Shown here: positions 1 through 64,000 of the stretch, one piece after another
How the letters are laid out: each line of letters starts with the position of its first letter
How positions within the stretch are numbered: the stretch's first letter is position 1
NCBI GenBank assembly: GCA_963924555.1
Contig: OZ004583.1
Coordinates: forward strand, 7,702,582-7,766,581
Reading direction: 5' to 3'
DNA from: Crambe crambe
Lineage: Eukaryota > Porifera > Demospongiae > Poecilosclerida > Crambeidae
Length of the DNA: 64,000 nucleotides
The notes under the pieces: generated by a model
The model's database searches: none
Told to the model about the DNA's origin: nothing
The model's input: only the letters and a program-made list of their open reading frames with translations
Made by a program: the position numbers and the translations under genes

Positions 1-43
1 AATAATCAAATTGACATAACTAAAAGATTAATAGAATACTTGC

Positions 44-3000
44 CAGCTTATTTACTTCCCAGTCTTTCTTTCTTGGTTTGTGCTGAATAGTATTTGATAA
101 ACTTCTATGCAAACATTTCTGCCAGAAACTCATTTGCTACAGTCAATATGCATAGTACACACGTAATTAATCCTGATAATAATTGCTATGATAATTAAAG
201 CAGAATCTATGCAAGCAGCATGCAATCCATAGCTACCTCACTGCTCTTCTTTTTGTAGTTGGGTAAACCTGTGTAAAGATAGAGTGAAAGAGATTCATTC
301 TTGAGATTCATACATTGGACACTCCCTTTAGGCCTAGATATTTAATATCCCTTACTGATATAATCCACAACCAAATATATTCCAGCAGCCACAAATATTA
401 GGAGACTGACATCTGAGAAAACATGTGCTGAAATTATGAGACCATCTCTAGAAGACTGCCAAGTAGGATCACATGTATCTGCATGTACACAATTATTGGT
501 GATTATAACCTGAGAGAATGCTTACTTTTTTGTAGTCCAACATGAAATCCCACTGCTACCCACAACACAAGAGATACAAATATCAGAACGAATCCTGTCA
601 TAGAGAGACCCAGTGACAGCCATGGTCCTGAGGAAGCAAGATGAATGACACCTTTCTTAAATACCATCCAAGTAATGATCACTCCAAGTACAATAGCCAC
701 ACTTAATAGTATCACACCCACAACCAGTAGACCTTGATTTGTAGATGTCAATCGTGCACCTACACACATTATTTATATCATTGGCTATGTTTGCATGAGA
801 ATATTCTAATTCACCTTCACCAGAAATGAAGTTTCCTCTGACCTGAAGGTTAAGAGAAGAATTAGTGTTGATGGTCACCTGATAATAATGAATTTTAGCA
901 GCATCTATGACAGTTATCTGGAGAGGGGAATTGAGGGAGGTAGACAATGAAAGGCTCAGGTCCTGGTAAGCAGAGTCACGGCCATATTGGAAGAAACAGT
1001 CTCCTTTTCTCATAGGGTAGGAACAGAGGACAGAGGTCACACAGCCCTCAGAGGAGAAGGAAACATCAAAAGAAGACGAGATTGAAGTGTCTATCTCAAG
1101 GGTATTATTAGCTATACATACATATGCTATAATTCAACTCACTTAGAGATGTGGAGGTGTTAGTTGATCCAAAGGCTCCTGTAACATTAACCCTGACAAA
1201 ATAACTTTGGTCTGTTTGATCTGAGAAGGAGAGGGGGAAGGATATGGAGCAGAGGTTATCACTGCAGCTGTCAGAGTTGATCATCCTCTGATCCACCCTC
1301 TCCCTTGTGCTGTCCCCCAGGACAACTGTGTAGCTTAGGAGTTGATGAAAGGAGCATCTATCAGAAAAGGATTGTGTCTGAAAGGGAAAAAAGAGAATAA
1401 TTATGGTTAATATAGCTATGTATAGTAGCAACACACAGTGTGGCTAACCTGTTGCATCCACTGTACTGTCAGCTCATTTAGTCGTCCATTCTGATCATAC
1501 ACAGGTAAGACTGTAATGTCAGGAGCTGCATGTATTATAAGTAATTCATCTCTTCATATAACATAATCCACACTGTAAAATGAAAGTATTTACTGCACAC
1601 CATTTTGTCCCAATGCACACACAGTTTTGTTTTAATTAGTGTGCAGTAAACACTTTCATTTTTACAGTGTAAGCTTACAAATACTAACCCAACCCAATTC
1701 CTTAAGTTAAAAAAAAAGGCTCAAAAGTGCATTCATATTAACTACTATGCACAACTATGCCCTTTTACTCTGAATACCTCGTAACTGGACCATAAAATTA
1801 TCTCTGGCCCCTTCTTGGTTCCCACAGTTGATGGCATTGACACTGAAGGAGAAGCGTGTCCCCAGGACCAGTCCAGAGCAATTGTAACTCTCACTGGGTC
1901 TCTATAATATATATTAAAAAACAAACGAGAGAAGAATAATTATTGGATATAATAATGTAGCAGTGTAATTATCAACTTATTTCACTCTTAATTAGCTCTC
2001 ATTAATACTTTGTGCAAATGCCTAATTATAACACATCAGACTCACTATCATCTGATCACTGGGACAGGAGGGGGTGGCAGGGTTCACTACTACATGATAC
2101 ATCTCCACGTTATACTGAGAGGTGAAGGAGGGGGACCACTGGATGGAGACCTCTGGACCTCCAGTGGTGCAGACAAGAGAACATGTAGCAGAAGAAGGGG
2201 AAGGAGGAGGGTCTATATCGATGAAATTTAATTCAGCTACTTGTTTGACACACATAGCTACACACTAGCTACATACCTATGATATCTGTGATATATACTG
2301 GCCCACTCCTGAACGGAGGACGTCTACAGTTGATTATTGACCCTCTTAGAATGGATGCATCACCACTCAATTTAGAAGATACATTATAAAGGAGATTGTT
2401 CTCATAAGGATTAACACTGTTAACCTGCACTTGCACACCAGATGTAAGACGGCTTGGATTCATAAGGGTCAGATTCAGTGGTAAAGGTTGCATAGGATCA
2501 TAATTTGAGAATGATGTGAGATCACTGTCATTAATTGCCCAAGTCAGACTAGGTGTTTCAATGCCACGACAAGTGAGTGTGACTATTCCAGGACAGAAAG
2601 TTCCATTAGAAGGAGCAGATATGGAAAATATTGGAAGAGCTGGAGAGGGAGGAAGAGCGGGCATGTTAACATTTATGCATGTATGTAACTAGGCACCAGG
2701 AGTTAGTCAAAAGATGCCAGAAAACTGCAGCTATGGTACTTTAGCATAAATGAAGTTGACAGACAATTACGTAAGTGAAGCATTTTGTTACGTTACGTAT
2801 GTGCTCTACATAGCTATACTCATGCCCATTTTCTGAGTCTCTCTACTCTAAGAAATGTAGCGATAGGCTGAGCATCACCTATAATAACATGCAGCTGATC
2901 TGAAGAATCAGTTAAGCTAGCTAGATGTACAGTCAACATACGTAGATTGGCTAGCTAGTAGATATAATGTACAGTAAGTAATTATATGTTAGCTATTCAG

Positions 3001-3177
3001 ATACATGCGTATATGCTAGCCAGGAAAAAAATGTAATTACGTCCATTGTATCCATTGCATAATTAACTACATATGTATCCCAATAAAGTATACCCTAACA
3101 AACTCACAGTTCACAGTCCCAGTCAAGATGAAGACAATGTTGATGATACATGTAGTAGAGAGCATTGTGTAACTCAT
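44..3177 (-). CDS. Receptor gene C: signal peptide, Ig, two FN3, three TM, GS-type tail (partial)
   Basis: Predicted cell-surface receptor of the local family, cut by the left window edge. Exons on the minus strand, right to left: 3177-3108 (start ATG, signal peptide, phase 1), 2639-2277 (Ig-like; Cys in FCPG and LTC, Trp in LTWAIND, Cys near the end), 2212-2046 plus 1901-1778 (first FN3), 1525-1449 plus 1377-1143 (second FN3), 1090-815 (membrane-proximal domain with CxxxxxCSYP), 759-652, 627-526 and 478-356 (three hydrophobic segments), 268-237 and 136-44 (start of tail). Sites are GT-AG except the last donor, which reads GCAAGT, as in gene B. All visible exons are open and in phase. The tail exons match A and B, not the Tyr-motif tail of D and G. 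The rest of the tail lies outside the window. Its extracellular part is closest to gene G, with which it shares an intronic foldback. The receptor role is inferred from architecture only. Confidence 0.8.
1570..1670. repeat. Small foldback MITE in an intron of gene C
   Basis: A ~100 bp inverted repeat whose ends read ACACTGTAAAA and TTTTACAGTGT. The inner arms TTTACTGCACAC and GTGTGCAGTAAA also pair. It lies between the first and second FN3 domains of gene C. A decayed copy sits at the same place in gene G (56627-56718), so it entered before C and G separated. Confidence 0.75.
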
Positions 3178-3992
3178 TTCTGTTAGAATTAAAAATACTA
3201 ATTTGTATCAGAGAGTACGATAGTACTCTCTAAGTAGGGATGGCACGGATGCTCCATTGGAGTAGTAGCTACTTAATATTTTCTTTCATAACTCCAGAAT
3301 ACTTACCTCCTGCAGTCAGCAACTCCTAACTTGAAGACAGAACACCTTCAATGTGCTAGGACTCAAATATGAAGAGCAGAGAACAAAGCAGTATCATTTC
3401 ACAGTGACTTCAAAATCGCCGTTTTCATCTGGTCGTTCATCATCATCATCATTATCAAACAACTTATTTCAGAAATGGTTCATTCAAATGCTATAATTCT
3501 TATACCAATCTAACTCAAAAATGACTGCGCTATAATCCTTTACCTTTAAATCAACATGTTCAAAAATAGCACGTCATTTTCCAACTTGTTAGCTTTCAAC
3601 CTACAATGAGGCAGACATTTTTATGCCCCGCCCCGTACGCGTGATTCTTGGACCAACTAACTGACAAGTGAATCTGTCATTAGCTTTCTCGGTCTCTCGA
3701 TGCTCAGAGCGTAAACCCTAGACACTAGTAAGTCTGGTTATATGAACCAACCCTTGGTGCAACAGTACATCAGGTACATATCAGTTAAGGCCTTAAAAAT
3801 CATATACAAAATTAGGTCGTATTATAAACTGTATAGATCTTCCAGATCAGATTCATTTCGGCTAATACAATATTATGATGAAATCTCCAATGAACTACAT
3901 AGTTACAATACGTGAACTTTAACTTTTAATAGCATCCAGTTGCCTGTAATAAAATAATGGAGCATTACATCAAAAAAGATGATGAACAAGTA
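3178..3992. other. Upstream sequence of gene C, no gene seen
   Basis: I see no coding exon, RNA gene or clear element here. It presumably holds the promoter of gene C. The corresponding part upstream of gene G is much shorter, so some of this sequence, with the foldback that follows, was probably inserted. Confidence 0.4.
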
Positions 3993-4290
3993 AAGGAAAA
4001 AATATTTATTCTAAATAAAAAAGAGAAGTAGGGATGGCTGTGTGCAGTTCAAAAAAGTTCAGCAACAAGAGAGTGAACTTCAGTCAAGTAACCCCTTACC
4101 CATCACCAACTACGAGCCAACTATTCCTACTTCATTCCCTTAAATTATATCTTATCATGGGAGTGAAGTAGGAATAGTTGGCTCGTAGTTGGTGATGGGT
4201 AAGGGGTTACTTGACTGAAGTTCAGTTGCTGAACTTTTTTGAACCGCATCCCTACTTCTCTTTTTTATTTAGAATAAATATTTTTTCCTT
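3993..4290. mobile_element. Foldback MITE, ~300 bp near-perfect palindrome
   Basis: The left arm from AAGGAAAAAATATTTATTC pairs with the right arm ending GAATAAATATTTTTTCCTT, and pairing continues almost to the centre near 4145. A few bases differ, including about 7 extra bases in the left arm. The core words TTACCCATCA and CTATTCCTACTTCA also occur in the foldback at 34876-35320, so the two belong to one family. No protein is encoded. Confidence 0.85.
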
Positions 4291-4562
4291 ATAGCTAAGA
4301 GATGTTATGCCAGCCTCAAGCTGCCACAATGATTATCCTAGAGCTTAATCATCACAAAATGTTGTGATAGGGTTACAAAGGCTTTAAGTTTTGAACTACA
4401 TTTTTACCTTCATATTGTCAGGGTTATAGCCATAGTTGTTGTTGGCTTGTACATGAACTAAATTAGCTGGTTCAGGAGAAACTAAAATTATATTATACTC
4501 GTATAAATATCTGAATTTTTGCTAGCAGGCTATACACAGTATAACTATACGTAGCTATAAAA
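4291..4562. other. Upstream block shared by genes C and G
   Basis: The segment around 4298-4410 (TTATGCCAGCC..., AAAATGTTGTGATAGGGTTAC) is nearly the same as 58146-58250 upstream of gene G. This supports C and G being duplicates that kept their 5' flanks. Similarity stops at about 4562, where CAGGGGCAGATCC begins. Confidence 0.7.
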
Positions 4563-4611
4563 TCAGGGGCAGATCCAAGGGAGGCAGATGCCCCGGTGCC
4601 CCCCCTTTTTA

Positions 4612-4770
4612 GTCTCACGCGGGCCAGGCTCTCACACGCAGAAGAGAGAGTCTGGTCAAACTCCTATACCGATTTTGTTCTAGAAATCCATGAAAATCGT
4701 GGATAGCATGCGCAGAACACGTAGGTACGTCATCAAATTTGAGCGCGCGCGTAGTTTTTAATTGGCGAGC
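4612..4770. repeat. Dispersed repeat, copy 1
   Basis: The part reading CATGAAAATCGTGGATAGCA through GGCGAGCAGATAATT recurs at 12508-12603 in the same orientation. The part reading GGCCAGGCTCTCACACGCAG through CTCCTATACCGA recurs inverted at 12838-12903. The same segment is therefore collinear here and partly inverted at the second locus. No coding content. Confidence 0.7.
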
Positions 4771-4851
4771 AGATAATTTTTTTTTTTTTTTAATTACAAA
4801 TTAATTTTCAAATAGTAATAAAAGAGAGTCGGTTGTGGGTGTGTTAAATAG

Positions 4852-6627
4852 TTAATTGTCCTCCACTAGAAAGCCAGCTTCGGATTTGATAAGGGCTACT
4901 GGGGAATTCCTGATGGCATAACCCTGATGTGAGCGGGCTGCCCTGATACATCTGATTGCTGATCGTAAGAGGGAGAACGTAAGCCTGCATCTCAGCCAAG
5001 ACAATGTGCAGCTATAAGGATTGTCCCATTTGTTAGCTAGAAGGGTTGCCAGTCTTCCGTAGAAGATCTTTGCGCCACATGCCATACCACCAGATGCCGA
5101 GAAGACCAAAGGAGTAAATGAAGAGTGTTCCACCTCTCGTATTCTCCTTTCATAACAGTTTTTCTTTTCTCGCTCGTGTTTCCTGTAGCATGCCGATATG
5201 GTGGTAGTGCAATTTGATGGGGCGTGGGGGTTGAACACTCTAACATCACAGAAAGTTCTTTCCTGCCGGCTTCCCCAAAAGCCACTCATTGCTATATCAA
5301 GTCGTGCGCCATCTTGAGTGTTTGTAGACTTCAGGTTAAATCTTTCATTTGTGATGGACTGTAGGTCAGGCTCAGTACTGACTTCATGACAGACCTCTGT
5401 TAGAAGGTTTGCAGTTAGGTCTCTTATTTCATTGTGGCGCAGAATTGGAAAACCCCCTCTCTTGCAGGATAGAGCATGATCAACTGAAAAGCTTGCTCCA
5501 CATTCACAATTTGTAGGTGTATGCTTTGGTGGCCATCCATACCTCAGTGCTAGTGCATCGTGGAAAGCACCCTTGTGCAGTGTGAAACCAAACTCTGTGA
5601 TTGGTAATGTGGTCAACCAACATGAGGCTCCTTTTTCTGAAGCTAGCTCCACTGACCTTCTTAGTGATTCAGGCAGTGATTTCAACAGGTTTTCTGCAGC
5701 CATTGCTACATGTTCGTGACGTTGCTTGTGTATGGCAGTCTTGGCATTCATCTGATCACACATCAATTCATAGGAGTACTCGCTGGCATCAGAAAGTATT
5801 GTCTGTTTCAGTGATTTTGAAATTCTGGATGATGCTGAGAATATCTCGTTGGCAGTAAGACAAGGGTTAGTGATTGCTAATCCACCAAACCTGGCAGGCA
5901 AGGAGAAGAGTTCTCTTTCAAGATTGTTCGGAGGTGCTCTGTCTGTCAGGGTTGGGATCAGTTTCATTTGCAGTGTGTCTTCCAGAGGTTGGAGTAGGTG
6001 GCTAATGGTTGGAGTTGTCCGTATCAGATAGGACCAATTAGAGGTAAGACCCTTTGTAAGGGCTGAATAGGCTGCATGTGGTTGGCTTTTGGCATAATCT
6101 GTAAGTAGCTTGAGTTCATTCACTCATTTGTGTACTCGTTCTTTTATGAATGACTCCACGTAGTCTCTTGTGCCAATTGGTGCCCCTAGGTATGGGCAGC
6201 TTTCTGTTGTTATCTCTACTCCAGTACCTTTAAAAGCTGATATTGCAAGAGATTCATGTTCTTTCTTGGTGACTAGCCACGTCTTAGCAGCGTTCACACA
6301 ATATCCGACCCAGAGCCAATTTTCTCCAGCTTATCCCACCATTTGCGAACATGGTCCATCTTCCCCATGGATGCAGCATCATCTGCATACCAGATCTGAG
6401 TGGTATCTTGAGTTAGCTTCTTGATCAGGGGAATAGTTGCGATTGCATATATGGGCATGGCCAGTGGATCTCCCTGGGTAGTACCTTCAGCTGATTTAAT
6501 CACATCCCCACCAACAAGAGGTCTGTGCTATGCCTATAAATGTTGATCACTGGTGTTGCAAATAGTGGACAGAGTGTTTTGATGTTCCTGAGGGCTGTTT
6601 GTCTGTTGAGAGAGTTGAATGCGTTCT
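4852..6627 (-). pseudogene. Decayed R2-like non-LTR retroelement: reverse transcriptase and restriction-like endonuclease
   Basis: In minus-strand order the remnant shows the reverse transcriptase motif AFNSLNR (about 6627-6607), TTQGDPLAMP, and the catalytic box YADD (near 6390). A C-terminal region follows with a zinc motif CxC(x7)HxxxC, then RHN, then a GARLDI...D pattern. This order (zinc motif, RHN, acidic residues) is the restriction-like endonuclease of R2/CRE-type retrotransposons, which nicks target DNA to prime reverse transcription. It is broken by a frameshift near 6490-6540, a break near 6290 and a TGA at about 6124 just before the last 423-codon open stretch. The N-terminal DNA-binding region is missing. 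It stops head to head against a second, opposite fragment at about 6628. Family assignment rests on motif order only. Confidence 0.8.
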
Positions 6628-6630
6628 TTG

Positions 6631-7513
6631 CTCTTATCCATCCACTTGAAGAAATTATCCGAACAAGATTTGCTCCAAATCTAACTAACCAACCTCCTTT
6701 TAATTACAATGAACGTGACCTTCTATCCTTACCAGCTAGATTGGGTGGCATCGCTTTAACCAATCCCCTGAAAGATTCTGATTCTCAGTTCTTGGCTTCT
6801 CTCAAAGTCACTGAGCCATTGAAAAAGGCTATTTTATCACAAGTTCCTGACTATACATATGAAATCATGAGTGAGCAGATGAAAGCCAAGGCTGAAGTAC
6901 ACAACTTGAATTGTGCAAAATCCTCTACAGAAGCCTCTCGAATAAAGCAATTTCTTCCAGACAATCTTAAGAGAGCTATGGATCTTGCTTCTGAAAAAGG
7001 TGCCTCCAGTTGGTTAACCACATTGCCAATTGATGAGTATGGATTTGCTCTTTATAAAGGTGCCTTCCATGATGCTTTAGCCCTAAGATATGGATGGCAA
7101 TTTTCATATTTACCCACTAATTGTGATTGCGGGAAAATTTTTTCGATTGAACATTCACTTTCATGTCCAAGAGGGGGTTTTCCTATCATTAGGCATAACG
7201 AGATAAGAGATGTTACTGCTAATTTGCTCTCCGAAGTTTGTAATGATGTGAAGATAGAGCCTGGCCTGCAAGCTCTCACTGGGGAAGTGCTTTCCGGAGC
7301 TAGTGCAATTGGAGATGATGGTGCCCGTCTAGATATTTCAGTCAATGGGTTATGGGGTGGAAGACATGAGAAAACCTTCATAGATGTGAGGATATTCAAC
7401 CCGCATGCTCCTTCAAATAAGAAATCCACCCTGTCATCTTGTTATAGGAACCATGAGAGACTTAAGAAAAGAGCATATGAACAGAGGGTAAGAGAAATCG
7501 AGCATGCTTCCTT
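6631..7513 (+). pseudogene. Second R2-like retroelement fragment, opposite strand
   Basis: An open frame with the same landmarks as the minus-strand copy: SLPARLGGIALTNP, the zinc motif CDCGKIF...HSLSC, RHNEIRD, and GARLDI followed by FIDVRIFNPHAPSN. It lacks the reverse transcriptase core upstream and loses homology after IEHASF near 7513, so the final ~90 residues seen in the other copy are absent. The two fragments differ at many positions, so they are distinct subfamilies or old copies, not a recent inversion. Catalytic residues of the endonuclease are still visible, but the element cannot be autonomous. Confidence 0.8.
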
Positions 7514-7769
7514 TTACATAAGACCTCTTAGGTTGATAGATGTTAATGCCCATCCGTGATGTGGACATAATACACATGGCATGTGCATTCGTGTCCCACA
7601 ATTTTTAAAGTTCACATTTAAAATTCACAAAAAAAAAAAAAGTCCATGCGCAGTGAAAGTTCCGTTCCGTGAAATAGGGTCCCGGTGTTACAGTGATATG
7701 TGTTTCCCAGTGGCGCGTGTTCCCCGAACGCATAACTCTAGGGATATCTGTTCGCCCACGTGAAATCAA

Positions 7770-8639
7770 ACGTCACTCTCAAAACCTGCAGTGATATGTG
7801 TTCCCCACGTGCTAATTTTCGTTTGATGCTAGTAGCAAAGTGTGGCATGGAAGAAGAAAGATAGCTACTTGGGTTATATTGAGAAGCAAGAATATCTTCC
7901 TGGTTTTAACAGCAATCAGATAAGGGCAAGCAAGAGTTATCAGCTGATAGGTGATCAGCTGCACTACATTCTGATGGTTCTACTTTCCAAAGACTTATAC
8001 TTCAAGGAAGAAATGAAGTAGACAGGGTCTTTATGGAATGTCATTTGACGGCATAGAATACTATTTGGTAAAATAAAGGCTTGTTATTATTGGCCAAATT
8101 ATTACATGAAGAGAAGGTTAGAGTAGCTTTAGCTATAGCTACGTAGCTAGTGATAATTCAATCATCACATACACTTGTGCACATGTTGGTCTGAAGTTCA
8201 GCTGGCCATCATTAGAAGAGCTAGTAACAGACTATTTGCTGACAACTCTGCATGCAGGAGCCTATCATGCAATGTACATTTGGTCTTGCCAGATTTGGTC
8301 CATTAGTGTAACAACTATAGAGAGGGTAAAACTGCAAGGCGAAGTGATCACTTCAGCATGCATGTTAGAGCCATTTCAATGGCCAATATGATATGATTGC
8401 AGTATTTTCATTGTGAGGGCAGTTAGTAGCTACATAGATATTGTCCATGGAATGAACAGAGTATGCTCCCATAATAGACTATAGTGTCCCCACTCACAAG
8501 CTAACCTCTATTGGCTCAAGAGCCTGCACATTTTTCATTAGATACAGACTTGCTCATCACAGCTCATCATTTTTCCTAACCACATCATGCCTTGTATATA
8601 AAAGACTGAGACATTCTTGGTCCTATGCGCGCATATCTC
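7770..8639. other. No gene recognised
   Basis: AT-rich DNA between the left inverted end and the tandem array. I see no open frame with recognisable features and no further repeat structure. Confidence 0.4.
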
Positions 8640-9370
8640 AGACTTCTATTATTATGTTTCCCCTCAGTTTAATGCAATCTGAATAATGTGACTGTGCATA
8701 AAATAGAACACATGACTTCTATTGTCAGTGATATGTTCCCCTCAGTTTAATGCAATCTGAATGAACTCTAGCTACATCGTAACATGGGATAAGCACATAT
8801 CACTGATTCTGTTTCCCCTCAATTTAATGTGGACTGTGCATGATCACTGACTTATAATTATTGTGTTTCCCCTCAATATAATGCAATCTGAATGGACCTG
8901 CACACATATTACTGACTTCTAATGTCAGTGATATGCATTTCCCCTCAATTTAATGCAATCTGAATGGACTTGCATGAGATAAACACACTTCTAATGTCAG
9001 TGATATGTGTTTCCCCTCAATTTAATGCAATCTGAATGGACTGTTCATGAGATAAACACATATCACTGGCTTCTATTGTCAGTGATATGTGTTTCTCCTC
9101 AATTTAATGCAATCTGAATGGACTTGCATGAGATAAACAATTATCACTGACTTCTATTGTCAGTGATATATGCTTCCCCTCAATCAGAATGGACTGTGCA
9201 TGAGATAAACACATATCACTGACTTCTATCATCAGTGATATGTGTTTCCCCTCAATTTAATGCAATCTGAATGGACTGGACTGTTCATGAGATAAACACA
9301 TATCACTGACTTCTATTGTCAGTGATATATGTTTCCCCTCAATTTAATGCATGACATGAGATAAACTTAT

Positions 9371-9440
9371 GAAGAAAATCAGATTCGAACTAACACACAA
9401 CTGCCTTCAAAGCAATCACACTACCCTTATGCCACTTCTC
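9371..9440 (-). tRNA. tRNA-like sequence, anticodon TGA (Ser-like), probably a pseudogene
   Basis: Read on the minus strand, 70 bases fold as a cloverleaf. The D arm is GCAT/GTGT. The anticodon arm is ATTGC/GCAGT around TTTGAAG, giving anticodon TGA. A five-base variable loop follows, then a T arm GTTAG/CTGAT around TTCGAAT. A-box and B-box promoter-like words are present. The acceptor stem pairs poorly (GAGAAGT against TTTCTTC), and the short variable loop does not suit a cytosolic Ser tRNA. I judge it a tRNA pseudogene or tRNA-derived SINE head carried within the repeat array. Confidence 0.5.
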
Positions 9441-10186
9441 TAATAATCACTGACAATATAGAAGTCAGTGATATGTGTTTATGGTTTCTATCTACAATTT
9501 GATTGTCACTGTGAAACTTTAAATAGAACTAAGCTTTCATACGAAAGGATCGAGTGATAGATATCCGCTGGTGAATCAATTATTGTGGGCCTCTGGTAAA
9601 CTTTTGAGGGGAGTGGCTATGTGTTTTCACTCATTAACTCAATTTAATGAGATAAACACATATCACTGACTTTTAATGTCAGTGATATGTGTTTCCCCTC
9701 AATTTAATGCAATCTGAATTGACTGCTCATGAGATAAACACATATCACTGACTTCTATTGTCAGTGATGTGTTTCCTATCTGAATGGACATGCATGAGAT
9801 AAACAATTATCACTGACTTCTATTGTCAGTGCGTGAGATAAACACATATCACTGACTTCTATTGTCAGTGATATGTGTTTCCCCTCAACTTAATGCAATC
9901 TGAATGGACTTGCATGAGATAAACACATATCACTGACTTCTATATTGTCAGTGATATGCGTTTCCCCTCATTGACTTAATTTAATGCAATCTGAATGGAC
10001 TTGCATAAGATAAACACAAATCACTGACTTCTATTGTCAGTTGACTTCTATTGTCAGTGATATGTGCTTCCCCTCAGTTTAATGCAATCTGAATGGACTG
10101 TGCATGAGATAAACACATATCACTGACTTCTATATTGTCAGTGATATGTATTTCCCCTCATTGACTTAATTTAATGCAATCTGAAT

Positions 10187-10477
10187 CAGGGTTTCATCTA
10201 CTGCACTGGGGGGTGCAGGGGGTAAGCTTCTCCCCCAAACCCTCAATCTTCCCCCCAAACTCCCCCCCCCCCCCCCCCCCCCCCAAGGCTGCTCCCTTTG
10301 GTGACCACAGGTTGTTACATGTAGTCACCAAAGGGAGTAATTAAGGACCAATTTGGGATACTTCAGATTGGTAAACATTTTTGGCTTTGCGCGGGAGGGG
10401 GGGAGGGCACATCCCCCTCCCGTATCTTCCGATCGGTGAGCTTCCCCCCCAAGGTAAAATTCCTAGATGAAACCCTG
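10187..10477. mobile_element. hAT-like MITE with 5-bp target duplication
   Basis: Ends are CAGGGTTTCATCTA and TAGATGAAACCCTG. It is flanked by TGAAT on both sides (10182-10186 and 10478-10482) and interrupts a unit of the tandem array. Inside is a long C tract and a hairpin (CTCCCTTTGGTGAC / GTCACCAAAGGGAG). It is the same family as 26027-26278. Confidence 0.85.
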
Positions 10478-10860
10478 TGAATGGACTTGCATGAGATAAA
10501 CACAAATCACTGACTTCTATTATCAGTGATATAATAATTATGTTTCCCCTCATATTAATGCAATCCGAATGGACTGTGCATGAGATAAACACATATCACC
10601 AACTTTTATTGACAGTGATGTGTTTCCCCTCAGCAATCTGAATTGACTTGCATGAAATAAACACATATCACCGACTTCTATTGTCACGCAATGATATGTG
10701 TTTCCCCTCAATTTAATGCAATCTGAATGGACTTGCATGAGATAAACACATCACCGACTTCTATTGTCAGTGATATGTGTTTCCCCTCAAATTAATGCAA
10801 TCTGAATGGACTGTGCATGAGATAAGCACATATCACTGACTCAGTTTACATAATGCACTC

Positions 10861-11835
10861 TGAACCATGCATGGGATATTAGCATGTATCTAGCTAGCTT
10901 ACCATGATGTGACAGATTATTATGGCGGAGTATAGTGGAAGGATCTGTCCAGAGTACATACTCTTTTTCCCCATCAAAGGGAGAGAGGAGGAAGTTTTCA
11001 TCACAGTAGCCCAATGACATGGTATATATGCCCAGATTAGATATAGCTATTAGCTATAGAGTTATTATTGGTTGTTAATTGTTACCACATTAACAGACAG
11101 CTGAGGTGGACACTTACTTGGGGGGTATTCAGAGTGATGTTCAAAATAAGAAAACAATTACCAACCTGTATAACTATATATTGCAAGTTATGTGCTCTGG
11201 CTGCTATTAGTACAAAGCTAGCTATATGTAGCTATAATGCTTGAAATGATACTTTCTTTTAAATGCAGGCAATGATTCTCCTTATAAGCAAAAGATTTGG
11301 ACTCTGCTATAGCTAGAGATGCAAAAGAAATCAAGATTTGCAGCAGTTACTCAAACAGAACAAAGAATAGCTATAGTTATAATTAATGTATCACTATGAT
11401 ATCACTTTTTTTTGTAAATAATTTGGTGTACAACACCAGGACCATGCATCAACTAGCATAGCATGGCCCTACACAAGAGATAGGGAAAACAGAACAATGG
11501 GGAAAAATCAACAACAAAAAAAAAACTTAAAAAAAAAAACGACAAAACACTAGCTACAAATTTTTTTTGATAGCTATTTTAAATGCACTATTTTGAAGAT
11601 AGGGAAATGGTACAGTGTCCCACGAATGTACCACACTCTCACAAAGACTGACATTTTGTGATATTTTGTTTGAACCAAATAGTTGGCAAGAGTTGACCTG
11701 TTGGAGGTTTGAATTGCTTGTAGGGAAAAATATCATGGGTTGTATAAGAGAATAGCCAGTCATAATTCTTCAGCACAGACACAGCTTCTGACAACTCCTT
11801 CTGGAGAGAGTATATAGCCCAATCCAACTCCTCAC
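10861..11835. other. No gene recognised
   Basis: AT-rich DNA with A-rich runs near 11515-11545. The short open frames at 11554-11827 overlap in different frames, resemble nothing I know, and have no splice or motif support. Confidence 0.4.
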
Positions 11836-12031
11836 CAGTGGCAGAGATACTGGGGGGGGGGGGGGGGGGGGGGGGGCAGGGGGGGCTCTAGCCCCCCCAC
11901 TTTTTGACAGTTGATGCCCACTTTTTGACAGTTGATGATTTAATATACATGTATTATTAGTACATTGTGGTATGTGCCACCAGCCCCCCCCCCCCCCCCC
12001 CCCCACTTTTGTTGTGGTGTTTCTGCCCCTG
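11836..12031. mobile_element. hAT-like MITE with G/C homopolymer arms
   Basis: Ends are CAGTGGCAGA and TCTGCCCCTG, flanked by CTCAC on both sides (11831-11835 and 12032-12036). Inside, a run of more than twenty Gs pairs with a run of about twenty Cs. A short direct repeat CCCACTTTTTGACAGTTGATG lies between. Same 5-bp duplication and CAGxGG start as the other hAT-like MITEs here. Confidence 0.8.
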
Positions 12032-12479
12032 CTCACACACAATCTGGAGCATCCCCTGTGGTCAAGCTACTGCTATAACAAGCTCATTATAACTGAATAG
12101 CTATAATCATATTCATATGCTTTGTCATAGCAAACTATTATACAGTGGAACCTCTCTAAATGGACCAATCATTTTTTGTCTGTAGTTTATAGCTACAATT
12201 AAGGGATTATATCTACTGCATGCCGACCCCTGAATTGCAGATTACCTCCACCACACATGTACAAAGACCACACACCATTAGTAGCTATCAGATTATGGCA
12301 TAGCTAATCCCGGCAGGCGAGGGAACAATTTACCCTGGGGAACATCTATCCCTGAGCGCTTTAAAAAAAAACGAAATCCAGTGTTATGCGTTCGGGAGAA
12401 CAGATATCCCTAGAGTTATGCGTTCGGGGAACACGCGCCACTGGGAAACACATATCACTATAACACCGGAACCGTTCCG

Positions 12480-12903
12480 GTAGAATAGTGAGGCCCCCTA
12501 TACCGACGAAATCCATGAAAATCGTGGATAGCATGCGCAGAACACGTGCGTAGGTCATCAAATTTGAGCGTGCGCGTAGTCTTTACTTGGCGAGCAGATA
12601 ATTGCTGCCTTTTTATCTAGCTGCATGCAATCGATAGCGATTGTCCCTTCATGAAGGAGCTTACTGCTTCTATTTGTATGACTTTTAGAATCGAATAGCC
12701 AAGCCTAGGTCCACTTTCTTGAATAGCTTCAAGAAATCTTGAGCCATCCTTTTGCTCGCACTATTTCGACTGAGTCATGATGTATTGTGACATGATTTTC
12801 TATGTGCGGCGCGTGCTGCTGCTTACTCAGCAGAACAAAGTCGGTATAGGAGTTTGACCAGACTATCTCTTCTATGTGTGAGAGTCTGGCCCGCACGAGA
12901 CTA
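12480..12903. repeat. Dispersed repeat, copy 2 (partly inverted)
   Basis: 12508-12603 matches 4690-4785 directly, while 12838-12903 matches 4612-4675 in reverse complement. TATACCGAC at 12494 and GTCGGTATA at 12838 bound the inner part as an inverted repeat. It looks like a foldback derivative of the repeat at 4612. No coding content. Confidence 0.65.
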
Positions 12904-13003
12904 CAGAAAATCCAGTTGCACCTCTACCGTCAAGGCACTTGTTTCCAAGTGATCGTGACTTCGTGTATCTGGAAGTAACATAGTTTGTTTTTTTTTTGTT
13001 GTT

Positions 13004-14353
13004 TTTGCATTCACCTTGCCCCCTTGATCACTCGCTAAACTGCTATAATTTTCTCAATTCTTGCTCTTACATACCAGCAGAGAGCATGTAAGAGTTATAG
13101 CAGGAAAATATTCCAAATGAAGAACTTCCGGTGTAAATAAAATTGTATGGGGCCCTATGACTTCCGGTTCCACTGGCGTAACGACTGGGTGTTGACTTAG
13201 AATTTCTTTAGCGCTTCTTATCGGTCCAAAAGCCAGCTATGTTGAGTGAAACAGGTCTAGGAAGAGTTGGAGAAAGTCATTCCCCTGCTTTTATGGACTG
13301 CCCCACTTCTTTAGTTGTTTTCTGCGTAATTTTTCTTTGCAAGTGGTGTAGTAGAGCAGTACATGGACCTAAAATACATTCACAGAGAGATCTTGCGGAA
13401 GGAAGCTGGGCACACTTCAAGACTGTATGGACTTGAAGGTTAGTTCCTAGCAATCAGCATTACCATTTTACATGTTCAATGAGTTGTCAGAAAAAAAGTT
13501 TTCACAGATAGCTATACCTCGTACCCAGGGAGCCTGGGTACGAGGCTATACCTAGCCTATACCTAGCCTATACCTAGCCTATACCTAGCCTATGCTTAGT
13601 CTGGCGGTGCCAACCCTTTACCTCCTTTTTCTTGGGGCCGGGGGTATTGGGTGGGGCGAGTTGTGTCATTACATCACAGATTACATCACCACAAATATTT
13701 TGCGTACGTACGTATTTGCAATTGATGGGTGGGGCTTACTGCTAGTCCACGGCTGTTTGGAGACAGCTAGGAGGCTGATAAATGACTGAAGAACAAGTTT
13801 GTAGAAGAGCATAGCAGCCAAGGAGAAGGGCTAGAGAAGAGGGGAGAGAGCCTGGATCTTGAGGCTTTTCTCAGAATAATTACCCCTGCTATACAGCCTG
13901 TAACTATTCAGTCGAATCTAAATGCTTCTTGAAGCGCTCATCATGCACAGGGGAACTGTGGTCACTAGGTAGCTGTTTTGCCATCACTACACTACAGTCT
14001 ACAGCTAGCCAGCACATGGGTAATTAAGAAGAGCGCACGCACCAATTTCTAGCAATCTGATTGGGCCACCGTCCTGGCAGCGTTGACACAATTCGTTTAT
14101 GCTAGAGTTACCAGACCCTTTCCCTCCCCCCACCCCCAAGAAAAAAAGTAAAGGGTCGGTGCTGCCAGACTAGCCTATGCTTCAACTTCCCCTCAATCTT
14201 TCAACATAAAGAACTGCCAACTTTCTCAATTCCTGACCATTTAATGCATCAACAGAGAGCTTACTATACATGCTCTCTGCTGGTATGTAAGAGCAAGAAT
14301 TGAGAAAATTATAGCAGTTTAGCGAGTGATCAAGGGGGCAAGGTGAATGCAAA
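13004..14353. mobile_element. 1.35 kb foldback element
   Basis: 13004-13100 (TTTGCATTCACCTTGCCCCC... ACATACCAGCAGAGAGCATG) is the reverse complement of 14265-14353. A second, inner pair (about 13587-13650 against 14112-14177) contains CTTTTTCTTGGGG and its complement. No transposase is visible; the small open frames between the arms have no recognisable motif. Confidence 0.8.
13522..13595. repeat. Hairpin followed by 11-bp tandem repeat
   Basis: CCTCGTACCCAGG pairs with CCTGGGTACGAGG as a tight hairpin. About five copies of CTATACCTAGC follow. Both sit inside the foldback element. Confidence 0.85.
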
Positions 14354-15830
14354 TAGACTATGGTTATTTATAACATAGGACCTTACATATTGTAGGCCAA
14401 ATTTTACATAGTTCTAGTTAGTGGACTCAGAATTCTTAGCATCCGCCAGAGAAATACTTTTTTTGGAGGGGGAGAGAGAGAGCAAATGAGCATGTTCTTT
14501 TATAGCTAGTGATCATGACACAAAGGTGATCATGGGGTGATCATGAGACAGACAGTTTATGATTACACTAACAGGGCTCACAGTAACAGTCGGACATCAG
14601 ACATTTTTCCGGATAAATTATTGTTTTGTGTAACCATAGATATGAGGTTTACGGGATTGGAAACGGATCACGTGCTCTCGTTAGCAACTAACAACCGAGG
14701 CGCATTGACAGCTGAATGACATAGCACTTTTGTCAAAGTTGCTATTCTGACAAGATCCGTGAGGTAAGACTTATGCCAATGATACTATAATACACTAGGG
14801 CATAGATTTACTGTATGAAATAAATTTCAGCTCAGATTTTCAAGTTTATTCCTACAAATACTACTGTAGTGGTTAATGGGACTGTAATCCCTCTCACGCT
14901 TGATGGAATCAATTGCTGTTGCCCATTTTCTGATCAAAAGGCATGTAAACTTTAGCTACATGGAATAGTAATGTTGGTTTTTGTATTAGCTGACATATAT
15001 TGTCTCTAGCATTTGCAAGTGGTGTTAAAACTGTAATCCCTCTCCCAAGAAATAGATTAACAATATTGAAACTGTATTAGTTATTTCAGGGAAAGGATAG
15101 AACAGTAAATGGAATTGGTGCATTCGTTTTCTATACAATAGTCATCCTATGGAGATGGCAAGCTTACTATATTTCCCCCCTAATATCCATAGGGTCCACA
15201 GGACAGCTGACTGAGCCGAATTCTTGAGGTGGATGGTGTCAAAACCCAACAGCCAAAAGCTGGAAGTATTGCAATAATGTTGATGAGGGAGAACTGAGCA
15301 GAAACTGGCGGATAACTTTGGGGCAAAATTATCTAGCTATAATAATAATGAATTTATGTCTAATTTTAATACCAAAAGTCATTCTGGCCTTTCTTTCAAA
15401 TCAATCACATAAAATTAATGTATAATGAGCAATGATAGGTACTCATAGTTATAATTACAAGGAAAAAAGTTATGAATAATTAATAACTTCCTTCCTCAGA
15501 CTCTCCAACTTCAACTCTCTGACTCTTCACTTCTTCAATACCTTCCCCTTAGCTTACTTGTACTATTCTGTGAGCTGTAGGGGCAGAATATCACTTTAAC
15601 TGCCTTGAAAGGAGTGAATATTGATCTCTTTTCACAACGATTAATATAATTAATGTTGCATGCGCGTGCGCATCTGTCAACTCGCCACGGTTGTGCAGTT
15701 CATTGGGCGTTTCCAATCCCGTAAAACCTCTTGTATATCTATGGTGTAACCCATCAGAACAAATGACTTGACAAGCATGCGCGGTACAAAAAACATGATG
15801 TAATAATAATTATGTGCGTAGCTATAAAAA
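14354..15830. other. No gene recognised
   Basis: I see no convincing exon, RNA gene or repeat pair in this interval. It separates the foldback from the hAT transposase remnant. Confidence 0.4.
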
Positions 15831-15839
15831 TGGAGAGCT

Positions 15840-17940
15840 AGCTCTAGCAGCAGCAGCAGCTCTGCCTTCAAGAAAAGGGCTGTGAGTGTCAACACCGTGG
15901 AAAAATGGGTGTTGGAGTTTGACAAGACCCTCAGCACAACTACTTGGCTAAAATTTGAGAAGTCCGATCGCTATCATGTGGCTCTACTGAAGTGCATTGT
16001 TTTCGAGCGATTTATCAGTCGCAGGAACTTCAATAAGACATTTATCGAAGGCTCAGCTAACTTAAGGACTTTGAGTTCCAAAAGTGATATGCATGAAAGG
16101 GCCATACCACTATTGAGAAAGGAACAGTCTTCTGATGTCTGTCACTATGCCCCCATTGCTAGAGCCTTCTACAGAATGGATCAGCAGGTGGAGAAAAGCA
16201 TGAAAAAGTTTGATATAGCCTACTGGATTGCCAAGAGAGGTGTAGCTTTTTCCAAGATGAAGTCTTTGTGCTGGTTAGAGGAAAGGCATGGTGTGGAACT
16301 GGGTGAATGCTATAAGAATGATCATGCAAGTGCCACTTTTGTCGCTGAAGATTTATGTGGTCAGCTAAGTGACGTTCTGAAAAAGGTTAAGTTATTTTTA
16401 GTGGTGTACTTTGATCCGAATAGTAATGATGGTGCTGTACATGTCCGAAACAGGTATTTGTGTGTATGACAGCCTAAGTCTGCCTGTGCAAGTGGTTTGT
16501 TTGAATATTTTGAGAGTGCATTGTCATATCTTGGACTGGATGAAGAGCCAAGCAAACTGATAGGGTTTAATGTCAACATGGGTAAAGCAGATGGTGTTAA
16601 AGGTTTAATTTTATCAGATAGGCCATGGGTCATTGCTGTATGGTGCTTTGCCCACAGGCTGAACAAAATTTTCTTTTCTACAATTGATGAATTTCTTTTA
16701 AGAGTATATTCTATTTAACATAAGTCACTCAAGAAGTGTAGAGAATTGGAGGAAGTTGTGTGTGAGCTGAAGGCATGTTTGGACTCTTCTGACTTTCCTA
16801 CTATGGGTGGAAATAAGCCTCTATGTGCCTGTGGCACACAGTTTATCTCTCATAAAGTATGTGCTCTAGAGAGGGTACTGGATAGATTTGGGGCTTACAT
16901 GAATCATTTAGTAACTCTTACTGAAGATCCTAAAACTAAATCAGCAGACCGAGAAAAACTAAGGGGTTATATCAAAAAAATGGAGGGATTTTAAACTACT
17001 ATTAGACTGTGCAGTTTTTCACGACATTTTGAAACCTATAGCCATACTCTGTAAGTTACTCCAATCAGATGAGTTAAGTACAGTTAATACTATTGAAGCC
17101 ATTCTTAGAACAACCTCGTCACTAACTAAACTAAAAACCACAGGAGTTGAAAGCTTACCTTCCGTAAAGAAGATGTTGCCGATGCTTACGCACACAGGTG
17201 ATTCAAACAGTGCAACTTCTGGAACTAGTTCAGTATAATCAGGGGTTGTCCCTCATGAAAAGCAAGTATAGTATGTATATTGATTCTATATTATCATGTT
17301 TACACAATCAACTCAAGTCCCAAGCCAATAGTTCCACAGACACCCTTAGCCATGTTTTGAAAATCCTAGCGACCCATGGTTGGGAGAAAACATCATTTGG
17401 TTATGAATCTATTCAGTTTTTGGCATCAATATTTGCTCAGAAAGCAGGTGTTAATAGTGTTCTGCTGCAGGAAGAGTGGGATGATGTTGTGTATTATGCA
17501 TCAATCTTGTCCAAGACCCATATGGAGTGGTATGGTGGAAATTGTTTAATTCTCCTATGCTAAAAATATATTTGCCTTGGTTGAACTTACCATCACTATT
17601 CCACTTTCAAATGGCCACATTGAAAGATGTTTCTTGCAGCTAAAACTTCTGAAGACAGGTAGGAGAGTGTCTTTGGGAGAGGATGGGAGAGGACAGATTG
17701 GACCATATTCTCCGTATTTGGATCGAAGGTCCTCCACTGGAAGGATGGGATGCTACTAGAGCAGTGGGACTCAAAACACGACGAGTTAATTCTAGTGCAG
17801 AAGATGGAAACTACAGAGAGGCCTGAAGATGAAGAAGAGGAAGCAAAGGAAGAATTTACTTGGCACTTGTCAGATTGGGAGAATTGGTTGGAGAGCAGTT
17901 CAGGTGGTGACTCTGACACTAGTACAGTGCTTCCAGCTTA
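15840..17940 (+). pseudogene. Decayed hAT-type transposase (ZNF862/C17orf113-like branch)
   Basis: Coding fragments in order: WLKFEKSDRYH with a degenerate zinc motif, DMHERAIPLLRKEQSSDVC, FDIAYWIAKRGVAF, CWLEERHGVELG (15882-16469); YFDPNSNDGAVHVRN; LIGFNVNMG, DRPWVIAVWCFAHRLNK (16497-16718); helical parts to 17560; and the C-terminal dimerisation region with LSNGHIERCFLQLKLLKTGRRVSL and IEGPPLEGWD (17577-17760). These match the order in hAT transposase-derived proteins. At least four frame breaks or stops occur. Compared with what I know of the family, segments expected to carry two catalytic Asp residues are missing: one before the YFDP region and one in a shortened DGA-type motif before NVNMG. 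So it looks catalytically dead. The acidic C-terminal extension (17800-17940) is open. Confidence 0.8.
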
Positions 17941-18168
17941 GTCTGTCAACTTTTTATATCTCATGATTTGTAGCTATTGCACCCTCCAAATTTTATATAC
18001 TGCATTATTCCTTACTCTTATACAGGTCAGATATGTGAGCTGAAGAAAACACAGCACAAATCTCCCTATCACACTTTCCCTATAGAAAAGCGCCATTTTG
18101 TTCATGTCACTGTTTTTTTAATGCGTCATATCATTGTGTAACGCGTGAGGGGAATCCCCCTTCAGTCG
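17941..18168. other. No gene recognised
   Basis: Short AT-rich spacer between the hAT remnant and the next inverted-repeat complex. Confidence 0.4.
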
Positions 18169-20900
18169 ATAGTACCAAAGACTAGTCTCGATTCTTTCCT
18201 TTTTCTTGGGGGCGGGGGAAAGAAAGAGTCTGGCCAAACTGCATTGGCGATTTTACAATTTGGGCCCAGTTGGTGGGGTCAAAGGTCAGCATTTAACCCT
18301 TTCAACCAGATGGCTTTCCCACGACTTTGGCGGGAATTTCAGCTATGCTATTGAGAACCAAGAGGCCCATGCTGTAGCCAGGATTTTATGGCTCAGGAGG
18401 ACCTCAAAGATTAATTATAATGTTACTCAGCTATTAAGGTATTTTCAATGCTAATACGAACTATATCAATTCAGCAAACTAGTGCAAGTGACTAAGCTAT
18501 ATATATTTCCATCAAAGGGGGGAGGGGCTCAAGCCCATTGAGTCGCCTGCTGGCTACAGGCCTGTCTATCCCTCCCACAAAACACCAGAAGGGATCAGAG
18601 GAGGTTGATTTGAGCATTGCAAATTATCCACCAGGTGTAACTTGCCGGACTGGCCCGCTAAATGCTCTGCTTCTCTTTGCAGTAATTATAATGGACTGAT
18701 GACTGACTGACAGGTGATGATTGCACAAAACAACTGAACTCACAGACTGACAAGTGCACACTGTTAATATACTAGTGGCCGGCCCAATGGTTGGGGCCTG
18801 CGCTCCTAATGACATACTTAATATGACATACATAGTAGCTAACTATAAAGTCAATTATTGACAAATTCTTCCAACTGCTTTACACCCTTGTTCAGCGCCT
18901 GTTGCACAACCCTCACTTCAGAGATGCAATGAATAAAATATACATTTCTCATCCTGACAGCCTTTGCACCAAAACATGTAGTTAGATATGCACATAGTGA
19001 GCTAGCTATCATGTTCATCACAAAGTTACACCCTTCATTTGTCACAAGATCAGACATCCGAGGGATGTACACTTATGAGACTACTAGTGAAGGCCTGGGT
19101 GGTTTCACTTTCACTGAGGACTGTAAGTGCTGTGTTAAGCACTCCCTGGTCGATTACATTCGGTCTGTGATCATTGCAGGTATTACTGTAATCTCCTTTT
19201 AAAATAGGATTACTAGTAGCTATAATGTAAACCTCGGTGTTAATATTTATAGGCAATCCTCCTCCAGTCCTTCAAGGGCCAATCAAATCAGACGTGCTAG
19301 ATCACCCATCTTCCACCCAAAATAAGCTATCATCTGATACAGCTCTTGACAGTCCCTGCCACAGAAGCTTGTGATTCTAAATCATAACAAGTAGGCTCTT
19401 CAAAACCATCCATCATTGAGGGCATGGGAACTTCACTCAAAGGAGGCAAATCCAAAGGGGTGCTCTCGAAACTGGACGCAAGCTGATCTGTCTGCAGTTG
19501 TGAGTCTGACACTCCTCTGTGTCTACTCCACTGATTTTTCTTCGTGTGTAGGTCTCTTAGTCAATTTTAAAGAAGGAAAGGTGAATTTTTTCTGAGCCAT
19601 CACAAGCATCCACTAGTAACTGACTATGGCTTGAGGGGGTTAAATTATTCATTGGGTGTGGTCACAATTATGAAACTAAGGCTGCTCATTTTCGAGGGGG
19701 GAGTTCCATTAATTTTTCCTTACTTTGAAAAGGTTGTCCTGCACTTATACTGCAGCTAGTCAGATAATTTTATAGTCTTATCTTCAGATAGGATCAATCT
19801 ACACACTATGTATTAGTTATTAAGAGGGGGTGGGGCATGGTGTGGCTAAAATACCTTAAACCATAATAATTTTGATTACCCCGTACATCTCAGGAATCAC
19901 TGGTTCAAATCAGCTCATTTTTTGCATGCAGCTTTCATAAGTTAAGGTGATCAATGTAACAGTTTTTTTCTATATCTAGCTTAGACTTCTCAAATCACAA
20001 GGTCGGGCATGAAAAAATAAGAATAAACTAAAAATTAATATTGAAATTCAGAAAAACTCAATGTTATGTTGTAGAATACAGATAGAAGATGTCTGAGAGA
20101 AAAAATTATCCAAGTAAGTCCAACAGTTCCTGAGAATTACAGGCATTAGCAAAGTCATTCATAGCACCCACGAAAATTAGGCAATATTTAAAATTTTTGG
20201 TGTGTGTGGTAGTGACATGGTACTGTATAGCTAGGATATTTTGCTTATTGCTGCTCTAAACAGCTCTGGAGTTATACTCCCCTAGCAACCATGCGTGGGC
20301 GGAGGGTTGCAAGCACCCTTAAATATCATGACCTTTAACCCCACCAACTGGACCCAAATTGTAAAATCGCACTGCGTTGGACGTTTCGTTTGTGCCGACT
20401 CAGCGCATCATAGGGGTAGCGTGGGCATTGCGTTTTGACTATGACGTACCATGACGAAAGAGTAAACGGCCGGCTGGCCAATAAAAAATTAACCGCTACT
20501 GTGACGTATAGTGACGTTTAAAATTTCCCACGTGATTTCTGCGCATGTCCGCCACGATTTTTGTGGCATACACCGATTTTCACTTCACTTTGAACATGCC
20601 CCGGGAAGCGTATGGTTTGTTTTTTCGGGCAGTTTCAATAAATATTAAACGACACGTACAAAGCATAACCTTCCAAAATCTCACGGGAAGTTTATGCTTT
20701 GTGGGTTCCATTGGTGCCCATTGAAACAGCCTTTAAAAAAAACCATACGCTTCCCGAAGCATGTTCAAAGTGAAGTGAAAATGGGTGTAGTACAAACGAA
20801 ACGTCCAATGCAGTTTGGCCAGACTCTTTCTTTCCCCCGCCCCCAAGAAAAAGGAAAGAATCGAGTCTGGCCCGCGAGACTAACCAAAGACAGTACCCAG
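18169..20900. mobile_element. 2.7 kb composite inverted-repeat element
   Basis: 18169-18246 (ACCAAAGACTAGTCTCG..., TTTTTCTTGGGGGCGGGG, GAGTCTGGCCAAACTGCATT) pairs with 20800-20900. The next part, 18240-18285 (GATTTTACAATTTGGGCCC), pairs with 20331-20370. The right arm is thus split by a separate hairpin (20375-20810). The interior 18300-20270 has no recognisable gene; the short minus frames near 18624-19512 have no motif I know. Confidence 0.7.
20375..20810. repeat. Foldback inserted in the right arm of the composite element
   Basis: TTGGACGTTTCGTTTGT at 20375 pairs with ACAAACGAAACGTCCAA near 20810. TTTCACTTCACTTTGAACATG (20579) and its complement near 20760 also pair, as do GGAAGCGTATGGTTTG and CAAACCATACGCTTCC-like words. 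It splits sequence that is continuous in the left arm of the host element. Confidence 0.7.
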
Positions 20901-22104
20901 CTAGTGTGAGCATCATAAAAATTTGATTTACTGGCCTGAGAAGAGATAGAAGGCAGGGGACAAGCCACACAACCAATAGAAGAAGCACTGCTCTCTCGTG
21001 GTAAAATCACGGTTAAGAAAAAAAGAGCATGCGCATAAAGCTAGCGTCATACTTCATCACCGCAAGGGCAGAGACGGCAGAAACGGGGAAAGAATTTAGT
21101 TTGCCTTGAAGACACTGCTTAAGTAGCTGCACCGCTTTTGCAGCTAAAAAAATCTTTGGTTATCAGACTACCTTATCCCAAAGTATCTTTTCTTAACTCA
21201 CCAAAATGAAGATCTCTCGGCCCTAACACTTTTTGGCCTTGGAAATACCCCTGTTTTTAGTGTATTTGCAGCTGGTTTTCAAGCATACAAGATAGTTAAG
21301 GTCCCAAACTTGGAGCACTGAAAGTCTAGCTACTCCACTACCTGCATATCCCATCTCAACTACCTGAACTTCAGGTTAGTGAATAGCCTCCATTTGACCG
21401 TCTGCAGATAATTCCATGGACGGGTGATAATTACATTTAAAAATTGACACATAGTCAAAAATGATGGATAAACATACATACAAAATATCAACTGCATGTA
21501 ATCCATGCATGGTTCCCCCTCTGCAAGAAAAAAAATCATTATTAGTCAAAAATTACAAAAGTTAACACACTAAGCTGGAAGTACTGTGGTGGCCCTGAAA
21601 CAGACTAATCAGTAATTATTATTTTGTTCTGAAAATGTATTAGAGTAGCGGTGGGAGTTTACTGACAGCGGTAGTTTACGGACACTTTAGACTTTGACCC
21701 ATGGTAAAATTGGTACCAATTAGGCGGGAGATTTTAAATTTTGCTGACAGTAGTGATTTTTTAAGAGTAAGAATCTACAGCTAATTCAGTAAATTTGCAT
21801 AATTTTTTCCTGCTCAATTTTTGCTTTGAATGATCATAGTTAGTATCTCTGTCAAAAAATGAGGCATGGAAAAAATGACTGTAAGGAAAACCAACTTTAT
21901 AACTGCACATAGTAAACAAAAACTACATGTAAACACAAAACATTATATATCAATAAAGAGCAAATTTATTGCTCTTTCCAAATGTACCCTTCATAAAATA
22001 ACACAACTAACACTGTATCAGCAATTTTGGCGTAAATAGATTCTTATTGTGGAGGCAGTTACTGGACAGGGAATAATAATGGGTAATGATCTTTATAATA
22101 GGCC

Positions 22105-22335
22105 ATGGCAACAGCAAGGAAGTGGAGAAATTGGAAATCCGAAGATCTGGAGAGAGCTGCAGAGGAAGTTAGAGAGGGGAAGGTGTCTGTCAGAGAAGCA
22201 GCAGCAAAATATTGTATACCAAAGAGCATAGTACATGATCACTCCAGCTTGAAGGTTAATCAAGTTTCAAGTCCTGGACCATCTCCTGTGTTAACAATTG
22301 AAGAAGAGACTGAATCATGTTATCTTCTATTATCA
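22105..22335 (+). pseudogene. N-terminal fragment of a pogo/Tigger-type transposase (Psq HTH)
   Basis: The frame reads RNWKSEDLERAAEEV, then REGKVSVREAAAKYCIPKSI and GPSPVLTIEEETE. This is the pipsqueak/CENP-B-type helix-turn-helix that starts pogo-family transposases and binds the element ends. After EEETES similarity is lost at a Leu/Ser-rich run from a TATTATC repeat. About 75 of the several hundred residues usual for the family are left, so it is non-functional as a transposase. Confidence 0.75.
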
Positions 22336-22515
22336 TTATCATTATCATTTCTTACAATAATAAGCACATGTGCAGCCATTTTACCTTCATTTTAAGAGCT
22401 GTCCGCCAACTGCCTCTATTGTCCGTTAACTGCCTCCAGTAGGCGCCTACTCTAAATCTCTCCCAGAAATCAGCATAATAGGACTTGCTTAGCTTCCTGC
22501 CTGGATAGAGCGAGG

Positions 22516-23247
22516 TAGCCTCGTTCCCAGGCCTTCCTCTCTCACGTACCGCACGGGAGGAAGAGAAGAAGAAAAAGAAGAAAAATAAGCGAGAGGAAGG
22601 CCTGGTACATCTTATCACGTGAGTGACGTCACAAACAGCGTGATATTTAATGAGCGTGGGCGATATACAAGCTAACTCATGACGTCAGAAAACAAGCGCC
22701 CACGCGATCTCTTCCGCAGGATCTAGGAAGGACTGAAGCGATTTAGATCGAGCAGACTTTAGACTTCTACACGAGATAGATAGCTGATTTAAGTACACAG
22801 TCCTAGCTTTTTTGTTACGTAGCTAACTAGTAGCCTCGCTCTCTCTTCCTCCCGTGCGGTACGTGAGAGAGGAAGGCCTGGGAACGAGGCTAGCTAACTA
22901 GTAGTAGCTAGATAGTTAGCTCAATACTCTTGGGTCTACTCCTGATCTTAGATGTCACAGACTGCTCCAGTATAGGCCTAGGACAAACTGAAGCATTCAA
23001 ACTTACGATCGCGAAGACGGTCTGATCTGTTTGATCAATGGTGGTCCTGTCAGAAGGCGTAGGCATGGTCATGCTGCAGAGTAAAACATGCCCACGCGCA
23101 ATTAAAGTCCTCTCTACCTCCTCTCTACCCTTGACGTCACTCACGTGATAAGATGTACCAGGCCTTCCTCTCGCTTATTTTTCTTCTTTTTCTTCTTCTC
23201 TTCCTCCCGTGCGGTACGTGAGAGAGGAAGGCCTGGGAACGAGGCTA
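22516..23247. mobile_element. Mutator-like foldback with 9-bp target duplication
   Basis: The arm 22516-22632 (TAGCCTCGTTCCCAGGCC... CACGTGAGTGACGTCA) is the almost exact complement of 23133-23247. Both sides carry AGAGCGAGG (22507-22515 and 23248-23256). Long inverted ends plus a 9-bp duplication fit Mutator-like elements. A shorter palindromic copy of the arm tip lies inside at about 22830-22895. No transposase is present. Confidence 0.85.
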
Positions 23248-23361
23248 AGAGCGAGGTAGGCCCATAGCCATCCAAAGCCCCCTGCAATCTTCCTTGCACT
23301 CGCTAACCCGCTGGGAAAAACCACAACTTTGTTAACTGTCCGTTTACTACCTCCGTTACTC

Positions 23362-23989
23362 TATGTATTTTTTGATGTGGAGTTCTCTCAGTGACACACA
23401 GGCATTCACCAAACAAACAAAAAAAAATCATGTGTAAAATTATGGTATCCGACCACATTTCTGACTATCTTGCAATGACTAGGACATTATGTCCTAGTAT
23501 CTTAACTTAGTTATTGCGAGCCCTGCACTAATCCCATTGAGACTATCTAGCTAACTACTGAAAGGTCAGAACATTAACAAGTTAGTCTTTTTAAAGACTA
23601 GGAATGCCTCGGCACGACTTCAGTGTAACCTTTATTATTATTAGACTTTCTAAATAATGCACCTGAGCGACATGGCATATTATAGTAAGGTTGTTACACA
23701 GCTAGTATTCTTGCTGTTCAATGCTTTCAAACTGCCGTTTTGAATGGTTATTCTCACACAGCTTGATTGAAGTATGTGTACTGGATTCTCATTGTTTGGA
23801 AGCTTCAAAGTCTATTCTCCTTCACCATGGCTCTCTCTTTGGCACTTCAAACGATCACTAGTTTGTAATCACTACAGTGCAACTCTGTAGTTTTTGTTCA
23901 TTGCTGTCTTTTAGTCAGTTCTACATGTCATAATGGGCTTGATTTGTTGGCAGACGGCCAAGAAGCATCAGCACTCTCCTGTAGTAGGC
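23362..23989. other. No gene recognised
   Basis: AT-rich spacer between the pogo-like element and the long foldback. No exon or repeat structure stands out. Confidence 0.4.
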
Positions 23990-23993
23990 TTGA

Positions 23994-25512
23994 GGGTCAT
24001 TCCATTTCAAATCAACCAAAAATAAAACGTGACCCCTCCAGATTTTTATCAAATTCGGTGAGGTCAGACTTATAGAGTATTGCAGCCACACCAAATTTCA
24101 GCTCCATCCATCGAGTATTCTTGGACTTGTGGTAATTTGAAAGTCATCATTTTGGCAACATTTTAGGTTTACTTTAATTCCTGCAACTTCAGTAATTTTT
24201 ATCATGGAGATTTGGGTCTAGTACCATCTTGAAGCTCTTTCTATGCTCTTTCAGATGATGAATAAATATACAATTGTGAAACTGAAAGTGAACAATGGCA
24301 GACTTTGATCTTTGTTATTTCAAAAAAAGCTGCTTCAATTTCAAATTTTTTTCAACTGTAACTTAGTCTCATGGACTTGTTTAACTTCCCTAAGTTTCAA
24401 TTTGGGATTGCTTTGGGATCATGAGATATCGGCAAAAAAGTTCATAATATGGTATCTTTTGTACGTATGATCTCTGATATCTAAAGACCTCATGCTAGTC
24501 GTCTCATCTTGAAGCTCTTTGAATGCTCTTTCAGGGAGTACCATACAGTGTCATTTTGAAGATTAAGGGCTCACATCATTTGACCTTTAACCTTTGCTGT
24601 ATAGAAGCATAGCAACCTATTACCTACTTTCTCACACTTGTTAGTTGCTCTTCAGTCCTTCAATAAGCAATACAATCACCTAACTCTTGATTGCCACCAG
24701 CCACAACAATTTATTGTAAGTTTGAAGAACTGCATGTAGCCAAGGGCGTATCGACCTGCTAACAAGAAAGTACTTGATGATTTGCTGTAAGCTCTAGCTA
24801 AATGAAAAAACTAGAATTAGGTAGAACAGATATCCGAGGCATAGAGCCAACAAAGGCAAGAATTTTATATAGATGAATGATAATAAAGGTCAAAGGTCAC
24901 ATATTGTACTTTAACCTTTCAGTTTCAAAATACTTGTGCATGGTACCCCACCTAAAAAGAGCATTCAAAGAGCTTTGAAATGACACAAAAGTCACATCTA
25001 TAGCATGACTACCAACAAAGTTAGGGGTCTTTAAACATAGAAAAGACACCATTTTAAGGACATTTTCACTGATATCTCATGATCCCAAAGGAATCCCAAA
25101 TTGAAACTTAGGGAAGCTAAACAAGTCCATGAGACTAAGTTACAGTAGAAAAAAAATTTGAAATTGAAGCAGCATTTTTTGAAATAACAAAGGTCAAAGG
25201 TCACAGTCTGCCATTGTTCACTTTCAGTTTCACAATTGCTCTATATTTACTCATCATCTAAAGGGCACAGAAAGAGCTTCAAGATGGTACTAGACCCAAA
25301 TCTCCATGATAAAAATTACTGAAGTTGCTAATTTACTCAAAATGTCGTCAAAATGGTGACTTTCAAATTACCACAAGTCCAAGAATACTCGATGGATGGA
25401 GCTGAAATTTGGTGTGGCTGCAATACTCTATAAGTACTCTGACCTCACCGAATTTGACAAAAATCTGGAGGTGTCACATTTCATCTTTGGTTGATTTGAA
25501 ATGGAATGACCC
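23994..25512. mobile_element. 1.5 kb foldback element with ~600 bp arms
   Basis: From GGGTCATTCCATTTCAAATC to GATTTGAAATGGAATGACCC, the two halves are imperfect reverse complements for roughly 600 bases each, leaving a centre at about 24600-24890. TTGA flanks both sides (23990-23993, 25513-25516), a likely 4-bp target duplication. No coding capacity is visible. Confidence 0.85.
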
Positions 25513-25516
25513 TTGA

Positions 25517-26021
25517 AGTTGTGTTGGCTAGTAGCTAGCTAAGCTTGCTAATGCACGTGCTCGATACTCATCATTGTGTATCATTGCACGTGCTATTAAT
25601 ACGTCGCCTTCGGCACTCTGGTGCCAAGGCAAAAATGCATGGTCAATGAACTGTCAGTATGTGCATAGCTAGAATACTCCTCGATCAATTTCATCTTCAC
25701 ATTCGGATTCTTGTAAAAGGTCAGCTCCAAATACAACATTCATGGAGAAGTCCAAACTGTTTCGATGTTTGTACAATGCTGGTGCTGAACATTCTTTTTC
25801 CTTCTTTTTGCAGCTACACCAATTGAATCATTCGTATTGCATCCGGAGCCCCTTTGGTAAGAACAAAAATACTCTTTGTCATACAGCACTAATGTTCTCT
25901 TTACTGCTATTGCCGATACCCCATAGGTATGAGTTTTCCAACTGATGTACCTGTCATCCGGTGGTGGAATTGGAGTTGCTGGTGGTGGAGTGGCTTTTGT
26001 TCATTCACTCATTTATAATTA
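25517..26021. other. No gene recognised
   Basis: Contains the open frame 25742-25945 with no recognisable feature and a short palindromic pair around GCACGTGC (25553 and 25586). No further annotation can be supported. Confidence 0.35.
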
Positions 26022-26026
26022 CCAAC

Positions 26027-26278
26027 CAGGGTTTCATCTAGGAATTTCACCTTGGAGGGGAAGCTCATGGAACGTGTGGCCATAAGGCCACAGGGTGCAG
26101 GAGGGGGATGTGTCCCCTCCCGTGCAGAGCGTGAAGCCAAAATGCTTAAATTCTAAAATAATACTTTTTTGAAGTATTTTTTGTCCTAAAACTCTTTCTT
26201 TTGGCAATATCTTGGGGGGAAGTTGAGCTGTTTGGAGGGGAAGCTTCCCCTGCGCCCCCCTTCTTAGATGAAACCCTG
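26027..26278. mobile_element. hAT-like MITE with 5-bp target duplication
   Basis: Ends CAGGGTTTCATCTA and TAGATGAAACCCTG are identical to those of 10187-10477. CCAAC flanks both sides (26022-26026 and 26279-26283). The interiors differ in length and partly in sequence, so these are separate subfamilies or old copies. Confidence 0.85.
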
Positions 26279-26409
26279 CCAACAATTTTATTATTACCTG
26301 AAGTGTGATGATTATTTACTTCCTTGTAGTTCTATAAAAGGGTAATGTTTACATATCTTTGAATTTGTGGTTTAGAGAACTGGTTTGTGGGTAGTCTTTT
26401 AGATCAAGC

Positions 26410-26823
26410 TAGGCTTAGGTAGATTATGCTCAAGATTTCTCCAGTTATTCTATTCCACAATGCTCCAAAATGCTACCTATTAATATTATTCCCTCAAATC
26501 CACCAATTATTCCCACTATTATTATGCTTGCCCAGTCCACCAGTAGCAGTAGCTGAGCTAAAAGTTGCTTATAGCCATTGCCATAGTGATAGCTGCATAT
26601 AGTTGTCCATATCATATTATATGTGAGAAAATCACTTGTTATTCAGGTCTTAGGTAGCTAGGTATCTAGGCACTGTCACAGTGTAGCACCTCAGGCAGTA
26701 GAGAGTGAAACCTTGTTTTCAGGCTTACAGCAGCTCCAATTATTCTCATTATGCTCAAAATATGGCATTACAGGAAGTCCCAATTATTCCCAAAATTATG
26801 CTGGCATAATCTACCTAAGCCTA
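26410..26823. mobile_element. TIR element with 10-bp target duplication
   Basis: Ends TAGGCTTAGGTAGATTATGC and its complement, flanked on both sides by TAGATCAAGC (26400-26409 and 26824-26833). A 10-bp duplication is compatible with Mutator-like transposition. No coding capacity. Confidence 0.8.
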
Positions 26824-27017
26824 TAGATCAAGCGGTATCTCTGTACCGGTGCAGCTACACAATTCAAACTTTTGTGCAGCTGTCAATCTGACTTGTCTAT
26901 TTAAGCAGCATGATCATTGAAGTAGCTAAGCTATAAGCTGGATGTCAGAAAAAAGTTTTCGCGGTTTGAAACTGTTGTATTACGTCAATAGACTTCCGGT
27001 CTAGATTGCGGCCCCTG

Positions 27018-27870
27018 ATAATATCATCTCGCCTATTAATTTCGTAGCCAGGTCAGCTATAATATGACTGTTCCTATCCTCATGATCTGGGCCAACAATC
27101 CCTACATCATGATGTATGTTATTGCACTATATAATCTAGGAGATATATCTCCTAAGTAAGGAAACAAGAAGGATGGAAATGCCATTTCCATCCTTCTTGT
27201 TTCCTTACTTTTTCAATGGTCATCCCTACATTTTTTTTCATTTCATGGAAATATTTTTTCCCTTATAAGAGTTGTGGAATGGCACTAACTGAGAAGAAAA
27301 AAATTATTATCAGTGATTAGTGGTTCAGCTAGCTACTTACAGTTCACGCTGTACATCAATAAGATACCTGATAAGTACACCACAGTATGATATTATAGCT
27401 GTTTATCCTCACCATGATTGAAGTTAAATATGCTAGTTCAGGGCATATACTGCTCACTAAGCTAGTTATGGCAATACAATTATAACTACCTGGATATGCT
27501 ATTACTGGATTGCTTTGCAATGACATTTTGGCCCAGGACTTGTGTAAGATTTGTTATATGCTACATAGAAATCTAGAAAGATAAATTTCATACAGCACAC
27601 ACAGATAATGAAGTCTTATAAGAACATAGCTAATCACAAAGATACTTTTAGCCATCATCTCCGAATAATTGCTTGTCTAGCATTCAGGACCATTAGAATC
27701 TCAAGTAGTGAGATAAACTAGCAGAATTTAGCTAACTGCAACACGAAAAGACCAATGCTGCATTATTATTGGCGGGCTATGCGCGCGCGCATAATGCATG
27801 CCGGCCATGCTTGGACCACGCACGCGCGAGCGTGTACTGGAGAAATCACGTCACATGATTATAATAGTGG
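27018..27870. other. Displaced upstream block plus remnant of an E-like gene start
   Basis: 27020-27060 (ATCATCTCGCCTATTAATTT, GTAGCCAGGTCAGC) matches blocks upstream of genes D and G. From about 27250 to 27850 the sequence is similar to 46120-46730, which runs from the Ig-exon edge of gene E into the shared E/B upstream region (GATACCTGATAAGTACA, CACAAAGATACTTTTAGCCATC). So a second E-B type divergent pair once existed here, and gene E's counterpart was lost at about 27240. Confidence 0.6.
27157..27212. repeat. Perfect short hairpin
   Basis: AGTAAGGAAACAAGAAGGAT... and its complement form a ~25 bp perfect stem with a loop of about three bases. The loop is too tight for a typical microRNA precursor. 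More likely the relic of a tiny foldback. Confidence 0.85.
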
Positions 27871-28230
27871 CACGTGACCGCGTACCGCGTATACCGGATG
27901 CTAAGGTGGGCGGGGTCAATTTTTTATACATAAAAATTATACTGCAGGACGGCACCAAAAGTGACCAAGATATAACCTGGCTGCGAAGGTCCAAATCGAA
28001 AAAAAGCATATCAACAGAATCCTAATATTCTAGAGAATCTAACTGTGACAGTTTCTTTTAGATATAGTGCTAAAATTAGATTTGATGTTCAAAAACATAT
28101 TTAAATTTCGATTTTCTTATGATATAACACTTGAATAGGTCATGAAACCATATTTTTTGGAAACTGCATCAAAAACTGATTCTGGTACGTTGGATAACTT
28201 CTTGTATCAAGCGGAAAAGAAGGCACGCAA

Positions 28231-28686
28231 CAGTGGCGTAGGAAGATGGTTTTGAATAGGGGGGCCACCTAAGTAATAGTCAAGATCACGCCTATTTTAC
28301 TGCCGGGGGGGGGGGGGGGGGGGGAGGTACTAATGCTGGTTCTTAGTAAAAAATCAAACTCCAAAGTAATTTATTCTTCATTGGTAGCTACAATATTCTT
28401 CGTGTATTAATAGTGCTTCTTAAATAGCTAAGTTTTCATTTGAGGAAGGGAAGAAAAAGAGCGTTCTGCTGTGGCTGAAGTGACTGGAAATGTCAAGTGT
28501 AATCTAATCAGTTTATCTACTTCCTGAAACATGCCTTTGTAGATTTTATTACAGCTGTGAAGTATTATGCAGTGTAGTATAGTAGCTATAGCAATTATGC
28601 AATCAATAATAAGGGGGGCCCTGCCCCCTGTCTGAAAATAATAGGGGGGCCCTGGCCCCTGTGGCCCCCCTGTTCCTATGCCAGTG
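28231..28686 (-). mobile_element. hAT element remnant with C-terminal dimerisation motif
   Basis: Ends CAGTGGCGTAGGAA and TTCCTATGCCAGTG are flanked by CGCAA on both sides (28226-28230 and 28687-28691). On the minus strand around 28428-28520 the frame reads LIRLHLTFPVTSATAERSFSSL, the classic hAT C-terminal dimerisation core. The rest of the transposase is gone. It ties the 5-bp duplications and CAGxGG termini of the other MITEs here to the hAT superfamily. Confidence 0.85.
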
Positions 28687-28691
28687 CGCAA

Positions 28692-29414
28692 GAAGGATAA
28701 GGCATTCAACTTATATAACTGATAGGTCAAAGTTCACGACCTCAACCCTTTCCCGCTAAATTTGAATCTGTGCTGGCCTCAGGTGAATAGCCTAACCCCC
28801 CTCACCCCCATAGTACACATTTTAATGTTGTGAAAAAGGTTTGAATTCTGAATCAATCTCTGAACAACACAAATCAGTTCTGGCGGTGGAGTCATAGTTG
28901 ATTAATGCTGCAGTCTGAATTCCTTAATAACAGCAAAGCTCTCAGATCCTGTACATGACGTTGAACATCAATCACTGTCCACTGCAAAGCTTGGAAGCAG
29001 AAATTGCAGGTTTATTAAATGCCACAAATTCTAAAATATAGCAAAGCCATAATACAGAAATGAGCAACCAAAAACATGTTTTACATGGGGAGGGTAGGTC
29101 TACTCAAGTTCCTAACTTTGTCAATGTTGTGTACATTCAGAACAGGGACAGACTCTAGGACAAATTAACAATGATTGTACAACAGTTCCTACTAGTCTGG
29201 TGTAGTCCAGACTACATGGCCGATTTTTTTAAATTTACCCTTAGTTCTATAGTCATTTTCTTACTCTTCCATATGAACTTTGTTTGAAGAAAATTCATCC
29301 AGTAGATCCTAAGATACGAGCAAAGATTGCAGTACTATTAGCCATTATGACCTTTAACCTACTTTGGAAAGGTGCCATTTTATTTAATTAAAAGAAAGTA
29401 AAATTTTCCTGTAC
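28692..29414. other. No gene recognised
   Basis: Part of ~1.5 kb (about 27870-29420) present upstream of A but absent upstream of B. It contains a small palindrome AGTCTGGTGTAGTCCAGACT near 29194. No coding feature is visible. Confidence 0.4.
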
Positions 29415-29615
29415 AATTTATAATGGGCGGGGCGGTGTCGTATACAAATATAGAAGGAGTGGCACTTTAATGTGCGGTGAGTTTAACTACATGTATACCG
29501 TAGCTGTCATGCTAAGTGAACACATAAGGAACAAAATGCCTCTAGCTATGATATTATCTTGTTGTATAATTCAGCTAGCTATCAGATCATACTTCATGAA
29601 ATCATCCCACCAAGA
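29415..29615 (+). promoter_or_regulatory. Conserved upstream region of gene A
   Basis: The block GGGCGGGGCGGTGTCGTATA, then AGAAGGAGTGGCAC and TGAGTTTAACTACATGTATA, is shared with 46730-46830 upstream of gene B. Conservation continues to the start context CCAAGAATGAGTCATACAAT. This is probably promoter and 5' untranslated region kept through duplication. Core elements were not identified. Confidence 0.5.
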
Positions 29616-32600
29616 ATGAGTCATACAATACTCTCTACTATGTGTATCATCATCATGTTGACTGAGACTGTGAACTGTGAGTTTGTTTGTGTTAAGGTCC
29701 ACTAAACCACCTTACACTCTTATCAATTTGTACGATAGCTGTAATTCTCCTCTCAATGTTAACTTTTTTTGCTGACCAACACTGGCCAGTCATATTGATA
29801 ATCATAGCTCTACTTTTAGAGTCAAATATTAAGTTCTACTGGTTCTCCAATAATAGTGCAGGCTTTGTGGCACTCTTGTATAACTTCATTTTGCTAGTAG
29901 CTATGTAGCTCGATCTCATCTAACTTATGTCAACTCAACCTATCCTGGTTTCCCCTTTATCCACCCACTCCACACCCTCTCTCCTTCCCTCTCTACCCCC
30001 TCCCTCTAGCTGATCCAAGGTTTTATTTATCTGCTCCTTCTAATGAAACTTTCTGTCCTGGAAGAGTCACACTCACTTGTCGTGGCATTGAAGTACCTAG
30101 TCTGACTTGGGCAATTAATGACAGTGATCTAGCATCATTCTCAGACTATCGTCCTACACAACATTTACCGCTGACTCTGACCCTTATTAATCCAAGCCAT
30201 CTTACATCTGGTGTGCAAGTGCAGGTTAACAGTGTTAATCCTGATGAAAACAATCTCTCTTACAATATAACTTCCACATTGAGTGGTGATGCATCTCTTT
30301 TAAGAGGGTCAATCATAGACTGTAGACGTCTTCCATTTAATAGCAGTGATGTACATATTACAGATATCAGAGGTAGGTATACAATAATACATAGTGTGTA
30401 GCTATATGTGTCAAACAAGTAAATATTCTATCAATAGATCCTCCTCCTTCCCCTTCTTCTGCTACCTGTTCTCTTGTCCGCACTACTGAAGATCCAGAGG
30501 TTTCCATTCAGTGGTCCCCCTCCTTCACCTTTCAGCATAATGTAGAGATGTATCATGTAGTAGTGAACCCTGCCACCCCCTCCTGTTCTAATGATCAAAT
30601 GATAGTAAGTCTGTTCTTCACTTGTGCATGTGTAGCTAATTAACCCTTAAACTTTTCTTTCCTGTTTATGAAAGAAAGGATTACTTTATTGGCTACCTTT
30701 TCTAATATTGATTACTATGACAGGGTGAACACAGACATAATACTTAATAATGAGAACTGCCTATATTATGTAGCTTCTTTATGGGGCCCCTATAAAGTCA
30801 TAATTATTGCATGTGTCCAATGTATAAGCTACATCATTTTCAAGCATACTTTTATGTGGTTGAGACTCTAGGCCATGATTATCATAGGATGTGCCCCCTC
30901 TTGCAAAGAATGTATGGCTAGAGAATCTATATTATGTGAAGCCATTATGTGTCTTGGGTATTATCTTCATAGAGACGCAATGAGAGTTACAGTTGCTCTG
31001 GATTGGTCCTGGGGACACGCTACTCCTTCATTGTCAGTGCCATCAACTGTGGGAACCAAGAAGGGGCCAGAGACAATTTTACAGTCCAGTTACGAGGTAC
31101 CAAGAGTAGCAGAGTTCAAAGAATAATTTAAAATAGTAGTTAATATGCATGCATTTTTAATCATTGATGAGCTCAGAATTTGGGTTGGGTAGCATTTGCC
31201 TGCATGAGGTTATTATATTATGTACCATTATATTATGTAGTGGAACAGGTCAGGCCAGGCCTGACCAGGGTTTTTTTTAAGGTCAATTATTTAGTAACTG
31301 TCATTTTTATAACAAAGAAAGTGTCCTATGACACTTCAATGGTATACATATCAATTTTGGGCCTGTGACCAATCGAATTTTGCTTCCAACATGTCTGTCA
31401 GTACTACTGTGACAATACAGAGAGAGGTGAACTACAAAATTACTTATCATGCACACAGGTCCTGACATTTCGGTCTTGCCTGTGTATGATCAGAATGGAC
31501 AACTAAATGAGTTGACAGTGCAGTGGATGCAACAGGTTATAGCCATCATATGATGACGACTAATCACTAATTTTTCTTTCCTTCAGACACAATCCTTTTC
31601 TAATAGATGTTCCTTTAACCAACTCCTAAACTACACAGTTGTCCTGGAGGACAGCACAAGGGAGAGGGTGGATCAGAGGATGATTAACTCTGACAACTGT
31701 AGAAATAACCTCTGTTCCATATCCTTCCCTTTCTCCTTCTCAGATCAAACAGAGCAAAGTTATTTTGTCAGGGTTAATGTTACAGGAGCTTTTGGATCAA
31801 CTAGTATTTCCACATCTCTAAGTGAGTTGATTAGTTGTATATTTTTTTACTGACTTTTTTTTTTTTAATTTAGATACTTCCACCCTCTTTGATGCTTCCT
31901 TCTCCTCTGAGAGCTGTGTGACCTCTGTCCTCTGTTCCTACCCTATAAGGGAAGGAGTTTGCTCCTTCCAATATGGCCGTGACTCCTCTTACCAGGACCT
32001 CAGCCCTTCATTGTCTACCTCCCTCAATTCCCCTCTCCGACTATTATTTTTAAATCCTTCTACAATTCATTATTATCAGTTGACCATCAACACTTCTTCC
32101 CTTAACCTTCAGGTCAGAGGAAACTTCACTTCTGGTGAAGGTAAATTAGTTTATTTTTAAAGTGCACATAATCATGTTGGTGTGTGTAGGTGTACAGTTG
32201 ACATCTGCAAATCAAGGTCTGCTGGTTGTGGGTGTGATACTATTAAGTGTGGCCATTGTACTTGGAGTGATTATTACTCTGATGGTATTTAAGAAAGGTA
32301 TCATTCCCAACACTTTCTTGTTTTGTTATTACATTTTTTTTCTCCTCTAGGACCATGGCTATCTCTGGGTCTCTGTGTGGCAGGATTCGTTGTCACATTT
32401 GTATCTCTTGTGTTGTGGGTGGCAGTGGGATTCCATATTGGACTGCAAAAAAGTAAGCATTCTCTCAGGTTATAATTATCAATAATTAATTTTTGTGTAC
32501 ATGCAGATACATGTGATCCTACTTGGCAGTCTTCTAGAGATGGTCTCATAATTTTAGCACATGTTTTATCAGACGTCAGTCTCCTAATATTTGTGGCTGC

Positions 32601-33972
32601 TGGAATATATTTTACTGTAGATTATATCAGTAAGGAATATGTACAAAATTGATGTGGATTCTATTAGGACACATACATACATAGCTATTACTCAGATAAT
32701 TATTGTTATGATAGGAGGATTCTGATTCTCTTTCTCTCTATAATTACACAGGTTATCCCAACTACAAAAAGAGGAGTAGTGAGGTATGGATTGCATGCTG
32801 GATGCATTATCTTTTCATCCAGCTTACACTCTCCTAACGATCTATGATAAATTATTATCAGCATTAATAATGTACTATAATAATTATTATTGACTGTAGC
32901 AAATGAATTTATGGCAGAAATGTTTGCATAGAAGTTTACCGAATAGTAATCAGCACCAACCAAGAGAGAAAGACCGGGGAAATAATTTGGTAAATCTATT
33001 CTGTTATTCATATCATTGGTTATTCCTCTATTGTGAATATAGAAGGATATAAAACTAGAAGACTTGAAGGTTGGTGCAGGAGGGAGAGTGAAGGAGTTGG
33101 AAGAACTTAATACAGAAGGAGAATTCAAAAAACCAGGACAATCATCTATGGAAGCTGAACTGGAGTTAAAAGAAGGATATTATCAGGAATACAAGGATAA
33201 ACTTCCAACTGATGGAGTATGTAGAGTCATTTGTAGTGACAGTGTAGCTAGTTCCACTCTTTCATCATGTAGTCTAAAGAAGAGGAACCTGTCTCCAAGG
33301 GTAAGGGTGAAGACTCTCCCCTAGATCATGGGAAAGGGGGCAGTGGACACGGATATAAGGATAAACCAGCAAGAGAAAGTGGAGGAGGAGGAGGAGAGGA
33401 ATACAGTGCTCTCAATAATAGCAGGGTGTGAAAGTCATAATGAGGGAAAATATACCTATTACTTACGCATATTTTCCATTTGTGTATGTACTCCAGGCAA
33501 GTGGTGGGTCCTCACCTTCCCACTACCTCCCACTGGACCACAAGAAGGGAGGTAAAGGGGCTGGAAGTAAGGATAAGCCATCCAGTACCCAGGATGGAAG
33601 TGGGGAAGAATGCAGTACTCTGGTTAAGGTACCCAAGCAATGATAATGCCATTGTATGTAGTCATATCATCCATGCAGGGGAGTGGTAGGAAACCAGCAA
33701 AATCTTCATCTTCCCAACCACTTAAAAAGGAGGTAATTAAGTAACATACAGATGATTCAACATTTTAAAAATTAGAACAATAATGATCGAATCTTACAAA
33801 GTTATGCACATGCATACTTCCTCATACGTAGCATTACGTCCTTCCCACAGCTCTATATATTGAACTGTGAAAGTGGATGAGTAATCTAGGACTGTGTTTT
33901 TATTATAACCCAATTTCTTGGTTATTCTTTCTTCTGATTCAGGACAGAAGAGGTTCCAATGGGACTGGCTAG
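29616..33972 (+). CDS. Receptor gene A: signal peptide, Ig, two FN3, three TM, GS-rich tail (intact, 763 aa)
   Basis: Exons: 29616-29676, 30010-30372, 30438-30604, 30973-31096, 31459-31535, 31587-31821, 31874-32140, 32190-32297, 32351-32452, 32507-32629, 32752-32783, 32900-32989, 33043-33216, 33273-33425, 33497-33628, 33679-33732, 33943-33972. All phases agree and no stop interrupts the 763 codons. Domains: signal 1-20; Ig 21-141; FN3 142-238 (VSIQWSP, LGTRYSF, NCGNQEG) and 239-342; membrane-proximal 343-431; hydrophobic segments about 440-465, 470-498 and 515-538; tail 543-763. Three crossings put the tail in the cytosol. Tail exons 33273-33425 and 33497-33628 are diverged repeats (LDHGKGG / LDHKKGG; EEYSAL / EECSTL); YSAL is a YxxL-type motif that could serve sorting or SH2 binding. 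Receptor role inferred. Closest relative is gene B. Small tail exons are less certain than the rest. Confidence 0.82.
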
Positions 33973-34875
33973 GCAGAGGACAAACTATCACTCATTAGCT
34001 ATAAGTTTATAGACCATTTGCATGGAGGAAACTTTTTATGTATTCGTGATTGCTTGTTTTTAGTCTCACAGGTGGCTCGCGAGACTGTTTTGTTGCTTAG
34101 TTTAGGAAAGGGTCGTCGTTGGTTTCGTCTTGTGATATCATGCATGTCACATGCATGCATGCATGCTTAGCTTAAGCTTCAATAACGTCCTTTACTTATT
34201 ATAATCTTCACTATTAATTTTATTTACGTATATATATTTTTTCTACAAGTATAACCGAAGTAGAGCACATGCAGTGCATGTTATTTATGCTTATTATACC
34301 TATAATATTTCATTATAATATTAAGTTATAGGGTAGGGTGGAGGTGCAGTGGGAAGGAAGTGGTTGCAGGGGGAAGTCAAGTGGCAAGCACCCCCTATGA
34401 TAAAATCCTCCTGCAGTGCCCTTGGGCCTATCTCCAGAACTGCCTACTGGCAGTCTCATCTCTGTCTGGAATCAAGGTTTGCCGCTACAGGTGAGAAAGC
34501 TAAAGAACTTTGCTTGCACGTTGATGACCACATCAAGTGGTACATTGACATCTCAATGCTGACTAGTCAAGGAATTTGAAGTCTATTACCAAAATGTCCG
34601 TAGTCTCATTAACAGATTCACTAGTTCTTCTGACTATTCTTTTTACTGAGACATGATTAATACCAGCAGTCTTCAACAACGAGTATTGATTATTCAGTAT
34701 TTCACAAAGATAGGGCTACTAGGGGAGGGGGAATGATGATTGCTGTTAGGAGTGATATACCAACTTTTCACCATCAAATGATCTTGAAGTAATTTCTGTG
34801 AAGGTTGGCATCCCATAATTATATTTAGCCTGGCTCTCGTGCGCGCGAGAGCCTAACTTCATGCATATTCTGCAC

Positions 34876-35320
34876 AAGTGAATGCAAAAAATTTCTTCGA
34901 AATAAAAATGTGAAGTAGGGATGCTATTATAACTGCAGCTTCATTATGAAAACCAAGTACTGCAGCATCGAAGCAGTATGGCCCAAAAATCTAGCTGGAA
35001 TATGTATTATAACTGCATGCAAGAGAGTGAACTTAGTGAAGTGACCCTTACCCATCATCAAGTACGAGATACTATTCCTACTTCACTCCCTTGGCCCTTG
35101 ATCATGGGAGTGAAGTAGGAATAGTATCTTGTACTTGATGATGGGTAAGGGTCACTTCACTAAGTTCACTCTCTTGCATGCAGTTATAATACATATTCCA
35201 GCTAGATTTTTGGGCCATACTGCTTCGATGCTGCAGTACTTGGTTTTCATAATGAAGCTGCAGTTATAATAGCATCCCTACTTCACATTTTTATTTCGAA
35301 GAAATTTTTTGCATTCACTT
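34876..35320. mobile_element. Foldback MITE, 445 bp near-perfect palindrome
   Basis: AAGTGAATGCAAAAAATTTC pairs with GAAATTTTTTGCATTCACTT, and complementarity continues through both arms to a short centre at about 35092-35108. It shares core words with 3993-4290. A half copy lies near 35735-35815 (CAGCTAGATTTTAGGC, ATCCCTACTTAACC). Confidence 0.88.
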
Positions 35321-36600
35321 GTTTGCATTCTTTTTCTTTGTGATTATGAAAATTGATAGACACTAAAGGCTTCCTTGATTGAACTAAATTTATTTAATGA
35401 TCAGTATTTCATTCTGTTCAGGGAGGAGAGTTTGAAGGATGATCATCTGCAGTGTAATGGAGTACTGAAAGGAGTGAACATTTTAAAAAGTGAACAGCAT
35501 TAGCTAATTGTTACATATGTGATCACTGAAATAATTATTGAGATGGTACGTATGTCTTGCTTGAGGGATGAGTATGGGGAGTTTATGCATTTGGTGTAGT
35601 GATCATAATAGTGGATGCCATCAAATGGCCACATCCTGTGCAGGTGTTATATGAGGAGAACTGCTATTAATTGCCCCACCCCTTTTATGAGGTAATATCG
35701 CGAAGATTTTTTTCATACGAGGCTGCAGCACATTATAGATAGCCCAGCTAGATTTTAGGCTATCCCTACTTAACCTTTTTATTTTTTACGCTCACTTGTT
35801 TCTATCCTTTTTCTTAGTGCTTGAAGTTGAATGAGGGAGGCTACAGTACAGTACTATACAAAGCCAGCTCTACATAAACCTCTTTTGTAGGTACATACAG
35901 TGTCTCTGGTTGAAGAATTTGTTTAGCTATTTAAGTTTTGTTGATATAAAACTTTACAGCAACAGCAATGTAAATGACATGTACACGGCATGGTGAAGTG
36001 AGCTGACTACACTACAGCCAAGTACTGGCTATAATGCTACTATAGGATGAGCATCTGTACTGTAATTCAGCAAGGAGTGACTGGAACATCATCAGATAAT
36101 GAATGAAGACCTTGGCTATAGCTAAACTTAAGCTTACGTGGCTCCGCCCATAAGCCCCGCCCCCTTCAAAATGGCGTAGAAAGATTAGCAGCTGTGTTCC
36201 GAGTGCTATCGAATAGTGAAGTAGAGCCTTAGTCAAAACTAATAGCAAAAGATCAGCCTCTAGGTGCCGCTCTAACAGATGGCCAAAGCAGAATTTTGAT
36301 GACTATAGCCAGTAAGTCGGTACGTCGATCTTATTATTATTATTATAAAGAAAAAGAACGAAAAGTCAATTTTAGAACTCGTTTTTTTCTTATGTTGGCG
36401 AATGAATTTTTGGCTTTTGAACATTCTCCTCTCTTCTTTGTAGATATAATAATTCACTGTAGCCTTCTGAGAACCTGTAGAGTAAGGGTAGAAGAGAAAG
36501 AAGAGTTTTTAGTTTATACTGTCCTATGGACTTTGACCTGCCATCCCTACTTAGAGAGTGCTACCGCACTCTCTGATAGTGTACATGCATTCCTCCCAAT
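35321..36600. other. No gene recognised; half foldback near 35735-35815
   Basis: Apart from the half foldback I see no coding exon or RNA. The open frames near 36012-36628 overlap on opposite strands and lack any recognisable feature. Confidence 0.4.
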
Positions 36601-36808
36601 GCAAACGATATTTATCACAGGTCCTTGAAAGAACACATCAAATCTCTCTACATGGAAACAGATAGCTAAATGTGATTTTAGTAGGAGATTTTAATTGTCC
36701 AGATATAGCTTGGGCTACTCTCACAGACCTTCAAATATCTGCCCAAAATATTCGTAACTCAACTATGGCTCCAAGGATTGTATACAATTACAAGAGGGCA
36801 GATTGGTC

Positions 36809-37207
36809 CATAGGCTCCAACTGTCCTTAAATCTGAAGGACATTCCTGACTTTGTCCTTCGTCCTTCAATGGCTTGCTACTGCCCTATTGTTTGTCCTTA
36901 AAGTTGTCTACATATCAAAACTATGGTTGTACTTACAGCACATTATAATTATTTATGAGCCTGGCAAAATTAATATGCAATGCATGCTCTGCTGGGCACG
37001 GTCTGTTTATAGCTTTGAGGTCATTAAGTACTTAGCAGCTAACCAAAGAATGCAAGCTAAGCTAAATGTACATCATGTCGTGTACATTATTCCATTAATG
37101 TGGGTGTGGTTTGGGCGTGGTTATTTTAATTAGGGGCATGGTGATTGAATTATAGATGGGCGTGGTTTGTATCCTTAAAAGCATTTTTAGAAAAGTTGGA
37201 GCCTATG
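36809..37207. mobile_element. TIR element inserted in the LINE relic
   Basis: Ends CATAGGCTCCAACT and AGTTGGAGCCTATG. Removing it joins LINE-like coding text on both sides (ADWS to ISVIK). The target duplication could not be fixed with certainty. No protein recognised inside. Confidence 0.65.
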
Positions 37208-37309
37208 CATATCCGTCATTAAAACGTTAATTATAGCTAGCTTATTTATCAGGTAGTATACAATGTGGTATGCATGTAGCTACAGTGCAACTAGTTGTAC
37301 ACAAACTTT

Positions 37310-40300
37310 TCAGTTTGTTATGTAGTCATACTCAGTGTGTTTAGTGTCCATGCCTTCATTGACATAATCTTCTTCATCCTTCACACCTCCATACACTACG
37401 TTCTTCTCCATCACTATCTCTCCATGACCATCACTCACACCATACACCTGGTTTGTCTTCATCTCTATGACACTGTCAGGAGTCTGGGAGGTGTTGATGC
37501 CATAAACCCGATTCTCGTTCATCTCTATCTTCTGATCTTTACCTGCACGTGGTGATCTCTAAGTTATGTAATGATCCATTGGTCAAATTGTCATGCATAT
37601 CAGCTTTTTGTAAGCGTTGAGCCAGGAACTGTTCTGAAGTCTATATAGCTAACTAGTATTGCAAAAGTTTACTACACTCTATAGATATTATAGCTACGTA
37701 TATACGTACGTAGATTTGTCCAAAGTTAGCAGTTATGAGAACCAACTTTATGGAGACTTGCTTTATCCCTTAGCTACACAATATTATTCTAACTGATCAC
37801 CTTCAGCAAAAACTAGTGCAGCAATTGCAATCAGGAGAGTGGTGTCTGAGAAAACATGTGCTGAGACGATGAGACTATTCCTAGTAGATTGCCAAGAAGC
37901 ATCACATGTATCTGCATGTACAAAACATTGCAGGGATTAATATTAGCTAGAATGCTTATTACTTTTTTGCAGTCCAAAATGAAATCCCACTGCCACCCAC
38001 AACACAAGAGATACAAATGTCACAACAAATCCTGCCACAGAGAGACCCAGAGATAGCCATGGTCCTAGAGGAGAAAACAAGACAACTGAAATAATCAAAT
38101 TTTAGTTGGCTATGCAAATGATACCTTTCTTAATTACCATCCAAGTAATGATCACTCCAAGTATAATGGCCACACTTAATAGTATCACACCCACAACCAG
38201 CAGACCTTGGTTAACAGATGTCAACCGTGCACCTACACACACCAACATGATATCATTATATTCTTTTAGGAACATACTAATTCACCTTCATCAGAAATGA
38301 AGTTTCCTCTGACCTGAAGGTTATGGGAAGAAGTGTTGATGGTCACCTGATAATAATGGATTGTAGCAGCATCTGAGACAGTTATTTGGAGAGGGGAATT
38401 GAGGGAGGTAGACAATGAAGGGCTCAGGTCCTGGTAAGAGGAGTCATGGCCATATTGGAAGAAGCAGTCTCCTTCTCTCATAGGGTAGGAACAGAGGACA
38501 GAGGTCACACAGCCCTCAGAGGAGGCAGTAACATTAAAGGAATCCGAAGATGGAATTGTAGTGTCTAAATCAAAATTATTTGGTAAAGGAGTGCTATCAT
38601 GCAAACAATCAACTCACTTAGAGAGGTGCTAGTTGATCCAAAGGCTCCTGTAACATTAATACTGACAGAATATCTTTGATCTGGTGAGGACAAGGGGAAA
38701 GATATGGAGCAGAGGTTATCACTGCAGTTGTTAGAGTTGATCATCCTCTGATCCACCCTCTCCCTTGTGCTGTTCTCCAGGACCACTGTGTAGCTTTGGA
38801 GTTCATTAAAGGAACATCTCTCTGATGGAAATTGCATCTAGAGGACAAAATTACAAAAATAAATAAACAAACAAACAAACAAACAAACGAAAACTACTGT
38901 AGATAATAAAGTTTCCACAGTAGCTAACTAACTTGTTGTATCCACTTTACTGTCAGATTCAGTTGTCCATTCTGATCATACAGTGGTGACACTCTAACCA
39001 CAGGAGTTAAAGGAGCTGCATAAAATATTTTATACTCATCAGCCTTTTCCTCTGCATCATGGACAATTATTATCAGTGGGAAGGAAATACTGCTCCTTGG
39101 TACAAACTATATAGACTCTGGGGTCGAAGTCTAAGTATGTTCACACCACTGACAGAATTTAAGACTGTTATACCTTGTGGGTGGACTGTGATAGTACTCT
39201 CAGCCCCTTCTTGGTTCCCACAGTTGATGGCACTAACAGTGAAGGAGTAGTGTGTCCCCAGGACCAGTCCAGAACAGCTGTAACCCTCACTTGGTCTCTA
39301 TGGAATTGAAATCCATCTAACTATATAGTAGACCAAAATAATAGTGAGAGATTATCAGGGATTCACCATCATCTGATCACTGGGACAGGAGGGGGTGGCA
39401 GGGTTCACTACTACATGATACATCTCCACGTTATACTGAGAGGTGAAGGAGGGGGACCACTGGATGGAGACCTCTGGACCTCCAGTAGTGTGGACAAGAG
39501 AACAGGTGGCAGAAGAAGGGGAAGGAGGAGGGTCTAGGACCATAATATTTACTTGTTTGACACATGTAAATAGAGCTAATGTGTACCTACCTCTGATATT
39601 CGTGATATGTATTGCATCACTCTTGAATGGAGTACGTCTGCAGTCGATGATTGACCCTCTCAGAAGAGATGCATCACCACTCAATGTGGAAGTTATATTA
39701 TATATAATTGGATTGTTTTCATCAGGAGTAACACTGTTAACCTGCACTTGCACACCAGATGTAAGACGCCTCGGGGAAATCAGCAGATTCAGTGGTAAAG
39801 GTTGCATAGGATCATAGTTTGAGAATGATGCAACATCAATATCATTAATTGCCCAAGTCAAACTAGGTGATTGAATACCATGACAAGTGAGTGTGACTCT
39901 TCCAGGACAGAAAGTTCCATTAGAAGGAGCAGATAAGGAAAACATTGGAACAGCTGGGAAGGGGGAAGGGAGGAGGTGGAGAATGGGTGGAAGGTGTGGA
40001 AAGTGGACATAGTATAGTTATCATAGTACTCTATACATACATCCTCATACTGGTGCTATGTCCTTTGATCTCCAGCCAAAAAAAATGTAACAAATCATTG
40101 TGCGTGCATAGCGTAAGCCGCCGATTATCTACCATACTTTGCCCCTCGCACCATATCTCCCTCACCGATGGTCGTCAAAGTCTCAAACAACAACTATAGG
40201 AAAGATAATTTCATCCTCTATAACGTCATAATAATTATTATAAATTATTTTTCTCACAATTGGATAGAAATTTTGCTATGCTGAATCTACTACGTCAACT

Positions 40301-41077
40301 AAAAAATCATTTATCGGTCACCGACACCTATATTTTCGACGTTGAAAATCATAATATCAATCATAGTCTGTTCCATTCTTTCTTTCAGTTTTGCTCCACT
40401 ACATGTTAGGGCCCTTAAAAGATACTTTTATACTATTTTATGCTATAAAATACATCATCATAACAAATTTTATAAAAAATGAACGAAACTGCTCCACAAT
40501 TTAACGGTGGAATGGAACTGCTGCAGAAGCTCTCCTTTTTGTTGGATTTTGGTGATACTTTTCGGAAACAGTCTTCATTGGTCTGTGTTTCATATTCCTA
40601 CAGAATCCAGTCATAATCTATGATACAGTCCTCACTAAACAAGCACCAAATTCGACTTTAAGTCGATAGCTTTCGTACCTTTTAAGCGATCTTCCGGAGC
40701 CATGGCGATAGGTAACGTGAGCTAGTAACTTACTTTCATACTGCAGTTGATAAATACTTGCTGTTGAAGTCCTGTTTTCTCTCTAGAGCTTGTAAGTTTT
40801 TCCCATATATTTTTCAATGCAGCCATTTTCTTAAACTCCGTTTACGTTTGTGTACTACCGTAGACTTTCCGTATACTAAGTAGTCGATAATTGGTGCTGC
40901 CACGGTCGATAATACGTACTGGTCGATAATCGGCGGCTTACGCTACATGTCCTCCTTCATGATATGTTCAGTATACAGTCTACAATAGCTAATGGCTAGT
41001 ATCGTAACACAAACAAACTCACAGTTCACAGTCTCAGTCAACAAGACTATGATGAGAATAGATAGTGTATGACTCAT
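37310..41077 (-). CDS. Receptor gene D: signal peptide, Ig, two FN3, three TM, Tyr-motif tail (intact, 614 aa)
   Basis: Minus-strand exons: 41077-41023, 39953-39591, 39533-39367, 39297-39174, 39015-38933, 38837-38618, 38564-38286, 38232-38125, 38064-37963, 37911-37801, 37542-37310. Phases agree and all 614 codons are open. Domains: signal 1-18; Ig 19-139; FN3 140-237 and 238-338; membrane-proximal 338-431; three hydrophobic segments to about 535; tail 538-614. The single-exon tail has NENRVYGI, TNQVYGV and KNVVYGG and ends EYDYITN. Repeated N-x-x-V-Y-G sites plus YDYI resemble tyrosine docking motifs of signalling receptors; that use is inference. The third hydrophobic exon is shorter than in A and ends differently, which switches the gene to this tail type. 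The first intron carries a TA-flanked element (40111-40943). An alternative signal exon lies upstream at 42191-42260. Confidence 0.82.
38858..38889. repeat. AAAC microsatellite
   Basis: About seven copies of AAAC in an intron of gene D. Confidence 0.9.
40111..40943. mobile_element. TA-flanked TIR element in intron 1 of gene D
   Basis: Ends GCGTAAGCCGCCGATTATC and its exact complement, each bordered by TA, as for Tc1/mariner-type insertions. At 833 bp it lacks a transposase. GGTCGATAAT-type words repeat near the right end. It carries a short exon-like open frame on the minus strand. Confidence 0.82.
40724..40826 (-). CDS. Exon-like short ORF carried by the TA element
   Basis: The minus frame starts MAALKNIWEKLTSSREK and runs to CSMKVSY before a stop. 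A GTAAGT donor-like site falls right after the Met-Lys codons. It may be the first exon of a host gene captured by the element. I do not recognise the protein, and it could be chance. Confidence 0.25.
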
Positions 41078-41604
41078 TTTGGTGAACTATGTGAAGTGGT
41101 TTAGAATACAATTAATAGCCACAGAAGAGCAGACATTGCATTTTATCAGTTAATTGGAGAATTCACTTGCCTTTGGATATTGCTATAGCTACTTTAGGGT
41201 CAACCATGTCGGGGGCAAACACTTGACCCTATGCATGCATCCTAGGCCAGCTATTCATGCCCCTGGCCTGCACATATATATTGCATTGAAATGGTGATTT
41301 TCCTCCATCAAAAGATATTTAAAGCAGGAACAATATCAATTTGAACTTCGAACTAGCTCATTTCATTTAGCCTGAGCTAGCTTCTTTCTTTTATTACAAT
41401 TAGCTAAACATACTATTATTCAAATTAAGCTTCATGCACCACCATTGTGGTCCCAAAAGTTGTTCCCTCCTGGCCTCCCCACTTCTTGGAAAGGGTTAAG
41501 TTATTCAAAGCTAGCTATAAGTACCAATAACCACTTTGACCCATACATAACTATCAAAAATAGTGAAGTAGATATATACGTAGCAGCTACATAGCTAATC
41601 ATAA

Positions 41605-41650
41605 TCTCACCTTTATAATACATACGTATTTGTAGCCAGGTCAGACTGTA
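41605..41650 (-). promoter_or_regulatory. Conserved upstream block of gene D
   Basis: AATCTCACCTTTATAATAC, then TTGTAGCCAGGTCAGAC. The same block recurs at 42420-42460 and 58380-58420 (upstream of gene G), and at 27025-27060. Its placement upstream of first exons suggests promoter function; equally it may only mark duplication. Confidence 0.45.
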
Positions 41651-42190
41651 TAGCTAAGAGACATCGATTTAGCTAGCCATAGGCTGTTGGTTAATTGCTC
41701 CATGATTGGATTCAATCATGCACTTAATATAGCTACTTTAGTTTTTTGACTTTATAAGGAACTGTAGCTATATATAGTCTACCAAGGCCAGTGGATATTA
41801 CTTCCTATTACTGTAATTACGTATTATGATAGCAACACATACTAACTAGTTATCAGTGATACATACTTTTACAGAAGTCAATGTTATGGAACTAGCAAGC
41901 TAGTGTTGATTTATGCTCATACATTAATTTTTCTCGTATAGCTAGCTACAGCAAGATATGTAGTTTTGATAATTTGTTTCTCAGTCTGCAGGCACTGTAT
42001 AATTATTATGTTGGGATTTTTATAGCTAGCTATCTATGTAGCTACTGCAGGTACAGTCATGTGACATGAAATAATCAATCAAAAATCCCCCTCTTGTATA
42101 TTTGCTGGGACTTGTATAAGATTAGCTAGCTAGAAATGAACACATTAGCTACAGTGTACCTAAATAAATTGGCTCTTAACACAAACTCAC

Positions 42191-42260
42191 AGTTCACAGT
42201 GGTCAACATGAAGACTATGATGAGAATAGATAGTGTACAGCTTATTAGGGTGAACTGCAT
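42191..42260 (-). CDS. Orphan signal-peptide exon upstream of gene D
   Basis: On the minus strand an ATG opens a 23-codon hydrophobic frame (ISCTLSILIIVFMLTTVN) that ends in phase 1 at a GTGAGT donor, as in all first exons of the family. The nearest downstream exon set on this strand is gene D. It could be an alternative first exon of D, or all that is left of another copy. A conserved upstream block precedes it at 42420-42460. The surrounding 41.1-43.1 kb shows nothing else coding. Confidence 0.55.
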
Positions 42261-43104
42261 GGCTAGACCACAAAACAAATTCAACCATCAATAACTTTAT
42301 TGGACAATTCTCTTCCAACCACTTTGAGCCATTATAGCTACATGTAGCTATGTATGACTCTATGTAGCTACTAGCTAAGCTCAAGTATAGTAAGTAGCTA
42401 GCTAGCAGCTACATAATCACAATCTCACCTATTTACATATTTGTAGCCAGGTCAGACTGTAGCTAAACTTTCATCTGATATGTACGTTGATTTAGCAGCT
42501 ATAGCTAGGCTGTTAGCTTTTATTGGGTTCAATCACTCAATATAGCTAGCTAATGATACTTTTACTTTATAAGGAACTGCTTCGACTCTCAAGGCCGGTG
42601 CCTATTATAAACACATATCACTCAACACATAATATGTACATCATGATACATATAAATATGTGTGGTAAGAACTAGTGTTGTTTTGCATACATTTTCTTTA
42701 GAGTACTGCATGGTTATGATAACTATACATGTAGCTGGTTATTTCCTCCTTTTAGTGTTAAGTTAGCTATGACCATGAGTTTGTCATGATTATTTTATAG
42801 TAGTTAGCTATTAGCCAGCTAGCTAGTTTCAGTATGTTTAACTAAAATTTGGACATTAGTTAAGTTTTTTTATAGAAGAATTTCCCTTTCAAGATTTTTA
42901 TCAGTCTTTTTTGTTTCCAGAACTTATCAATTTAGGATTACGTAGCTATAAATTTGTTTTCTTGGCAAACGGCTTCGTAAGGCACTAAAATTATAGTCCC
43001 ACAACATAAGGATGTCTAATTGCATGATACGATACTAATAGCATATAACACAAACTTGTAGTACACACAAACTTGTAGTGACTCTGATCAGTTGATTCAG
43101 TTGC

Positions 43105-46100
43105 TTATGTAGTCATACTCAGTGTTTTCAGTGTAATCCTCTTTGGGCTTATTACGTCCTCCATACAATATGTTCTTATCTCTCCACGTCCATGGAGGGC
43201 ATCACTCACACCATACACCTGGTTTGCCTTCATCTCTATGACATTATCAGGAGTCTGGGAGGTGTTGATGCCATAAACCTGATTCTCATTCATCTCTATC
43301 TTCTGATCTTTACCTGCATGTTTCATAACCACTATGTATGAAAAGGAGGTATCCCTGTAGGAACCTGATAAAGAAATTCACCAGGGCACAGCAAATTTCT
43401 TTGTTTCCTATTATGAAATATGCCATGCCCTTGTGTATCTTGCACTACTTCCCACCATATTTCCTTCAGAAAACACAAGGAAAATCTCATTTCTGGCCAT
43501 GGATGGAGGCCTTCCTCCCTCAAGTCTCTCATTGAAGGAAAGAGAGGAAGGCCTGGGAGGCTGTGTAGCATGCATGAACATTTTGAATGTGTTCGAAGCT
43601 ACTAGAACCATGCACCTTAAAAATGAAAATTGATCAGATCACCTTTAAACTTGTAAGCAACAGCAAATAGTCCACTAATAATTGTGATCAGGAAACTGAT
43701 GTCTGAGAGAACATGGGCTGAGATGATGAGACCATCTCTAGAAGACTGCCAAGAAGCATCACATGTATCCGCATGTACACATAAATTATTAATAATTATA
43801 ACCTGAGAGAATTCTTACTTACTTTTTTGCAGTCCAATATGAAATCCCACTGCCACCCACAACACAAGAGATACAACCAATCTTGTCATGGAGAGACCCA
43901 GAGATACCCACAGTCCTAAAGGAGAAAACAAAACTGATCATTGAGTCGGTGATGACTCGAATTATGGCTACCTTTTGTAAATATCATCGAAGTAATGATC
44001 ACTCCGGCCACACTTAATAGTATCACACCCACAACCAGCAGACCTTGATTTTCAGATGTCAACTGTGCACCTACACATAATAACACGATTTTTTATTACC
44101 ATAGTTATGAACTTCAAAAAATAAACTCACCTTCACTAGAAATGAAGTTTCCTCTGACCTGAGAAGAAGTGTTGATGGTCACCTGATAATAATGAATTGT
44201 AGCAGCATCTGAGACAGTTATTTGTAGGGGGGAATTGAGGGAAATAGAAGATGGAGGGCTCAGGTTCTGGTAAGAGGAGTCACGGTCATATTGGAAGAAG
44301 CAGTCTTCTTCTCTCATAGGGTAGCAGGGGTGTATCCACAGAATTTTGAGTAGCCCGGTGTGCTTGTGCGTGGGATCACCATGCCCACTTTATCCTTCAC
44401 CCACTTATCAGAAGGATGCTAATGTGATCATGATTCTTGAAGATTCATATAATCACTTAGCTAACTCTGCAGACATGGGATGAAATTATAATTATTAATA
44501 TTGGATAATAAAAGTGGTCCGGTGAAAACCGGACCAACCTGAGTGGTGGATACACCCCTGGGTAGGAACAGAGGACAGAGGTCACACAGCCCTCAGAGGA
44601 GGCAGTAACATTAAAGAAAGATGGGATGGTAGCGTCTAAATAATACTATCATGCAATCAATTAATCAACTCACTTAGAGGTGTGGAGGTGCTAGTTGACC
44701 CAAAGGCTCCTGTAACATTAATACCGATAAAATAGTTTTGGTCTTGTGAGGAGATGGGGAAGGATATGGAGCAGAGGTTATCACTGCAGTTGTCAGTGTT
44801 GATCATCCTCTGATCTACCCTCTCCCTTGTGCTGCCCTCCAGGACCACTGTGTAGCTTATGAGATGATTAAAGGAACATTTGAATCTGAAAGAGAAGAAA
44901 AAATACTGTATAGAGCTACGTAAAATCTTCACAGTAGCTAGCTAACTTGTTGCATCCACTTCACTGTCAGAGTCAGTCGTCCATGGACATTCTGATCATA
45001 CAGTGATGAAACTCTAACCTCAGGAGTTTGAGGAGCTGCATAAAACATCACTCATTCCTTTCCTTTTACATCATAGTTCTTACTGGGCACTCCTTCTTTA
45101 TACTATTACATAATTATACATTCCCTAGCTGCTGATAATAATTTCTAGTTACCCACCTTGGAGTGTTCATTGGTACCCATGCTAATTCTGGGGTGTGAGG
45201 GGTCAGAGTCTTGATATGAAATGTATTTCTGACATGATAAGTCCAATCAACCAAGCACTATGCATCAAAGTTCAAAGTTACTATTATACCTTGTGGGTGG
45301 ACTATCAACCCCTTCTTGGTTCCCACAGTTGATGGCACTGACATTGAAGGAGTAACGTGTCCCCAGGACCAGTCCAGAGCAGTAGTAATTCTTGCTGGGT
45401 CTCTATCATGATCATACAAAAAATTGTAGGGAGTATAGTAGCTATAGTTAATGGAGTTCTATGTATGTGGTTTTCCCAGTCGTGCATTAAAGTGCACCAT
45501 ATCAAAATTCATTTACTCCCATCATATTTTTCAGCTAGTGCATGAAAATAGCAACATGTATAGTGCTCAACACACAAAATCATAGTGTGTAAGAGACTCA
45601 CTATCATCTGATCACAGGAAGTGGTGGCAGGGTTCACTACCACACGATACATCTCCACATCATACTGCAAGGGGGACCACTGGATGGAGACCACTGTAAC
45701 ATTGGTTCTGAGGATAGAGCAGCTAGCGAAGGAGGGTTGAGGAGGGACTATTATCAAAGAGAAGATGAAGTTCTATAGCTATGGTACAAATATTATACGT
45801 AGTTACCTCCAATTTCTGTGACATTGAGCACTTCACTGGATATAAAACCACTATGGCACTGAATCATTGATCCTTTCATTACTACTCAATGTAGATACAA
45901 TATCAATAGCCAGTAGACTATTCTGGTTTTCAGAAGCACTGATGATCCTTACTTTCACACCCAGTAAGGAAGGATAGTTTGTGGAAAGGTATCGTTTAGT
46001 CCAAATAATTATAAGCTGCACAGTCAGGGCTCCGTAACAACCCAATGCCCACTGTGCTTGTACAAGTGAACTGAATTGGTCCAGTACAAATGGGTCCATT

Positions 46101-46130
46101 AGAGGGAGGGGAAGAAGTTAATGAGAGTTG
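43105..46130 (-). pseudogene. Receptor pseudogene E (Tyr-motif tail type)
   Basis: Exon remnants on the minus strand: Ig about 46128-45808, FN3 45747-45602 and 45402-45290, second FN3 45035-44947 and 44885-44674, membrane-proximal 44635-44131, hydrophobic 44070-43972, 43915-43823 and 43768-43643, tail 43313-43105. Lesions: stops and a frameshift in the Ig exon (near 45985 and 45880); an 11-base deletion in 45402-45290 that breaks phase; a MITE inside the membrane-proximal exon (44325-44560); the acceptor before the third hydrophobic exon reads GG instead of AG (43769-43770); and a frameshift in the tail so that LYGG...YDYISN lies in another frame. Two hydrophobic exons also lost 9 bases each. 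The Ig sequence is diverged from the other copies. No first exon was identified. Confidence 0.85.
44325..44560. mobile_element. hAT-like MITE inside an exon of pseudogene E
   Basis: Ends CAGGGGTGTATCCAC and GTGGATACACCCCTG, flanked by GGTAG on both sides (44320-44324, 44561-44565). The uninterrupted paralogues read CATAGGGTAGGAACAGAGG at this point, which proves the insertion and its 5-bp duplication. An inner hairpin GGTCCGGTGAAAACCGGACC lies near the right end. Confidence 0.93.
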
Positions 46131-46611
46131 TGGGATGGCAATAACTACTGTATTCAGGAAAAAAAAATATCAGTGATTAATGAATGGTTCAGCTATAGCT
46201 ATATACTTATGTACATCAATAAGATACCTGATAAGTACAGCACAGTATGTGACAGCAACTACAGTGCTGGATTATAGTGATATATTAGTAGTTGCTTGGC
46301 TAACTCTATCCTCACCATGATTGAAGCTAGCTACATCTTGTTTACCTAATAAGGAACTGGATTGTTTTGCAATGATATTTTGGGACTTGCATGTGTAAGA
46401 TTTGCTATCATTAACTAGAACTGCTACACAGAAATTTAGAAAGATAATTTCATACTTAAATCACAAAGATACTTTTAGCCATCCCTCAATTCCCTTAAGC
46501 TTCTCCGTTTCTACAGCATTCCGGATCATTAGGACGTCAAATCGTCTTGCCCGCAGAGGAACGGTCAACTAACTAGCTAGCTGCAACACAACAGAGCTCA
46601 ATGACTTAAAT

Positions 46612-46646
46612 CATAGATATAAGAGGTAAACCTCTTATATCTATGC
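46612..46646. repeat. Hairpin in the E/B upstream region
   Basis: CATAGATATAAGAGGT and ACCTCTTATATCTATG form a perfect ~15 bp stem. It is absent from the corresponding place upstream of gene A. Confidence 0.85.
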
Positions 46647-46729
46647 TTAAATTTTATTATGCAGGCTATGCGCGCGCATGATGCATGCACGCGCGTGTAC
46701 CGGAGGAATCACATGATTAATTTATAATA

Positions 46730-46974
46730 ATGGGCGGCGCGGGGCGGTGTCGTATACCAAAAATAAAAAAGAAGGAGTGGCACACGAAAAAACCTCACGG
46801 TGAGTTTAACTACATGTATACCTGTAGCTGTTATCAGTGCTAATTAAGTAAACATCATGAGAACCTGGAACAAAATTGCCTCCAGCTATAATATTATTTT
46901 GTTATGTAATTCAGCTAGCTATCTGATCATGCTCTAAAAACTTCATGAAATCATCTCATTGCAGTTAACCAAGA
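46730..46974 (+). promoter_or_regulatory. Conserved upstream region of gene B
   Basis: Shares GGGGCGGTGTCGTATAC, GAAGGAGTGGCAC and TGAGTTTAACTACATGTATA with the region upstream of gene A. Lies between the divergent gene starts of E and B, so it may have served both. Core promoter elements were not identified. Confidence 0.5.
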
Positions 46975-47425
46975 ATGAGTCATACAATACTCTCTACTTT
47001 GTGTATCATCATCATGTTGACTGAGACTGTGAATTGTGAGTTTGTTTGTGTTAAGGTCCACTAAACCACCTTATTTTGTACGCGTATACGGTAGCTGTAA
47101 TTCTCCTCTCAATGTTAACTTCTTTTGCTGACCAACACTGGCCTGTCATAATGATAGGTTTATTGACTTCAATTTTTACAGTCAAATATTAAGTTCTATG
47201 GACTATGGGTTCTGCTCTTAGTATTTAGTTCAATCTCTTTCAACTTATATAAACATGTCAACCCAGTTCTCTACCTCCCTCCCTCTCTCCACCCACTCCA
47301 CACCCTCTCTCCCTCCCTCTCTATACCCCCTCTCTCTAGCTGATCCAGCATTTTCTTTATCTGCTCCTTTTAATGGAACTTTCTGTCCTGGAAGAGTCAC
47401 ACTCACTTGTCGTGGCATTGAAGTA

Positions 47426-47913
47426 CCGTAGTCACTGTAATTCAAGCGCCAGAAAATAATAATTCCATGTAGGCGTGGCGCTTAGCTTATGGCTTAAAAA
47501 ATGCACTTCCTCTGGGCGTGGCGCTTAAATTACAGTGGCGCTTAGTTAATTGTAGCTTATCTGGACTGCAAAAACGTGGAGATGGCTACTAGCAGTGCCA
47601 ATCACTTTCAGCTGTCATTCAGCAGTGTTGTGAGGGGATTTCACGTGTATCAGGCAGTTTGGACCCCAGTGCTCAATGCTGAATACCTAACACAGCAAGA
47701 ACATGGCAAAAAAGCTCTTGATGGAAGTCTGCTTGGACGATATCACCTCTCAAAAAAGCTGCTTCAATAATGACCACGTGGGTTGCATATATTTAAGCGC
47801 CGCCTAAAAATAATACAGGAAGAGGTGTGGCGCTTTTCTAACAACTAATAAAATGTGATTAGTTGCTAGCTGGCGCTTAAATTATAGTGGCGCTTGAATT
47901 ACAGTGACTACGG
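47426..47913. mobile_element. TA-flanked 488-bp element inside the Ig exon of gene B
   Basis: Ends CCGTAGTCACTGTAATTCAA and complement, bordered by TA on both sides (47424-47425, 47914-47915). Gene A reads GAAGTACCTAGTCTG across this point, so the site and the TA duplication are certain. The interior has several GGCGCTTA words. It lacks a transposase but carries a protein-like open frame. Confidence 0.93.
47576..47770 (+). CDS. Captured gene fragment within the TA element (HIRAN-like start?)
   Basis: The 64-codon frame contains FSSVVRGFHVYQAVWTPV followed by EYLTQQEHGKKALDG and GRYHLSKKLL. The opening (R-G-[YF]-H-x-Y-x-x-x-W-x-P) recalls an N-terminal motif common in cnidarian and sponge proteins with HIRAN-like folds, where a Glu-Pro/Asn-rich segment usually follows. 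Only the beginning fits, so this may be a transduplicated exon. Identity uncertain. Confidence 0.4.
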   Translation: MEMATSSANHFQLSFSSVVRGFHVYQAVWTPVLNAEYLTQQEHGKKALDGSLLGRYHLSKKLLQ

Positions 47914-50900
47914 TACCTAGTCTGACTTGGGCAATTAATGATAGTAATCTTGCAGAATTCTCAGAGTATGATCCTATGCAATCTTTACCACTTATTCTAA
48001 CCCTTATTAATCCAAGCAATCTTACATCTGGTATGCAAGTGTTGGTTAACAGGGTTAATCTTTATGAGAACAATTCAATTAATTTTGATATAACTTCCAC
48101 ATTAAATGGTGATACATCTCTTCTAAGAGGGTCAAAGATAAACTGTATTCGTAATCCATTCAGGAGTGAGCCAGTATATATTACAGATATCAGAGGTAGG
48201 TATATGCATTAGTACATAGTGTGTAGCTATGTATGTCAAACAAATTAATACTCTACCAAGACCCTCCTCCTTCCCTTTCTTCTGCTACCTGTTCTCTTGT
48301 CCGCACTACTGGAGGTCCAGAGGTCTACATCCAGTGGTCCCCCTCCTTCACCTCTCAGTATCACATAGAGATGTATCATGTAGTAGTGAATCCTGCCACC
48401 CCCTCCTGTCCCAGTGATCAGATGATAGTGAGTCTGTTTTTCATTTGTGCATGTGTCAAATAAAGAGGCAACCCTTAAACTTTTCTTTCCTGTGTATGAA
48501 AGAAAGGGTTACTTTATTGGCTACCTAATTACTATGACAGGGTGAACACAGACATAAGACTTAATAATGATGATAATGAGAACTGCCTGTATATATGTAG
48601 CTTCCTTGTGGGGCCCCTATAAGCTAATTAGCTACATCATTCAAGCATGCTTTGATTTTTTTTTATGTGGCAAGTTGGGACTCTAGGCCATGATGATCAA
48701 GGATGTACCCCACAAAGAATGTATGGCTAGAGAATCTTTTATCTAGCTATCATAGCTATGTATGTGAAGCCATTATGTGTCTTGGGTATTATTATTACAG
48801 AGACCCAGTGAGAGTTACAGGTGCTCTGGACTGGTCCTGGGGACACGTTACTCTTTCAGTGTCAGTGCCATCAACTGTGGGAACCAAGAAGGGGACAGAG
48901 ACAATTTTACAGTCCAGTTACGAGGTACCAAGAGTAGCAGAGTTCAAAGAATAATTAAATTTAAATAGTAGTTAATATGCATGCATTTTTAAACCTTTTT
49001 TATTATTCATTGAGCTCAGAATTTGGGTTGGGTAGCATTTGCCTGAGGTTATATATACCAGGCCAGACCAATATTTTGAGAAAAACTAGTTAATTATTGA
49101 TTATTATAACAAAAGAAAGTGTCTTATGACACTTGAATATGGCCTGGTGGTATTAAATTTTGCTTCCAATACCTCTGTCAGTACTGTGACTATACAGAGA
49201 GAGGTATAAAATTACTTGTCATGCATGCAGCTCCTGATATTTCAGTCTTGCCTGTGTATGATCAGAATGGACGACTAAATGAGCTGACAGTGCAGTGGAT
49301 GCAACAGGTTAGCCACATAGCTATGTAGTAGCTACAACCGATCACTAATTTTTCTTTCCTTCAGACGCAATCCTTTTCTGACAGATGCTTCTTTCGTCAA
49401 CTCCTAAGCTACACAGTTGTCCTGGGGGACAGCACAAGGGAGAGGGTGGATCAGAGGATGACCAGTTCTAACAACTGCAGTGATGACCTCTGTTCCATAT
49501 CCTTCCCTCTCTCCTTCTCAGATCAAACAGAGCAAAGTTATTTTGTCAGGGTTAATGTTACAGGAGCCTTTGGATCAACTAGCACTTCCACATCTCTAAG
49601 TGAGTTGATAAGTCATAAAATATTTCTTTACTGACTTTTTTATTTAGACACTTCCACCCACTTTAATGTTTCCTTCTCCCCTGAGGGCTGTGTGACCTCT
49701 CTGTTCCTACCCTATGAGAGAAGGAGACTGCTTCTTCCAATATGGCCGTGACTCCTCTTACCAGGACCTGAGCCCTTCATTGTCTACCTCCCTCAATTCC
49801 CCTCTCCTAATACCTGTCTCAGATGCTGCTACAATTCATTATTATCAGGTTATTCTCAACACTTCATCCCTTAACCTTCAGGTCAGAGGAAACTTCACTT
49901 CTAGTGCAGGTGAATTAGTATGTTGTATTTTTCTTGAAGTGCACATAATGATACGTACATGTTGGTGTGTGTAGGTGCACAGTTGACATCTGCAAATCAA
50001 GGTCTGCTGGTTGTGGGTGTGATACTATTAAGTGTGGCCATTGTACTTGGAGTGATCGTTACTTTGATAGTATTTAAGAAAGGTATCATTCACAAACACA
50101 ACTTCCTTGTTTGTTATTATTCTTGCTTCCTCAGGACCATGGCTATCTCTGAGTCTCTGTGTAGCAGGATTTGCTATAACATTTATATCTCTTGTGTTGT
50201 GGGTGGCAGTGGGAATTCATGTTGGACTGCAAAAAAGTAAACACTTTTGGGTTATAGCTAATTAAGAGAAAATCACCACTTTATGGTTTTGTGGTTTTTT
50301 TGTCCTTATACTTAATTTGTGTACATGCAGATACATGTGATCCTACTTGGCAATCTTCTAGAGATGGTCTCATAATTTCAGCACATGTTTTCTCAGACGT
50401 CAGTCTCCTAATATTTGTGGCTGCTGGAATATATTTTGTTGTGGATTATATCAGTAAGGGATATTAAATATCTAGGCCTAAGGGGAGTGCTTCACACCTG
50501 TCCAATGAATGAATCTCAAGAATGAATCTCTTTCACTCTATATATTTACACAGGTTTACCCAACTACAAAAAGAAGAGCAGTGAGGTAGCTATGGATTGC
50601 ATGCTGCATGCATAGATTCTGCTTTAATTATCCTCGCACACACTCGTCCTATTATAGCAATTATTATCAGGAATATGACATTAATTTTGCATTGACTGTA
50701 TAGCAAATGAGTTTCTGGCAGAAATGTTTGCATAGAAGTTTATCAAATAGTATTCAGCACCAACCAAGAGAGGAAGACTGGGAAGTAAATAAGCCGGCAA
50801 GTATTCTATTAGTTATGTCAATTGATTATTCCTCTGTTGTCACTCTATCTAACAGAAAGAAAAAAAACTAGAAGAGTTGGAGGTTGGAGCAGGAGGAAGA

Positions 50901-51976
50901 GTGAAGGAGTTAGAAGACGTCAATCCAGATAAATGCAGAAAACCAGGACAATCATATATGGAAGCTAAACTGGAGGAACAAGAAAGATTGTATCAGGGAT
51001 ACAAGGATAAACTTTCAACTGATGGAGTATGTAGAGTCATTTGTAGTGACAGTGTAGCTAGTCCCACTCTTTCATCATGTAGTCTAAAAGAGAGGGACCT
51101 GCCTCCAAGGGTATGGGTGAGGACTCTCATTACCGTCCCCTAGACAATGGGAAAGGAGGCAGTGGATGTGGACATAAGGACAGACCAGCAAGAGAAAGTG
51201 GAAGAAAAGTAGAGGAATACAGTGCTTTCAATAGTGGCACAGTAAGTGACTGATGAAAGTAACTCATGTCCATGGATGAATATAAGTACTACTCCAGGCA
51301 TTGCCAAATGGTGGACCCTCACCTTCCCACGATGAAGAGAAAGATCAACACTACCTCCCACTGGACCACAAGAAGGGAGGTAAAGGGGCTAAGAAGCCAT
51401 CCGGTACCCAGGGTGGAAGTGGGGAAGAAGACAGTGCTGTGGGTAACAGAAAGGTAAGGGAAAACCCAACCAATGGTGACAGTTAGTCGAGTCACCCTAT
51501 AGAGTGTTAAGAGGTGCTACTACGTATAACATACATATGGTACGTATGTTCTTCCGGTTCCATCCGGTGGGATACGGTGACATCATCAGTCACTCACTAC
51601 AATGTTTTGCACTTCCTTTCAGTGAGTAAGCGTAGCAAGTGAGCTGATTCTCAGGACATATCTAATTTAAATTGTTCTCCACATAATTATATAGTACACT
51701 CCAAAATACGTAACATATATACATACTTGTGCAGCTGCCTGCCACTTACATATGTATAACTCAACAGCAAACATTTGAAGCACAAATGAAATTGGTGCCA
51801 TTAAAGCTTTTCGGCTCTTAAAGTTATAGGAATTGTTGCTTGCTGTCAAATGTTGCAGTAAGGCAAGGCTAACGATAATGCCATTGTATATTTTTAGCAA
51901 CATAGCTATAGCTTATGTATACTAATCTCTCAGATATTTTCATGGTTATTCTTTCTGTTTCCAGGGAGGTGACTAA

Positions 51977-52179
51977 CCTACTACCAAAAGGAATCCTGGC
52001 ACTAGCTAAACAGAGAACAAACTACATATCACTCATTAGCATTGAAAACGTGATTATGAAACAAAATTTTACATTCTATACTGTCGTTACTTAAGAACTT
52101 TATTATAGCTTTTTAACTTACAAAAAAGACAACTGAATGACAAGTCATAAAACATGACACATAGTGAGCATGCTCAAAC
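51977..52179. other. Spacer between gene B and the Gypsy relic
   Basis: No exon seen. It could include the 3' untranslated region of B or part of a retrotransposon LTR; I could not find the second LTR needed to say. Confidence 0.35.
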
Positions 52180-52970
52180 AGAAAACAATAAAGAGGAAGT
52201 AAAGAATACCACATTTCCTCCTTCCATAAGATATTATACTGTACAGTACATAGTTACCATTTTAGGTTCAAATCGTTCTACCGGTTTGCGATCACGTTTT
52301 GGATAAGTTTTTACTCGAGTTTCAGGTTCAGGTGGAGGTTCTGGATCAACCGCAGCTGGTGATGGTGAACTATCAACTACCGAATCATTAGCCGGTGAAG
52401 GAGTAGCCACTGAGGGATTAACTGGCAAATAACAGAGGGAATAACAATTTCGGGCTCAACTACCACAGGAGGTATTTCAACTGCAACAGAACGTTTTCGC
52501 ACCTGATCTAGATAGCAGCGGCGTTCTCGACCATCTGACAGTCTCACTAACAATGAAACTGGATCAGTTTTCTTCTGGATCACTCCTGGTATCCACCGGT
52601 CGCCTCCATGATAGTTTCGAACAAATACATCATCTCCAATAGTGCTGGTTTCGATACAGTAATTTGCAGTTTCTCACCCAGGCCTAGGCTTTCAGTCTTA
52701 GTTGCACGGCACTCGCTGGCATAATGGCCAACTGCATTGCAGTTGTAGCACCTCCTGAGATACCTGGGATGGTTTGACATATGCCATTCTTCTTAATGGC
52801 ATAGATTTTTGGTTGTTGGAGCAATGGCTACTGACTGTGTGCTGTTCTTCCGAGTCTGATACCTCTTACCGCGGATTCACTGTCCTCCTGACAAGTGTGT
52901 CGGAGATCTTAAGCAGCCAACGCACAACTTCCTGGCCCCACAGAAGACAAGCAATCTAGTACCCAGAAGT
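52180..52970 (-). mobile_element. Collapsed Ty3/Gypsy-type retrotransposon: Gag zinc knuckle joined to Pol C-terminus
   Basis: Minus strand, 5' to 3': a Gag-like part (about 52960-52785), a zinc knuckle CYNCNAVGHYASEC (52750-52709), then, with no protease, reverse transcriptase or integrase core, the Pol C-terminus with VFVRNYHGGDRWIPGVI, DGRERRCYLDQVRKR and a Pro/Glu-rich end with TYPKRDRKP. The junction near 52650-52690 shows that several kilobases were deleted between the two. LTRs were not recognised. It follows the end of gene B on the opposite strand. Confidence 0.75.
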
Positions 52971-53389
52971 AAAGTGGAGGAGAATACAGTGGTCTCAAGG
53001 TAACCAATGATATATCATCTACGAAACAGCTAAGCAGCATAACGTGATGTGTGCAAGACATGTAGCTATGCCCCCTTTAATTAAAACAATCGATGTATTA
53101 TTATAGTGTACATAGCTAGCTAGCTATAATTATGAGGTTATGCATGAAGGATGATTAGCAAGGATGAATGTGGCCATGTGATAGCACTCTTTGTGTTCTC
53201 ATCTTAGCCATGATTATATCATGACATGACATGTAAGGAACTGAATTGCTTTGACCAGCTAGTGATTTTATTTAGTTACTTTAAAACAGCTTGAGTAGTA
53301 TATATATAGCTATAACTACGTACCCTGTCTTATCTATTACAGTGTATAGGTTGTACACAAACTTGTAGTATATATTATATAGTCACTCT
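52971..53389. other. No gene recognised
   Basis: AT-rich spacer with TAGC repeats (53110-53125); nothing coding seen. Confidence 0.4.
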
Positions 53390-54275
53390 TCAGTTGGTTA
53401 TGTAGTCATACTCAGTGTGTTTAGTGTCCATGCCTTCATTGACATAATCTACTTCATCCTTCACACCTCCACTCTTCTCCATCACTATCTCTCCATGACT
53501 ATCACTCACACCATACACCTGGTTTGCCTTCATCACTATGACATTATCAGGAGTCTGGGAGGTGTTGATGCCATAAACCCGATTCTCATTCATCTCTATC
53601 TTCTGATCTCTACCTGCATGTGCATGATGCCAGTCCAACGTAAAATCCCACTGCCACCCACAATACAAGAGATACAAATGTCACAACAAATCCTGTCATG
53701 CAGAGACTCAGGGAGAGCCATGTCCTATAGAGGAGCAACTGAAACAAAGTCTTAGCTACGTATGTAAATGATACCTTTCTTAAAATCTAATGGCATCAAG
53801 GTAATGATCACTCCAAATACAATAGCAACACTTAATAGTATCACACCAGACCTTGATTAGCAGATGTCAACCGTGCACCTACACACACCAACATCATTAT
53901 GTGCACTTCAAGAAAATACTAGCTTACCTTCACCAGAAGTGAAGTTTCCTCTGACCTGAAGGTTTAGGGAAGAAGTTGTGATGGTTGCCTGATAATAATG
54001 GATTGTAGAAGCATAAAAGAAAATTAGTCAGAGAGGGAAATTGAGGGAGGTAGACAATGAAGGGCTGAGGTCCTGGTAGCTATAGTATCATGTATGCTGC
54101 CTTGCTGATGGAGGGAGAATAATATGTATAGCTGCAAGCATAAACCCTTCCATATCATATGGTAGGTAGCTAGCTACCATTCAGAAGACAAACATCTGGA
54201 AGCCAATAGCTAATAAACCTTATACAAACTCACTGACAGTTCACAGTCTCAGTCAACATAAAAACAATGATAATA
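53390..54275 (-). pseudogene. Receptor remnant F (Tyr-motif tail, extracellular exons lost)
   Basis: From left: tail exon 53390-53613 with NRVYGI, NQVYGV and YDYITN; then, with the third hydrophobic exon missing, a second-hydrophobic-exon remnant at about 53630-53735 and a first at about 53776-53879 with deletions; a truncated membrane-proximal exon (53929 to about 54075); and a damaged signal-exon trace at about 54236-54275 (ACAGTTCACAGTCTCAGTCA). Ig and both FN3 domains are gone. The tail is nearly identical to gene D, but KNVVYGG is reduced to a single Gly-Gly without the Tyr. Confidence 0.8.
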
Positions 54276-54707
54276 ATTACAGCTATGTAGCTACATTAAT
54301 GATGACAATAGCCAGCTAAATTATGTACACAGAAAAACCTATAGCTATGGTGGCCATATCTAAATCTGCAGGTAGGAAACATGGGGCCACAGAGGCACAA
54401 ATCTATTGTCATGCTTGGGATTATTATAACTAGGCTGTACAATATCATGTGACATGACATGACTAATCAAAAATCCCCCTCTCATATACTTGTTGGGACT
54501 TGTATAAGATTAGCTAGAAATGAACACATTACCTTAAAGTGTTTGTGAGTTTATGATTAGCTATAACTATAACAAACAGGTTTATCAGACTGTTTTTCCT
54601 GCAGTGTACAAAACCTGTCTTCAAACTTTAATATGCATAATGCCACAAGATAGTATCCAATGGATGTACATCTAGCTACACTTGTAGTAGTCACTCTTAT
54701 CAGTTAT

Positions 54708-57700
54708 CTAATCTACATAGTCATACTCAGTGAGTTTAGTGTCCATGCTTTCATCCATATCATTCTTCTTGTCCTTCACAGGCTTACGTCTTTCATACAC
54801 CATGTTCTTCTTCATCACCATCTCTCCACCACCATACACCTGGTTTTCCTTCATCTTTATGGCATTGTCATTCTTATCCTTCACAGGCTTACGTCTTTCA
54901 TACACCATGTTCTTCTTCATCACCATCTCTCCACCACCATACACCTGGTTTTCCTTCATCTTTATGGCATTGTCAGAAGTCTGGGAGGTGTTGATGCCAT
55001 AAACCGGATTCTCATTCATACGTTTATCTACATGTAGTAGCATTCAAGTCACTTCACATATTTGATGGTGGGCAATATTTTGTTCAGTAGCTATTCAGTG
55101 TTAACTATTTTGGAGTCTATCAAGTCTTGCAGCAGTACTACGTAGTAGGTAAAGAGTTAGCTACACTAAGCATAGTGACATAAGAAGGTGTCTCGGGGCA
55201 AAATTTACGAGCCATCTGCAGGATATGGTCTCTCTCTGGAGATGGGGGAAGGGGGGGGGGGGAAGGGGGGCCCAAACTCTTATGCATGAGCAAAAATGAG
55301 AACTAACTTTATGGTGACTTCACCCCTTGCACACTTTTAACATTAATGGCTAATCACCTTTAAATTTGTAGTAAATAACAGCAAAAAGTAGCCCACCAAT
55401 TGCAATCAGGAAACTGATGTCTGAGAAAACATGGGCTAAGCTGATGAGACTATTGCTGGAAGATTGCCAAGTAGGATCACATGTATCTGCATGTACAATG
55501 GAATTAATAATAACCTGAGAGAACTGAGAGAATTAGCTATATTGATACTTTTTTGTAGTCCAACATGAAATCCCACTGCCACCCAAAATACAAGTGATAC
55601 GAATGCTACAACTAATCCTGTCATGGAGAGACCCAGAGATAGCCATGGTCCTACGTAGAAGAGAAGAAAACAAGTCTTAGTTACGTATTATGTGAATGAT
55701 ATGTACGTACCTTTCTTAAAATTAAATTTTATTACCATCAGAGTAGTGATCACTCCAAGTACAATGGCCACACTTAATAGTATCACACCCACAACCAGCA
55801 GACCTTGATTACCAGATGTCAACTGTGCACCTATACACACACACACACACACATATTATTGGCTATGTATGTTGTTACATGAGGACATTCTATTTCACCT
55901 TCACCAGAAATGAAGTTTCCTCTGACCTGAAGGTTAAGGGAAGAAGCGATGATGGTCACCTGATAATAATGAATTGTAGCAGCATCTGAGACAGTTATTT
56001 GGAGAGGGGAATTGAGGGAGGTAGAAGGGCTCAGGTCCTGGTAAGAGGAGTCACGGCCATATTGGAAGAAGCAGTCTCCTTTTCTCATAGGGTAGGAACA
56101 GAGGACAGAGGTCACACAACCCTCAGAGGAGAAGGAAACATCAAAGGAAGATGAGATTGAAGTATCTATCTCAAAAGTTATTATTTATAGCTACATATTA
56201 TGTTAAAATTCAACTCACTTAGAGATGTGATGGTGCTAGTTGATCCAAAGGCTCCTGTAACATTAATCCTGACAAAATAACTTTGGTCTGTTTGATCTGA
56301 GAAGGAGAAGGGGAAGGATATGGAACAGAGATTATTACTACAGTTATCAGTGTTGATCATCCTCTGATCCACCCTCTCCCTTGTGCTGTCACCCAGGACA
56401 ACTGTGTAGCTTAGGAGTTGATGAAAGGAGCATCTATCAGAAAAGGATTGTATCTAAAAGGGAAAAAAGAGGGCTAGTAATACATAGTAGCAACACACAG
56501 TGTGGCTAACTTGTTGCATCCACTGCACTGTCAGCTCATTTAGCTGTCCATTCTGATCATACACAGGCAAGACTGTAATGTCAGGAGCTGCATGCATGAT
56601 AAGTAATTTATCTCTTCACAACCAATACACTGTAAAATGAAAGTATTTACTGCACACCATTTTTGTCCCAATGCACACACTTAATTAATTAGTGTGCAGT
56701 AAACACTTTATAATGTAAGGTTACAAATGCTACCCAACCCAATTTCTTACGCTCAAAAGTGCATTCATATTAACTGCTATGCACAACTATGCTCTTTGAA
56801 CCCTGTTACTTTGGATACCTAGTAACTGGATCATAAAATTGTCTCTGCCCCCTTCTTGGTTCCCACAGTTGATGGCACTGACACTGAAGGAGAAGCGTGT
56901 CCCCAGGACCAGTCCAGAGCACCTGTAACTCTCATAGGGTCTCTAGAATAAAAAATAAACGAGAGAAGACAATAATTATATATAATGTAACAGGTATGCA
57001 ATTATCAATCACCAGAACTTTAGCTATAGCTCTCATTATACTTCATGCAAATGCCTAATTATAACACATCAGAGAGTCTCACTATCATCTGATCACTGGA
57101 ACAGGAGGAGGTGGCAGGGTTCACTACTACATGATACATCTCCACGTTATTCTGAGAGGTGAAGGAAGGGAACCACTGGATGGAGACCTCTGGACCTCCA
57201 GTGGTGCGGACGAGAGAACATGTAGCAGAAGAAGGGGAAGGAGGAGGGTCTATATCGATGAAATTTAATTTAGCTACTTATTTGACACACATACACACTA
57301 GCTACATACCTCTGATATCTGTGATATATATTGGCTCACTCCTGAATGGAAGACGTCTACAGTTTATCTTTGACCCTCTTAGAATGGATGCATCACCACT
57401 CAATGTGGAAGATACGTTATAAAAGAGATTATTCTCATAAGGATTAACCATGTTAACCTGCACTTGTACACCAGATGTAAGATGGCTTGGATTAATAAGG
57501 GTCAGATTCAGTGGTAAACGTTGTGTAGGATCATAGTTTGAGAATGATGCGAGATTACTATCATTAATTGCCCAAGTCAGACTAGGTATTTCAATGCCAT
57601 GACAAGTGAGTGTGACTCTTCCAGGACAAAAAGTTCCATTCATGGGAGGAGTGGAAGATAAGAAAAATAGTGGAACAGCTGGAGAGGGAGGAAGAGAGGG

Positions 57701-58080
57701 CATGTTAACATGTATGTATGTAACTAGCCAGCCACCAGGAGTTAGTCAAAAGATGCCAGAAAAATGCAGCTAACTAGCTATGGTATATTCATAATTATAG
57801 CATAAATTAAGTGAACAGACAGTGAAGCATTTTGTTATGTGATAGCTACTAGCTCATAGCTAGCTACTCATATCCATTTTCTGAATCTCTCTACTCTAAG
57901 AAATGTAGCTGATCTGAAGAATCAGCTAAAATATGTACGTATTAGCTACTATAGCTAATTATGTCCATTGCATCCATTGTGTATGTGCAGCTATATAATA
58001 AAGTATACCCAAACAAACTCACAGTTCACAGTCTCAGTCAAGATGAAGACAATGATGAGATTACATGTAGTAGAGAGCAT
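54708..58080 (-). CDS. Receptor gene G: signal peptide, Ig, two FN3, three TM, Tyr-motif tail with internal repeat (intact, 655 aa)
   Basis: Minus-strand exons: 58080-58023, 57678-57310, 57249-57083, 56942-56819, 56587-56511, 56453-56219, 56165-55899, 55830-55711, 55650-55549, 55486-55358, 55027-54708. Phases agree and all 655 codons are open. The start used is the second Met of the family (ACAATGCTCTC); the first is changed to ACA. Domains: signal 1-19; Ig 20-142; FN3 143-239 and 240-343; membrane-proximal 344-432; three hydrophobic segments to about 545; tail 550-655. The tail begins NENPVYGI and carries two copies of a 35-residue unit with KENQVYGG and KKNMVYERRKPV, ending EYDYVD. The extracellular exons are very close to gene C while the tail is of the other type, which points to recombination within the first-to-third hydrophobic exon region. 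Ligand unknown. Confidence 0.82.
54771..54980 (-). repeat. Tandem 105-bp duplication in the tail of gene G
   Basis: Two near-identical copies of 105 bases (35 codons), differing at only a few positions, double the VYG and VYE tyrosine motifs. Other tails of this type have one copy. High identity implies a recent event. Confidence 0.92.
56627..56718. repeat. Decayed foldback MITE in an intron of gene G
   Basis: Same sequence and position as 1570-1670 in gene C, with the right end eroded (TTTATAATGTAA for TTTTTACAGTGT). Confidence 0.75.
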
Positions 58081-58935
58081 TGTGTGACTTGTTTCTGCTA
58101 AATGAATTCATGAAGTACCAATTTGTATAACTGTTAGCTAGCTAAGAGATATTATGCCAGCCCCAAGCCGCCACGATGATTATCCTCACAAGCACAAAAT
58201 GTTGTGATAGGGTTACATAGGCTTTAAGTTTTGAACTACATAGTTATTTTTGGCTCATACATAAAAATTAATTGCTAATACATAAGTAGCTGTTCAGGAC
58301 ATACTATAATTATTATCATACAAGTATGCTAGCAGGCTATTATACAGAATGATTTGTTGTACTATAGCTATAATAATTATCATCTCACCTATTAATTTCA
58401 CAGCCAGGTCAGCTAATTAACTTTCATAGATACATTGATAGCTACAATGTATAATTGGCTATGATAGCTTTCAATTATGCATACAAATTCCATAGCTACA
58501 GCTAATCGATAATAATTTATTGTTTCATTCTGTAGATATCATTATAATCTCTATTTTTTTGACTTTATATGGAACTGCTTAGGGACTGCCAGTGGATTTA
58601 TAAACACACTATTCCTCTTAATAAAAATATTATGACAACACACGAGATAGATAGATAGCTAGCTAGCTGGTTAAAAGTGAACAGAGTGAGAGACAGAAAA
58701 TGGATACATTATAAATTAGCCATTATTATCATGCATGATGGTAGCTATGTATGATAATCATGCCATATGTAGTGTATGCTTTACGAAAAAAACATAGCTA
58801 TAGCTAGCTAGTACACATTTATTATCTGTAGGTTTTGTCTCTGTGGCATCAATAATTAAGACTCCATGTGGCTACGAGGTGGTGTTGCCATGTAGCCTCT
58901 GCTTCAACTTCATCATTGTCTTCTTAAAACCTGGT
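58081..58935. promoter_or_regulatory. Upstream region of gene G
   Basis: Holds the block shared with gene C (58146-58250) and the conserved block at 58380-58420 (CTCACCTATTAATTTCACAG, CCAGGTCAGC) also found near genes D and A. No coding exon is seen. Promoter function is inferred from position. Confidence 0.4.
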
Positions 58936-59714
58936 ACCGGTGTAGGAGCGATATGGGGCCCCCCGTGATATGGGGCCCCCCGGCCGTATATCACTAGTGA
59001 AATGGGGCCCCCAGGGGGGCCTCAAAGCGCTAGTATTTTGGGGCTCCCCCAGTGAAATGGGGCCCACGCACGCGTGCTGGCAATCAGCTGGGAATAGCAG
59101 CTAGCTATGTCAGTATTCCTACACAGCCATCAAAAGAGTACTTGACAGGTGGAGTGTATCCTGATGGCTATGACAAGCAGTCTAAGAATGAGGAGGAGGA
59201 AGATCCACAAAACTGCAGCATATAAAAATTGCTATAGGCGCTAGGCTGATGTGTTGATTTGGTGGGCAGAGGTTCTTGGAGTTAGCCCCTAGAGACACTA
59301 GGTTCATGCGTGCCTGCCCTGTTCATCTAGGCATGCATAGCTAGCTGCCATGAGTTTCAGGGGGCTAACCATGTGAGGTAGGCACCATTGACTTGGGCTA
59401 GCTGGTATGCATTGCATACAAGAGGCAAAGATACATAGTTTCTATATAGATTCCTCATAGCTATACAGCATTCTAATGGTGTGTTAGAGTCAGTTGGAGT
59501 ATTATAACCACGATTGAGTGTGAATTTTCTGACTTGCTTCATAGACTCTGTGACGTTGACCATACAGACTGAGATACTTTTCTAGTGTTATGTGACACAG
59601 CTTACTGAGTAGAAAATAAGGAACCTCACCTAGCTAGATAGCTATTTTGTGGTAGAACTATCCAGTTAATTGTGGACCAAGATGACATTTTCTCATCTAG
59701 CACGTGACATATAG

Positions 59715-60215
59715 CTAGAGTTTTACCACGCTTCTTCCATGCTTCTTCCAAGGTGATTTTTTTGATAAAGAGTTTGGTGCTACAGAACTAAAGCATAGTG
59801 AAACATGTTGCCAGACTAACACCACGTGCTGGTGAAGCTGGAAATAAAATAAAGTGTATGTACAAAGGTTGTAACTTAGAGAACTATAGTATAAAAATAA
59901 AAATTTGTAGTGACTGTAGTAGGTTAAATGGCATGTTGAGCAAGGACAGCATATATGATATGTACATAGCCTGGCTTGATTAAAGTTGTTCATGAAATGT
60001 GCCATGAAAACTGTAAAAGTTGAATGACTTTTCAAGATTCACTTGAGGCATTGAGTTCCACAGCCATGATATTCTGCTGAAATAGAAGTGGCGGCCCACG
60101 ATGGTGCGATTAAACTTGTACTCCAGTTTGTTGTTCAATGCTTCCCTAGTTGCATTTGTAGAGAAGCAGATGTAGTCTGAGATGTCTAGCTAGACTGGAG
60201 AAAACTACCAATCTC
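59715..60215 (-). pseudogene. LINE reverse-transcriptase C-terminal remnant
   Basis: The minus frame at 60150-60035 reads NNKLEYKFNRTIVGRHFYFS, then RISWLWNSMPQVNLEKSF. After a frame break, MNNFNQARLCTYHICCPCSTC follows at about 60000-59930. NR...W-N-S-[LM]-P and a final CPC-x-x-C are usual ends of LINE (Jockey/CR1-like) ORF2 proteins. Catalytic parts are absent. Confidence 0.7.
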
Positions 60216-60356
60216 TCTCTCGCATCCATGCAGTAACAATTCTTCAGCCTTGAGGATTTCATTATTCACTGAGGGGGGACAGTGAATTATGGACATTATT
60301 CACTGGTGAAAATTGTCCACTGGGACAAATTTTGGGAGGACAATATTCAGACACCA

Positions 60357-61760
60357 TAAGCTTTTATTTTGTTAGGAAGCTTGGAAAACTGAGGGAGCCC
60401 CATATCACTGACAGCTTTTATTTTGCTAGGAAGCTTGGAAAATTGAGAGAGCCCCATATCACTGACTGGTCCCTATAGCTTATTTTGCTAGGAAGCTTGG
60501 AAAATTGGGGGAGCCCCATATCACTGACTGGTCCCTATAGCTTATTTTGCTAGGAAGCTTGGAAAATTGAGGGAGCCCCATATCACTGACTGGTCCCTAT
60601 AGCAAAAGCTTTTATTTTGAAAATTGAGGGGGCCCCATATCACTGACTGGTCCCTATAGCAAAAGCTTTTATTTGCTAGGAAGCTTGGAAAATTGAGGGG
60701 GCCCCATATCACTGACTGGTCCCTATAGCTTTTATTTTGCTAGGAAGCTTGGAAAATTGAGGGAGCCCCATATCACTGACTGGTCCCTATAGCAAAAGCT
60801 TTTATTTTGCTAGGAAGCTTGGAAAATTGAGGGGGCCCCATATCACTGACTGGTCCCTATAGCAAACACTTTTATTTTGCTAGGAAGCTTGGAAAATTGA
60901 GGGAGCCCCATATCACTGACTGGTCCCTATAGCAAAAGCTTTTATTTTGCTAGGAAGCTTGGAAAATTGAGGGAGCCCCATATCACTGACTGTCCCTATA
61001 GCTTTTATTTTGCTAGGAAAATTGAGGGAGCCCCATATCACTGATGGTCCCTATAGCAAAAGCTTTTATTTTGAAAATTGAGGGGGCCCCATATCACTGA
61101 CTGGTCCCCATAGCAAAAGCTTTTATTTTGCTAGGAAGCTTGGAAAATTGAGGGAGCCCCATATCACTGACTGTCCCTATAGCTTTTATTTTGCTAGGAA
61201 AATTGAGGGAGCCCTATATCACTGATGGTCCCTATAGCAAAAGCTTTTATTTTGAAAATTGAGGGGGCCCCATATCACTGACTGGTCCCTATAGCAAAAG
61301 CTTTTATTTTGCTAGGAAGCAAGGAAAATTGAGGGGGCCCCATATCACTGACTGGTCCCTATAGCAAAAGCTTTTATTTTGCTAGGAAGCTTGGAAAATT
61401 GGGGGAGCCCCATATCACTGACTGTCCTTATAGCTTTTATTTTGCTAGGAAAATTGAGGGAGCCCCATATCACTGATGGTCCCTATAACAAAAGCTTTTA
61501 TTTTGAAAATTGAGGGGGCCCCATATCACTGACTGGTCCCTATAGCAAAAGCTTTTATTTTGCTAGGAAGCTTGGAAAATTGAGGGGGCCCCATATCACT
61601 GACTGGTCCCTATAGCAAAAGCTTTTATTTTGCTAGGAAGCTTGGAAAATTGAGGGAGCCCCATATCACTGACTGGTCCCTATAGCATGCAAAAGCTTTT
61701 ATTTTGCTAGGAAGCTTGGAAAATTGAGGGGGCCCCATATCACTGACTGGTCCCTATAGC
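60357..61760. repeat. Tandem array of a 54-70 bp unit, about twenty copies
   Basis: The full unit runs GCTTTTATTTTGCTAGGAAG, CTTGGAAAATTGAGGGAG, CCCCATATCACTGACTGGTC, CCTATAGCAAAA. Shorter units lack GCTAGGAAGCTTGG or GCAAAA. Units alternate GGGAGCC and GGGGGCC, and blocks of several units recur as higher-order repeats (for example 60960-61130 and 61130-61300). ATATCACTGAC is also a core word of the array at 8640-10860. Confidence 0.9.
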
Positions 61761-62085
61761 CCTAGGAATATGGGGACTACGGGGTCCCCATAACCCTAGT
61801 TGTATGGGGCCCCCCCAGCCCTAAATCTCTAGTGATTTGGGGATGGGGGGCCCCAAAACCAGGGGGGCCCCATTTCACTACTACACCTGTATTAGAATTA
61901 TAGCCTTAAGTCAAGGTGAAGACTTTTGAGCTCACAAGACATAAAAGTATGATAATATGTATATACCCCCCCTGGGAATTTAAAAGATCTCACCAGTTAA
62001 TATAGCTACTATTCAAATTAGCTACCCCTTAAATATTTTCAGCTGAGGTTGCTTCATTACATGTTCAGGGGTTAAAAAGTCTCAC

Positions 62086-63417
62086 CTTTACAGTGAAGAT
62101 TACAAATGACTGACAATCCTATAAGTGCAAGACACAAGAAATTGATATCTGAACTAACATGGGCTCCAATGATGAGATAATTAAAGATATTCTGCAAGCG
62201 AGGAAGACATCTATCTGCACACACACATACAAGATTAACTAAATGACAACTTCATTAATAATTACTTGTCTGCAGTCCAAATACAACCCCTGCTGCCACC
62301 CACACAATAAGAGATCCTATCACTGAACCAGCCAAAAATCCTAAAATCAATCCATAAAATTCAAAAGCACGACTTCCTATGAAGAGTAAAAGGATGAAAA
62401 AGATTTAACTATTATTGTCTTAGCTAGCTATAGTTAATCAAACCTTCTTCAAAGAGAGGTAGAGTCACAATAGGACATAGTATTGTGAATGCTCCTATCC
62501 AGCATAATATTCCCACCGCCAGTAGACCTTTTTGAGCAGAAGTCGTATGAGGAGCTAGCAAATAAGTCATGTGATAAGTCACATGGTAGTATTATAGCAA
62601 TAGAGTATAGCTATTTGTGCACATGAAAAAAAAAACGAATAAGTTGTGACCAAACATTTTAGAAAGGTGTCCTCTATACAGAGGTTAAAAATCCATTATC
62701 ACTGTTATGATTGGTCCTCAATAAGTTGTCCTTTATTTAGAGGAAATCCTTTATTTAGAGGTTATCCTTTTATCTGGAGTATCCTTTATTTAGAGGAAAT
62801 CCTTTATTTGGAGTGTCCTTTATTCAGAGGTTTCTCTGTCTGTACATAGCTAGCTATCTAGCTACGCACCTTTTGCTGGAGTGAAGTTTCCTGTATGGAT
62901 TGAGTCAAAGAACGAGATGCAAGGAACTAAATGGACTGAAATTCGATAATAAAAGGTGCTGTCGCTCTCAACCAGTAAGGGTTCGTTGAAAGAGGTGTGA
63001 CGATAGGTGGTCCGATCATAGGGAGAACTGCCATACCGGATGACACATCCTCCTCCATCTTGAGGATAAGAGCAGAGGATTGAAGCTTTACAGTTCCCAA
63101 GGGATGTCAAAATAACTTTGAAGGATGATGGGACATAAACATCTGAGGAATTTAAAAATAGTTGTGGAGTTTTTCCCATCAACTACGTAACTAGTATAAT
63201 GCAACTCTTCTTTCAATACAAAGCTAGTAGCTATTATAGACACTGGGGGCATGCAGCCATTTGGTTAGGACAGGTTGTCCTCTCTTTGCATGGAGGTATC
63301 AACACTATGGGAAAGGGTAGGTTGTCTTTTCTATTGTATTCTCTTCCGGAAAGTGGAGGGTAATCGTCTATAGCAATGTAGCTCTAGTTAGCATGCAATA
63401 TTACCTAACACTCAAAA

Positions 63418-63452
<35 letters not shown>

Positions 63453-63922
63453 AAACCTTAGCTACGTAAATATCTCTTTATTAGCTAGAGTGTAAAAATT
63501 AGTTTTCCTAACAGACAGTTATAGCTAGCTAGCCCTAGTAGCAAATTAAAGTGCCATACCTCCAACCACATTGATGGTGTAGTTCTTACTAGAGCTACTT
63601 TGGGCACCACACTGTATAGTTGATCCTTCCAGTATTGAAGCATTGCCACTCAGTATCGAGACAGCATAAACCCTTGCTGAGTTGTTCTGGTCCAATGAAG
63701 CATTGATGAGCCTTGCTTCCACACCAGTTATGGGAGGGTTTAGGTTGATAGTCTGTGGGAAGGCATCATCGCTTTCATTTGCTCTGAATGTGTAGCGAAT
63801 GTCATTCACCTTCCAATAGAAGCCATTGACTGCATCACTGCCTGTGCATGTGAAATTGATCTCTTCAGCAGGACAGAAAGCTCCATAAGCAGGACTGGAA
63901 TCCAAGGACATTTGTGTAACAG
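62086..63922 (-). CDS. Divergent receptor gene H: Ig, membrane-proximal domain, three TM (partial)
   Basis: Minus-strand exons: 63922-63560 (Ig; FCPAEEINFTC, FYWKVND, GSTIQC), 63142-62870 (membrane-proximal; CKASILCSYP, IRYG), 62554-62444, 62376-62266, 62214-62086 (hydrophobic). Phases agree: the Ig exon ends in phase 1 and the next exon takes two bases, so Ig joins directly to the membrane-proximal domain. I found no FN3 exons in the 63143-63559 gap. Exon sizes equal or nearly equal those of the other genes, but the residues are much diverged, so H is an older branch. The signal exon should lie beyond 64000. The tail exon was not found; the donor at 62085 (GTGAGA) points left into the element at 58936-61889, which may have separated or removed it. 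Confidence 0.72.
62670..62835. repeat. Minisatellite of ~18 bp units in an intron of gene H
   Basis: Several imperfect copies of TCCTTTATTTAGAGGAAA / TTATCCTTTTATCTGGAG. Likely derived from a transposon end; no coding meaning. Confidence 0.8.
63418..63455. repeat. AAAT microsatellite
   Basis: About nine copies of AAAT between the membrane-proximal and Ig exons of gene H. Confidence 0.92.
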
Positions 63923-64000
63923 CTGCAATAAAAAGGGATTAGTCAACATCATGTACATTGCTAATAATTAGCTAGCTATAGCTAGAGATAAGCATTCCAT

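Follow-up and report, generated by a model that had tools for sequence, protein, structure and literature searches.

The window, which is the whole stretch of 64,000 nucleotides that was analysed, belongs to a Crambe crambe chromosome of 9,494,484 bases and contains eight related loci (A–H) distributed over both strands. The first-pass annotation had placed eight loci, ranging from intact to fragmentary, within 29616..63922. All eight are present and the range of states is as described, with gene A intact, B and E pseudogenes and F a fragment; seven of them lie inside that interval, but gene C is situated outside it, at 1-3177. The loci and the exons of gene A are as follows.

Gene A, 29616..33431, + strand: intact, 14 exons; all introns GT-AG; frame open to the stop, 693 aa
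Gene A signal exon, 29616-29676, + strand
Gene A Ig-like exon, 30010-30372, + strand: C15, C23, W33 and C104 invariant in 15 aligned family rows
Gene A FN3-1 exons, 30438-30604 and 30973-31096, + strand
Gene A FN3-2 exons, 31459-31535 and 31587-31821, + strand
Gene A Cys-rich exon, 31874-32140, + strand
Gene A TM1 exon, 32190-32297, + strand
Gene A TM2 exon, 32351-32452, + strand
Gene A TM3 exon, 32507-32629, + strand
Gene A tail exons, 32752-32783, 32900-32989, 33043-33216 and 33273-33431, + strand
Gene C, 44..3177, - strand: 12 exons, open as far as the window edge; tail class A
Gene D, 37310..39953 (end approximate), - strand: exons 2-10 and a class-G tail open; tail ends TEYDYITN
Locus E, 43050..46117 (ends approximate), - strand: pseudogene; class-G tail, frame shifted
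Locus B, 46975..51252 (end approximate), + strand: pseudogene; class-A tail
Locus F, 53310..54287 (ends approximate), - strand: fragment; exon 1 and the Cys exon each incomplete, TM1, TM2 and a class-G tail present
Gene G, 54708..58092, - strand: 10 exons open and a tail exon (about 55040-54708)
Locus H, 62086..63920, - strand: divergent; Ig 63920-63558, Cys 63143-62868, TM1-TM3 62552-62086; exon ends GT/AG

In locus E the Cys exon is interrupted by a ~237-base insert with inverted ends, and the Ig exon is decayed. Locus B has a ~480-base insert, likewise with inverted ends, inside its Ig exon, and a short deletion puts its Cys exon out of frame. A first exon was sought for gene D and none was found. 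Gene G has ACG at the aligned start codon and an ATG four codons further on, and its tail exon contains repeated NxVY motifs and a C-terminal TEYDYVD. Locus H is divergent (31-37% identity); its exon search, which covered Ig, FN3, Cys and TM exons, gave no FN3 match in the ~415 bases separating the Ig and Cys exons.

Domain plan of the encoded proteins

The receptor plan proposed earlier holds for gene A, in which a signal peptide is followed by an Ig-like domain, an FN3 domain, an FN3-like domain, a Cys-rich domain, three TM segments and a long tail. FN3-1, encoded by exons 3 and 4, passes the Pfam cut-off of 25 bits in gene A (27.9 bits, E 2.7e-6), falls slightly under it in gene G (24.1 bits) and reaches 34.3 bits in a relative on contig C9. 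FN3-2, encoded by exons 5 and 6, gives no Pfam match in gene A and sub-threshold Pfam matches to IFNGR1_D2 (0.0027) and Fn3_Dep-1_4th (0.019) in gene D, and its profile–profile comparison with FN3-1 is not significant.

In the outer exon, C23, W33 and C104 form a Cys-Trp-Cys core with spacings of about 10 and 70 residues, present in 15 of 15 rows, and the extra cysteine C15 is likewise invariant. All Ig profile matches to this exon are sub-threshold. The AlphaFold2 model of the gene A exon is beta-rich, with a mean pLDDT of 65.0; a Foldseek search with it gives nothing at E <= 0.001, and its best VIA matches are non-Ig domains. From the Cys-Trp-Cys frame and the sub-threshold profile matches, we infer that the outer exon probably encodes an Ig-like domain.

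Three hydrophobic segments are detected in A, G and H, and those of gene A are encoded by one exon apiece, with phase-1 introns on both sides. Assignment of the TM part to a CD20- or amastin-type tetraspan was rejected, the matches to Amastin (3.3e-4 in A and 0.038 in G) being below the cut-off and that to CD20 standing at 0.22; PDB matches are also too weak to identify it (best 0.17, an ABC transporter). The Cys-rich exon could not be matched to a known domain, with no Pfam match and a best PDB E of 0.14 (Plexin-B1); its profile comparison with FN3-2 is not significant, and its AlphaFold2 model (pLDDT 47.7) is too poor for a structure search. No Sushi, PTP, TIR or kinase Pfam match occurs in the window proteins searched, A and G among them. 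Bacterial and archaeal genomes and viral contigs yielded 15 and 23 pattern-matching stretches, respectively, of which none was confirmed as a relative.

Extent of the cluster and its phosphatase relatives

A genome-wide search with the Cys exon gives 132 matches at E <= 0.001, far beyond chance, and 129 of these are located on one chromosome between 6.64 and 8.15 Mb; the matches of the Ig and TM exons fall in that region too. Once merged, the Cys loci number ~124 over 1.5 Mb, comprising 64 close and 60 distant members and including the eight of the window, so that the cluster recognised earlier is real and, at ~124 loci, much larger than eight. A full uninterrupted Cys exon exists in 47 of the 64 close loci, as counted from the genome-wide Cys matches, and some family copies are near-identical (97-99.8%). 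It is very probable that these loci represent a clustered, diversified receptor family.

Two further relatives of the cluster genes are located on another chromosome (contig C9), where an I-set domain and then PTP exons follow in order downstream of TM3. Phosphatase exons are clustered on contigs C9 and C13; none is on C5 among the matches listed, and genes A and G lack a Pfam match to PTP. In preceding I-set and PTP exons, the two C9 relatives resemble receptor-type PTPs with Ig/FN3 ectodomains, whereas the window genes have tyrosine tails and no phosphatase domain. Receptor-type PTPs usually have one membrane segment, compared with three in the window genes.

Ig classes, tail classes and the common chassis

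Two Ig classes, A-type and H-type, are ~40% identical. Among 20 genes having the Ig, FN3-2b and Cys exons, pairs of A-type and H-type genes show a mean identity of 40% in the Ig exon vs 71-83% in eight other exons; within A-type genes alone, the Ig exon, at 75%, diverges little more than the others (73-85%). In gene D, the Ig is A-type and the body clusters with H-type genes. In a tree of exons 3-8 from 19 genes, weakly resolved with good support on 3 of 16 inner branches, the Ig class switches at least 2 times, of which the well-supported branches by themselves require no more than one change, and the tail class switches at least 3 times among 13 labelled genes. A single clade of A-type genes is rejected by the tree test (AU p 0.0022). 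As judged from these exon sequences, the Ig exon behaves as the variable module and the rest of the exons as a common chassis.

The pN/pS ratio is below 1 in all exons (range 0.37-0.75). That of the Ig exon, 0.73 (bootstrap 0.56-0.98), is the highest among ectodomain exons, but overlaps the intervals of FN1a, FN2b and Cys, which jointly span 0.36-0.77. Because of the ratios below 1, this overlap, the occurrence of windows >1 in FN2b and Cys as well, and a similar ratio in TM1 (0.75), positive selection on the Ig exon is not established. The Ig variation described here is that among paralogues of one assembled haplotype, not among individuals.

The common body is joined to two tail classes (A and G), each with conserved tyrosine motifs, in line with the tail changes described previously. 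Of the best 30 of the 124 Cys loci, tail A is present at 12 and tail G at 9; 9 have neither within 1.5 kb and none has both; all four combinations of Ig and tail class occur. The C-terminal TEYDY[IV] is found in 9 of the 9 class-G tails of this set and fits TxYxx[VI], the ITSM consensus; the tail ORFs of one locus of the distant subfamily, L048, are without TEYDY. The class-A tail carries EEYSxx, as found by a search that required EEY beside certain tail words and so would miss tails without those words. YxxL-type motifs in class-A tails are ~24 residues apart by hand count, a spacing that exceeds the canonical ITAM, and a canonical ITAM was rejected for this reason. The tyrosine motifs of both classes are short.

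Known systems and candidate roles

The closest published parallel is fester of Botryllus schlosseri, a likeness in outline between described architectures. As described in two papers (PMC12065747, PMC3549757), fester is a type I receptor with a signal peptide, Ig, Sushi and three TM segments of one exon each, belonging to a polygenic cluster with gene-content variation, and the fester co-receptors (FcoR) have tails with Y-x-x-I/L/V core motifs. The outermost Ig(-like) domain and three one-exon TM segments are common to fester and the sponge genes, so the earlier statement that the plan matches no named receptor family has to be withdrawn as regards this outline. Compared with the Ig, Sushi and short tail of fester, the sponge genes combine Ig-like, FN3, FN3-like and Cys-rich domains with a long tyrosine tail of their own; polymorphism and function are established for fester, whereas the sponge family is described here at the level of genes.

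The Alr genes of Hydractinia are described as a cluster of diverse genes of the Ig superfamily, many of them likely pseudogenes, and ITAM/ITIM motifs are reported for candidates (PMC11067881, PMC11999971, PMC12065747). The sponge genes are also clustered and Ig-like, with pseudogenes. However, Alr1 and Alr2 are single-pass, whereas A, G and H each have three hydrophobic segments; Alr loci number at least 41, compared with about 124; and the FN3-FN3-Cys-three-TM chassis is not described for Alr in the cited passages. Sponge aggregation factors, Ig-TIR receptors and the Geodia Ig-domain receptor kinase are likewise candidate or known recognition or immune proteins of sponges, the latter two sharing an Ig domain with the cluster. 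The aggregation factors are set apart by their described, different domain plan, and the other two by the missing TIR and kinase matches in the window proteins searched. No account of this sponge family, with its large cluster and variable outer Ig, was found in the openly licensed literature.

For these receptors, recognition coupled to phosphotyrosine signalling appears likely, and self/non-self (allo)recognition is a plausible if tentative main role. Taken as a whole, the reading of a birth-and-death family of recognition receptors with phosphotyrosine signalling, probably directed at self/non-self, is an evenly balanced one on the gene sequences. The ligand of the Ig domain would itself be variable, most probably a protein on the surface of the adjacent cell, and may be an identical receptor or a different member of the family. 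As the protein is predicted to cross the membrane three times, its tail would be cytosolic; the tyrosines there would be phosphorylated by kinases and read by SH2 or PTB proteins, and the phosphatase forms of the family would counteract the phosphorylation. By comparing many receptors at a contact, cells could separate self from non-self, by analogy with the paired receptors of Botryllus, Hydractinia and natural killer cells. The immune or allorecognition role suggested at first is strengthened by more than 100 loci, the variable Ig exon and the two tail classes, the role itself remaining interpretive.

Historecognition is documented in sponges (PMC12018476), and a 2025 review regards the way allorecognition works in invertebrates as a mystery, with candidate proteins not conserved across sponges, cnidarians and ascidians (PMC12065747). 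The mapped locus, which combines a variable Ig exon with tyrosine tails and has phosphatase relatives, supplies concrete candidate genes for sponge self/non-self recognition that can be compared directly with the fester and Alr systems. A bolder version, which we regard as very doubtful, makes the cluster a sponge histocompatibility complex of more than 100 germline-coded genes, in which Ig exons and tails (two tyrosine classes and a phosphatase class) would be shuffled on a three-pass chassis of common descent with tunicate fester. If the three-pass plan were indeed shared by descent, the view of separate origins would change, and this type of self-recognition receptor would be as old as animals.

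The same family size, turnover and broken copies also fit an arms race, in which innate immune receptors would bind surface molecules of microbes or symbionts through the variable Ig, with no recognition of conspecifics. Ig- and FN3-containing genes of other sponges respond to microbial molecules, and sponges have expanded families of immune receptors, SRCR and NLR among them (PMC8242945, PMC6208332). However, Pfam gave no known microbe-binding domain in the proteins searched, and the plan is closer to published allorecognition receptors; we consider this role rather unlikely. An ordinary function in adhesion or cell sorting, with isoforms marking cell types or positions inside one animal, is less probable still. 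Ectodomains that combine Ig with FN3 are a usual feature of adhesion molecules, receptor phosphatases having them act in adhesion, and phosphatase relatives exist in this family, but broken copies and near-identical duplicates would be unusual in developmental adhesion genes. Mostly neutral tandem expansion of duplication-prone DNA, with relaxed constraint and few functional copies, would account for 3 of the 8 window loci being broken, a fourth (D) without a located first exon, the near-identical duplicates and, in part, the pN/pS values, but is very unlikely given the full open Cys exon retained in most close loci, the splice sites and three membrane segments kept by the divergent locus H, pN/pS ratios below 1, and the terminal motif retained in all nine class-G tails of the best Cys loci.

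Gene models in the window

The reference model among the eight related loci (A to H) comprises an Ig-like domain, an FN3 domain (FN3-1), an FN3-like domain (FN3-2), a Cys-rich domain, three membrane segments (TM1 to TM3), and a tail:

29616-33431: gene A, a hand-built model drawn from the sequence, with 14 exons, introns all GT-AG, and a single 693-aa open frame

Exons 8, 9, and 10 of gene A contain one hydrophobic segment apiece (maximum 19-residue Kyte-Doolittle means of 3.28, 2.62, and 2.37, respectively), and each is flanked on both sides by phase-1 introns. A short Lys-containing turn is situated between TM1 and TM2, and Lys/Arg residues follow TM3, which points to a likely topology with the N-terminus outside and the tail in the cytosol.

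The eight loci listed in the first-pass annotation are borne out: gene A by the hand model, B to G by models transferred by alignment, and H by its Ig exon, its Cys exon, and its three TM exons, whose ends are GT/AG; FN3 gives no match in H. The frames of C and G are open, as is that of D from exon 2 onward; B and E are disrupted by inserts with inverted ends together with frame shifts, and F is a fragment. The insert in the Ig exon of B (~480 bases, ~47428-47912, inverted ends CGTAGTCACTGTAATTCAAGCGCC) is like a miniature inverted-repeat transposon, and that in the Cys exon of E (~237 bases, ~44324-44560, inverted ends CAGGGGTGTATCCAC) is a second miniature transposon-like element. Upstream of H, at the right edge of the window and past it, the locus L039 (C5:7764639-7768001, C5 being the contig that bears the window at 7702582-7766581) contains an open frame with abundant tyrosine motifs, including TEYYNV, IYYDTV, NQVYG, and YDYVDE. 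This frame probably represents a tail exon, that of the next gene on the same strand as H.

The cluster on C5 and its Ig exons

The Cys exon, used as a genome-wide query, gives 132 matches at E <= 0.001, with 129 on C5 (6,638,762-8,148,668), two on contig C9, and one fragment on contig C3; the Ig and TM queries match in the same C5 region and at the same two C9 places. Once pieces are merged, C5 holds 124 Cys loci, 64 at no less than 60% identity and 60 more distant. With distance as the only criterion of pairing, 53 of the close loci and 39 of the distant ones have a same-strand Ig exon no more than 6 kb upstream, and 16 of the 101 Ig exons are unpaired. By hand count from the match rows, a full stop-free Cys exon is present in 47 of the close loci. 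Furthermore, of 14 pairs of loci compared, nine share 97-99.8% identity over ~0.9 to 3.3 kb, and several near-identical pairs are set apart by a constant 84 or 92-93 kb, suggestive of large duplications in the recent past.

The Ig exons are of two types, the A type resembling that of gene A and the H type resembling that of H. In A-H pairs among 20 genes assembled by distance, with the Ig, FN3-2b (one exon of the FN3-like domain), and Cys exons present, the mean identity is 40% in the Ig exon versus 71, 71, 72, 75, 80, 82, 83, and 77% for exons 3 through 10 in turn. In the same set, where one distant-subfamily member lowers the minima, the Ig exon shows 49% against 68-81% in the other exons for H-H pairs, and 75% against 73-85% for A-A pairs, so it is not distinctive within the A type.

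The tree of exons 3-8 from 19 genes contains at least two changes of Ig type, the second of which is not forced by the well-supported inner branches alone (3 of 16 in this weakly resolved tree), and the test rejects uniting all A-type genes in one clade (log-likelihood 38.86 lower, AU p 0.0022). Gene D, with contiguous exons that were directly modelled, combines an A-type Ig with a body placed among the H-type genes (support 92/93 and 86/87). Thus, at least one move of an Ig exon on a shared chassis seems to have taken place.

Coding constraint is shown by pN/pS, which is 0.73 in the Ig exon, 0.37-0.51 in the FN3 exons, 0.53 in the Cys exon, and 0.75, 0.57, and 0.53 in the TM exons (27-33 unique copies per exon, kept if they had 55% or more identity to the gene A exon and covered 90% or more of it, a filter that leaves out the H-type Ig), and 0.71 in one tail exon (14 copies). 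The bootstrap interval of the Ig exon (0.56-0.98) overlaps those of the Cys exon and of FN1a and FN2b, single exons of FN3-1 and FN3-2; the exon values do not demonstrate positive selection.

Tails and phosphatase relatives

Of the best 30 Cys loci, a class-A tail is present in 12 and a class-G tail in nine; nine have neither within 1.5 kb, and none has both. TM3 tracks the tail, with an identity to gene A of 82-94% in class A and 56-71% in class G. Ig type and tail class are combined in all four possible ways, namely A with A (L012), A with G (L009), H with A (L018), and H with G (L031). The class-A tail is Lys/Glu-rich; in the nine loci where a restricted motif search found it, EEYS is followed by AL, VI, II, or AF, the exception being L033 (EEYNNG), and HYxPL often lies ~24 residues ahead. 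The class-G tails contain repeated NxVY motifs and end in TEYDY[IV] in 9/9 loci, and L048, a distant-subfamily locus, has three tail ORFs with NxVY and without TEYDY. The ITSM consensus is TxYxx[VI]. At the level of sequence, the tyrosine patterns of the tails are motifs only. In a review (PMC12065747), YxxI/L/V is termed the 'core motif' of Botryllus co-receptors.

Contig C9 carries two relatives, in each of which the exons lie on one strand in the following order:

C9, first relative: Ig 2721453, Cys 2722934, TM3 2724571, I-set 2724988, phosphatase domain (PTP) 2726565
C9, second relative: Ig 2949711, Cys 2951194, TM3 2952952, I-set 2953372, PTP 2954857

One of them, read through, contains Ig, FN3-1 (34.3 bits), FN3-2, Cys, and membrane exons, and then I-set (58.0 bits). 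Its I-set open frame, in which I-set is the only Pfam match, runs into a stretch resembling by eye the start of a receptor PTP domain, and a CSAGIGRTG motif is located further downstream. From the position of the exons, we infer that TM3 is spliced to the I-set exon in these relatives. In two further loci read on C9/C13, the I-set frame also runs into a PTP-like start, and the ectodomain exons are FN3-like by eye. Meanwhile, among the matches listed, dense alternating I-set and PTP exons occur on C9 (~2.62-3.41 Mb) and C13 (~3.54-3.87 Mb), as of clustered receptor phosphatase genes, and further dense clusters of phosphatase-domain exons on C12 (~0.07-0.38 Mb and 2.5-3.2 Mb).

Candidate role and other window features

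Several features are what one would expect of paired recognition receptors: the outer domain is variable and the stalk more constant, a single cluster holds over 100 loci, broken and newly duplicated copies among them, both tail classes occur with both Ig classes, and the tyrosine tails have phosphatase relatives alongside. Ligand binding would then lead to phosphotyrosine signalling. Self/non-self recognition is tentatively placed first as the role of such receptors; microbe recognition, the second choice, appears rather unlikely, and tissue adhesion, the third, improbable.

The initial interpretation as immune or allorecognition receptors is partly supported, by the cluster, the variable Ig, and the tails, but the domain plan is not without likeness, being similar to that of Botryllus fester. 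In contrast to fester, the sponge family shows no Sushi domain and its tyrosine tails are long, and for these reasons it is not classed as fester. The candidate proteins of sponges, cnidarians, and ascidians are not conserved, according to the same review (PMC12065747). No description of this sponge family was found in searches of the openly licensed literature, and 'immun' and 'allorecognition' are absent from the main text of the Crambe crambe genome paper (PMC12166358).

In addition, the window contains the following:

34874-35322: near-perfect palindrome, 220-nt arms, 99% complementary, 9-nt gap
60365-61801: direct repeats downstream of H, several spaced 251 nt
4852-6123 (-) and 6540-7559 (+): two long open frames, mutually similar by eye, with the look of repeat-element remnants; nothing in Pfam at E <= 0.01
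28428-28733 (-): weak, sub-threshold match to the hAT transposase C-terminal (E 0.0008)
9369-9442 (-): tRNA-Ser (TGA) gene
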